Below, in pieces: positions 1 through 64,000 of a stretch of 64,000 nt of DNA. How positions within the stretch are numbered: position 1 is the first letter of the stretch; each line of letters opens with the position of its first letter. The position numbers were made by a program, and so were the translations under genes. The notes below the pieces were generated by a model. It did not search any database and was not told where the DNA came from. It saw only the letters and a list, made by a program, of their open reading frames with translations. Source of the stretch: Loxodes magnus (Eukaryota; Ciliophora; Karyorelictea; Loxodida; Loxodidae); NCBI GenBank assembly GCA_946699065.1, contig CAMPDV010000358.1, positions 62,001 through 126,000 of the forward strand. The letters run 5' to 3'.

Positions 1-529
1 ATATAAAATATAGAGAATATCTTAAATTATAAAATAAAATACTTTATTATTAAATTAATTCTAATAAGGATGAAGCCACGCGAAAAAATCTAAATTTAAG
101 TGCTAAGATACATAAAAATTAAAGAAAGCACTAGAAATTAATTAACCAAAAAATGAATGAAGGCTAGGCTAAAGAAATTAGCAATAATAAATATTACTAA
201 AATTAAAAATTTTTGCGAGTTTTTCACAGTTTTTCCTTCGACCTTTTGATTTTTCTAAAGATATAAGAAAATTTTTTATTTTATTTGATCTTTGCTAATT
301 TTATTGTTGCATATTTTCTCTATGGAAGTATTATTTTGATTTTATCTTTTTAATCTAATTTAATGCAGTATATCTTCTTTAGATTCATCCTTCTTTGTTT
401 TTTCGTTTTCTTCCTAACTTTTTAATTTTTTAATAAAAGAAAATTTTTTCAATTTTTTGTTTATATACTTCGTGGTAATGCAAATAAGAATGCTTTTTCT
501 CTTTTTTTTTTATTTTTCTTTCTAGATTT

Positions 530-835
530 TCATACTATCAATTTATCAATCTATTGGTTCAATTAAAATTTTTACTTATTACTATTTCTTTTTAATTTGA
601 TTAATTTTTCTACTTCCTCTTTTGTTTCTGAGTATAAGTGAAAGATTAAATATTTTACTTAATTGCAAAACTCAAAAAGATTTAAATTCATCTCTTTTTG
701 TATGAATTTAGAATCAATTTCTTTGTGTTTGTTAATTTTTTCATTAGTTTCATCAACTTTCTAAATTATTTAGTCCAATTCTTGTAATTTAGTTATTATT
801 TTATCAATTCACCAAAAACTTATTTATTAAGTCAT
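530..835 (-). CDS. Small coiled-coil-like ORF, TGA-interrupted (doubtful)
   Basis: With TAA/TAG as Gln this minus-strand frame runs about 100 codons from an ATG at 835 to a TGA at 530-532. The translation is rich in Lys, Glu, Ile and Gln with heptad-like spacing (for example KLQELDQIIQKVDETNEKI), suggesting a coiled coil. One TGA is in frame at codon 9 (809-811), directly after a TGG; if it is a stop, the frame must start later and no ATG is well placed. A second purine-rich stretch in another frame follows toward 430. No family is recognised. It may be an exon of a larger gene or chance openness in T-rich DNA. Confidence 0.2.
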
Positions 836-1072
836 GGAAAATTTAGAGAAATCTTTATATAATTCTGACTTGCACTATATTTTGGTTTTTCTTTCTAATT
901 TGTAATAGCAATTGATCAACTATTTTCCTATCATTTCTTATCCATTTCCTAAATAATAAAGAAATATATTTTTAAGACTTTAGAAAAATCAAAAGCATAT
1001 CTTCTTACATCTTAATTTTAATTAAAATTATTATGGTTTATTTAACTTTAAAAACCAAAAACATCCAGAAAA

Positions 1073-1873
1073 ATGGAAAAAGAAAAGCAACTAAAAAATT
1101 AGCAGAGAAAGGCTAGGATATAAGCTTGGCTAGAAGAAGAAAAGCAAAAATCACCTGAATTTTCGACATCGTATCAAGGCAAACAACTATAAAGATATTA
1201 GGAAAATTATTCAACAATATAAAAAAAAGAATCAATATATGGATAATATGAGAAAATGAGATAAAAATCAGCATGCAGGATTATATATTTTACGTTTTTT
1301 TAGATAGAATAAGAGAACTGATGATGAATATTGAGAAAACATCCTTAGAATCGATATATTTATGGAAGTAATTTGTTCAAAATAAAATCTTAGCAGAAAA
1401 AAAGTATTAGATAATTTTAAGTCAACTAAATAGAAGAAATTCAAATGATTACTAAAGAAAATAAGATGAATATCATGACTAATCAATTAAATTATTAAAT
1501 AGAATTTGAAAGAACTTAAATAATAAGAAGATTGGAAAAACTTGCGAATTTTTTTCTTCCTACATAGAAGCAGAAATAGAAGATAAAAGATAAAAGAATG
1601 CTGAAATTGAAATTTTTTTTAACATCTAAAACAATGCTCTAGTTTTAAATCAACTAAAAACACTTTTTATAAATAGCAATAGAGTTTAAAAAAAAGATTG
1701 CATAAAGAATAAACCTTGATAATGAAGGGAGCGATAATTATTAAAAAATGTCGAGGAATATGATCTCGATAAAAATGAATAGTTGGAACTGGTTGAAAAT
1801 CCAAGAATAAGAAATATTTCTTACACTTTTAGATTAAATAGTGATAACAACTTTAAAAATCATTATATTTTGA
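1073..1873 (+). CDS. Coiled-coil-like gene in three successive frames
   Basis: An ATG at 1073 opens an 82-codon frame (beginning MEKEKQLKNQQRKARIQAWL) ending at a TGA at 1319-1321. A second frame then continues with helix-forming sequence to about 1500, and a third runs to a TGA at 1871-1873. All three read as charged helical protein using Gln TAA/TAG codons, so one gene split by short introns or frameshifts is more likely than three genes. I could not fix splice sites. No domain is recognised; a cytoskeletal or ciliary coiled-coil protein would look like this, but that is a guess. Confidence 0.35.
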
Positions 1874-3887
1874 TAAATACAGTCCATCTTTTTACTTATT
1901 ATTAATATTTCATTTACAATTAGCTTCTTAAAGCTTTTCATTTAGTTTGCTTTTAACTTATTACTTAACTATTAATTTTTATCTTATAACTATGGTTAAT
2001 AAATATTTTTAATTAATTTTTTTACTAAAAATATTATTTTATTTCTATTTTTCGTTCTATTCTAGATAAATTTAATTGTATTTTTTTTCAAAAATTTATC
2101 GAATATTTTCCTTAATATCTGGCTATAAGTCATAATCCGATATTTTAATTCATTATATTAAAATGATTGTTTATTTTTATTTTTGTAAGTATAAAACATA
2201 AAAAACACCTATCGTTTACAATATAGGAACATTATAAATAGAATTAGTAATTTTTTTCTCGATTTGCTTCTCCAATCTTTATTACATGTATTTTAATTCA
2301 ATTAGCCTCAAATATTATTTTATATTTAGCATTTTAAATTCAGTTAACTTGAATATGTATTTATATCTATATCTATGCTCATTAAATCCTACTTAGTTTA
2401 TTAATTTTATTGTTGCAAATTTATAAATAATTTTACTTCTTCTCTGCAATTTAGGATTTAACTTCTTATCTTTTTGAAATAAGAAATTCAGAAAATTTTT
2501 TGGTTTCTTTAAAATTTATATCTATATGCATCAAGAATAATTTAACTAGTGCCCATAAATAACTATTAAATATAATAGAGTTCAATTTACCTTTATCTCA
2601 ATAACTAAAGTTTATAAAATGTTCATCAAAGTTGATTTATCAAAATAACTAAAATATCACATCTATTTGAAGATTTTATATGGTATAAATTATGCGCTTT
2701 TTTATTTTTAAATTATGACAATTTTAATATCAATGCCGTGTTAAATCAATTGCTTAAGAGATTTAATATAAAAAACTTTTAAAAAGTTAATAAATATAAA
2801 TTAAAAGCAGAATACAATAAAAAAATATTTGCAACTAATATAAAAATAAATAGATATCCTTGTTTTCTTTATTGAAAGCTTCATTTTAAAATAATCAAGA
2901 TATATCATTTAAATTATCAAAATATTCTAATTTTATAATTTAAAATTTTCAAGTAATCCTTTATTTAAAATTTTTTATAAGCTATTGTTCAGTTATAATT
3001 TTTTATTTTAGAATATTTTAGAATATTTATACTAATATTTATATATTTTCATCATTATTTTGCCGCAAAATAAACTTATATATTTTAATTTAAATAATTT
3101 TTAGTTTTTCGTTATTATTTCTTTACTTTTTTGCTAATATTCTTTCTTTTCAATTTTACATAATTAATTTTTAATTCATATGATATTCTAAAATTGCGTT
3201 AGTAAGCAATATTGACTAAAATATCCATATAAAAAGATATTAAAATTTTTTGGAAAGTAATAAAATATTAAAATTTCTTATAGCCTTAATAAAAATTTTC
3301 TAATTTTCTTAAACTTTAACCAATTAATAGTATTTTAAGAGTTCTCCCTCATCATCTATCTAAAAACCTTAAACATTATAAACAAAATTCTTTACTCTCT
3401 TATGTAATAAATCTACTTGTCCCTTATAGTAATTAATTTTATCATAAGCATATTTCCCTTTATTTATTCCATAAAATTTTAAACTTAGGTATGAAAATTA
3501 TTTTATAATATTCATAAAATAGTAATTTATTAAATAATAAGGATTCTTTATTTCTGTTTTTAATTGATTTCTATATCTTAATATAGAAACTTAAGTTTAT
3601 ATTTGTTATTAAAATTAATAAATTAATTTAAAGATTCATTAGAGAGAAAATAAATATCTTCATTTTATAAAAGCCTTTCTACTGAAATTTAAACATAAAT
3701 TCTTTATATGATATGTAAATTATATATTTTAAATCTCGTAAAAAATTAAATAAAATATCTTCTTTATTTTTACATCTAAAAAATCTTAACTTTAGTTATT
3801 TCATTAGAAAATAAAATTAGCTAAAATTAATTAGTTTAATTCTCTCATAAATTTAATCAAAATTTATTATTTTATTTTTTCTTTCTA
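1874..3887. other. A+T-rich stretch without supportable gene
   Basis: About 2 kb of very A+T-rich sequence left of the inverted-repeat element. Short frames occur on both strands but none shows a domain, a paralog in the window or a change in base composition. Nothing further is seen. Confidence 0.5.
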
Positions 3888-4763
3888 TTATAAAGTTAAA
3901 GTTAAAGTTAAAAAGCTTTGTTAAAGCCTTATTAGTCAGCCATCTGAACTATTCTATCAGCTTGTCTCCATTAGTTTGTCTTGAATTCCTACTAGGCTTA
4001 GTTAGGCGGTGTAAAACTTCATTAGTGCACCATCCTTTAATATTCTGAATAGTCTTCATCTTGCACGTAGCGTTCCTAATTATTTATCCAAGGATTAAGA
4101 TTTGAATTAAAGAATTTTTTTCTATACATTTTTCCGCTTTATGTTGGATATATCCTAAATAGTTTTCTAAAAATATCTTATTTATTATTTCTTTAAATTT
4201 CGCTTAGTTAGTAGAAGTATTTTCATTGGTGTTATTTATTGCACACGTAGTATTTTATTCTTCTTTTAACCTATTATTCCTGAAACACTTATTTAATTTA
4301 AATTTACTACTTATTTTAAATAAACGTTTACTGTTTATTTTAATTTGAGGCTTCATTTTCTATTTCCATAGGATCTGATTAATTCTGTTAAAACGAAAAT
4401 GGCATTACCTGAATTTATTATTAAATTTAATGAATTCTTTGTTCCAGTTTGTTTTCTATTTCTTATGATGATTAATATGTTTCTCAAGTAAAGACGTTAT
4501 TAATTTTTCTAATTTTTCTACTTTATCAGTGAGGTATCTATTTTAAACATAAACTCTTTTAATGACTTATTAATATTTCTATTTGAGTTTGTGTTGGAAG
4601 TTTTTTTAATTCTGGATTTCCAATTGTTAATGTTCGTCATATCAATCATATTTCTCACTTTCACTCATTGTAATTATTTCGCTTTTTTTATTTTTTAGAG
4701 AATTTTCCTGTTTACATGTTTTTTTCAAAGTTCTGTTATTTCTTAGAAGCAATTTTATATATA
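3888..4763 (-). repeat. Left terminal inverted repeat with ORF reading inward-to-outward
   Basis: Left copy of the 876-bp repeat. On the minus strand an ATG at 4666-4668 starts a Gln- and Lys-rich frame that runs about 260 codons to the outer end, where the GTTAAA hexamers are translated as alternating Gln/Leu. The same three in-frame TGA codons as in the right copy are present. It differs from the right copy at a few positions, for example in the last 30 codons. Confidence 0.7.
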
Positions 4764-4919
4764 ATGAAAGATTAATTGAATGATGAACATTGGCAAACAA
4801 TTTGATCATTAATTGTCCTTTTTCTGAAAAAATTGTTTGTATTAAAACAAAATAGGAAGATAAAATAAAAATAGAAACTCGTAAAAAATCTTAATATAAA
4901 CATCTTTAAATTTAATTAA

Positions 4920-5189
4920 ATGGGACTTGGAAATAGAATAAAAGATGTATCCTAATTGAATAAGATAATTGATATAGAATAAAAAACTTCTAATTTGGAA
5001 TTTCATTTAGTATAAATTAGCATTATATTTTTTTAATAGGAAAAGAAGAAAGAATTTCAGTTTTAAGGAGTATGCTTTGAGATAAAAGAAGTAATAAGTA
5101 TTTTGAAAAGTGAATAAGTAAAGTATGTAGAGCAAGATAAAACCAATATCAAATTTTTTATTTCAGAAAAAATTCAATTTTATTACTGA
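4920..5189 (+). CDS. 89-codon hypothetical ORF inside the inverted-repeat element
   Basis: ATG at 4920 after an A-rich leader, TGA at 5187-5189, with TAA/TAG as Gln. The product is helical and charged, with an EKKKEFQFQG-like centre; no domain is recognised. A segment near 5010-5038 begins GTAT and ends TTAATAG and could be a very short intron. It lies just inside the left terminal repeat, so if real it may belong to the element. Confidence 0.25.
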
Positions 5190-5309
5190 CTCCTGTGTGC
5201 TGAAAACTTGAAAAATTAAGAATTTTTTAAGTATTTACGAAATATCTTAAATTATAAATATTATATATCTTAATATAGAAATTTCATATTATTAAATAAA
5301 ATAAAAATA

Positions 5310-5618
5310 ATTGAAAAGATGGTGGGGAGCTGAGAATAACCTTCGTGACTAAACTTTCTGGTTTTATGGCTAGGAACAATTTCCTTTCCTGTCGCTGAGA
5401 AAGTCTCTGGTCAGAGTCATTTTCTGAAGGAACACTGTCTTTGAGATTATCCGCTCTTGGTAGGGGCTTGAAGCCTGGCTGCTCATAGCGATGGGGCTCC
5501 CTAGCAGCTGTACCTGGAGCACAACAGTATATCCCCGTTAATCCATAAAAAGAGAGCGTCGGGTTGTGCAATCGGAAAGGAGTTACCGATTCAAAAACTT
5601 TTTTAGTTGAAATTAATT
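5310..5618 (+). repeat. G+C-rich dispersed repeat R1, copy 1
   Basis: A roughly 310-bp island far richer in G+C than its surroundings, similar over its whole length to 27422-27731 in the same orientation. Both start after an AAAGAT-like motif and end at AATTAATTAATT. Read on the plus strand, both copies give similar peptide segments (TFWFYGQEQ near the start, NTVFEIIRSW in the middle), but one copy needs a frameshift and both have TGA codons. Substitutions between copies are not concentrated at third positions, so coding is unproven. It may be a SINE-like unit or a fragment of a retrotransposon. Confidence 0.65.
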
Positions 5619-8600
5619 AATTAAATAAATAAAATAAATTTAGTTAGTTACTAAAATCTTAAGTTAAGAGTTAATTCAAATTTAGAATTTTATTTTAAAT
5701 TTTAAGACAATTTATTAAAATAGAAAATCACTTTTTAATGAAAGAAAAAAGTTTAATTGACTATAAATTCTAAAATTAGTGAAGGTAATTTTATAATAAA
5801 ATTTTATAAAGCTTAATACTAGAATGATTAATATTAATATACATCTGAAACATTTATACTTTAATAGAATAAAACTATTTGTTAATTAAATAATTATTCA
5901 TTTTAAATTTCTATGAATGTTAAGATTAGAGAAAACTTTCTAAGTTTTTTTTCTAAATATATTGAATATTAATTTCTATCAAGTTAGAAATCCTTTAAAT
6001 CCTCAGATAATTTTAAACTATTTGGTACCCTTTACGAAAATATTAAATTATACCTAAGATATATAACATATAATATATAAATAAGCCTATAAATAGTAGG
6101 TTATCTATTTGTTATTATTTTAATTTTAAACTTAAAAATCTTTGATTATGGTTTTATATCTATCTATCTAAATTTAATTTAATATGTTTTCCTTTTAATA
6201 GTAAAATTAAGTATAAATTAATTCCTTAAACTTTAATATTAATAAAAAAAATAATTATTTAATGCAATTTATAAGACTAAATTCTAAAATCTGAAATATA
6301 TTTTATTTTGATTTCTCATCAATTGAAAAGCAAAATGCTTTAAAAAATCAACTTTTTTTGGTAAGTTTTAAAATGTAATAAAGTATAGTAGAAAACTTTT
6401 TTTAATATTTTATTTAAGTTAAACATAATATAAGAATAATTAAAAATAGTAATAAAAGAGTAATTATTAAAGAAATAATTTTATATCTTAAACTTTTTAT
6501 TAAAATCATTTGAATGTAATGTTTATATTACCTCTTAAAGTTTAACTTTTAATTTTTTTTAATTTAGATATTTTCTTATTTATTTTTTAAGTACATTAGT
6601 AGAAATATATGACTAAAAAAACTAGAATGATTAGTTAAAGAGATGCTAGCATAATGATTTTTGGATAAAGTTTTTATTTTTTCAGTAATATTGCTTAGTT
6701 TTTGAGGTTTGAGAAAATTCTACTATAAACTTCTTAACTTAAAAAATGAAATTGATTTAAACTCTATTTAGACCGAAGCTCTAATAAAAAGTAAATTCAA
6801 ATTTATTAAATATAGGTTAAGAAAACTACAATAAAAATTCTTTATTTATGTTAATTTTTTTTGACTATGAAAAGTTCTTCTTTCAATAAAATTGTTTTTT
6901 ATTTTTAAGTATTGCTTAAAAAAGAGTAAATTTAATCATATTTCCATTTAGAAAGTATTGTAATTAGTTTAACACACAACTTTTAAAAAATCTTCGCTGT
7001 AATTTCCTTTTTATCCTAAAAGTGTTAAATTCAGATCTACCTTTAATTAATTTGCCTTTAAGTTTAAATTAATTTATAATGTCTTAGCAACTTTAAATAA
7101 ATTACCATACCAATAAAAATTGTTATAGTCTCTTTTAAGAAATTTCTTTAAATAGTTTTAGATAAAGTTTTATCTTATAGCCACTTTTCTGATATAAATT
7201 AACTATTTTTACAATTGAAAAATTATTATCTTATTACTTCTATCTATAATTAAGAACAAAACTAACTAATTATTTAATTTTATTTTAAACTCAAAATACG
7301 TTTTAGACTCATCCTGTACAACTTACAAAATTTGATATTTTTCATTGTAATTGATGTATATTAAGTAATTTAATACCGCTTAATTTAAATAAAAATAAGC
7401 AAACTGATCTTAAATTAGATATCAACTTATTAAAACTTAATGAAGATTTATCTTTAATAAAGTAATTATATTTAAACTTAGTAATTATTATGATTATATA
7501 AAAAATGGCTCCTAAAAATAAAAATTTCCAAACTAGACTAATAAAATATAATAAAAATAAGTTTATCTTTAATATCTACAAAACGAAAATCTTAAATTCT
7601 AACAGGTAGTCTAAGAAATTTCAAACAAAGTATGTGTTCTAATTTAGAAAATTTATTAATTGAAACAGGAAAACAATGGATTAAAATAAGATATCGTAAG
7701 TAGATCTTCTGATCGGCAAATATACTTATTAATCCAACAGACTGAATAAAAATTACAAAGAATAAATTATGAAAAGAATCAGGAAATACAAAATAAGATA
7801 AACTATGATAATATGGATTTAGAGATAGAGAGAGAAAAAATAAATTATGCATTAATTTATACTAAATGTTCTTCTATTCATAGAATTAATAATTGAAAAT
7901 GGACTATTTCTTCAAAATGAAAAAAATAAATATTTATCAGATTAAATTAACTTCAATTTATAAAATAATTTAATGCTTATCTTATTTCACATTTCACTAG
8001 TCAATATTAATTTAAATTAAATTAAATTCTATTAAGAGGGGACTAAAATAATTTATTGCTTTAATTTGGTTCTGAATGAAGGATTTAAAGTAAATAATTT
8101 TAGAGAAATAATTATAAAAATAAATTTAAAGAGTAAATTTTGAATCTAAGGCAGTTTATTTTAGGAGTATTAAGAATTAAAATCTAAATATAATTAATAA
8201 TTTAAAAATAATTATTTAATTTAAGAAAATCAATTTCTAAAAAAGGTTTTAAGTTTATTTTAAGAAAGTTCGGTTCATCTTTTAGTAGAACTTAATATAT
8301 ATAAGCTAAGTCTCAATATTGATATAGAATAAATGGATAAAGCTTGAAAAATTAATTAAAAATTTATAAACTTAAGACAAAATATTAATTTTTATACTTT
8401 AAAAGCTTAAAATTAAAATAATAAATAAAAAATAGAAGAGATCTAGTTTTGAAATAAAACATTAATTTATAGATACAAATAAAAAAAATGTATATTAATA
8501 TCTAATAATTAAATAATAATCATCAAGTATTAAGATTATGATAAATTCTTTATTTCATCTAATTAGTAGTATTCTTTTAGTGATTAAGGATTTTTTACTT

Positions 8601-8762
8601 AGAAAGAAAAATTATGCCATTTTCAGTTCATTAAATTAAAAATTTCAAACATTTGAACAATAATTTTTTATTTTTTTAAGTTGAAATTAATTGTAATTAA
8701 TTGCTACTTTTTAGTTACAGATACAAGTTTATATTTACATATAATTATAAAAGAATATTATA
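5619..8762. other. A+T-rich interior of the inverted-repeat element
   Basis: About 3.1 kb between repeat R1 and the right terminal repeat. Only short low-complexity frames occur. No transposase, polymerase, integrase or helicase motif could be seen on either strand. Confidence 0.5.
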
Positions 8763-9639
8763 TATATATAAAATTGCTTCTAAGAAATAACAGAACTTTG
8801 AAAAAAACATGTAAACAGGAAAATTCTCTAAAAAAATAAAAAAACGAAATAATTACAATGAGTGAAAGTGAGAAATATGATTGATATGACGAACATTAAC
8901 AATTGGAAATCCAGAATTAAAAAAACTTCCAACACAAACTCAAATAGAAATATTAATAAGTCATTAAAAGAGTTTATGTTTAAAATAGATACCTCACTGA
9001 TAAAGTAGAAAAATTAGAAAAACTAATAACGTCTTTACTTGAGAAACAATATTAATCATCATAAGAAATAGAAAACAAACTGGAACAAAGAATTCATTAA
9101 ATTTAATAATAAATTCAGGTAATGTCATTTTCGTTTTAACAGAATTAATCAGATCCTATGGAAATAGAAAATGAAGCCTCAAATTAAAATAAACAGTAAA
9201 CGTTTATTTAAAATAAGTAGTAAATTTAAATTAAATAAGTGCTACAGGAATAATAGGTTAAAAGAAGAATAAAATACTACGTGTGCAATAAATAACACCA
9301 ATGAAAATACTTCTACTAACTAAGCGAAATTTAAAGAAATAATAAATAAGATATTTTTAGAAAACTATTTAGGATATATCCAACATAAAGCGGAAAAAAA
9401 TATAGAAAACAATTCTTTAATTAAAATCTTAATCCTTGGATAAATAATTAGGAACGCTACATGCAAGATGAAGACTATTCAGAATATTAAAGGATGGTGC
9501 ACTAATGAAGTTTTACACCGCCTAACTAAGCCTAGTAGGAATTCAAGACAAACTAATTGAGACAAGCTGATAGAATAGGTCAGATAGCTGACTACTAAGG
9601 CTTTAACAAAGCTTTTTAACTTTAACTTTAACTTTATAA
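8763..9639 (+). repeat. Right terminal inverted repeat with long Gln-rich ORF
   Basis: Right copy of the repeat. ATG at 8858-8860 begins MSESEKYD, followed by a TGA (8882-8884); the same frame then gives a coiled-coil-like Gln/Lys/Glu-rich block, a second TGA (9302-9304), a more complex block including NPWINNQERYMQDEDYSEY, a third TGA (9506-9508), and a tail ending in Gln/Leu repeats from the GTTAAA hexamers. No frameshift is needed. An alternative frame in the outer half is also open but has a copy-specific TGA here. All three TGAs are shared with the other repeat copies. No homologous family is recognised. Confidence 0.6.
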
Positions 9640-12600
9640 AAGTTAAATATAAATCAAATGAAGAGTTAATAAGAAATTTAGATTGCTAAATTACTCTTTT
9701 CGAGAAATTCTTAGATTTTAGAAAAATTTAAATTAAATTAAATTTTTGATAAATATTATCTTTGAATCATTATTATAGAGTACAGTTCAATCTGATATTT
9801 TAGTAATGCTGAATTTCTTAGATTTTTTAATTTAAATGCAGAACCAAATTTTTTAAAATTTATGAGTATTTAAACTTAAAATTTCCAGCCTAGAAATAGG
9901 TCGTCTTAGATTGTAGAAAGTCTTATTGCTTCAGAAGGTCTTACTTAAAAATATTACTACTTTTATTTATGGAAGCTAAATGAAGAATCAGAATTAAATG
10001 ATGTTTACAATGAGAGGCTATCATAATAAAAATGGAATATACTTCATAGTAGAAATTTCAAATAAATAAAGATTATAAATTTTTCAGATGGAAAAATAGT
10101 AATTTTAATAATATTAGATTATCCTAAGATTCTAATTTTTAAAATTGCTCATTTTGAATAATTTCTTTATGGTTTCTGCTCGAAATTAATTTAATAATTG
10201 ATAATGCTTAATTTACTCAAAATATCTATTTTATGAAGTCATGATTTAATAAAGCTACCTCAATCATATTGCACACTTTCAGTTTGGTAATCATTCTAAT
10301 GTATTTTCTTATTTAATAGCAAAAGTTATATGTTAAAAAATATTTGATGCTTATTATAAAATTTTAAGAATTAGCAAAAGAATAAATTAAGAGTGGGAGT
10401 ATTAATATTCCTAATATATAGGAATTAGAGTCTATATTAATAATATTTTATATTAAATGTATATCATTGAAATAAGGGGGTGAGACTTATATGATCAAAC
10501 TTTATAAAATGATAAAATATTTTAATTACAATAAAAAATAATTTAACTAAGATAAATTAATTTTTCTTTAATTTATTAAATCCAATTTATTCCTTATGTA
10601 AATTCATTTTTAATATATCTAAAGATCATTAGTAAGTTAAAAAATTATTGCGAATTTTAAACTTATTTAGAATCTTTTAAGAATGCAAAAGAGGGCTTGA
10701 ATAGAATTATAAAAATATTTAAATTGCTTAGACAATTGATTAAGAGACAAAACATAATGATAAATTATTAAATATCTTTTTATTAATTGAAATTTATCAT
10801 CTAAATTGAGTCTATCTAAGTTAGCATTAATTCTTAATGATTTTTCTTTTAAACATTTTTTGGGCTAAAATTTTCTTTACTATATTTTGGATTTTTTATT
10901 TTTGTATGTCAAATTTAAAATAATTTCGTAAAATCAACTTTATCTGCATGATTTAATTTTTATTTTAGATAAAATTAAGAAAAAACTTTCAAGACAAATT
11001 ATTTTAAATTAAATATGTTTTAGATTAAATTTAATTAAAGCAAATAGAATTCATATCAATTATATTAAAGCTTATTACACTAATTTTTTAAATCCTCATT
11101 AAAAACTCTATAAATTCTCATCACTAACTTCTCTTCTTTATAGAGTAAGATATTAAAATAATTTAAGTGGAATAGATTTTATATTTATAAAAATAAAAAT
11201 CTTAGTTATACCTTAATATATACAAAAGCTTAAGATATAACAAAAGACCACAATCTTTATAATTAAATAGCTTAATTTTAAATTTGATTGTAGATTTAAC
11301 TAGTTTATTATTGATTAGATTATATTATATTTTATTTATTCTATCTTTTTTAAATCTTTATCATTTAAATTAAAAAATTGAAAACAATATAAGAGCAAAA
11401 ACATATTTATTTTTAGATCCTTGAAAATATTTTAATTAATACCAATCTAGCAATTCTTTTTATATAATGCATTTACCTTTATTAATGATATAATTAATAT
11501 CCTATAAAATAAAAATGTGTGTAAAATAAATTTATATAATTAAAAAATTATACAAAGTGCTTCTATATTATTTTCTAGAAAGAAATATAAGCTATATATC
11601 AAATGCTATTTATAAAAGAAATTTAATTAGTATAATCTCAAATCTTAAAGATAATTTAATTTTCCTTTATGCTTGCTTTTATTATTTTTTTAAATAAACA
11701 AATTAAAATATTTAATTTTTCAAAATATATCATAAAGACACAAAATAAATAAAAATTAGCCTTATAAACTTTAAAATAAAATAAATAGAGCATACTAAAA
11801 TTGCAAATTTAGTTATAATTTTAAATTTTATTATAATTTATTAATAAAATCATGTATATCCGAGTATAAATTCATGAATAATAGCAATCAAAAATTGAAT
11901 AAAGATAAACATAATATAGTAATCGTATGCAAATAAAAAATAAATTCTAAAATCATAACTAAATAAAAGCGCTGCATTTAACTATAATTATACTTTTAGT
12001 TAAAAGGATGATTTTTGTAATGAGAAAAATAAAAATGATATAAAATACAAATCTATTTAAAATTTATCCTTATTCTCATAAAGTGTTATATATTCATAAA
12101 AATTTTTGATTGCAAATTATTTAAAAAATTTTCTAAACATTAGACTTCTTTTTAGAAGTATAATCTGAAGGATGAAGATTTAATAGCTTAAAAAAATATA
12201 ATATTTTATTTTTTGGTGAATTCATCATTAACATCATTTCTTTTATAAAAATTTTATTTTTAAACATGAAATTTATAAATAATTAGTTTTTTTTAATTAT
12301 AAATTAAGAATGTCAAAAAATAATTATTTTATTATTTAAATGTTCTATATTTGAAAAATCAAACTTCTCTTTATATCTACTTCTTAAATAAGTTTTATTA
12401 AAATTCTAATTATTTTATTCCATTCAGTTGATAGATTTTTTGAAACGAGAATAAATTAATAATTAAAAATCTATAAGCATAAAAAAGGAATTTATGGTTC
12501 TATTAAATAAAGTTCTAACTTTAAAATAAAGGAAGAGTTCTTTAAGTAGAAATAATTATAGCTATTTTGTCTCCTTTTTTAAGGATAAATCAGATAAAAA

Positions 12601-12697
12601 ATAATAAATATTTTATATATAACTTATTATTCTTTAAAACATTCCACATTTTCAAATTATTCATAAATTCCCTCTTATATAATTATCCTTCTATTTG
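9640..12697. other. A+T-rich stretch without supportable gene
   Basis: About 3 kb right of the inverted-repeat element. No frame here shows a domain, a paralog in the window or a composition change. Nothing further is seen. Confidence 0.5.
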
Positions 12698-13549
12698 TCA
12701 TTTTGAAATTTTATTTTTATAGCAGACACAATTATTTTAGCTACAAATATTTTAATAAAAAATAAAAAAAGAGAAATTATAAACAAAAGATAAATTTAAT
12801 TAAAATGGGTTAGTTGGCTTAAAATAATTATCTATAATTATCTTTATACAAACAAATGTGACCAGGAATAAAATATAAGTCACTGTTCTGACTATTAATT
12901 GCCTTTATTATTTTTTTATAATTTTGCTTTTATCTTTTTTGGTTTTTATAAATGATAGTCTCTTTTATTTTTAATATAGAATACTTTACAACTTTCTATA
13001 GTTGTCTATTTATTATTTCCTAGATGTATAAGAGGAAAGCTTTTGATAGTATAAGTTTGCGCTATTCTTTGAATTCTGAAGAATTAATTCATGCGAATTA
13101 GAAAACTTACTTCTTAAGATTTAACTCGAAATAGTTCTTTCTCTTATTAATCTATTGTCTATTTATTCATAACTTCTAGATCTATTAAAGTTATCTTAAT
13201 TAATTTAAATCTAATTTTTTAAACTTTTTGCCTTCTTTATTAAATTATTAGAGTTTATCGAAAAATTATAGTTGGCTATTTTAGGTGATCTGCTGGAATA
13301 TTTTTTGAATAGTTAATTCTTTTTAATTTCTAAATAGGAAGAACTCTTAAACTCATTAACTTTATTCTTAACCGTTAATTTATTTGCACTGGAAAAGCCT
13401 AGCATACTTTATTAGTCAATCGATGAGATGATTTATCCTTCATCTTTACGTCCAAGCAGATTAATGAACTTATATCCATTTTAAAGCATTTATTTTATTT
13501 TTTCCTACTTAGTTTCTTTATATATTTGCTCTTCTATAATTATCTCCAT
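12698..13549 (-). CDS. 283-residue Ser/Lys/Gln-rich protein with C-terminal membrane segment
   Basis: ATG at 13547-13549, TGA at 12698-12700, 284 codons with no internal TGA, reading TAA/TAG as Gln. The N-terminus (MEIIIEEQIYKETKQEKIKQ) is helical. The middle is rich in Ser, Asn, Arg and Lys, including SSIDQQSMLGFSSANKL. Near residue 225 lies one strongly hydrophobic stretch (VTYILFLVTFVCIKIII) that could be a membrane anchor. The last 34 codons after PTNPF are low in complexity and begin with a TAA, so the real end might be earlier if TAA can terminate here. The sequence is more complex than nearby chance frames, so I think it is a real gene. No family is recognised. Confidence 0.5.
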
Positions 13550-14329
13550 CTTTATTATATTTTTCTGTATAAATAAGTTTTAATAGATGCCGTTATGTTG
13601 AATATAATGTTTGATTATTTAATTTTGCTGGTATTTAAATCCCTAAAACTAAAAAGAAGTATGATATATACATCATTCAATATATTTAAAATTGCTCTTA
13701 ATTTTATGTTTCATTTAGATATTTTTATTTTCATTTAATTTTATTTCTACCCTATTTAAGTTCTTATGATAAACACTATTGAAAAATATAATCTAAAAGC
13801 CTTAATATTTTAAATTTATCTAAGTTTTATAAAATTACAAGATAGAAAATATTTTTCATACAAAAAATGCAGAAATAAATTATAAAGATAAACCTTTTCA
13901 GCTGATATGGCTATTTTATCTCTCTATTTACTTGAATCTTCAACTTATAAAAAACATATTTGCAACTATATTTGAATTATTAGCCGAAATTAAACCTCTT
14001 AATTATCTAATAACTTTTTTAGTAGCATTAAATCCAATTAAATAAATTTTATCATAATTGAACAAAAATGTTGAGCGAAAATTCATATTATACATAAATT
14101 GTTTCATTTGAACACAATTTAGATAAAAATAAAAAAATACAATATCTATAATTAAGATATATACCTAGTTATTTTCTAAAGTTAAATGATTTCAAAGTTT
14201 TTAGTTTAATAATAAATTTTAATTATTTATTTAATTGTAAACTAGATGTGTTTAAACCTTCATATTCTGTTTAATAATTATTTTATAGAAGTTTATTTTA
14301 AATTTTAAAGTTTCATATTATTAAATAAA

Positions 14330-14755
14330 GTGAATGTCAGCCGTGGTCAGGAGAATTAGTAGATAATCTGATGCGGTATATACTGAAATACGAGTAATAT
14401 TTGCACTAAATGCCACCATGGGGAAATGTGGATAAGCTCAGAAGAGAAAACTTAATTTGCCCGAGAATTTTCGTTAGAAGTATGAACATTTGACTGATGG
14501 CCCTATAATGACTAATTACTAATTACTAATTCTTATTTAGATCTTATTCAAGAAGACTGGAGCATTTGATAAACCTCAAGAATATTTTTAATAAGAGATT
14601 CCCATTTGGATAAACTGATGTAACTCATTGGACGAATGGAATGAACAATAAGAAGCATGAGAACATTTTTTATAATTTTAAATATTAATATTTGAATGAT
14701 CTGCGCACCAATGAGATGCTTCGCTCTTCTATAATCATATTTATTTATTTAATAG
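14330..14755 (+). repeat. G+C-richer island with repeat tail, possibly coding
   Basis: The island stands out from its A+T-rich flanks. On the plus strand one frame gives protein-like sequence (ELVDNLMRYILKYEQYLHQM, then PPWGNVDKLRRENLICPR) interrupted by two TGAs near 14493 and 14508. Its last 57 bp (14696-14752), with CTGCGCAC and TCGCTCTTCTATAATC, closely match the tail of the island at 16361-16417, in the same reading frame (LRTN followed by RS and II). It may be the 3' part of a retrotransposon or the remnant of a gene. Function unknown. Confidence 0.4.
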
Positions 14756-16049
14756 CAAGCAATTTAACAAAATAGCTTATTTTTTTAATTTAAGTATATT
14801 TAGTCTTATAATTTTTTAATTATTTTTAGTCTTACATTATGAACCAGGTAGAGTGCTATTTATATTAATTTTTTAGATAAAAATTATTTAATTCTAGTAT
14901 AGATAAACATTTTACGAATAAATATAAAATTAAAATTAATTTTATTTAAAAATTTCATTATTTTTTATTTATGTAAACAAGAAAATCTTTATTAAAACTA
15001 AAGCTAAATTTTAGAAAAATATTAATTATTTAAAAAAGAGGAAAATTAAACATTTTCTATAGAGATATGTAAAACTTAGTTAATTTATTTATTGTATAAT
15101 TTGCTTATACTCTACTCTGAATCATTTTCTAATTAAATTTTTATTACTTCATGAAAAAAAATTTTGAAAAACATTTTCATCATGTTAAAGTATTAATATC
15201 TAGTTATATTATTAGCTATTATATTTATATTTCGAACCTTTATTTTTATTCGTAATCAATTTATATGAAAGACTATTCTGATGAAAGTAGGAAGCTTATT
15301 AATTTTTAAATAGACCAATTTATTATTATTCTTGTAATTTAAAATGAATTATTTAAGTTTTTATCCTTTTATTTCCAGAGAAAAATAGTAAAATATTCAT
15401 AATTTCAAATATCTAGATAATCATTATTTCTAAATTTTATGACCATTTAACTAATAATTAAAGTAGCTATCTAAATTTATGTTAAATTGAGATAAAATAG
15501 ATTTAAATCAATATAATACGCTTATTTTATTCTAACTTTATTTAGATGGAAATAAATTTAAATAATTGTTACTTAAAATAAGAATCAAGTAAACATGATA
15601 TGACTAAGTAAATTTGGTTGAAATAACTATTAAAATAAAATTTTAGTGTGAAAAAATTTACATTTTGCTCATAGAAAATTAAAAGATATTACCCTCATTT
15701 TACCTAAAACTTTCCTTTCTAAATTTATTTTAAGTCAATTAAGATCTTCAGATTGACTTATTTACTTTTTAATTTAGCTTTTATTTCATTTTTTCAAATT
15801 AAAAAGATCTTTAAAAGATCCATTTTCCTATAATTTAACTTGTTAAATTTCTATCTTTAAAATCTCTCATAATAAAGCAATAAAAAACCCATAAAATAAA
15901 AATGTAAATTTAAAAGTTTTATCGATAAAAAGAATGAGTTTATTTAATATCATATAATATCTAGTTAAAATATTTAGTTATATAAAATAAATATTCAAAC
16001 AATTTATCAAAACGAAGAGATTTCATTTGCTATAAATTATTATATTTAT

Positions 16050-16420
16050 AATTTAAATAGGGTGGAAAATCCTTTCCTTCGGATGCTGCTTGGAGGCCCA
16101 GCAAGGCAACTAAAAAATATGCGCGGACGGAGGATAAATCGGAGGAAGAGAAAAAAATAACAAGAGAAGGATGATACGACAAGCTGGAGAACTCTGAATG
16201 CCAGGAGGAAACTTTCTTCATCATAGGTCGGGGAAATGTACCCGTAATCGCATATTGCATCCTATGCTTTGGAAGGAAAAATTACAGGTACTAACGCAGG
16301 AAGAGAAAACAAGATAGAGAGGCCAATAAATTTTTTTTTATATTAAATAAAATTAATTTAAAGAGCTGCGCACAAACAAGAGTGCTACGCGCTCTATAAT
16401 CTAATTTATTTATTTAAAAA
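16050..16420 (+). repeat. Second G+C-richer island with the same tail
   Basis: An island of about 370 bp with an abrupt composition change. The plus-strand frame starting near 16061 is open to the end except for one TGA near 16193. It has a Gly/Arg-rich start and a tail LRTNKSATRSIIQFIYL that parallels the tail of the 14330 island. The minus strand also holds a 76-codon frame (16030-16260), so the coding strand is not certain. Only the tail is clearly shared; the bodies of the two islands do not align by eye. Confidence 0.4.
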
Positions 16421-16881
16421 ATCTAAAATTCAGATGATAGAATATAATTGACTATATTTTATTAAAAATACACACCAAAAAATAAAATTTTAATTTTTAG
16501 TTAAAAAGACAGGAACTTTATTATATAAATTTATTTTAGAAATAAAAATATGAATAAATAATTTAAAAATGGCAATTTTATAATCAAATGAAGAATAAAT
16601 GTTTTCAAATGCATATGACTCTTTTATTAAAATTAAATAAAAATAAAATGAGCCTTAAAAATTTATTATATAATTAATCATAAAACTTTTAAGAAATTTA
16701 GAACTTTCGTGAATAACAATAAATTTAATAGCGTTTTAAATTATTTTAGATAATTGACTCAAACTTATTGAATGTCAAATTTTAAATATTTTAAAATAAA
16801 AAATAATTATAAGTTAAAATTAATGTTTAACTATGCTTTTTATAAAATCTAGTAAAAAAAATCAAAAATTTTATATTAAAC

Positions 16882-17752
16882 GTTAAAGTTAAAGTTAAAA
16901 AGCTTTGCTAAAGCCTTAGTAGTCAGCCATCTGACCTATTCTATCAGCTTGTCTCCGTTAGTTTGTCTTGAATTCCTACTAGACTTAGTTAGGCGGTGTA
17001 AAACTTCATTAGTGCACCATCCTTTAATATTCTGAATAGTCTTCATCTTGCATGTAGCGTTCCTAATTATTTATCCAAGGATTAAGATTTGAATTAAAGA
17101 ATTTTTTTCTATATTTTTTTCCGCTTTATGTTGGATATATCCTAAATAGTTTTCTAAAAATATCTTATTTATTATTTCTTTAAATTTCGCTTAGTTAGTA
17201 GAAGTATTTTCATTGGTGTTATTTATTGCACACGTAGTATTTTATTCTTCTTTTAAACTATTATTCCTGTAGCACTTATTTAATTTAAATTTACTACTTA
17301 TTTTAAATAAATGTTTACTGTTTATTTTAATTTGAGGCTTCATTTTCTATTTCCATAGGATCTGATTAATTCTGTTAAAACGAAAATGGCATTACCTGAA
17401 TTTATTATTAAATTTAATGAATTCTTTGTTCCAGTTTGTTTTCTATTTCTTATGATGATTAATATGTTTCTCAAGTAAAGACGTTATTAGTTTTTCTAAT
17501 TTTTCTACTTTATCAATGAGGTATCTATTTTTAAACATAAACTCTTTTAATGACTTATTAATATTTCTATTTGAGTTTGTGTCGGAAGTTTTTTTAGTTC
17601 TGGATTTCCAAGTGATTAATGTTCGTCATATCAATCATATTTCTCACTTTCACTCATTGTAATTATTTCGCTTTTTTATTTTTTAGAGAATTTTTCTTTT
17701 TAAATATTTTGTTCAAAATTCTGTTATTTCTTAGAAGCAATTTTATATATAT
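16882..17752 (-). repeat. Solo copy of the 870-bp terminal repeat
   Basis: Third copy of the repeat that bounds the 3.9-9.6 kb element, in the orientation of the left end. It starts with the same three GTTAAA units and ends at the same GCAATTTTATATATA boundary, so the unit is discrete at both edges. No matching inverse copy occurs to its right in the window. The ORF start is at 17655-17657 on the minus strand, but at least two single-base insertions relative to the other copies (near 17530 and 17612) break the frame. It is a solo end or the edge of a partly lost element. Confidence 0.7.
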
Positions 17753-20700
17753 TTAATAAATCTAGATAATTATACAATTTTTTACTAAAATGCTATATAA
17801 GTCTATTAATTACTATAAAATATTCCTTTCATCAGCATAAAATATACATGAAATAATTAAATATATCTTAGTGAGTTAATAGTAATTTTTAACATAATTT
17901 AGAAAATTTATTTAAAGATACAATGATGAACTAATAAATTAAAATACCCCTATATAGGAACTTATTACTAAATTCTATATTTTTTAAGAAATGAATAAAA
18001 TAAAAATATTTCATTACTCTTATTTTCATCATCCTAAGAATTTAAATTCTATAAATCTAAAAAAATTTTAATTTGTCCAAATTTTATGAAAATAATAAAC
18101 TCTTAACTTAAATATTCATTTTAAATAAATTTTTTAAAGATATATGAAAGTTGGAGTAATAACTTTGAATTTATATCTCTAATGTAAATTTAAAGAAAAA
18201 TTTTTATTTAAAATGTTTATGATTAAATAATGTTGTAAGTTGAAATATTAATAGCAAAAGTTTAAAAAACAAATAGATTTTTATTTAATAAAATATATAA
18301 AACTTTCTCAATTATAAAACTTAATTATCTATTATATATAATGCTCTTAAAATAGAATAATCATATTCTTATTTAGATTAATAAAATTTCAAAGACTTAT
18401 ATAGAATGCTTTTGATAATTCGTTTTTCTTTAAGATTGTATTTTAAGTCTTTTTCCTTTCAAATTTAAACTCATTTAGCAAATAGTGTTTTTATATTTTT
18501 GTATTTATTATGGAAAATAATTCAAACCATTTATGGTGAAATATTAAAATAATCTAAGACATATATCTTAAATAAGATTTTTTTATTTATAAAATTTAAA
18601 GTCTTAGAAAGATTAAAACCTTATGAGTTTCTAATATTTGAAGCATTTTATATTCTTTCAATTTTATATAAATTAGTAATTTTGCAATAAGCTTCATATC
18701 TTTAAATTTAGATAAACAACTTTTTAGGTTTGCTATTTTCTTAAGTCTAGCAATATTTATCTATCTATAAAAAGTTGAGCATTAAAACCTAAGTTTTAAT
18801 TTAGAAAACAACTGTACTAAAGCAAATTAGAATAGAAATAAATAGAATGAAAATATAGCTGCTATTGATTATTCATTAATTAAGAAAAAATATAAACTAT
18901 TTTTGATTTGAAGATTATTATCTTAGTTCTTTTAATTATTTAAATTAGCTATTTTTATAGATGTTTGCCTAAGTATTTTAATTATAGACTCTCTAAAAAC
19001 ATTTTAATTTTAAGTTATTTAAATTAATAAACAGGATGATTTAAAGATATTACAAGGAAAATTACTTGAAAAGATTGATTTAAAATATAAATAGTCTCCT
19101 TTTTTATTTTAAGCAGAACCTTTAATAATAGAATTTTCTCTTAAAATTAGCAGAGTTAATGATATAATAATCATAAGCATCGAAATTCTTTTAAAATTAA
19201 ATGAAATATATTGAATGAATGATTTTTTATATTTTATAACTTATAATAATCAAAAGAAATTATATTAAAGCAAATAAAATGGTTTGAAATAGTTATATAC
19301 CTTTATAGTATTTGATAATTTTAATCTGAAATAGACTAAGTACAACTATTTTCTCTGTTGAATGATTATAATTTAATAGTATTTAAAGCAATATTTTTTA
19401 GGATTTAATTAATAATCTAGATAAAGATAATCCAAATATCTTTTATCCTATTTAAATATAATGCTGCTTTACTAATTAAAATAGCACTGATGCTTCCTTT
19501 AAATTATAAAAGTTTTTTTAATATTTTATAATCCTTTCTAAGAGTTCACTCTTATCTTTTTCATATTTCTTTTTAGTCCAAAATGTATTTGATATCAATT
19601 AATTAAAAAACTTTTTATATATAAATTTAAAATTTTTTTGGAAAATAAATCTAAAAATCAAGCATAGTAATTTTAATTAAAGTTAACAATGTTAAGATAG
19701 TAAAGGAGCCTATTTTTCAAGAACTTTAACTAAATTGTGAGTGCTAGATTTAAATGTAAAACTTGAAAATTCTTAACTAAGATGGATTCATAGAGTTTTA
19801 TAATTCCTATCTTAAGTTAGAATCTAATATTCATCATTAAATTAGTATTTTATGATATTTAATTAATAATTTTTTGGGTATAGCTGATGATAATTCAGAA
19901 TAAAGATATTTTAATATAAATCATAGAGTGATGGAGAGTAATAACTAACAACAAGTATATAATAAAAAAAGTTTTTGAAATAAAATTACCTAAATACTCA
20001 AAGAAGCTTATACTAATTTATAAATTCCAGGTAGAAGCATTATTAAGTATTGATTTATGTTTAAGTCAACTCTATATTTTACCTGGATATGAGATTCTTA
20101 AACAGTAGTTTTGCATAAAAAGGAATTAGCTGATTATAAAATATTATGATAAACTTATATAGAATAATATAATTTTAGTAAAGTATGCTAGCTAACTGTT
20201 TGATCTAATTAAGGATATACAATAAACCTATAAATCCTAAATAAAAAATTAACTAATTAACTCGAAAGCATTATATAACCAGTCATGAAAGAAAAATTTA
20301 CAGATCATAAGATGATAACTACTAATAAATAGAAAATTAGTCAGAGAATCCTATTATTTTTGTTCTGATAATTTTTCGATAATATTTAAATCTAAAAAAT
20401 ATTAGAAATTAGTAATTATTAAAATAATATTTCGAATTTTAAAATATTCTCTTAAAAGATAGATAAAAAATACATAAATTATCATAATCAAAAAGTTATT
20501 TGAGCTCATTCTCAATCGAAGTACGTAAATATGGATTAAAATAAATGAAATTAGCCAAGATGATTGAACTTTAATTTCACTAAAATAAACAATAGTTGAA
20601 AGTTCAGTTTAATATAACTAGCCATTCTTAAATAGTGTTTGAATTAGTTATTAAAATATTTATTATTTAAATAAATATTTTAAATAATTTGCTAGACAAT

Positions 20701-23700
20701 TAAAAATAAAAGAGCTAATAGCTAATTATTTTCTTTAAAAAAAAACTTTTTGAAAGGTAAATTCTTATAAATCTAAAAGTCATAATTATTCTTAGAGAAA
20801 TAAACATTTTAGTGTTTATGAATTATATAAAGTATTTCTCTAATTCTTCAGCATTAACAATCCAGATTATAAATATTTTAATTAAGTGAATGAAAATTTT
20901 AATTAATAAAACTTGATATATATAAAGCTTCAAGCAAGTTAATATTCCGAATATTTATTTATTTATATATATCTAAATTTTTCTATTTAGCTTTAATCAT
21001 GCTATTAATAAGCTATATTTAATTATGAAATTTAAAAAATTCATTTAAGCGATAAAAAGGCTTAGATTTAATTTAGTTTTTATAGCAATAAAGAAATAAT
21101 AAGCTTTTTATTTTTTAGTAATCCCTTAAGTGAGAAATTTGAGAACTTTTTATTTAAATTACATTTTAAATTAAATTAAATAATGTTCGCCTTTCAGCTT
21201 AATAAAATAAAATTTTTCGATATCACTCTCATTCTGAAACTCTTAGGTCTTCATTATTGTTTTAATTTGGTTTTTTTTAGTTTAGTTTCTCTTCATCTTG
21301 TATCTTTGTTCATTCTAAAAGTAATTATTTTAAGTCTTCTTTATTCAAATATTGCTAATGGATTTATTTTTTCCTCAATCATTCTTAAAATCAAGTTATT
21401 TGTTAATGTTTTAAATTGCATTTGAACAATTATAAAATTAACTATTATATCTTCATAAAAACTAAAATGTAAACTTATCATAGATCTATATATGCCTATT
21501 TTAAAATTGGTTTCTAAATAAATCTTTATGAACATATAATTATTGATTCTTTATAACTTTTAATTTAAATTTAGAATTTTTAATTAATTTAATTCTATTT
21601 TTGTTTGTATTTATTCTATTTCTAAACCATTAAATATTAAAATAATTCTCAATCAGTTTACTTAGATAAATCATGTTGTTTTTTAAGTTTGCTATACTAA
21701 TTCAAAAATCTCTTTTTTTCTTTATATTTTTATATTTTGACCACTAAAGAAAAAGTTTATATAGATTTTAAAAATATGAGATAAATTATCTGATGTATTC
21801 TATAAAATTAGCAATCAGAAGATATATTAAGCATGATAGAAAACAAGTCTGATATAAACTAGAGAAAAATAAATAATTTAAAAGAATCAATATAGTAATT
21901 TTTACATTATGACTTACTTAGTATTAATAAATAAAACAAAGAAAAGTTAGATTTTACATTTTTAAAATTAAGCAAATATATTCATTACATCTTCATAGTT
22001 AATTAAACAAATCACTAGATTAAAGAGGCTAAGAGAATTTAAATTAAATTTAGGTTAAATTAATAATTTATGAATATAAAGAAATAAAAAATAACTAAAA
22101 TTAAAAACTAAAATTAAGTATTAATCTTCTCTAATTATTCTATTTTACTCTTTTCTTCCTAATATCAATCTTCTACTTTTTAATAGACTAGAAGTGTAAT
22201 TAAAGTGTTCTTTATAGATCTTAAAGATTTATATTAATTCTAAAGAATCTTTCATTTAAAGGTGATAAACATTAAATAATAGTAGTTATAAGAATTAGTT
22301 GATAATACAATAAAGCTTTATATTCTAAAACTTTAAAAGTAAATATTAAACTATTTAAGATTATTTATTCTTCTATCATGTAGCTTAAACTTATGAAATT
22401 TATTTAATAGATAAAAGTCAGATATATGATATTAGAGAGACTTAAGTTTTAAAGAACTTATTAAGAATATATAATATTTAGCAATTAACTTTTGCTTATT
22501 TTAGATTTAAAATTATAATGATATAGTAAATCAAATATTTGATTTTGCTAAAGACAATATAATATTTCACTCTGCTTATTAATCTAAATGATAAAAGTTT
22601 ATATATTTAATAAAGGCTACTAATATAAAATTAAAGAAGCGTATTATTAGCCCTATATTATATAATGTTTAAAATAAGCTTAAAATGAAATATATTGCTT
22701 ACCTAGTTAAATACCTAATAAATAGATTCTTAGTTAGCTAGTTTATTACTTTATATAGTAATTAAATTTAATATTTTCTCTTTTATTATTAAATCTAACT
22801 AACCTAAATCAGTTCTTTATCCTTTTAATCCACTAATACTTCTTATTTAATTTTTCTTTATTTAGAGTCTGACTCTATCGAGAATGCATTAAAGCTTTAT
22901 AATAAGTAAAGCTTTTACAGCTATAAGGTATACTAATAGAAGCTTTTTATAAATGAAGCTATCTTTCTTAGATTATATTTCAAAGAAAACAAATAGCTAA
23001 ATATCCAAATCTCATTATATCTACTATATTTAGAGATTCTTTCAATTATATAAGCTTTTTAAATATCTTATTACATTAATCTTTTTGTTTCATAATAAAA
23101 GATATTGTTTTGTAGTTTTTGCATCATAAAGGTATGAAAAGAAAATGTTGTGAAAGTTAAAAATCAAACTTAGAAGATAAACGGTAGCTTAAATATTCCA
23201 AAATAAAATAATTAGAATTATATGAGTAATCTCAGCTATAATTTAGATATAGAACTACTAATTAAGGGAAGTTAAATTTAGCTAAAGATATTTAACTTAA
23301 TTTAAAGTATATTTATAAATAAGAAGAATTTACTAAATATGCAAGTAGCTTTAATATTAATATAAAACTCATACCATATTAACAAAGAAGTTAAACTTAC
23401 ATTAACAATAAATTTAATATTTTAAGATTTAAAATTAAATTGAAAGGTACTTCATAATAAAATTCTAGAAGTAACTATTAATTATAAAAATATAAGCACT
23501 AGCAATCAAATAATGAAGTAAAGCTTGAAATAAGATATTAAATTAAGCTTATTTTAAAATTTATTAATACTAAATAAGAAAAACTACTATAATAAATAAT
23601 CATATACAAACTAAGAGGGAATTAAAAACCAAACTATGATATATAAATCAAAGAAAATAATTAACTACTATATTAAAATATACCCTTTTATTAAGTCAAA

Positions 23701-24209
23701 TTTACACTCTTTAAATCAAAATGTTTCCATTTATTTTTAATAAACTTATATACGAATAGCTTTTCTTTTAAGCATAATAACTAAATAAAAGTATACTATA
23801 TATCTTCAATCAATATATTTAATAGTAGCTATCATATTTTATTCATAAATGAACTAATGCTTTTAATATAAAGATTTAACTAGGATTGTAATAATTAAAT
23901 GTTAATAGTAGAAATAATTTAAAATTAAATTTAAACAGTCATTTCTTAAAAGCATAGATAAGGATCCATGCTTATAAGAGAATTTTGCTTTACTATATTT
24001 TATTTCTCTTTATGTTAGATTTTAGATACGAACCAAAAATAGATAAAGGCAAATAAATAGAAAATGAAGTTTATTAATTTGGTATAGAAGCTAAATTTAG
24101 TGGTATAGTAAAAGAATAAGTTAGAGCTTTTAAAGTTAGAATAGAAGTTAGATTTATAAGTAAACTATCCAATTTAATTTAAGTTTATTTTATTAATAAT
24201 TATTTTAAA
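17753..24209. other. Long A+T-rich stretch without supportable gene
   Basis: About 6.4 kb of the most A+T-rich DNA in the window. An 80-codon hydrophobic frame (21183-21425, plus) has an ATG and a TGA but looks like the translation of T-rich sequence. No repeat, island or domain was found. Confidence 0.45.
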
Positions 24210-26318
24210 ATGTCATTCTAAAAGGACTGCTTGTCTGCTTTGATCTTTGCAGATCTAGATTGAACTTTATAGGAGTACTCAATTACTAAAGAGAAAGCTA
24301 ATTCGCTTATTCATTATTTTAATGAAATTCAGAACCTGGATTTTATTGAAAAAATAAAGAAGAAAGTTTTAAAGTTAAAAGATACTAAGTCCAGCTAATT
24401 TATATCTGAACAAGTAGGAATTCCACTGAGCATAGTGAATTAAATATTTATTGAAGCATAGTAGCAAGGAGCAACATTGAATTACCCTTAAGAAAATTAA
24501 AAAATAATAGGATTCTAAAATAACGCCTCTAAATAATAAAGTAACCCTTGTCTTAAATAATTAGAAGCTTAAAAAATATAGGAAGATATCTTTTAGTAAT
24601 ATGAAGAATTTTTAAGAATTTAAGAAAATAAAGATAACTAAGAAAAGCTTAAAGCAGCCAAATAAAAAAGAAAGAAAATAATAAACTTACCAGAATAAAT
24701 AATCTTATAAAATAACCCTTCATTAGATTAAGCTATATAAAATAAAGATATTTAAATTAATAACTAATTAAATTAAAATCAACTCACCTATTAATACCCT
24801 ATTATTTAAACTTTAGAATCTAATTAAAAGGAAGTATCAAATACACCACCATAAGCAATTTGTTTATAGAATCAACAAATACATCGATTAACTTAAACAG
24901 GACTTGTTGTGGAAAGGCCAAATTTAACAGAGATTTTCATATGCTTATATTGTGAACAGAGTTACACTTAAGAAACTTTATTATCCAAGCATTTTATTAA
25001 CTGCCATGCTAATGAAAAATAAATCTACCTATTTTGTCCTCTATGTTAAGATCTTATCTTTGAAGATACTTCTTCCTATAAATTCCATTTAGACCATCAT
25101 AAAAAATAAGGAGACTCTATAAAATACACCTTGAAGTAAATAAAAATACTATAAATTCTTAGAACTGATAAAGAAACTTTATAGTTTATAGAGCTAAATA
25201 AACAAGTAGATAAACTTAATTATTATATAAAACTTACAGGATAATAAAGAACATCTAAAATATTTGGAAAACACATCAAAGAAGAATATTCCAGTGATGA
25301 ATCTGTTCATTTAATAGAAACTAGAAAGTACTAATGTGAAGAATGTGAGAAAAGTTTTAGTGAAGAAAGTGATTTAATTTTACATTAAAGGAAACATGAA
25401 AATGAATTATAAAATTAACTATAAACTAACAAGAACATAAAAGAATTAGAATTGGAAAATAATAAAATATAGCATGGAACTATTATTTGGACTAAGGGTG
25501 AAAATTTTCTATACAAGTGTAAAGAATGTGAAAGTTACTTTAACAAAAATAATAAGTTATAGTTACATTTCGAGAAGAAGCATCCTAATGCTTAGCTTAA
25601 TGTTCTTAAATGCTCAGTTTGTGAAAATTAATTTGCTAAGAGATAAAATTTACTTAAACATTTGACTAGACATCCATTTAAGCAATAGAAGTAGAAAGAA
25701 ATGCCTTATAAAGAAGAAAAGAAAATTAAGGCAATACCCAATAAAGAAAATGCCAATTAATAGAATTATATAAATAACCAGACATAGTAATAGGATAAAT
25801 TCCAATAAGATAAAAATATGAAATAAGAAGAAAAGAGAGTTTAAGCTTTAGAAATTCCTAAATAAATAGTAATTGAAAAGAGTAATTAGTAAGACAGCAA
25901 AAAATAAGAAAAAGATAGTGAAGATTTGAATTAAGATGAGAAAAAAATAAGAAATATTTTGTAGCAATAAGTTTAAAAATAATAAAATGATAATATAAAA
26001 ATGAGAAAAGAACCTTAAGAAGTAAGTTTTAGATAAAATGTCTTTAACAAACCTTAGGAAACAAATTAATAAGAACAAGGTTTTAGAAAGTTTAGAAAAA
26101 TAATTGACTTAACTACGCCCTAATAAAATATGCCAAGTTAAGTTTAATAAATTCAAAAGAATAACTTTCGAATTTTAAATAATAGACAAAATCTTCCAGT
26201 ATAAAATACTAGATAGATGATATAGCAAAACTTAATGAACTAATTCTAAAATACCTAATTCGTTGCAAGATAACAGTATTAGAATATGTATTATCCTTAC
26301 TACATGCCTTATCACTAA
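24210..26318 (+). CDS. Five-zinc-finger protein, paralog 1
   Basis: Reading TAA/TAG as Gln, ATG at 24210 opens a frame whose similarity to two paralogs in the window (start 33572 minus, start 46587 plus) extends to a TAA at 26316-26318 (702 codons). The next in-frame TGA is at 26778-26780. Residues 1-85 form a conserved helical block (ISEQVGIPLSIVNQIF) that resembles a helix-turn-helix. Fingers begin near residues 245 (CLYC), 276 (CPLC), 376 (CEEC), 437 (CKEC) and 468 (CSVC); the last three fit C-x2-C-x12-H-x3/4-H. The C-terminal third is Gln/Lys-rich and ends in QNMYYPYYMPYH. A nucleic-acid-binding role is inferred from the fingers. Oddity: codon 18 is TGA (24261-24263), in the conserved block, and no ATG lies between it and residue 490. 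The leader is A-rich (TTTTAAAATG). Confidence 0.75.
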
Positions 26319-27421
26319 CATCTTACCTTTAATATAATTTTTCAACTTAAAAAGAATTATTTAAATTTAAATTAATTAATAGATATAATTATTAATAATA
26401 CTAAAATTAACTTACATTTAAACTAACTTAGTTATACCTAAATTCCTTAATAAAAATAATTATTGTTTCTTCATATGATTAAGAAATTTTATTTATTTTT
26501 AATGTTTATTTAGCTATTGCTATATCTGTATAAAATAATCTAATTTATTATTAAATTAATAAGGGATTCTTTTAGTATTTTATAAAGATATATAAATTTT
26601 GGAGTTTTTAAATTGATTTTTGTAAGCATTTATTTTCCCTTTTAAGGAAACATTAATATTTATTTTTCGAAAGATGTTTATTTTATTACTAAAATAAATA
26701 ATTATTAAATCTCATTTTATACAAATTTTTAAAAATTGAGGGTAAAAATATAAAAAGAAGCTTGTATTTATAAAAATTGAAATCATATTATACAAAGATT
26801 TGAATTAATAAGTGAGTTAAATAGATAAAAATAATGATCACTAAATAAATATTTTAAAGTATCGTTTACCTTGTTATCTTAAAAACATTTAAAGCATAAT
26901 TTAAATCTCATTAAGTTATGTTAAATAATTATAGCCTTATTTTCAATTAGTTTAATTAGCTAAATGATTTCATTACTATCTATATAAAAGATTAAATATT
27001 CTATCTTTAATATATAAGCTTATTATATTAGTTGGCATAGATAAAATGATCAAAAGAAGGAGGAAGTTCCAATTAAAGTTTTGGAAACTTGTGTATATGA
27101 AGTATGAACTAATTTGATTTTTCTATTTAAAATTAGTTGATTTTGCATTATAAATAAAGCTATATATAATTTTATGATATTTTATATAAAAAGACTAACT
27201 ATAAAATGAAATAAGTAATATAATTAGAGAACTAATATAACTATACTAATAGTTAAAAGAAATAAGCAAGTATTTATTAATAAAAATCATAATAAAGAAA
27301 GAAACAAAGAAAGAAAGTTTGAATTAAGATGAAGATAACATAGAAAATAAACCCTAAAAATATTAAAAAGTGAGTGAATAAATGGATGATCGAAAAGAAG
27401 TTATATCAAAAGATAGAATAA
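26319..27421. other. Post-ORF A+T-rich region
   Basis: If TAA at 26316 is Gln, the frame of the preceding zinc-finger gene continues to TGA at 26778-26780, adding 154 codons of hydrophobic low-complexity sequence with no counterpart in the paralogs. That extension looks like translated 3' flank. Nothing else is seen up to repeat R1. Confidence 0.4.
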
Positions 27422-27731
27422 TTAAAAAGATAATGGGAGCTGAGATTGACCTTCTGGACTAAACTTTCTGATTTTATGGCTAGGAACAAGTTCCTTTCCT
27501 GTCGTTGAGAAAGTCCCCGACCAGAGTCATTTTATGAAGAGAACACTGTATTCGAGATTATCCGCTCTTGGTTGAGGCATGAAGCCTGGCTGTTCATAGC
27601 AATGGAGCTTCATGGCAGCTGTTTCTGGAACACAACAGGATATTCCTTTATTCCTTAAATTGAGAGCGTCGGGTCGTCTAACTAGAAAGAAGTTTTTGGT
27701 CCCCAAAACTCTTTTAGTTAAAATTAATTAA
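27422..27731 (+). repeat. G+C-rich dispersed repeat R1, copy 2
   Basis: Second copy of the repeat at 5310-5618, same orientation, roughly 80% alike by eye with small indels. Shared blocks include TTTATGGCTAGGAACAA and CGAGATTATCCGCTCTTGG (one base differs in copy 1). This copy is outside the inverted-repeat element, so R1 moves or spreads independently of it. At the position where copy 1 has TGG (in TFWFYG) this copy has TGA. Confidence 0.65.
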
Positions 27732-30700
27732 TTGAAAGATAGAAGCTCATAAGAAGAAGTGGAAATAAACTTTGAAGAAAATTAGAGTAAAAACATTAAA
27801 TAAATCTTAGTAATCGATTTAATGTCCGAATACTAACAAGTTGGGAGTAATAATTAATAAATGAATCCTTAAATTTTTAAAAGAATAGTTTGTAGTGATT
27901 TAGAGAAGTTAACTTTTTGAATAATTTAAAGAAAAAAGACATAAACTAAAAATAAAGATTTTCAAACAAGCTATAAAACAATAATTTTTATGAAAATGTA
28001 TAGATGCAAGATGCTCCCTGTTTTATAAATAATATATACCTAATTATAATTGATAAATTCTTTAAAATTATTTTTATTTCATCAATTAAGTTTAAAAATT
28101 AAAAAAAATCTAAAGAATAAAAGCAAAGCTTTAGATATTAAGAAAAATTAAAAAAAAACTTCATAATTGAATTATAAGCTTTCTAGCCAACTAAATTAAT
28201 AAATTACCACTATTATTAAATTAGCTTATTGTATTTAATAAACCCTAGCTTTTTAGTGTAAAACAACGTAAGAATTGCTTGCCTTGACAAAATAGTTATA
28301 ATAAGAAAGTTTATAAATTATTCAGATAGAAAAAATTCAAAAAATTTTAAATTTAGAATAAAATTTATTTATTTCACTATTAAATTTTGCTTGTTATATA
28401 AATAAAGAAGTGAGATGATATATAACAACTATATATATAGAATTTTAAAATATAAGCTATAATAAATAAACTGAGATAGGATTTTAAAACAAATAATTTA
28501 ATAGATATCATTTTGCTAAATTAGTTCCAAAACTTAGATAGTAAAATTTCATAATTATAATAGAAAAACTTAATAACTAATTAAGCTAATAGAATTTCCT
28601 ATTTTTCAATTTCTCATCTAATTAAATATTAAATAAGTTATAAAATTTCTAAAAATTTATAATCAAGACATATTTATAATATAAGTTATGTTCTTAAGAT
28701 TTATAATTATTAAGTTTATCTTATAATTTTAGATTTATTTAGTAAATAACTTTTATCTTCTAATAATTTTATAAATTTAATACAAGTCATATTTATTTAA
28801 TTTTTTAGTTAGATTTCACATGAAGTTTATTTTAAATTTTTTTTGAAAATTTTATAATCAAAAACTTATCTATATAACTCTAATAAAGTTAATTTAAATA
28901 TTAATAATATTTATTTAGATGGAATTCAGTTCTAAGAAAGACACTTAAACAATTACAAGTTAAAAATGAAAATATCTATTATATTAAGTAAGGTATTCCT
29001 TTATATGATTTATTTTATATGAATTATTATTTATTTAAAGAATTAAAGCATTTTATTTAATTCATTTTTATAACAAAATTTCATTCAAATCTTTATTACT
29101 CTTCTTTTTGTATGAAAATTCCCTAATAAATTTATTATTAGATTGTACCTTATAATTATAAAATGTTTTAATTCTTATTATCCTTCTTTAAAATATTTTC
29201 TTTTTAATTTAAACATTTGTCTGGCTTATAAAATCCAAAAAAATCATTTTAAGAATTAATTATTTAAAATGTATATAAATTATTGCTAAATTTAAAAAAT
29301 TATCATAAGCTTATTTATAAAACAAGCTTATATTTATTCGGTAATTCATTTTTTAATCTTTTTTTTTTTAATTTATTAATTTAAATTAAGTTAAAAAATA
29401 AAAGACTATTCATTGCTTAAGATATAAAAAGAAATCAAATAATTTAAGATATGATAATTTTTTATTTATTACCAAAATGAATTTTTCTAAGATAAAGCTT
29501 CTACTTTTTTTTAAATTAAAGAAGATGAAAAATTGTATATTTTGAAAGATTGCTTAAAAATTAAATTTACTTTAGACTCCTAGCAATTTTTAAATAATAA
29601 GAAAAATATTTATTTTAAATTCTTTTTATTTAATTAACTTTTTTATTTTACCTTAAATATTTCTTTCATCTACCTTTATATAATTTTTATTTCTCTAGCA
29701 TTATTTCTGCAATTTACAATTTTCTTTCTAAATTGGCAGCGAATAATAAATCTTTGATAGATTATAAATGTAATATTGATTGAAAATTGAAGACTATTTT
29801 ATATCTACGAAGGAATTTTTATTTTTTTATCATTTAAAATTAGATAGAAATAAGCTTCATATTTCATAATTTTTCTTTAGTATATCAATTTGTAAAAATA
29901 AATTTATATCCTTTAGCTATTAATTTCTTATAACTATTTTTTTTTCTTTCGAAATATTATTCTTTATAGAATACAAAGCTTACTGTTTTAATAAATATTC
30001 TAGAGTTTACTATAAAATCAAATAAACTTTATTTGACTATATAAGTGTAAAAAGTTGATTATTTGCATTTTTCTTATTAAGCATGAACTTTTAGCTGAAT
30101 AAGTTTAAAAATCTAAAAATTTATTTTAATAAGTTATATAAAAAGCAAGTTTGTCCATAAATAAACTATTTAACTTATTTTTTTTATATTTCCTTTATTT
30201 TTAAATATTGTCACACTAAGTCTTCAATTCAAAAAATCATTAAACTTATCTAGCACTTAAATAATAAAATATTTAGTTAAATTTAAATTTATGCTGCCTT
30301 ACGCGCTTTTTTATAAATTTAGTAATCTAATTTACCTTGTTCTCATCATTTAAATATCTAATATAATTTTTCTCTTTTACTCATTTATAATCAACTATCT
30401 TGATTTAATAATGAATAAATATAATATTCTAAATTTAAAGAATAAATATAAGAGATTAAATAGGAATATACTTTAATTATTAATAAAAAACTAAAACTAG
30501 AGTTAATATATCTTTTCATAAATAACTACTAAAAGCGCACTTTCTTGTTTTAAGTCTTTTTGATTATTTTTATTTTTATAATCTTCTACTTTTATTCATC
30601 TTTGATTCAATTTTTAATTTTAAAAGGATTTATAAAATTCAATCAGCTTTGACTGTATAAATGATTATAGAAATATTATTTTATTTATATATTAGGTTAA

Positions 30701-31052
30701 TATATTTTTGGAATACTAGCACTTGCTAAATTAACAGAGAATTATTAAGATAAGTCGTGTTAACTATTTTAAATTTTTGAAATTGAATAGTTTTATATAA
30801 GTATTAATTTAATAAATATAATAATAATTAAGCAAGGATTATCTTATAAATGGAAAAAAATCTTTATTCATAGAGATTCCTGAGAGAGAGATTTATTATT
30901 TGCTCCTATTTCTTTTTCGTTTCTTTAGATTAGCGAAGCTATTTTTTGATATAAATAAACCGATATAATAAAATTTAGCAAATATTATAAATTTTAGTTA
31001 TAGCTTTATCTTTTTAGAAACTTAGTATTTATTTGTTACTAGCATGCTAGAA
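27732..31052. other. A+T-rich stretch without supportable gene
   Basis: About 3.3 kb with no domain-bearing frame, repeat or composition change that I can support. It ends at the TGA (31053-31055) that closes the downstream extension of the minus-strand zinc-finger gene. Confidence 0.5.
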
Positions 31053-31373
31053 TCAGCTAGTAATTTAGAAATTTGCTTAAATTTTACATATATCAAATAA
31101 GATAAATTTTAGAGAATATAGTTAAATTCTTTAATATTTAAAGTATAATAAGCATAGAATTCTCTATTGTCTTCTGAAATTAATTTTTAAATGCAATGAT
31201 AAAATTACTTTTGTGCTTCTAAATTTATTTTTTATTTAACTAAAAAAGAACAAAAATATTATAAAAATGATACTACATAATTTATAGTAATAAATGATCT
31301 TCTCTTTATAAAGAAGCAATAAATATTTTATTATTATTTTATCAGATTTTATCAATTAAAATAAATTTTTTGT

Positions 31374-33572
31374 TTAATGATATTGAGACATGTTATAAGG
31401 ATAGTACATATTCTAATACTAAAGTCTTGCATTGTATTGATTCAATTGATACTGATTCACTAAACTTGGATACAGGCTTGGATGAAAACTTGGCTATTAA
31501 CTTCCTTAAATCATTTATCTATTATTTTATGTTGGGAAATAATATCTATTATTTAAATGTTCAAAGCTTAACTATTTTGTGTAGTTAAATGGTTTTGGTC
31601 TATTTTAATCTGTTTTAGTTTAATCAACTATTTTTCTAAACTTCTAAAATCCTATTTCTTATTATTTTGTTTCTTGTGGTATATTTTATCTTGAATTTAC
31701 TTCTTTTGCTTCCACTATAGCATATTTATCTAATATTTACTCTTTTTGAATTTCATGTGGAGCATGTATTTCTATTTTTTATTCATCCTAATTTAAATCT
31801 TCACTATCTTTGTCCTAGTTACTGTTACCTTACTTCATGCTTTTATTTTTTTCTTCTTTTATTTACTATTGAATATTAGCTATGATATTTTCTTCTTTTA
31901 TTTTTGATTTTATTATATCATAAATTCTACTTTTTTAATCTTTGATATCAATTTTTATTTCATCTTTTAGTTAATTAAGTTCTTGCTAAATATCATTTTC
32001 TATCTTATTTTTTTAACTGATTAAACTTTCTTGTTAATCTGTTATTTCTAGCTTCTTCCATTCTTTAAGTGAATGTCCAGTTAAATGTTTAAGTAAATTT
32101 TTTCTCGCATTAAATTAACCTTAACATACCGAGCATTTTATAGTGTTAAATTAGGCATTAGGATGGTTCCTGTCGAAATGTTTTTATAACTTGAAGTTTG
32201 TTTTGAATGAACTTTCGCATTCTTTACATTTATAAGAAATATTATCTTCCTTATTGTAAATAATGATACCGTATTTTAATGTAGTATTTTCTCTTTCTAA
32301 CTCTTTATATGTTTTGCTAGTTTTAAGCTTATAATTTAAATTTTTCTTTTCGTGCATTTTTTGATGTAAAATTAATTATTCTTCCTCTAGAAAATTTTTC
32401 TCACATTCAGCACACTAATGTTTTCGTGTCTTTATTAAAAGATTAGATTCATCACTTGAAATATTTTCAATCTTACCTTTGGCAATTGTATCTATTTCCT
32501 GTTTACCTTAAAGTTTTTCTTACTTTTCTACTTTCCTCACGTTATTTTCTTTTTTGTTTAGTTAAGTATTTTTTTTGGTTTAAGAGAACTAAAATGTTTT
32601 TATTTCTTATAAAGTATATTTTATATTTTCTCCTTGTTTTTGATGATGCTCCAAATGAGAGTTGTATAAAGAATTATTTTAAAAAGTGAGATTCTAACAT
32701 AAGGGACAGAAAAGATCAATTAATTTTTCTTAAGCGTGATGATCTATGAAATGCTTTGAGAGAACGATTCCTTCATTATAGATTTGATCACAATATAAGC
32801 ATGCAAATAATTATTTATCTTCAGACTCTCTAAAAACGATGCCACTTTTAGTTAAGCGAATGATTTCTTTATTTTATAATTAGCTTTAGCTCTATTAAGT
32901 TTCTTAGAGTTCTATTTAATTTTATTCGAAACTTTAAATCTTAGAATATAAATCAACTTCTTTATTTTAAGTTTAGTTTATACTTTAAATACTTATTTAT
33001 TATTTTTGAGGATCTTATTTAGAAATAACATTAAGCTTTATTTAATCTGGTAAGGTTATTATTTTCTTCTTGATTTCTTCTCTTGGTCTTTTTTTAATAC
33101 TATAAGTACTTTCTTATTTTGCTTCGACTTTTAAAAACTCTTCGTAGCACTAAAGAATATCTTCCTAGATTCTTTAAACCTCTTTTTATTTTTCATTTTT
33201 AGTTTATTATCGTTATTAATTAGGATTTTAATCATTTAATTGCATATAATTATTTTTTATAGGTTCTAATATTTTATTATTCTTTTATTTACTATTTTAT
33301 ACCTCTTATTACTTAAGTGATCTTGATTCAGAAATTATTTAGTCAACTATACTACGAGGAAGTCCTACTTTTTCAGATATTTAATACCTAGATTATGATT
33401 CTTAAAGCTTAAAAATTTTTCTTTTTATTTAAACAATAAAATCCAGGTTTTGAAGTATTTTTAAATCGCTAACAAGTATTTTTGCTTACTCCCTAGTAAT
33501 ATCAAACTCACTTAACACAAAATCTAAGTTAGTGAATACTAAAGCTGATAAATAATCCTTAGTCGCTGACAT
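31374..33572 (-). CDS. Five-zinc-finger protein, paralog 3 (no internal TGA)
   Basis: ATG at 33570-33572 after TTGTAAAAA; 732 codons to a TAA at 31374-31376, or 839 codons to the first TGA at 31053-31055. The N-terminal block (MSATKDYLSALVFTNLDFVL, then ISEKVGLPRSIVDQII) aligns with the paralogs at 24210 and 46587, and codon 18 is TTT (Phe) where both others have TGA. Fingers begin near residues 258 (CLYC), 289 (CPLC), 387 (CAEC), 449 (CKEC) and 480 (CSVC), matching paralog 1 one for one. The C-terminus ends QNMYYPYNMSQYH, then the TAA; what follows is unlike the paralogs. It is the best reference copy of the family. The opposite strand carries shadow frames at 31370-31588 and 32456-32689. 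A nuclear DNA- or RNA-binding role is inferred only. Confidence 0.8.
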
Positions 33573-36222
33573 TTTTTACAATTATTTAAACAGAATTTAA
33601 GTTAAATAAATTAGATTTAAATTACTTATAACTAAGCTATTTCATCCTTACTTTAATACAACTAATTAAAGGCTATAATTTTGACTTATATTATACGTTT
33701 TTGTCTTGCGAGTAAATTAAAAGTCTAGATTGTTTGATAATATTATTTTACGCCTTCAATTTATTAAGAACAGCTTATTTTAATTTGGAATAAATTAAAA
33801 GAAATTATTTTAATCAAGTAAGTATAAAATACAGATTTGAAGTTCAACCTATCTATCTAAATGATTTAAGCGCTATAATCATATCAAATTTTAGATTAGA
33901 TAATGAAATGAAAAATGATTGTATAAATTATTTTAAGGTTCTCTAAGACTAAAAAGTATTATTTACGTTTTATCTAAAATACATTACTATTATTCAGCTC
34001 TAAATTTTATTTTTACTATTTAACCTAATATATTAGTATATTATAACTTTTTACTAAATATGATCTAAAATTTTTTTTATAGACATTAAAATTGCTTTAG
34101 ATGTTCTTAAAAATAAGGCTTGTATTTAAAATATTTAACTTTTCATTCATTTAAAATATTAAAACAAACTATAAATAATTTATTAAAAGCCTAGTAAAAA
34201 TTATATAAGGCTTGTTAAAGTTTTAAAATTTAGAGGTATAGCTTTTAATAATTTTTATTATATTTTATTATAAATATCAAATATAATTGTATACTACACC
34301 TATTTAAATATCTATCTTATATTATTTTTTGTTATTATATTATGGAAATATATATACATCATCTATTTATGATCTTGTATTTTAAATTATATACATCTAT
34401 TATACTAATAAAAAAGAATTTTTAGTTTTATAGTATCATTATATAATTTTAGAAATGATTCTATAAAATAAAGTTTATACTTATAATTATCTTAAGGATT
34501 GCTTTTTCAATCTATTATTAATAGCTAAATATAATAATGCTTTATAAGAATTTTTATTTATTTTAGTGATTTTATTATTTTTATTAAAGTGATTTGAGAA
34601 GCAAGTAATAGCTATAATTATCATATTAAGAAAATACATTATGTATGAAGGTTCTGAAAGATTAATAGAATAAAAGGCATAAAAAAAGCAACTTAATTAA
34701 GATGAAACTTAAATTCTTTTACCATGCAAATTGTATATAACTTTATTTACTCTTAATGAAATGTATAATATTTATTTATTTGAATTATATGGTATATATC
34801 ATAAATGTAATTTATAACTATTAAAAGCTTTAATAGAGTTGAATAAAATAAATTAAAATATACAATGCTTTATTTGTAAAACTAAATTTGAAAGGTAAAT
34901 CTTCCTATAATAGAGATTTAGATATTTTAGGTTTTAGTAATTAAATTAAAAACAAATTTTAAGGCATTAAATGGTATACTTTGGAAGTTTTATAGATGCG
35001 AGATTTATTCAGAGTTAAAAATGCGTTGCTTAGTAATAAGAGTTATAATTTAAAATTTATATTAAATGCTTAAATTATTCTTTCTTTAATAATTTTCTTT
35101 AACTCTCGATAATCATTCAGCTTCTAGACAAAATACCTCTTCTGGTATATTTTTATGAATAATGTAGAACTGAATTAATAGATAAATAACTTAATTAAAA
35201 TAAGAAATTGATAATTATTTATAGATTTGACTCTTTTTTCTTAGGTAATAGTTCTTTTTATTGAGAAGAGAAAAATATAAAATTTTATACTTTCTTGATC
35301 TCTATTTTGTTACAAAACAGACTAAAATCATGTTAATAACTTACTTGGCTACTAACTGAACTTTAAAATTTTACACTACACAGAAAGTAACTTAATAAAT
35401 TGAAAGAGATAATTAATATATTATATTAATTAATTATAGAATTTTGACCTTTGAGTCTTATTATTAAATTTTTCTTCTTTTTATATCTCATTTTTATTGA
35501 GTTATATAGACAAGTTTTCAAATAATTAATAGATGTAAAATAATTATAATTAAAAAATATCTATACAATGAGGGATAACAATCCACAATATTTAACTTTA
35601 ACTCTTTTATTAATAAAAATTATTAAATGGATCTTTCTCTAGTTTATCTATTAAAGAAGTTTATTGTTCTTTATGCATAAGAAGCAATACCTTTATTTCT
35701 TAATGATATGAATAATTTAAATTTATTAATTGGCACTTGATAATTAATATAGTTATATAGCAATTTATTTTTTATATTTTGAGAATTAAGAAGATTAAAA
35801 TTTAAAAATAGAGGATATTTTCTATAATTATATTGTTTGATTCCTGGAAAAAGTTATTTGTTCAATTTCTCCCCATATAAAAAGAGTATATAAGTTTTAG
35901 AAATTTTAAATTCTTCTATATTTGCTCTAAATTTTAAAACCTATTATATAAACTTGCTGTCATTAAAAAAGTATCATTATTAATTTAATTTCGCAAAAAA
36001 AACATAGTGACTCTTTAGCCTCCTTTGTGAATGATTACTCCACATAGATCATAATTTTTATTATCATTTTGATTTCTATATAAAATACTTACTATGCTAG
36101 TTATGGCTCTAACTTTATTACAACAAGTTATTCTACTTTAATAGCTCTTCAGGTAATTTAGATGAATTTTTCAAAATTTATAAAAATAATTTTTGCAGAT
36201 TTAAATAATTTTTACTTCTTCA
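33573..36222. other. A+T-rich region, possible continuation of the 36.7-kb minus frame
   Basis: No clear gene. If TGA is sense, the minus-strand frame from 36747 continues through about 35500 with fairly complex sequence (for example NYQVPINKFKLFISLRNKGI near 35700), so part of this stretch may be coding. Under the standard ciliate code it is split into short frames. 33573-35400 shows nothing. Confidence 0.3.
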
Positions 36223-36747
36223 TCATATATTAATTTCATGAAATGCAAGTGCAAGAATCTTTTCAATCTTCTAAAAATTCCTTAGATATCCCATGAGGAT
36301 TTTTTTGCTCCCTTTCAGGTTAAAATCTATAAAGACATGAAATTTAATTTTTTTTGCAGTTAAAGCATTTAAAATTTAATTGAAATTATCCACCTAAAAA
36401 TTTATGAATTTAACTTTATCTATTTTCTTTCCAAAGTCTGCAATGTTTTCAGCAAATATTTCTCTATTTATCATATAGTCATATATAGGAATTTCTTCAT
36501 TAATCAATTGCTTAAAGAACTATTTTATGAATTCATAGCAATCTTTGCTTAAGAAATTAATTTTTATTTATCACTTAATCATGAATTCCTTCAATAGTCA
36601 GAAAATCATTTTCTTAATATTCATTCATCTCTTATTATATATGTCTCAAGTAACCAATGAAGGTAATATTATTTTTTCACTTTTTATATTTAATAAATAT
36701 TTGCTTAATAAAGGTTTTCAATCATATTAGGAAATGAAAATAAGCAT
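36223..36747 (-). CDS. Hypothetical frame with several in-frame TGAs
   Basis: The frame from an ATG at 36745-36747 has 174 codons to the TGA at 36223-36225, but contains five earlier TGAs, all before about 36550. The part after about 36550 is continuous for about 105 codons and protein-like (FIKQFFKQLINEEIP, DYMINREIFAENIADFGKK, KIKFHVFIDFNLKGSKKIL). If TGA is read as Trp, the upstream part becomes plausible (VT-W-DIYNKR-W-MNIKKMIF-W-LLKEF). If TGA is stop, only the distal piece could be coding. It lies directly downstream of the decayed zinc-finger relative on the same strand, in another frame. Family not recognised. Confidence 0.3.
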
Positions 36748-37560
36748 TATTGAGTAGTGCTTACAAGACAATGCTTCTTAGATTTGCTTGAAAATTCTAT
36801 AATTCCTTTTACTTTTATCTAATTTAAATTTGCCTATTTTATTAGCTCTCAAATATATTAGCTTAATTTTTTAATTTAGTTGATGATATTTATTAAAATA
36901 GAACTTAAAGCAAATTCTTTGATCTTTCCTTTATTTTTTTCTTCTTTAAGAATTTTATCTCAAATAGTTTTGCTTACTCTTCCACAAGTGGATGACCAAT
37001 GAAATGATTACATTATATAACAATACTGTTGAGTAAATTCTTGCATGAAAAGCAATCATACAGTTTATAATATTCTTAAACTTTTTTTATGTTAAAATTA
37101 CTATTTTCAGTTGGGGAGCAGGAATAAGTATCAGTTAATCCTTACACCTTTTAGTGCTGATTTTTTTAAATATAATCTTATTCTTATTTTTATTTATCTT
37201 AAATTGGGGTAATATCGTAATTAATTTTTAATTTTCAACTTTCTCTTCTTTGCTTATTGTTTTTCCTTTAAGATTTACTTTATTCGACTTTTTTATCTAT
37301 TTTACTGCAGTCTTTTTTTATCTCTTCCTTTTTAATCTGGCACATCTTTGCTTTTTGCGAAATAGCATTGAAATTACTTTTCTGTCTATGTATTTAGATT
37401 CTTTAGATAATTCATATATTTCATTTTATACTTTTCATTATTTGTATAGGTTTATGACCACATTGTTAGGAAAGAAAATATTCCTAGTATTATCAATCAT
37501 AAGAATATTGTCAGCTTTAGTCTCTAAATCCTAAAATTTAAGAAAAAGTGAAAATTCATA
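36722..37560 (-). pseudogene. Decayed relative of the zinc-finger family
   Basis: A minus-strand frame with one in-frame TGA (37376-37378) and an end at TGA 36722-36724. It contains an HTH-like block (YELSKESKYIDRKVISMLF), a Lys/Arg-rich linker, and one finger starting near 37054 (CFSC, then HFIGH) that fits C-x2-C-x12-H-x3-H and aligns with finger 1 of the family, including the following EE/LF spacing. The second finger cysteines are missing. It is shorter than the other paralogs and lacks their C-terminus. The plus-strand frame at 37250-37534 is its shadow. The relationship is visible but weak. Confidence 0.4.
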
Positions 37561-38171
37561 AAATTAACAAAGCGCTACCTGAAGAAAATCAGCCAACTCA
37601 AAATTTTAAGCGTTTTTCATCTACTAAGCGCCTTTTAAGAAAAAAAGGTTAATAAAAGGTAAATAACTCCATAAAGTTAATGAGCAACACTGTCTAAAGT
37701 TTTATTTAGGACCATATAGAAGAATTACAAATTTTTTGCAAATAAAAAGGAATTTTTCCATTTTATATGCTCTTTCTAAGTAAATTAAAAAAAAAGGTTT
37801 AAATAGCATACTAAAGGAACGAAAATCAATAAAATTATTGAACTTAAGACAACCAAAGCCAAATGCTTTCCTTCCTAACATTTACGTAGAAATAATGCTT
37901 CATAAAGGAATAAAAGTTTTTGCTATTTTAAGTTTTATTTTAGGTAAATTATATGATTAAAGAAGTAAATGTAACGCAATATTCAAACATTTGGAATGAA
38001 AAAAACATATCACATTATAGAAACTATCTGAAAATCTACTTTTGCGATAGACTTGATTTTAGAATTTTTTGCTTAAAACCCAAAAATACTATTATTGAAG
38101 AAATTATTCAAATAATAGCTAGAAATTATGAAAGGGACAAAACACTAGATAAATCTGATTCCCTATATTGA
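37552..38171 (+). CDS. Broken or intron-containing hypothetical gene
   Basis: Three successive plus-strand frames look like one protein: 37552 to a TGA near 37838 (KALPEENQPTQNFKRFSSTK), then an overlapping frame (LRQPKPNAFLPNIYVEIML) to about 38000, then the frame with ATG 37953 and TGA 38169-38171 (YLKIYFCDRLDFRIFCLKPK). Composition is richer in Pro, Arg and Cys than the flanks. Possible splice signals exist (GTAAAT near 37944 and TTATAG near 38020) but I cannot prove them. The gene diverges from the decayed zinc-finger relative on the other strand. No family recognised. Confidence 0.35.
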
Positions 38172-38641
38172 ATCAACATCAAAGAAGAAAATATTTAAAA
38201 ATTTTTTATTTTTTATTTTTTAAAGGTATGAATTAAGATAAACTCCTAGAGCCAAGAATTAAAATTATTTTATTATTAAACATAAAATTTTTTGGTATCT
38301 TTTGCATTTTATTTATTCTTAAATTTCTCTTTTAATCCTTCTTACTTGACTCTTAATCAAATTTTCCTCTTAATTACTTGAATTTTTATTTTTTCGTTTT
38401 AACTATTATTTTAGTTCAAGTTTCTCCACAGTTTTAATATAATAATATTTAAAAGTTCTTGTTTATGATTTTTTCGATGGAAAAAGTCTAAAAGTAAAGA
38501 CATCAAGTTTGCTTAAATAAGAATAATTCCATAAATGTAAGTGAGATATTGACTCCTAAATTTCTATCCATTTTATGGATATTCTATTTAAAGATATCTA
38601 TATTAGCAATTTTTTTGCTGAATAATATCTTATTTTTGTGT

Positions 38642-39640
38642 TCAGTCATTCAAGTCATTAGAAACACCGTTTCTCCACGTTAAAAATTTATTATCTTCTA
38701 AATTTTTAATTTCTGAGCAGTTTGAAAAAATCCTATTTATAAGTCTTCTCTCTATTAAGTAGTTCATTATATAAAATATTAAAGACATCAAATTTTGTTT
38801 GTAATCTATCATTTCCCAATTTATCCACTTAAACTAGCCCTGAAGTTTTTATAAAAGAAAAGCTTTTTATTTTATTTATCAGAAAATCATGATCTTTAAA
38901 AATTCGTTTCTCATTTTAATTTTATATTGCATTTTATGCTAAAAATACAGCATTGAAATTTAAATTAGCCTTTCAATGTTATTATTAATATGCTTTCTAA
39001 GTTTTTCTTATAATTTATCCAATTCACCTAAAAGGCTTTAAAAATTGAATTGAGCAGCTCCTCTATTAATTTTTTGACCATTTTTAGTTTTGATTCCTTT
39101 TGCTTTGGTTTTATAAAATTGTTTTTATTCACTCGTTTGCTATTTTATTAATTCCAACGGTTTAAGTTTCCATGCTATATAAATATACATATATTTCAAA
39201 AACATCATCTGAATAACTTACAAAAATGCCGACAGCAACCTTACTTTTATAAAAGTTATATAATGATGGTTTTTTTAATTTAATTTTTTTAATGTGACTA
39301 GGAATAGCATTTTCATATTAATGGTCATCCTTTATATATTTTAGTTTCAATCTCATATTTTTAAGCAGATTCCTATGTAAATTTATATCGACCTTCATAC
39401 CTTTTGACTCATCTCATAAGTTTTTTATTTTTTAATTAAATATTCCTTTAACTAAAAATAGCGTTTAGACATCATAAATACTCGGTAAAATATTTTTAAA
39501 TTTAGCTTTTTAATTATTCTAATAGATAAAAAATTATTATTTATTTTGAAAATTTTGTTATTCTTTCTTTTCATATATCATTTTAAAATATCTCCAGCTT
39601 AAAAATTTTCCAATTTTTAATGTTTTATATTTTTTTTTAT
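38642..39640 (-). pseudogene. Hypothetical protein gene with in-frame TGAs and frameshifts
   Basis: A minus-strand frame from about 39640 gives protein-like sequence for some 230 codons (FKNILPSIYDVQTLFLVKGI, KVDINLHRNLLKNMRLKLKY, KVAVGIFVSYSDDVFEIYV) but has TGAs near 39570, 39380 and 39130. A second frame near 39080-38890 (GAAQFNFQSLLGELDKLQEK) and a third near 38860-38642 (VDKLGNDRLQTKFDVFNILY), ending at TGA 38642-38644, appear to continue it. Either a frameshifted pseudogene or an intron-containing gene in which TGA is sense. Function unknown. Confidence 0.35.
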
Positions 39641-40189
39641 ATATTTTTTAATTTCTTCTTAATATTTAAATTTTGTAGTATGATTTTTGAATTAATTTAA
39701 ATAATATTTCTTAACTATAAAATAAACATTCATTTAAGCAATAAATTATATTTATTATATTTTTATATAGAATTGTATTTTTTACATTATCAAAATTTAT
39801 AATAAATCTTAAATTATTTTAATAGTTTGTTCTATGAAGATTTCATGTTCATTTATAAATAATATTTTTAAAAATTATGGATTGCTATAATAGAAAAGGA
39901 ATATTTTCAAAAATAGTTGCCATCTAATAATTTAAAAGATAGCAAAAAATCTATTTTGGTAAACATCTCTATATCATTATATTTTAACTGATAATAAAGA
40001 AATGGCTCTTAAGAAATAATCGAATAAAATCTAACAGGACTCGACTAATAAAACTCTCTAATCGAAATATACTCCTATAAGAGGAAAATAAAAATTGTAA
40101 AAATCACTTCTAGATTTGATTTAACGATTAGATTCTCTAAATTTAACTATGCAGCAACTATAAAATGAAAATAAATGACTAAAAATGGA

Positions 40190-40810
40190 AATCAGCACTA
40201 AAACATCCAATTCTTAACTTATCTAATAACTGGAAAAAACGGAGTTAAAACTTAAAGATACTAACAAAAAAATTTTTTTGAATAACTTATTTCTCCTCAT
40301 AATGATTCTATGGTAGTGGAATAGCAGTATTCCAAAACTTTTCTAATCGGAAAAATATTAAAAACGGAAAAGTTTTTTTAAATGTTAAAAATTAAACATA
40401 TCTCCAAAAATGTACATCAGGATGCTTCTTTTGTTAAAGAAATGGACATATATGCAAAAACTGCTGGTACTTTTCGAAAAAACAGAAATAAGCAAGTAAA
40501 AAGTTTAGAAATGAAATGTCTAAATTATACTGTTTCCCAGAAAATATACTTTAAAAGAAAAAGGCATACAGTGGAGATTAATTACTATTGATATAGTAAG
40601 CACTCAAAAAAGAAGAACGAGACAAATGTTTGGACAAGACTGAAGCAGGATTCCTACTTTCAAGAAGTGATAAATTAGCTTGAGTCGATACGTAATAGAA
40701 GAATGCGAGTCTATTATTCAAGAGAAGAATGGAGTGATCTCATGAACATTTGAGAAAATTTTTTAATTGAATCCGTGACTAACCCAACAAAGGAAAAAGT
40801 CTCACAAATA
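40190..40810 (+). mobile_element. Non-LTR retrotransposon ORF1-like fragment, copy A
   Basis: Contains a CCHC knuckle at 40423-40464 (CFFCQRNGHICKNC, fitting C-x2-C-x4-H-x4-C), followed by the block KLYCFPENILQKKK that recurs in the other ORF1 copies of the window, and a stop TGA at 40681-40683. The part before the knuckle is in other frames (one starting MEISTKTSNSQLIQQLEKTE near 40189), so the copy is frameshifted. CCHC knuckles in retrotransposon ORF1/Gag proteins bind nucleic acid. No reverse transcriptase follows within the next 2.7 kb, so it is a fragment. Confidence 0.55.
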
Positions 40811-43550
40811 GATTATTATTACTATTATTATATTATATTTATGTAATGCATTTATAGATAAAATTAGATTGTATGATATATTTTTGTCAGATTAGCAAGA
40901 AAAAATAAAAAAAGAAGAATAAAAAGTCTATTAAAAACGAGAAAAATTACAATAAAGTAGTTCTTCATAGCATTTTAAATAATATTAAACTATTAAAGAG
41001 AGAATTCTTTAGTATAATTGATAGATAAAGACTATTTATTAGCTTATAAAGACTTTTAAGAGTTTTAAATAAGATTGTCTCATTAATTAGTATAATAGAT
41101 ATAGCTGTAATACAAAAATAATTTGAATTTTATCTTTTTTATCTTAAATAGATCTTTAAAATAATTTGCTAATTTAAATAATTTTTCTCAACTAAAAAAA
41201 TGTTTAAAGAATAATAAATAAATAAAAATTAGAACTTTAATTTTTAATTTTTATAATCAACTATTAAATAAAATTATTAAAAAACAATTATTTATTTATT
41301 TTAAAATAATTAAATCTTTAATTTTAAAATTTAAATGCATTTATTTAGGTAAATTAAATATAGTTACTATGCTTAACTAAATAAAAATTAGTTTTATAAA
41401 CAATTTTAAAGATAATTTATATAAAGAAAACTAGTTTTTTCATTTTAAATACATTTTTGAAGAAATATTAATTAAAAAATAAGAGAGATCATAATATTAA
41501 TAATTAGTAAAATATATTTAAATTTACTAGTGAAAAATATAATATATTTTTCATAGATTCTTAAAGTTAGGAAAATAAAATTAACTACTTAAAATAATTA
41601 AGATTCATAATTATATGATAACTATTCATTTCTTTTATGAATCTTTTATTATGTTTTTTAGATTCTTTTACATTAGGTAATATAACTATTATGATTATTT
41701 TACTTTAAATTTTAGTTATAATAATGTATTTTCATAATTTATTCTTCACTTTAGATTTTATCTCTTATTTTTTAGATTTTCCTTAAATTTTGGTATGCTA
41801 AATGTTTTTTAATTTAAGAGACTGAAGTTTAATGTACTTTTAATAAATATTCTATATAAAATATTAATCTTTCAATTATTTTATAAAATATATTTAGTTA
41901 TTGTTCATTCCATTTAAATAAGAATTTTTTAGATTTTTATCAATTTAGCAATTTTTAACTTTTATATATTAATAAATTAAAAATCCTTTGAAAAAGATGA
42001 ATAAAACTAAGTGATTGCTATTAATTGATATATAATACTTTTTAAAGCTAGAAATAAATTATAATAATTTGTATGAAGAAACTTATAAATAATAAATTAA
42101 TTTAAATTAATAAAAATAAAAGCTTATTATTTAATTAATATCAATCATATTTATTTACCTTTGTCTTCCTATTTGCTTAAATTCTAAGTTAAATTTTAAC
42201 TTATTTATTTTTATTTCCTTCTTCATGAAAACTTAAACATGCTTTAAATTTTCCTTAAAGTAAAAGTGTAGAATTACAAATTTTAAAGAATGTTTAAAGA
42301 TAAATTATAAGAAAAAATTAAAAATTAAAGACATAAAATACTAAAAATGGATGTAAAGTTAGATAAATATAAAATAAATAAATAATTAGGAAAGTTATTT
42401 CTAAAGTAACTTCTATCTATTCTAGTTATAAACATTCCTTTAATAAAATTAAATTTAAGAGTGATCATAAATAAATGTATTAGTTATAACTACTTAATTA
42501 ATGATTATAGAATCTTCAATTAAACCACAAAATGATAGTATAAATGAATCATAGTTCTAAATGACTAAATTCTACTAGTAAATGAAAAGAATATTTTAAT
42601 CTTTGATTAAGTTTCTAATTATTATATTTAATCTAAAAAATTAAATTTTAAACGTTTTATAAATAGTAAAGACAAACATTTTGCTCAAGTACAAAAATGC
42701 TTCTATTTTTAGGTTTGAAGTTGGATAAATACAAATATTGCTAAGAAGGCATCTTATATTTATCTTTTATGATTATTTAAGCAAGAAAGAAGAATAAAAT
42801 TCTATCTAAAAATAATCTTATATTATTTATAATTAACTAAGCAAAATAAGCAAAATAAGCAATGGTATATTAATTATTAAGTTGAGTTAGGTAATAATTA
42901 ATAAAGAGAAAATTCTTTAATTAAACAGCCTATTAAAAATATTAAAAGAAATCTAATTTTTATTACAAAAAGAATAAATTTTATAAGATTTATTAATTAT
43001 CTAAGTTATTATAACTTCAAAGAATTATTCTCTATTTATTAATTAAAACCTTCAAGACAAAAGGATTCTAAAATTAACTGAGAATTAATTAGCTTATAAT
43101 TTAAAAAATAAGAAAAAATGATAATTCATTTTCTGAAAAAGATATAAGAATAGCCACCACAATAAGGTAAGTATTTTAGAGCTAGAAAATTTTGTGTTGT
43201 GAATTAATAATTATATCACGAAAATTATCTTATTTTGAAAATTTGCTAACAATTTCAAGAGAAAACTCACTTAAAAATATTAATTTAAAGTTTTATAAAT
43301 GATATTACAATATCTTTAATCTAATTATTAAGACTTACTCACTTTTTAAAACTAAACAATTGTAATTTTATTATTAAGGTATTAGCTTAACTATAACCTT
43401 AAGGCTATTTATTGAAAAGCACTATGACTGATTAATTTCTAATTTTATTAATTTTAAAAATTTTAATTAAATTCAATAGATTAATGAAAATTAATAGCTT
43501 TAAAGGAAACAAATTAAAGGATTAATTATTTTTATTTTTTATTTACTTTG
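40811..43550. other. A+T-rich stretch without supportable gene
   Basis: About 2.7 kb of low-complexity A+T-rich DNA after the retrotransposon fragment. No domain, repeat or G+C island was recognised. Confidence 0.5.
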
Positions 43551-43931
43551 TTACAATAAACCTGCTTTAGTGCTGAGTAAATATAAGATAGGATTATGCT
43601 TTTTTAGCTTAGTAATATTCTGATATAAGATAACTAACTTAATCTTAATTATATTAATTAGTTTTAGAATATCTTTTATATCATAATTCCTCAAAAAATC
43701 ACGATGATATTTATTTGCAAAATTGACTGTTTTACAAAGATTATTAATAGTTCTTATGAATGAAAAAAAAGATCTTATATGATTGATTGAATAAAATTCA
43801 TATGAAAATCTAAGCAAATTTTTAAAAATGCTTGATATAAATAATTTGATTATTATCATTATTATATCAAATGATCTACTAGAAATAATGGAAATTAACG
43901 AATAAAGACTATATATAAATAGAAAAAGCAA
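43551..43931 (-). CDS. 126-codon ORF lacking TAA/TAG (doubtful)
   Basis: This minus-strand frame is open for 126 codons without TAA, TAG or TGA, although TAA/TAG are very common in A+T-rich DNA here. The N-terminal third is hydrophobic (Ile, Phe, Leu, Ser), the rest basic (FSFIRTINNLCKTVNFANKY). No good ATG starts it; the first codon is TTG. With TAA as Gln it continues to a TGA near 43476. It may be a real exon avoiding Gln or simply T-rich sequence. No family recognised. Confidence 0.2.
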   Translation of the reverse strand: MLFLFIYSLYSLISIISSRSFDIIMIIIKLFISSIFKNLLRFSYEFYSINHIRSFFSFIRTINNLCKTVNFANKYHRDFLRNYDIKDILKLINIIKIKLVILYQNITKLKKHNPILYLLSTKAGLL

Positions 43932-44317
43932 AAATGAAAAAGTTAAAATTAAAATTAAAGAAATTTATAAAAAACATAATAGTTAATTAATAAATTAACT
44001 TTAAATCATAATCTATTTTGCGATAAAACAATTAAAAAATCTAAATAATTATAAATATTAGTTAATTAATAAAATTTGATTAAACAAAGTTAAAATTATA
44101 GTATAAAATAAATAATAATATTTGATAAGTTTAAAAATTTAAATATAAAAGTAGATGATATTCATTTATTTATTTTTTTAAATGTTTCTTTATTTTAACT
44201 AAAGGTTATAATTATAAGTAAATCAACCTGCTTATTTAAATTAAAAAATAGAATCTAAACTTATTTTTCTATTAACTGTAAAAACTTTGCTAATTAATTA
44301 TTAAATTAAAGAGCTTG

Positions 44318-44535
44318 AGAACAGCTTAGCTCTTGCCATACTACATTTTCTGAAAGACTTCTAGAATGATTTAACTGGAATATTCTGCTAATCAGTTTCT
44401 GCAAGCAGGAACCACCAAGTTTATTGAATAAATACTCCAATACATAGAATTCAAACTCCTACCAAAGTTGGATAATTTCCAGATGTGTTTCCTTCAAGAA
44501 ATTTTGATTCAACCTGGAACTATCTAAGGATTGAA
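44318..44535. other. G+C-richer island of unknown nature
   Basis: About 220 bp with markedly higher G+C than its flanks. No convincing frame on either strand and no match by eye to the other islands. It could be a SINE-like unit, an RNA gene or a retrotransposon remnant. A tRNA cloverleaf could not be folded from it by eye. Confidence 0.3.
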
Positions 44536-45959
44536 GGTATAATCAGACAGTTAAAAATTTTGTTCTTATCTCTCTTTTAATTATAGATAGTAGATATAAA
44601 ATTAAATTTAAATTAGAAGAAAAAGTTATGATAATGGGTTTCCAAGAATGAAATAAAAATTAAAGAAAAATTTATAAATAATCAAGCCAAAGCTTTAAAA
44701 AATAAAAGATAATTAAATATTAGCAAAAATTAAGTCCTTAATCAATATTATATTCAGGATGCTTATAGAATGGAAAAACAGAATAAAAAGCCGAACAAGC
44801 AAGATTAATAAAGAAATAAAGATAGTAATAATATTTATAAGAATACTATAAAGAGAATTTTAAACATTTTTAAAGCTAAAAAGAATAAATAAAAAGCTAA
44901 AAGAACTAAAGAAAATTATTTATATATAAACCTAAATAATTTTTAAAATAAATTGATTTATTTATTAAGATTAACTAAACATAGAGAAAATAAAACCAAA
45001 ATCAGAATGTGGATTTTAATAAATTTTAATTTATAACTGAGAAACTCTGTAACTAAATAGAAAAGAGATTATAATAAACCTTGATAGCAAAAATTTTAAA
45101 TGATAATTAATTTGAAATAATAAAGTGCTATAACTAATTCATTTATTTTACTAAATAATAAATTATTATTAAATAACTAAAATTTTCAAAAAATAAAAAA
45201 CTGGAATAAAAAATAAATTAAGCAAAATAATATAAAGAAAATCGCAATGCAAAACTACATATGAAAAGAAATATCTGAAAAATTAAAATTTTAATTAAAA
45301 ATAATTAAAAATTTATTTAATTATAAAAGTGTTTTATTCTATATGTTTTAATCTTAGATAAGAAAAGAGATGAGAAATTGTATATGTAAAATGACTTAAT
45401 AAAAGTTATCTTTAGTAGAATAAAACATTAAGAAAATGAATAGTTTAATTTAGGTTCTAAAGTTCATTAAAAATAATTTAGAGCTCGAAACAAAAAACGA
45501 TTTTATAAGCCTTATCAAAGCTTTTTAAAAATAAAGTTAAAATTAAAATAATCTTAAATAAAATGCTTAAAGTAAATTTAATGAAATCCACTTTAATTAG
45601 AAAGAATTAAAAAAATAGATAAGAAAATTTAGAATAAAATCTTTTAATTTAATATCCTTTTAATTAGACTCGGAAATGCTAAGCAATGCTAAGTTTTTAT
45701 CATACATTATATAAAATGGAAAGCTTCGTGCAAAAATTGTCATCCAAAAAGGATTAATCTCAACTATATTACAGGTAGTAAACTATACTTAGAGAACTCA
45801 AAAATTTGTAAGAAGAAAATTTTAAGCTTTTAAGACATATATAATAACTCAAAGGAAAAATCTCATACTGATTTCTAACACTTAATAATTAAAAAAAATG
45901 AAAATGAATATTCAACAAATATAAAAATCTAATATTCAGAAATAAATTTCAACTAATTC

Positions 45960-46475
45960 GCAGAGTTGACGGAAAGAATATTTCTTTAAAATATGTTGAT
46001 GAATGATCCTATGTAAGTAGAACTTAAATATCAGCCAGGAGATTATTTATAAGAGAAAAAATAATGTTCATATTTTAGGAGATTTAGCTATACTGTAAGA
46101 TACTGCAGATATTTTAAACAAAAATAATAGCAAGGAAATTAAAAATTATGAAAACCTTTTAGTAATTTATATTGTGCTCCAAATAGAATATTATGCAGAA
46201 AGAAAAATTTTAGAAGGAGTGAATTTATGAGAAACATAATATTTTCATATTATAGAAAGGAAGAATAATATGAAGCAGTAAAATTTACTGAAGCGAAATT
46301 TCAATAATAAAAAAGATTAAATCAGCCTGAATAGATATTTCTTTAAAGAAAGCTATCGAGACAAAGATTACAAATTCAGGTTTGACGAAGTAATCGAATT
46401 TTAATATAGTGATGAAACTATTAAAGGTGGAATTACTATAATTGATTATATTATTATAAAGTATGAATTTTAAAT
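45960..46475 (+). pseudogene. Broken hypothetical gene upstream of zinc-finger paralog 2
   Basis: The frame from an ATG near 45991 (MILCKQNLNISQEIIYKRKN, then VHILGDLAILQDTADIL) runs about 70 codons to a TGA near 46229, then continues in the same frame with protein-like sequence (SYRDKDYKFRFDEVIEF, IKGGITIIDYIIIKYEF) to a TAA about 110 bp before the ATG of the zinc-finger gene. Just upstream another frame gives QLIRRVDGKNISLKYVDE. Other frames across 45585-46400 are also open, so the true frame is not certain. Probably a decaying gene; family unknown. Confidence 0.3.
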
Positions 46476-46586
46476 TAAAATTATAAATAAAATTTGATAT
46501 ATCTATAATTTAGATTAAACGAAAATATAGGTATTCTATTTAAATTAAGTTTATTTATTAAGATTTTTTTTATTAATTCGTAAAAA

Positions 46587-48815
46587 ATGTAAGAGCAAAA
46601 GGAGTGCTTGCCAGCTTTGTTCTTTGTTAATTTGGATTGAACTTTAAAAGAGTTTAATATTACCAAGGAAAAAGCTTAATAACTCATTGATAACTTATAA
46701 AGTATTCAAAGAATGGATTTTGTTGAAAAAGTAAAAAAGAAAATTCTTAGACTAAAAGAAAAGTTTACAACAAATGAAATATCACAAAAAGTAGGACTTC
46801 CTCTTAATGTTGTTGATTATGTTCTTTCTAAATCCCAGTTAAGTTAATAATAAAATCCCTAATAAAGCAATCAAGAAACTATTTAACTAAAAGAACTTAA
46901 ATAAAATACTTTCACTCAGTAAAATAATTAAAATCTAAACTTGCAGAAAATAGATAAAAGAGAAGAACTAAACAATTTATAAGAGTAAAATATCTTATTA
47001 AATGAGGATAAAAAAGATAAATAATTGGTGGATTCAAAAATATAAAAAGAAATACTCTAGTAGTAAGAAGAATTTCTTAAAGAACAAGGAAAATAATAAA
47101 ATACACAAAACACTAAAAAAAGATAAAGAAAAGAAGAAAAGAAGAAAATTTTAATACTTCCATAATAATTAAATCTAAATAAAATTATCATACAAAGTTA
47201 AAGTTTAAAACAAAATTAAAACAAATAATCAATAAACTAATAAAAGTATAGCTAAAGTATTGATAAAAAAGAAATAGAGAATAAGGAACTTAATAAAATA
47301 GAAAATAAAAATGTTAAGGATATAATAGCTAAAGAATAAGGAGATATTCGATTAGTTTAGAGTGGAATTGTCATATAAGATTATAACTAAAATAAAGCTT
47401 ATTTATGCTTATTTTGCGATAAAAAATTTAGAGAATAATCCGAGCTCTCATAACATTTGATCGATTGGCATACTCAAGAAAAACTGATGAAATTATTTTG
47501 TCCCTTATGTATTAATCTTATATTTGAAAATATAGAATCTTATAATATCCATTTAAATAGGCATTAGTAACAAGGAGAAATTATAAAATATACTATATAA
47601 TAGATAAAAGAGTTCTAATTCCTTTAAACTAAAAGAACCTATTAATAGTTTATTGAAATAGAATAATAGCCAGCAAAAGTTAAATCTTATACAAATTGTT
47701 AAGGAAATCTATTAGCTGATAAACCTTTTGGAAAGCATATAAATGAAGAATATTTTAGAGATTAATCTATTCTCTATATAGACACTAAAAAATAGAAACT
47801 AGTAGAAAGTGAAAATATATTATCTAAAGAATAAGAATAAGAATAAGAAGAAGAATAAGAATAAGAATAAGAAGAAGAATAAGAAGAAGAAGAAACTATT
47901 TTAAATTTAAATGAACAGAGGAAGAAAAGAAAAAATAGAACTGTCAAAAGTTTTAAAGAGTTATAAAAAGAGAATACTACAATATAATATGGAACTATCC
48001 TTTATGATAGAGATGATAACGTTTTATATCAATGTAAAGAATGCTAAGATCTATTTTCAAGAAACATAAGCTTATAAAAACACTTTTTAGAGAGCCATCC
48101 TGGAGCTTAACTCAATGAGATTATATGTTAGATTTGTGAAAGCTCTTTTGGAAAGAGAAAGAAATTTCTCAAGCATCTATTAAAGCATACAGTTAAAAAA
48201 TAAAAGAATAAATTAATTAAATAACAAGTAGAAGAAGATAAAGAAGCAGATAATAGTTAAAGTCTATAAATATAAAGTTAGCTATTTAATCAAAAAAAAT
48301 AAAGACTTAATCAAAAATAAGAATATAAAAAATTAAGTTAAGGAATAGATAATTTCATAAATAATAATAAATTAGAGGAAAACTTAGAATTTAATAAGTA
48401 TGAAGAAATTTATAAAAAGACAAAAAATAATGAAGATATTAATTAAAATGAGAACAAATTAAAAAATCTAATTTCTGAGTAAATTTAAAAGACTTAAAAT
48501 GATAATGTTTTAAAGAAGAAAGAAGTGAAAGATTTAGCTTTGAAATAAAACTATTTTGTTTAAAAAATAAATTAAAGGAGATTACGTCAATAGAGGGAAG
48601 CTATTGATTTAAGCAATGTTTAATAAAATATACCAAATTAAGATTAACAAACAAACTAAATGAATTTTCGAACTTTAAATAATAGAAAGCTCATTCCAGT
48701 ATAAAATAATAGATAAGCAATTTTTTCAAACTTAGAAAATTTATCTCAGCAAAAATAATTTAATGGAATACTAAAGTAGCCGAGCATGTATAATCCATAA
48801 ACATCTTATCACTAA
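46587..48815 (+). CDS. Five-zinc-finger protein, paralog 2 (finger 3 lost)
   Basis: ATG at 46587; similarity to paralogs 1 and 3 runs to a TAA at 48813-48815 (742 codons); the next in-frame TGA is at 49164-49166. The N-terminal block (MQEQKECLPALFFVNLD, TGA, TLKEFNITKEKA) shows TGA at codon 18 (46638-46640), the same position as in paralog 1. Fingers begin near residues 274 (CLFC), 305 (CPLC), 483 (CKEC) and 514 (CQIC). The third finger has lost its cysteines (KLVESENIL) and is followed by a Glu/Gln repeat (47828-47892). The C-terminus shares the IPVQNNRQAI and SYH motifs with the paralogs and stops being similar at the TAA. Nucleic-acid binding is inferred. Confidence 0.72.
47828..47892 (+). 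repeat. GAATAA/GAAGAA microsatellite encoding Glu/Gln
   Basis: A run of GAATAA units mixed with GAA inside zinc-finger paralog 2. It is translated as alternating Glu-Gln with Glu runs and sits where finger 3 would continue. Paralogs 1 and 3 lack it, so it expanded after the split. Confidence 0.7.
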
Positions 48816-49774
48816 AAGATTTATTAAAATTTATATAATTTAAAATAATTAATTAAAAAATATAAAAATAAAAGATAAATCAAACTAAATTTCTTTTTAT
48901 CTTATAATTATTTTATTTTTAATTAATTAATACAAAGAAACTTAGAAATCATTTTTTAAATCAGTTATCAAGATAAAGACTTTGTAAGTTTAATAATTAA
49001 TGGGCTTCCAATGAACTCTTACTATTATATAAGATTTTTATATTTAAAGAATTTGGTATATTTAAATTTGATACTTTTCTTTTATTATTTTATTAGAAAT
49101 ATTTCAATCTAGATTTAAACTAGATATTTAACTTAAATTCCAAAGGAAAATAATTTTTTAATATGATATTAATATAAATCTGGAAAATAAGTAGCAACAA
49201 ATACAGTTTACTTTCCCTTTCTAAATCTTAAATTTATTCGATTTAATTTCTGCTTGCAAAAAGTATCCAAGAGTATATATTTTTAGTTATATCTTTTTAT
49301 TTTTTTCTAATTTATTTAAAAAAATCATATAATAGAATATTGTCTAACTATGTTTGATTGTCCAGATTTAAAATTCTATTTTAGTCAATCGTATTTCAAA
49401 TATATAAAAAATAGATGTACTTTTAATTTTCAAGTAAAATAAAATAATTCTGTTGTTAGTGTATGCATATCTTAATGTTCTTGAACAGATAACTATCACA
49501 TTAGAAAATCAAATTAGAATAACGAAAAAAAAAATTAATTTGTTATAGCAAAAATTATAAAATGCTTTATACCTCTATGAAATTGTAATTAATTACTTAA
49601 AATACTTCTAAATTTTAAGATGAGAATGTGGAATTTATATGTTTTTATTTAAGCTTTTTAACTCGAAAGATACTAAAATCAATTAATTAATTTTAACTAT
49701 AAGAGTTAGGTCATCTTTAATTAGAGGAAATGTTTCCTCAAATTAAAAATAATAAAAGTTTTTATATTCAATAC
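48816..49774. other. A+T-rich spacer
   Basis: The open continuation of zinc-finger paralog 2 to TGA 49164-49166 has no counterpart in the paralogs and looks like translated 3' flank. The remainder shows nothing until the minus-strand retrotransposon ORF1 end at 49775. Confidence 0.4.
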
Positions 49775-50520
49775 TCAACTGTACATGTCTTCATCTGAAT
49801 CAATTTCAAACTGAGATAATTCTTCTTTATCTTCAATAAGCTAATAGAATTGTTCTTCCATCTTCTTGTAATTTTTCTCCAGCTTCTCTAAACAAATTCC
49901 AAGGTCATTGTTGTCCTTTTAAAGCTATTTATTCTGTTACTATTAATTACCAAGATCCTGTTTAATTAGTGTCACACTTGAATCATCTAATATCAGCTTC
50001 TTTCTGTAAATACCTCCAAAGTAGTTACAATATAGCCTCCTCAATGCTTCAAATTATTTACGGTGCTTCTCAAGCACTCTTCTTCACTTCGGACATTACC
50101 TCCAAAAATGTCCAGCCTTTTGACAACAATAGCAACGTTTTATTAAGGGCTTGAATAAAAATTTTTATTCTGTTTACATTTTTTCAATTTCCATCTTTTC
50201 TGATTGAAGTTAGTTTTTTTGATTGGTAATCGAATTTCTTCTTTAATTTTCTATTGATTTGATTCTAGGTTTTTTTCTAATAGTTCAAACTAGGAAGTTA
50301 AAGCTTCAATTTAAAACTAAACTTTACTTACCAAGTCTTAATCTTCCTTTTTTCTATCTTAAAAAAGAAGCAGAAGATTCAAGTTTTCCGCCTTCAGGAT
50401 CTATATTTCGGTATTCATTTTCTCAATTAATGAATAAAGCTAAATAATGCCTTGCTCGTGGGATTTCTCAAGCTTTTTCAGTTTGCTAGGAAATTCCGTA
50501 TTTCCTACTAAAAAATTAAT
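49775..50520 (-). mobile_element. Non-LTR retrotransposon ORF1-like fragment, copy B
   Basis: The minus strand carries a coiled-coil region (LVSKVQFQIEALTSQFELLE, another frame), then an ATG at 50192-50194 and the perfect CCHC knuckle CYCCQKAGHFWRQC (50093-50134). A TGA follows three codons later (50084-50086), after which the same frame continues through RRLYCNYFGGIYRKK, the block shared by all copies, to a TGA at 49775-49777. The plus-strand frames at 49969-50154 and 50259-50447 are shadows. It lies at the 3' side of the decayed endonuclease/RT on the same strand; whether the two belong to one element is unclear. Confidence 0.6.
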
Positions 50521-53500
50521 ATAAAGAAGATTTTCTTTTATTATTTATTTTCATTTAAGTTTTGTTATATGGAACTGATTCCAATATAAAAATGTTAATT
50601 GAATCTTCTTTCTCTTTATATATTAATTCTCAATTTATTTCTAAATCTTCATGATTTTCTTAAAAAATTAATGATAAGATTGGAAAAATATTCAAAAAGT
50701 TTTTTCTCCAGAAAACTATTAATATATGCATTTTAAATAGTTTCTTTATCTGTATTTAGTCTCTTTATTTCAAGAAAATCTTTAAAAAATTTGTTTTTAA
50801 TTGTATTTTTGTTTTGTTTTCTAATTTTAAGAATTTTAAGTAACTTATATAAATCGAAGAACTTTCAAATAGAATTAAATCTTATTTTTTATAAATGAAC
50901 ATCTAAGTTCAAAGAATAATTTTATCTCTAATGATTTAGATCTTTTAATGAGGTAGGATTATTCAGGTTTAAATCTTAAGATTATCTGTCACATATGTTT
51001 TCTTCTTATAAATATGTTCAAAAGTTAAGAGATTAAAGTATATTTGCGCTTTATTATCCATTTATAAATAATTAAGCCAAAAATGAAAGTTTATGTTCAT
51101 AAAATCTCTTAGCCTCAATCAATTTTTTATATATATCAATCACAGATTTATTCATTTAATTCTTCTTAATCTAAGCAATTTTTTAAATTTATTTATTTTA
51201 AACATCTAAGTACCTTTTAAGTAATTCAGTGTAAAAGATTTTGATAATTTTATCAATTTTATAAATTTAGTTTTAGTGTAGTTTTGGTTAATGTTGATTT
51301 AGTAGCATAAAACTAGTCTTTATTAATTAGTTCCTGTAATCATTTTACATCTCATAAATTCCAAAAAACATCCCTATAGTAAAAGTAATTTAATATATGC
51401 TTATACTCATCAAAATCTTAACCATATAAGCAAAATGCAACTAATTAGGTTTGAATATAGCTTAAACTAAGTTAGTTTTAAAAATTTTGTAAGCATGTTC
51501 TTAGCTTATAAATGGAAATAACCTCTTAAATAAGGTATTTATTGAATTTTGTATAAATTACCTTAGAAACACACTTTAATAATTTTCTATATAATAAATG
51601 TTTCTATTCGCATATGCATTAATTTATTTATTTAGAGACATTCCTATAAGAACTTTTTATTATTTTTATATAATTGATATATTCTTTGAAATTGCTCTCT
51701 GCTTAAATTTAGATATTGTAAATTCAAAGCTTTTACTTAAATGATGATATGATAAGTTGTATTAGAAACATTTTTACAATAAAAAGGCAATATCAGAGTA
51801 AGGATTCTTATAACTTATTTAGTTTATAATAAAGTAAAAGTGTATGATTTCATTGTTACTAGGTGGACAAATGGAAATCAGTTTAAATCTATAAAATAAG
51901 ATTCATTAAATGCTGATTAAGAAGATTTAAAAGATATTTTTGAAATTATTCTTTCAAATTTAGTTATTTTATTAATCATTCCTTAATTTCCGATAAAATA
52001 GACTAAGGTGTATTATGACCACCATATTCTACTTTAGTTTTAATAAAATTTAAACGAAGTTTTTTAAAATTAAGCGAAGTTTCAACTCCATATTTAGATA
52101 ATATTGTAATAATTTTAGAAATTTTAATTCTAAAAGCAGATAATTAGTTGTACAGTGGAGATTATAATTTATTCTTTCTCCTAGCTTATACTTTAGATAA
52201 GTAATTGCTTCTTTTTAGTTAATTGAATATCCACTAATGCTTAAATTTATTTAATTCCTATTTTCCTTTTTTAGAAAAGCAGTTACTTTACATTTTTACA
52301 TGTTTTACTAAACTTTATTTAAGAAAAAAATTAATTTATGGCTTATAATTATTTTGAGTACTATTTTATGAATTTGAAAGCTCTATTAATATCATCCTCA
52401 AAGCCATACACTTCAAAAACGTCCATGTAGATAGTAAGTACATGTTCTTTTAAGTTTATTTCAGAAATTTATAACTATATAAAAATAAAAAATTGCAGGT
52501 CAGGAGCATAGACAATTTCTTATAGAACTCCGTTATTAATTTTAATTGATCTTGTTGCATAATCATCAATAATAAACTTAGCATCAATACTGTCATAAAA
52601 TGATTATAAAGTGAGAATTAATTTTAAGGGAAATATTAATATTCTCAATAAGTAAAAAATAAATTCCTTGATATAGTATTAAACATTTTCTCTACGTCAA
52701 TTAGGATAGCTATCATTTTGCTTTATGTAACCATGTACAGTGTAGATTAATAATCTATTAAATAATTAAAATTTATTAGGTTTTTGAGCGTTTAAAAATA
52801 AATCCAAAATAAGTTTTATGCATAATATTTCGATCATAAATTTATTTATATAATCGTTAAGTTATTTCTTTTTCTTATATTTTTCATAAACAATTTAGTA
52901 AAGCATTAAGACGTTAGTACGTTGATCACTCTTACTTTCCTATTAAAAAATAAGAAGATTATTTACTTCCTTTATTACATTTGGTGTAGTAAATGTTCTG
53001 AAAATATTATTGATAAGCTTTTAATTATTTAATGCAATTCTTCGTCATATATTTGATAAATTCCACTATGATTTTATTATTATCTGAGGCTTTATTATTC
53101 ACTAATTTTTTTATTGTTTTTTAAGTTTCTAAGCCTGTAAAAGAGGTATATTTTAAATTGATTTAGTTTATTTACTTTAAAATATTTATTTTTATACCCC
53201 AGCAATTTTTCTATTTGAAGTGACAATTTCTTCTTAGTTTAAGTTTGAGTATTTATCAAAAACTTGATTTTCTCAATTTTTTATAAATTATTGCTGTTAA
53301 CTAAAGTTAAAATCCATTTAAATTCTATCTTTTAGATTAATTAAGTTTTCTAATTGCTTGATTATTATTTAAGGATTCTATTAGGTTCTCAATGGTTTTC
53401 TTTCTTTTTATTTTTCTATTTCCAAAATCTGAGCAAGTAATTTATATAAGATTCATTTTTAATCAAATAAATATTTGAAACTTCCTATTTATGATGATCA

Positions 53501-53950
53501 TACAAAGCAAGAGCATTTTAGTATTTTTAGTTTTTTTTCTTAAGCAAATAACTTAGTTATATAATTTATTCTTTTAAACTTATTTTTCTTGATACTTATA
53601 GTTCTAGCGCTATCTTAATAAGATCACAGATAAATAGACACTAATTTTAACTTTGCTTTAATCTAATTACTCCAGAAGCAGAGCTTAGGGATAACTTCTT
53701 TTTTGTGGAACCTATAATTTCTAAATTTAAAGAGTCAACATTATTCTTAATCTTATTTATATTTCTTAAGCATATTTCAAGGTAATAATTAATGAAAATT
53801 ATCTGTATGTAGTTCAGTATCTTGAATAGCTATAAAATCTGTAAAATAATCAGAATTTAGATGCTAAATTGCTAATAAATAGTAACTGCAATAACATTAA
53901 TTTTTATCTCTATGGATGAAAGTATTAGTCTCTTTTAAAATTATTCATTA
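50521..53950 (-). pseudogene. Decayed non-LTR retrotransposon ORF2 (endonuclease + reverse transcriptase)
   Basis: In broken minus-strand frames one can read, in order: an APE-type endonuclease piece near 53850-53800 (DFIAIQDTEL, the family usually has Glu for this Asp), SSASGVIRL near 53690, a pre-RT linker, an RT entry motif near 53090 (NNKASDNNKI), RT motif A near 52710-52680 (AILIDVEKMFNTISRNLFF), an RT B-like NNGVLQ near 52525, and a motif C-like YGFEDDI near 52405. A C-terminal part near 51400 (FYYRDVFWNL) is interrupted by TGAs. Several frameshifts and altered motif residues show it is inactive. Germline-limited LINE families (REP) are known from Tetrahymena; the assignment here rests on these motifs. 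Confidence 0.6.
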
Positions 53951-53959
53951 TTTTGCTGT

Positions 53960-54840
53960 TATAAATAAAGGACGACGGACTTCAGGAAGGGATTTTTCGC
54001 GGCTCCAAAGAAGTAGGGCTCGAAAATCTAACAGAAGTATGAGGATGCCAAAAAGCAACAGAAAATAACTCATGTTGCTATGATATCAACCTCGGGAGAG
54101 AAGCCGAGAAAATAGGCGAAGTCCGTCTAACACTAAGAAGTCTCGAAATTTAATCCTTCCGAACAAATTAACTTGGAGCAACTCATCAAAGTAGTATTAA
54201 ACTTCTAGGAAGAGGGTGAGAATCTCAGCTAGGAAAATTCTAAGTTGACGGAGCTGATGTTCTAAGATATGTTGTATTTGAGAATGGTTAACTAAAAGAG
54301 GAAAATCGACGCCTTATGGAGCTACTTACAAGAGTAGATTAATCAGTCAAGTTCTCAATTATAGAAAATTCAAGATTAAAGCCAATAGATTGAAAACTAA
54401 TTATAGAGCCATAAACCGGAAAATTAAAATCAAGGAAATCTCTGGGATAACAAAATGGAAATAGAGTAAGTTGGAATAAACTAATCTTAAATGAAAAACA
54501 AAACATAGCTTAACAAAAACAGAAACAAACAAAAATTAAGAAAAAATACTACTTTTACAAAAGTTATTAACATCTATACAAGAGTTGCTCAAAATTTTGG
54601 AATTTGGAATAATAATATTGATTTTAGAGGGAACAAAATAGAGAAAAGCTTTATTATAATCCTGAAGAAGACATACACAAGAGAAAAGGAACTCGAGAGA
54701 TAATGAAACGATTTAATAAGATCTGGAGGCAAAATAAGACAAGAGTTTAAGAAATTGGAATGAAAATAAGACTTGAAAACTTTTTTATGTGGCGAATATG
54801 AACTACTATATATTTTATTAAATAAATATTAATTTTTTGT
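53960..54840 (+). mobile_element. Non-LTR retrotransposon ORF1, copy C (longest intact frame)
   Basis: G+C-richer than its flanks. The frame holds ATG 54080 and runs 208 codons to TGA 54704-54706, and is open upstream to about 53960. Blocks shared with copy D: EKPRKQ, HQEVSKFN, EQLIKVVLN and a coiled coil (MVNQKRKIDALWSYLQEQIN against SQERDLNAFW). The knuckle lies in another frame: near 54545-54586 the pattern Y-x2-Y-x4-H-x4-C replaces C-x2-C-x4-H-x4-C, so both leading cysteines are Tyr, followed by KLYYNPEEDIHKRKG, the counterpart of the YCN/IYK block. The copy is therefore frameshifted and has lost zinc binding. It is head-to-head with the ORF2 remnant on the minus strand, the two starting within about 10 bp. 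Confidence 0.6.
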
Positions 54841-54879
54841 TATAAAATCTAGAAATATTTAAGTCTCATTATTTATTGG

Positions 54880-57049
54880 AGGTTAATTATTACCATAGTT
54901 AAGAAGAAAAACATTAAAGTACCATAAAGAATAGACGGAACTCAATTTTAAAATTGAATATATTATTAAGATATTCATGCACTATATCTTTATCTAGATT
55001 TGGTTTTTCACTCATTGGCATATAATATGAAGAGATTATCGAGTTTCAATCTTAATATTCACGAAATTTTCATGAAGTTCTGAGAAATCAAGTTCGATTA
55101 AACAAGAATAGAGCTCTTTTTTATCAAGTAAGAGGCACCAATCTCGATTAATTGCATTTTAGAAATAAGTGTGGTACTGCTCTAAAGCAATAGGCATATA
55201 ATTTTTTTAAGTTCAAGTTTCGTTTATTGAATAAATATCAAAATCATTGCTTAATACTAATCTTTATTCAGATTCTTATTTTTTAGATATAGAGTTTATG
55301 TTTATATGTTCTATCTTTATTTTTTTCTTAATTTAAGAACATCCAAGAAGTCCTCCCTAAATGCACAGTTTATTTTAATTCTTTTTTTATCTCTTTAATG
55401 CGCATTGATTCTCTTTAATATCTAGGGTGATATTAATAAAACTATATCAAAATTTAAATCACTTAAAAGGGTATTATTCTAGTAATTTTTTTTCTATTTT
55501 AATTTCATTTATGTATTATCTATAGTTCATTTAGTTAATTCCCCATTCATTTTTATAAAACTTCCTTTAAAATTATTCATTTCATATTCATTTCTTCTCC
55601 AGGAACCTTAAATGATAAAATTTTAAAGTTAAGGTGCATCTAAATTAAAATAACTTATTAATTTATTACATTATAATAGATCTTTATTCTTAGCATTTGA
55701 ACTTTCAACTTGAGACAAGCTATTAGTTTCTTCCTCCTATTTTATGATTATTTAAGTTTTAATAAGTTTTAATTAGCTAATAAAATTATCAAATTAAATA
55801 AACTTTATCAACTCTTACCATTTCCTTCTTATTTACCTCATACCTTATTAATCTCATTTTCTTCTTTCTAGTCGGTTTATGACTCTTCTTTAAATCCTTG
55901 ATCATCAAAAAAACTTTCAAAATCATAAAATCATCAGCTTTTCGTATATTAGCAGCTTAAATACTATAAAATTATTTTATATAAGGTTCAGGAACTATAA
56001 ATTTCTAAGTAGATTTTGAAATAGGTTGTTACATACGACAGTCAAATTAATCATTTTTAAGCTTATATATTGTTTATTATGCCATTTATTATATTTCTGA
56101 AATATCTAAACAACATTGTAGCTTCTAATTTAAATCTCTCAATTCTTGTTTTGCTTTTTATTCTTTTAATAGCAAAATAAAGGATTCTTATCCAGGAGCT
56201 TCTTCTATCATGTCATAATGACTTATACTACTGTATTTACAAATTTTCTATAGAATCATTGCAGCATAAAATAAATACTTCATCTTCTTCTTTTCTGTTT
56301 ACTTTTCAGATTTCTAGATAAGATTCATAAAAATTGGAAAGCACATTATTTTGCATTTATTAAAACTGATATTTCGGAATTTTAACCTCCTTGTGAATCG
56401 CATGGAGGACGGTTTTATAACTATTCGAAATAAATTTTGTCTTCTATTAGTGATTAAATCAGTTTTAAGCATTCCTTAGAACATTATAGATTTTTAAAAT
56501 CAAGTACTTTTCTGCTTTCTTACCATTAATCATTTAAACTTAAACTTCAGTTATCTTTAATAATTTCATAAGCTTTCTTAACTTTATTTATCTTTATTTA
56601 TCCTAAAATCTCCTAATTTAAAAGTGATTTGATCTGCTTACTAGCAAATAAATATACTTGATGGCTTAAAATTTGTGTACAATATTGTTATTTCTAAGTA
56701 CTTTAAGACCATAAATCAAATTTTATAAGCTATACATATCTTTATATTAGGAAATTATTCCTTTGGATATAAATAATTTTGCAGAGTTCTTTCTTTCATA
56801 AGTTCAGTTACTAAATAAATATTATTTTATATGCATAAAGCATCGTGTAGCTTGACAAGATTATAATGTGAGATCATACTGATTATTTGATTTTCAATTC
56901 CAGGTTTTACCAATTCATTTATTTAACAGCAAAATTCTCTTCTCTTTAATCTTTTAAAACTGATTTCCATATTTATCCAAAATATCCTTCTCCTATTTAA
57001 GTCAAAAGTAAATAGCCTCCAACTTACTTAAATTATACTTGAATTCCAT
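54880..57049 (-). pseudogene. Decayed protein-kinase-like gene with C-terminal extension
   Basis: Minus-strand ATG at 57047-57049 (MEFKYNLS), then in successive frames a glycine loop IGEGYFGQIWKSVL near 56990, the VAIK-like FAVKQM near 56940, and LVKLHDALCIQNNIYLVTEL near 56830. The catalytic-loop region reads YLEITILYTNFKPSSIFI, so HRD is YTN; the DFG position is DFR in KLGDFRI near 56590. A piece near 56425 in another frame (LHAIHKEVKIPKYQF) fits the C-lobe. After the kinase region one frame continues for about 500 codons (MIEEAPGQESFILLLKEQKA, then FVNIKIETRQSLHIICQ) with several TGAs to about 54880. Loss of HRD and DFG and the frameshifts point to a pseudogene. Confidence 0.6.
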
Positions 57050-58684
57050 TCTAGATATAATATAGTTAAGCCAATAATTGAATAAGTATCAATTTGTAAA
57101 ATTGATATATAATAATGCCTTTCTATTTATACTTATGTGAATATTAATACCCATAGTTCTCTTTATGTATTTATTTACAAGAAGGAATTATATAAATTAT
57201 TAGATTCTTCTGATAGCAAATATTTTCAAACTGGTAATTTTTCATTAGTTTATACATCTATTTAAGAAACAGGAGTTTATTCAATAGATATCTTCTTTTA
57301 AGTACTATTACTCTGTAGTAATATGCAAATATAAACTCTATAACTTTATGCTCTTAAGCACTTAATATTATTTAATTAAGTATTATTGCTTATAATTTTA
57401 GATTTTTATTAATATAGCAAGTTTATTTATAATTATCCTTATGTTTTTAGTTTTAAGCTTTGTACTATTTAGAAAATAAACAGTTTTTCTTTTTTGATGT
57501 ATTTATTCCAGCTGCAACGTTATCTTTCTTTTATTGATGGTATATAATTTTTGAATTTGTTTTTATTTTTGTATCTCCGTATATTTGGTTTGATTGGCTA
57601 TATCTTTTTAAGATATTGCAATTTTGAATTAAATTTAGTTTAAATTAGATTTTAGATATTTAATTTAAACTATACTTGCTTCCACTTTTTAATACTTAGT
57701 CACACCTGTTTGAAAAGAGTTTATCTTAAGAGTTAATTTGTGTTTTACACACTAAGGTTATGGATTTAATTAAAAATAAATTTACTTAAGCCAATGTGTA
57801 TTTTTGATAAATGGTATATTAAGAATTAGTTTAGCCTTTATAAGAGATATAATTAGATTTGGTATTAATTTAGATAGCTTTACTTTTATATTGTAAAATT
57901 CTAAAGTAGCTTAAAACAAACTAAGTAATAATTAGTTATATTAATAGCTTCAGAATTGATTTAAAGGATTTATTAAAGACTTTAATTATTTATCTTAGAT
58001 TAAGATAACTTTGCTACTTAATTCATATTGTACATTATAGATTATAACAGTTGCTGATATTTTAGCTTAAATACACTCATTAAAATAATAATTACATTTA
58101 CTACATTTAAACTTGCTTAGAAGTAATTTAAGCATATTAATTAGCTTTATACAATTAGATTAAATTAAAAATAAAAGCTTATAGTAAAGCATCGATCTAA
58201 AACTATTTAACGTTTAGGTTTATTTTATACCAAAGCATAAATATTACTAGGAGTTTATTACAAATAATTAGGAAACTTAGTATTTAATTAGAAATAAAAA
58301 CCATTAGTTAAAGCATAATTATGTATTTAATTAGTTTATAAACACTTTTTAAATCATTTCAAAATAAACATACTACTACTAACTTAGTACTATAGGATAC
58401 TTTAAATAAAGTCTATTATTGAAATAAACCATTCGCTTAAGCCATAAATGCATATTAGTTTTAAGATTAGATAAATTATAAATAATAAATTAGAACAAAC
58501 TTGTTAGTAAGAAAGAAAATAATAATAAAGCTTAGTGACAATCTACAAGAACTTACTTAATTTTAAGATTTAATAAAGATGATAAGTAAGGAAATAAAAA
58601 GAAGAAAAAGCATCATAATAAATACTAAGTATAAAAAAGAAACTAAGATTAAGAGAAGGTATATATTAATATTCTGTTAAAATC
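57050..58684. other. A+T-rich stretch without supportable gene
   Basis: About 1.6 kb upstream of the kinase-like gene. No second gene, repeat or promoter motif beyond general A+T richness was recognised. Confidence 0.5.
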
Positions 58685-58815
58685 AGGTCATTTCTGACCT
58701 TCCAGAAATTGGGCAGAGCCACATATTGGATGTAGTTCTCAATTAGCAATAATCGCGCATCAGCAGAGCTTCACTTGCTACGATATTGCCCCTAGCACGA
58801 GGATACTCTTTACTA
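58685..58815. other. Short G+C-rich island with hairpin
   Basis: About 130 bp much richer in G+C than its flanks. It starts with an inverted repeat (AGGTCATTTCTGACCT) able to form a short hairpin and continues with unrelated unique sequence. No frame is convincing. It could be a small structured RNA or a fragment of a mobile element. Confidence 0.3.
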
Positions 58816-59934
58816 ACCTTCTTTAATTTAAATCCTTTACTTTTTACTTTATTAAGGTTTTATTTCATAATGGAAACAAAATATTGATAAAATGGTATTA
58901 GTATTAAATTATTTAAATTGTAAGAATCTAGAAAGCCTAAGCATTTTAAGCCTTTTTAATATATTATATAAATTAAATATAACTTAAAGATCTTTTAGAT
59001 TTCAACTTTTATATTTTTGCTTTCAATTATAGTAATTTAATTCTTTCTTCTATAGTCATATCGTTTTCAGGTGTATTTTAAGTTTGGCTTTTCTATTATT
59101 TTAATTTTTATTAGTTAAAAATAAATATTTAAAGTTTATCTTTATCAAATTTAAGTGATGCAAACTAAAATAAGATGCTTATCCAAATACATGCATCTGC
59201 ATTTAAAAAATAAATTAAAGTAAGCAAACATTTTGCTTACTATTTAAGTAGACTAAGAGCTATTAATTTATTATTGATTGATATAATATTTATAATTAAA
59301 ATTAAGCTTACACAGCAATTTATAACTAACACTATTTGAGTAACTTTTATTACTTAAATCTTTAATTAAAGAACATTAATTTTATTTAGTTTATTATGCT
59401 ATGCTCTTATAATTTAAGTATAATTATTGTACTAAACTAGATTCATATTTAAAATACATTATTATATTTTTCTATATTTGATTGCATGTTTCCAATATAA
59501 TCAAATGAAATAAAATAATTTTAAGTATTCCAAATAAATTTAATAAAATATCTAAAGGTGAAAGTTTAATATTTAGTTGATAGTTCTTTTTATAAATGCT
59601 TTAATTCTATCCTTCTTGATTTAAATATTCGCCAAAATTTATATTTATTTGATAAACTTTTTATCTTAAAATTTTTTATTTTTTATTCTTATTTATAAAA
59701 ATGCTGAAAATGCATCTCCTTAATTGAATCTTAACTAAGATAAAAATTAATGATACAATATCTCTGAAATAAAAGAAATTTAACTAAAAATATTTGCTAA
59801 TGTTGTTTATGAGCTTTCTTAAGTTTTATTAGTTTAAGTTTGATTTATTGTATTTTTTATTTTCTAGTAAATGAAGTTAATTATTATTAATAATAATATT
59901 AATTTTAAGTTTTCCGTTTTAGGGATTTCCAACC
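58816..59934. other. A+T-rich stretch without supportable gene
   Basis: About 1.1 kb between the short G+C island and retrotransposon ORF1 copy D; nothing supportable is seen. Confidence 0.5.
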
Positions 59935-60839
59935 CCGTCAGGAATACAGCAGTTCATACTTCCTGCTGTTAAATATAAAAGTTCGGGTCACCCAATTTTA
60001 GCGAGATTGGAACTCGGATTTTTCCAGGTTTTCCCTCCTTTAACTTGCCTTGGTTCCATCTTAATCTTGTATATTGAATCATCCGTGTTGCAATACATTC
60101 TTTTCATTCTTGCTTCTTCTTTTTTCTTCTTTTGTTGTTCTTTTATCCAATCTTTTCTTTATTTCTATTAGAATTTCTAACACTTCCAATAAAAATGTCA
60201 TACGCTTCCACAACAGAAACATTTCTTTTTTATTTTGAATTATTTTCCTTGATTTGTTTGCTCTTTCTAGACTTCGATTTCCATTTGTATAGCTCCAGTT
60301 ACGCTTACTCTTTCTTAAAAGCTTACAATTTCTCTTCTACTTTTCCGAATCTGTTATCCAGTTCAGTCTGTTTCTAAAGCTAATTTTAGGATTCGTTAGT
60401 CTGATTTTGTGAGATATTCCAAAAGGCGTTAAGATCCCTTTCCTAGGACATAAGTCTTGACTCAATTCCTTCTGCTAGCTCTAGCTTTGCCATCGGCATA
60501 TCATTGTCCTTCTTCAATCTCTTGACCTCTTCCTGGAGGTTCAGTACCACTTTGATGAGCTACTCCATGCTCATCTGGCCAGAAGAGTTGAACTCTGATA
60601 CCTCCTGGTGGAGAACAGACTTCATCTGTTTCCTCGGTTTCTCGCTTGAGGTTGGAGTTTCCGTGTGTATATTCTTCAAGGTTGGCTTTCGTTCGTTTTG
60701 TTAGATTCCAAGTTGTTAGTTCAGTGTTGGTTAAGGTTTTGATAGAGAAGATTTTTAAGATTATTAAGATTTTGTTTCTTGCTTCCTCCCTCCCTTTTTG
60801 GGTTAGGAAGAGGTGGTATAGAAGCCTGACTTGAAACAT
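59935..60839 (-). mobile_element. Non-LTR retrotransposon ORF1, copy D (most complete)
   Basis: Shows the family blocks in order: EKPRKQMKSVLHQEVSEFN near 60630-60600, EQLIKVVLNLQEE near 60560, ESRLMSQERDLNAFW near 60450, a Gln/Lys coiled coil, then after a frameshift the knuckle at 60221-60180 reading CFCCGSV, TGA (60198-60200), HFYWKC, and RMYCNTDDSIYKIKMEP near 60090. G+C-richer sequence ends near 59935. The TGA sits where the other copies have Gly, a one-base change from GGA. The frame of 60501-60839 (MFQVRLLYHLF) and plus-strand frames at 60504-60834 are shadows. Nucleic-acid binding is expected of this protein family. Confidence 0.6.
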
Positions 60840-63419
60840 TCAACCATTTTTTTATATTAATATTAAGTTAATTATTATTAAGTAGATAATTTAATTTATA
60901 TAATAATTTAGTTAAATTATAATCAAAAATTTCTTTTATTTATTTACTATTTTAGATTATAAGCTTCTCTTTAGTTTCCCTTATGGTGTTTAATGATTAG
61001 ATTTATTTAAAATAGTTTAATGGTTTAAAGATAATTAAGTGGTCTTATTTCTAAATTCAGATTGTATGGAAAGTTATGATAAATGCTTGATATTTTTTGG
61101 ATAAAATTGGTTTTGCTAAGATTTACATCCATTACCTAATTCTTTGTTAGATGAAGTTATAAGCTTTTAATTTCTAAATATAGTCTAAGCTTTTCTATTT
61201 AATTTTTGTTTTAACTTAATAAAGTCTCTTGAATTATACTAGTTGCTGCTAGAAGATTCCAAATAATTATGAATGATAAAAGTTATAAATGTATGGATAA
61301 GGTAAATAATTATATAGCTTTAATTAAATGAACTAAAGCTTGAATCCTTGTAAATATAATAAGCTTTAAATTTAAATAATTATCATAATTATCTTCAATA
61401 TCCTTGCTTTAATTTATTGATTGCTTTACTTCATTAAATTGACTTCTATTGCTTTTGTAAAATTCCTTTATTCTACACTATATCTCACGTAGCTAGACTT
61501 AAATAATAAAATGCTTTACTACTAATTGGTAAATAGTTAATCTGGTATATCTTCTTAAGAAATAATAGTAAATGGTAACTATTACACTAAAGATTCAAAT
61601 TAACTAATAGACATAAAATAAATAGCTATATTGCTATTCTCTTTAGTTTAGTTACTTTACAGCTACATTTATCTTATTTAATATTAGGCTAAGATTAATA
61701 ATCATAGTTAGTATTTAATAAAGCTTTAAGATTATTTCTCATTCATAAATAAAGTTTATTTATTACTTAACTATTTTAACTTCTAACTTAGTCATACCTT
61801 TATTATGCAACTAACTATTATAATAATTCCTTTAGTAGTTTTTGCTTAAACTTCATTTATAGAACTATATTATGCATCTAGAAGTATTTGGAATAACTAT
61901 CTTAGTTTTTATACTTCATTTAATGGATAAAGCTTAGCTTATAATAGCAGAGCTAATATTTACTTAAGTACTAAGTTAATTATTGTTTACACATTAGGCT
62001 TTTAAATAGGCTAAATTAAATCTATATTGCTAGATATAAGCAAATTTATTTAAGTATACAATAGATATATTAGATATATATAAGCTTATCTTTCTCTTTG
62101 CTTAAAAGGGAAAGAGATATTTAGATAAAATTAATAATTCCATTTATTGATATACCTATCAGTGCTTAGCTATAACTAAACTATATTATTTAGAAACCTA
62201 TTTAAGTGCTAATGCAATTATTTGCATGAAGATATCATAGAAATAAAATAGAAATTGGAAAGGTTTGGCATAAATGTTTAAGAACTTGAAAATATATATA
62301 AGCAAAAGGCTTAAATAGAAGAATATTTAATTAACTAAAATTATAACTAGGTAATCTAAATGAACTATAAAGTAGATTAGACAAAATACTTTCTTAATTA
62401 TTCCAGACTTAGTTACTTTATAATATAATTTTAAGATAAATTGTATAATCTTAAGTCTAAAATCAATTAAATAATAGATAATAAATATATTAAGGAAACA
62501 ATAATAGAGATACTAAATAAAATGCTTCTTTTATAATTAAAAAGTGAGGCTTCATTTCAAAAATAATAATAGCTATAATATTCTATTTAAAATAAGAGAA
62601 ACCTTTGGATAAAGCTTAAAAGAAAGAAGAATAATATAAAAGTTTATAAGTATTAAAGTAGTTAAAGGTATAATATGCTTCTATAATTTTAAATACATTC
62701 AATCTTTTATTTACTACTATTCAATTAGATAAGTTTAAGAATAAATAGCCTTTACCAATAATTCTATAAATTCCACAATTGAAGTAATCATTAAGCAGTA
62801 GAAACCTATTAATCTAAAAATATAAATCTAAAAGTTTTATTTTAAGATTTTTTATTTAACTATTATTACAAGAATGCTTAGGCTTTTCTATTAATTCAGA
62901 ATAAAGTAATAAATTCCTTATTAATCAGATATTCCTAATTAAAACTTAAAATTATTTATCTCTAGTTAAAATTACTTTCTCGCAAGATTCAAACTCAACT
63001 ATTTAATACCTTGGTAAGATATAAACTCCAAATATGATTTCTAATTTATCAAAGTTTAAATATTTGCTTATCTCTTTTCAGTTATAAGTGCTTTAGACAG
63101 TTATTTTTCCAATTTTGTTAATATAGCTAGACAAAATAATAAATGAAACTAATAAAGCTTAAACAGAGTTGCTTACCTAAATAGTAATTTTCAATCTATA
63201 AATGATATGTTTGTTTGAAAGTACATATACTTTAAAGTTACAAAAGGGTATTTATTTAGAAGCATCTAGTAATAAACATAATAAAGAAACATAAAGCAAG
63301 CTAAATCTTTCATTTAGCATTGAATAACTTTAAGTAATAGAATAACTGGATAATCATATAATAAATTATTCTTTTAATTAATAATAATAATAGGATAAAT
63401 TAAATTTAGCTATTTTCGA
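60840..63419. other. A+T-rich stretch without supportable gene
   Basis: About 2.6 kb between two same-strand retrotransposon ORF1 copies. If the two belonged to one array, an ORF2 would be expected here, but no endonuclease or RT motif could be seen. Nothing else is supported. Confidence 0.45.
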
Positions 63420-64000
63420 GGATTTCACCTCTTTATGCTGGACACCAGATTGCTCCAATGTTAAAAATAAAGTTTTAAATGTCTCTACTCCTCTCTCCTC
63501 CCATTACTCTTGCCATTTCCGGATCTAGCCTTATTTTTAATTAAATTTTCTCTTGTAAATGTATCCTTATTCATTTAAGTATAACCTTTCTCTTATTTGT
63601 CTCTACTACATTTGTTTTTTCTTCCTCTACTGTGCTTGTATGGTTCTTTATTTATTCAAGTACTACGTCTTGAAATTTTGGAATTCCTTGTAGCGTCTTC
63701 AAAGTGTTCTGTCGAATTGCAGTAGTAACATTTCTTCACTACTTTTTGGAGTTTAACCTTAGTCTTCCTATTGGTCTCTTCAATCATCATTGGATCTCCC
63801 CTTTGTTCATCTAATTTCTTTTCTAGTATTTCCAGTCTAATACTCATATCAGATTGCTTTTGAAGCTAATTTTAGGATTAGCTACTCTGGTCTTAAGATA
63901 TGTTTCATAAGAGCTTAGTTCTCTTTCTTAGGACATAAGTCTGGATTCTATTCCTTCCGCTAGGTTGAGTTTTTCCATTAGTTTCTCATTGTCCTTTCTC
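63420..64000 (-). mobile_element. Non-LTR retrotransposon ORF1, copy E (cut by window end)
   Basis: The minus strand begins inside the conserved block AEGIESRLMSQEREL near 63940-63900, identical in most residues to copy D, then after a frameshift QNQLQKQSDMSIRLEILEKK, and a defective knuckle CYYCNSTEHFEDAT near 63737-63696 in which the last cysteine is missing. A TGA follows near 63657. G+C-rich sequence continues to about 63420. The 5' part lies beyond the window. Confidence 0.55.

Follow-up and report, generated by a model that had tools for sequence, protein, structure and literature searches.

The zinc-finger genes described here are very probably C2H2 genes of the host, the karyorelict ciliate Loxodes magnus, and their sequences suggest that UAA and UAG (UAR) are read as glutamine and UGA as tryptophan internally, with UGA and, in this family and a minority of other genes, UAA serving as stops near the 3' end. 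In these genes UAA seems to act as a second stop that depends on context, because TAA and TGA are exchanged at the homologous terminal codon, coding constraint ends there, UAA is avoided just upstream and five other genes end in TAA. The use of UGA for tryptophan is already published for karyorelicts; the new part is the presence of UAA at a conserved C-terminal stop position.

The zinc-finger family and its constraint

The window (the whole stretch of DNA analysed, 64,000 nucleotides) contains three members of the family:

24210..26318, + strand: zinc-finger paralog 1, with 702 codons before its proposed UAA stop; frame intact with UAR as Gln and UGA as Trp; Pfam C2H2 fingers
24261..24263, + strand: codon 18 of paralog 1, TGA, putatively read as Trp; in frame with the ATG at 24210; TGG there in 21 of 51 copies
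26316..26318, + strand: proposed UAA stop of paralog 1; the homologous column is TGA in copies L009 and L010
46587..48815, + strand: zinc-finger paralog 2, with 742 codons before its proposed UAA stop; Pfam C2H2 fingers
46638..46640, + strand: codon 18 of paralog 2, TGA, putatively read as Trp from the family alignment; in frame with the ATG at 46587
48813..48815, + strand: proposed UAA stop of paralog 2, at the terminal alignment column; a second TAA lies 5 codons upstream
31374..33572, - strand: zinc-finger paralog 3, ATG at 33572; Pfam C2H2 fingers
33519..33521, - strand: codon 18 of paralog 3, TTT (Phe); TGG in its nearest relatives L037, L041, L044 and L045
31374..31376, - strand: proposed UAA stop of paralog 3, at the terminal alignment column

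The three proteins score 34.5, 34.6 and 31.5 bits against Pfam zf-C2H2_4 (curated cut-off 27). Among the best matches listed for P0001 against solved structures, the zinc-finger matches are confined to its finger region. Seven other frames of the window have no Pfam match, six-frame Pfam scans of 52500-56500 and 59100-63999 gave nothing but one sub-threshold match, and comparison with phage records gave none.

As stated in the preliminary description, codon 18 is an in-frame TGA in paralogs 1 and 2 and TTT in paralog 3, and the frames contain no other TGA, the next in-frame one occurring only at 26778 (paralog 1) and 49164 (paralog 2). It had also placed no ATG before residue 490 of paralog 1: none is present, but the next ATG is codon 498, not 490. 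Paralog 2 has an in-frame ATG at codon 43.

The family is large. A search of the 705,730,643-base assembly returned at least 67 matches, with 61 of 552 candidates scored, and the family counts given below rest on 51 full-length copies aligned end to end. Two points had escaped the preliminary description: the family extends far beyond three members, and at its C-terminal codon some copies have TGA and others TAA. Paralog 1 and its relative L009 differ with a dN of 0.063 and a dN/dS of 0.31.

UGA as an internal tryptophan codon

Across the 51 copies codon 18 is TGA in 28, TGG in 21, TGC in one and TTT in one, with at least six changes of state on the family tree. Since TGA and TGG alternate at this homologous codon, UGA inside these genes is, to judge by the alignment, tryptophan, and the decoding proposed earlier is upheld. 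The coincidence of TGA in two window paralogs is not due to chance, because 49 of the 51 copies, further paralogs included, have TGA or TGG there. The same behaviour is found elsewhere. For example, column 514 of the alignment holds TGA in 18 copies, TGG in 3, Tyr in 28 and Arg in 2. Of the 150 Ras-domain matches that were scored, 101 contain an in-frame TGA (721 candidates in the genome; hand count from the table), and the codon also lies inside two NF-YC-like genes, at what we take to be the position of a conserved tryptophan. Moreover, UAR and CAR swap throughout the 51-copy alignment, UAA and UAG standing for glutamine as in NCBI table 27.

With UGA read as tryptophan inside the message, codon 18 would be an ordinary, well-kept tryptophan in a small helical N-terminal domain. 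In a Foldseek search the model of this region reached a best E of only 0.36, the top matches being winged-helix or helix-turn-helix domains.

Selenocysteine at codon 18 has next to no probability. Cysteine does occur there in two related copies (TGC in L024, Cys in L029), but TGG replaces TGA in 21 of the 51 copies and Cys in just one, and UGA is common within unrelated families. It is equally improbable that the family consists of pseudogenes or inherited a defective start, the TGA being a real premature stop. Broken or truncated copies exist, such as L025, L056 and L066, and would fit such decay; against it stand the constraint on both sides of codon 18, frames of about 700 codons and the repeated exchange of TGA and TGG. 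When distant copies are compared, the 17 codons upstream of codon 18 change in the manner of coding sequence, with dN/dS of 0.27 (paralogs 1 and 2) and 0.16 (paralog 2 and L038), both from small counts; over the same stretch the values for two close pairs are 1.04 and 2.34, also from small counts. Selenocysteine, defective start and pseudogene are rejected on the TGG exchange and the constraint on both sides. The selenocysteine, readthrough and defective start that had been offered as alternatives become superfluous given that exchange.

UAA at the terminal codon

At the codon that ends the conserved C-terminus, 28 of the 51 copies, including all three in the window, have TAA and 23 have TGA; CAA and CAG are absent. 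At least four switches between TGA and TAA are required on the family tree, and a single fragmentary copy, L056, is the only one with terminal TAG. To find TAA at a given column is not remarkable in itself, because glutamine is most often encoded by TAA in this family (3,009 of 5,143 upstream Gln codons), and column 371, within the coding part, likewise consists entirely of TAA or TAG.

The DNA past the terminal codon appears to behave as non-coding. Non-triplet indels occur within the 240 nt downstream of it in 11 of 13 pairs, TAA- and TGA-ended alike; for example, paralog 1 and L009 are separated by a frame-breaking indel 24 nt beyond it. Third-position bias upstream of the terminal column is weak, the pair L011/L023 being richest in first-position changes, and small non-triplet gaps occur upstream too in some pairs, so the contrast across this column rests mainly on indel load. 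A later TGA may end short C-terminal extensions, of 14 codons in L037 and its near copies, 8 in L054 and 5 in L074.

UAA is also scarce just before the proposed stops. Among 17 representatives, TAA makes up 5 of 47 glutamine codons in the last 15 positions versus 979 of 1,634 upstream (Fisher p ~5e-12, the rows not being independent). UAG, unlike UAA, shows no depletion there. Two copies have TAA inside the last 5 codons, paralog 2 of the window at -5 and L024 at -2.

Splicing of a short intron close to the 3' end could remove the TAA or restore a downstream TGA, and published introns are indeed very short (mode 17 bp). Such splicing is nevertheless very unlikely, as the TAA is aligned exactly with the TGA stops of close paralogs, no coding pattern is seen beyond it, and several lineages and gene families would each need such an event.

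Stops of other conserved genes and the published code

C-termini were resolved for 71 of 101 loci examined among histone-fold, Ras and actin genes, 30 being left unresolved. TGA closes 65 of the 71 and is thus also a stop, as table 27 has it; five have TAA and one is ambiguous. The TAA follows the conserved C-terminus of L077 (an H3 variant), L121 and L125 (Ras/Rab) and L172 and L173 (Arp1-like). UGA would therefore not be the only stop, with TAA taking that position in 28 of the 51 copies of the zinc-finger family and in 5 of the 71 other genes.

Under a strict reading of table 27, UAA is only glutamine, and in the TAA copies the stop is gone, the protein running on through a fortuitous C-terminal extension as far as the next TGA. 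This is the published code, and the next in-frame TGA does lie 8 to 194 codons downstream in the 28 TAA copies (154, 117 and 107 codons in paralogs 1, 2 and 3, respectively). The explanation is nonetheless unlikely. Long frames under purifying selection (dN/dS of 0.22-0.64 in the TAA-TAA ended pairs compared) would all bear unconserved, frameshifted tails; with a published 3'-UTR median of 41 nt, most TAA copies would reach the poly(A) before any stop; the avoidance of UAA before the terminal column would be left unexplained; and the Rab, Arp1-like and H3-variant genes behave alike.

tRNA-Trp and eRF1

A generic tRNA-Trp sequence used as query found no match in the genome; a pattern search then found tRNA-Trp(CCA) genes, and those read from two arrays have a mismatched 27-43 pair and a 4-bp stem. 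Loxodes is named as a carrier of such a tRNA in PMC13092985. The pattern matches number 127, and those of a tRNA-Phe control, partly arrayed too, 237, with 2 and 22 for the reversed-pattern controls. An amplified tRNA-Trp as a special adaptation is ruled out by this larger control number.

The eRF1 search of the genome gave three matches, the best in a gene on contig C2 that is presumably Pelota. In an eRF1-like gene on C196, RAQNIKS and FLCENTF stand in place of the usual motifs TASNIKS and YLCDNKF, an alteration that is suggestive only.

Proposed decoding and comparison with known codes

We infer from these comparisons both the decoding of UGA and termination at UAA. Within the message UAA and UAG would give glutamine and UGA tryptophan; close to the 3' end of the mRNA, however, release would prevail over decoding through the release factor, and UGA would then terminate the protein. 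In this zinc-finger family and a minority of other genes UAA too would act as a stop there, so that UGA and UAA stops could replace each other between close paralogs. If so, gene models that allow UGA alone over-extend some proteins, those of the window by 107 to 154 codons, barring introns. Moreover, paralog 1 (UAA) and L009 (UGA) would form a natural test pair for how the ribosome tells sense UAA from stop UAA.

The earlier statement that a code with UAR as Gln and UGA as Trp is known in ciliates holds for Loxodes itself: table 27 (karyorelicts Parduczia and Loxodes) gives UAR as Gln and UGA as Trp or stop. The likeness to the karyorelict code extends, according to the L. magnus genome paper (PMC11441545), to UGA being Trp internally and stop near the 3' end, and to the depletion of UGA and UAA, but not UAG, before stops. 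However, UGA is the sole stop codon according to that paper, whereas here UAA occupies the stop position in part of the family and in five other genes. If UAA works as a second stop, the published code for L. magnus is incomplete. Seah, Singh and Swart (Peer Community Journal, 2022) reportedly suggested that stop-UAA may replace stop-UGA in a small minority of the transcripts of karyorelicts, a suggestion said to be tentative and drawn from transcripts; here, UGA and UAA are exchanged at the homologous stop among paralogs of a single genome.

The code of Condylostoma magnum (table 28; PMC4967479) also has UAA as both Gln and stop, by context near the transcript end, but all three codons are stops there, whereas terminal UAG occurs here only in the fragment noted above. 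The Blastocrithidia code (PMC12153298 and PMC13092985) likewise combines a 4-bp-stem tRNA-Trp(CCA) reading UGA with a UAA that is sense and stop and rare before genuine stops; it differs in that UAR is Glu and UAA the only stop, whereas here UAR would be Gln and UGA the main stop. Loxodes probably has no stop-only codon, at least two codons (UGA and UAA) being both sense and stop and termination being defined by position relative to the mRNA end. UAA would still compete as a terminator, able to replace UGA as the stop in entire branches of the family, which would make the karyorelict code intermediate between tables 27 and 28.

Zinc-finger genes of the window

Three genes of the window encode proteins with C2H2 zinc fingers (Pfam):

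24210..26318, plus strand, paralog 1, TGA at codon 18 (24261-24263)
46587..48815, plus strand, paralog 2, TGA at codon 18 (46638-46640)
31374..33572, minus strand, paralog 3, TTT at codon 18

Apart from these, no Pfam match above cut-off was obtained in the scanned parts of the window, and no tRNA gene was found in positions 1-64000. The window lies within contig C358 of the assembly searched (705,730,643 bases, 7,843 contigs). According to the genome paper, the macronuclear assembly published for Loxodes magnus totals 706 Mbp, the genetic code is table 27 (UAR = Gln; UGA = Trp or stop) and coding sequences have a GC content of 33.5%, versus 24% in paralog 1 and 22% in paralog 2 (PMC11441545).

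The two TGA codons reported in the preliminary description are confirmed, in frame and inside an N-terminal block common to paralog 3. Its claim that no further TGA follows also holds: with UAR read as Gln, the frames extend over some 700 codons until the conserved part ends.

UGA as a tryptophan codon

A whole-genome search with paralog 1, in which 61 of 552 candidates were scored, gave at least 67 matches; paralog 2 is absent from those listed. The family set comprises 62 entries: 60 fetched stretches, a few shared by several matches and one containing paralog 3 (L038), and the two plus-strand window genes. The codon alignment includes the 51 entries (49 distinct sequences) in which the ATG as well as the C-terminal motif is present, leaving out 11 (L029, L055-L060, L064-L067).

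Codon 18 is TGA in 28 aligned copies and TGG in 21, thus one or the other in 49 of 51, with single occurrences of TGC and TTT; at least six changes are required on a tree built without this codon. Column 514 behaves similarly (TGA 18, TGG 3, Tyr 28, Arg 2), and this alternation bears out the proposal that UGA specifies Trp. The excluded L064 and L065 carry TGA at codon 18; in eight other excluded entries this N-terminus is absent from the frame that was read. With TGA taken as Trp, position 18 is near-invariant when the N-terminal domains of 15 representatives are compared, and the predicted structure places it inside a helix (residues 16-22; pLDDT 88, against 73 for the whole model). At column 54, TGA in one subfamily (15 rows) faces Leu in most other rows, which fits a one-step TTA to TGA change from Leu to Trp.

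L024 (C878) and L029 (C358) are related, odd copies with Cys at codon 18. A few codons past the alignment column of the closing triplet (the terminal column) they share a sequence that differs from what their relatives have there and seems higher in G+C; it might have come from a mobile insertion or from duplication of a segment. Zinc-finger copies recur at long intervals on C878 (five copies, about 17.5 kb apart) and C131, and actin genes on C266 (spacings 16.8 and 28.7 kb), C711, C707 and C1162. These copies, often near-identical, appear as if single genes had been amplified in very long repeat units.

Elsewhere in the genome, in-frame TGA is present in 101 of 150 scored Ras matches (hand count), and the NF-YC-like genes L090 and L091 have TGA at the position of a conserved Trp. 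Judged from sequence, UGA would thus be read as Trp generally in this genome. An eRF1-like gene (L145, C196:19500-21700; second copy near C196:54613) has RAQNIKS and FLCENTF at sites that in the usual eRF1 are presumably TASNIKS and YLCDNKF. The survey for tRNA-Trp gave 127 pattern matches to tRNA-Trp(CCA) genes. In those from two arrays, by our own reading of a few of these matches, positions 27-43 are unpaired, and the anticodon stem is therefore of 4 bp; a copy on C110 has 5 bp. Tandem arrays lie at C67:482323-491201 and C148:155464-168939 (periods about 187 and 241 bp); tRNA-Phe is multicopy too, with one array on C22. Loxodes is already among the genera named as having tRNA-Trp(CCA) with a 4-bp stem (PMC13092985). 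The assignment of UGA to Trp is right, and is known biology; the point deserving a second look is the stop codon.

The terminal codon of the family

The terminal column, which closes the conserved C-terminus, is a stop-type triplet in all 51 copies (TAA 28, TGA 23) and in the 17 representatives less than 93% identical (TAA 11, TGA 6). At least four switches occur on the tree; paralog 1, which has TAA, is sister to L009/L010, which have TGA. At this place the excluded entries show TGA (L055, L057-L060), TAG (L056) or TAA in another frame (L029); the end motif was looked for in L064-L067 and not found. The only other column composed wholly of stop-type triplets is 371 (TAA 40, TAG 11), where UAR must be Gln.

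To see whether coding ends at the terminal column, sequences were compared over the 240 nt past it in 13 chosen pairs. Indels not divisible by three occur in 11, TAA- and TGA-ended alike; L031/L032 differ by a single, uninformative base and L011/L024 are unalignable. Downstream substitutions in the chosen pairs are spread about evenly over the three codon positions, and dN/dS upstream is 0.22-0.64 (17 pairs computed). As evidence against an end of coding there, third-position bias upstream is weak, changes upstream in L011/L023 are most frequent at first positions, and some pairs have small upstream gaps too, partly at alignment edges. In L049/L053 the 600 nt that lead up to the stop are identical and the sequence right after it is unlike, which suggests gene conversion or duplication confined to the coding region.

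Glutamine in the last 15 codons of the 17 representatives is encoded by TAA 5 times, TAG 24 times and CAA or CAG 18 times; further upstream TAA accounts for 979 of 1,634. This depletion (Fisher p about 5e-12, which overstates the evidence since the rows are related) is as expected if UAA near the 3' end acts as a stop. UAG versus CAA/CAG shows the opposite tendency (p 0.08). Genome-wide in L. magnus, UAA and UGA, not UAG, are likewise avoided ahead of UGA stops (PMC11441545).

Terminal codons of other conserved genes

C-termini were examined by eye at 101 loci: 31 histone-fold loci, 52 Ras-type loci among 150 scored matches, and 18 actin-type loci among 96 matches, of which 3, 24 and 3, respectively, or 30 in all, fall outside the count. 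TGA follows the expected C-terminus in 26 histone-fold, 26 Ras-type and 13 actin-type loci, and TAA in 1 (L077), 2 (L121, L125) and 2 (L172, L173). L074 is ambiguous, with TAA and then TGA five codons later. The 71 resolved loci thus give 65 TGA, 5 TAA and 1 ambiguous, several actin and histone loci being near-identical copies. after the TAA of L077 no in-frame TGA occurs for more than 100 codons; L125 ends CNC-TAA versus CNC-TGA in its relative L112; in L172 and L173 TAA follows tails that we take to be Arp1-like. L121, based on a CaaX-like CLIF, is the weakest case.

Comparison with known systems

UAA and UGA would appear to replace each other as terminators between paralogs. These sequence comparisons are best read as pointing to a context-dependent code, with UAA serving both as sense and as stop just as UGA does. 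A 2022 Peer Community Journal paper reportedly suggested rare UAA stops. The open-licence literature search, within the portions of text it returned, found no paper showing UAA stops in Loxodes. In Parduczia, UGA is at the stop in all transcripts inspected (PMC4967479).
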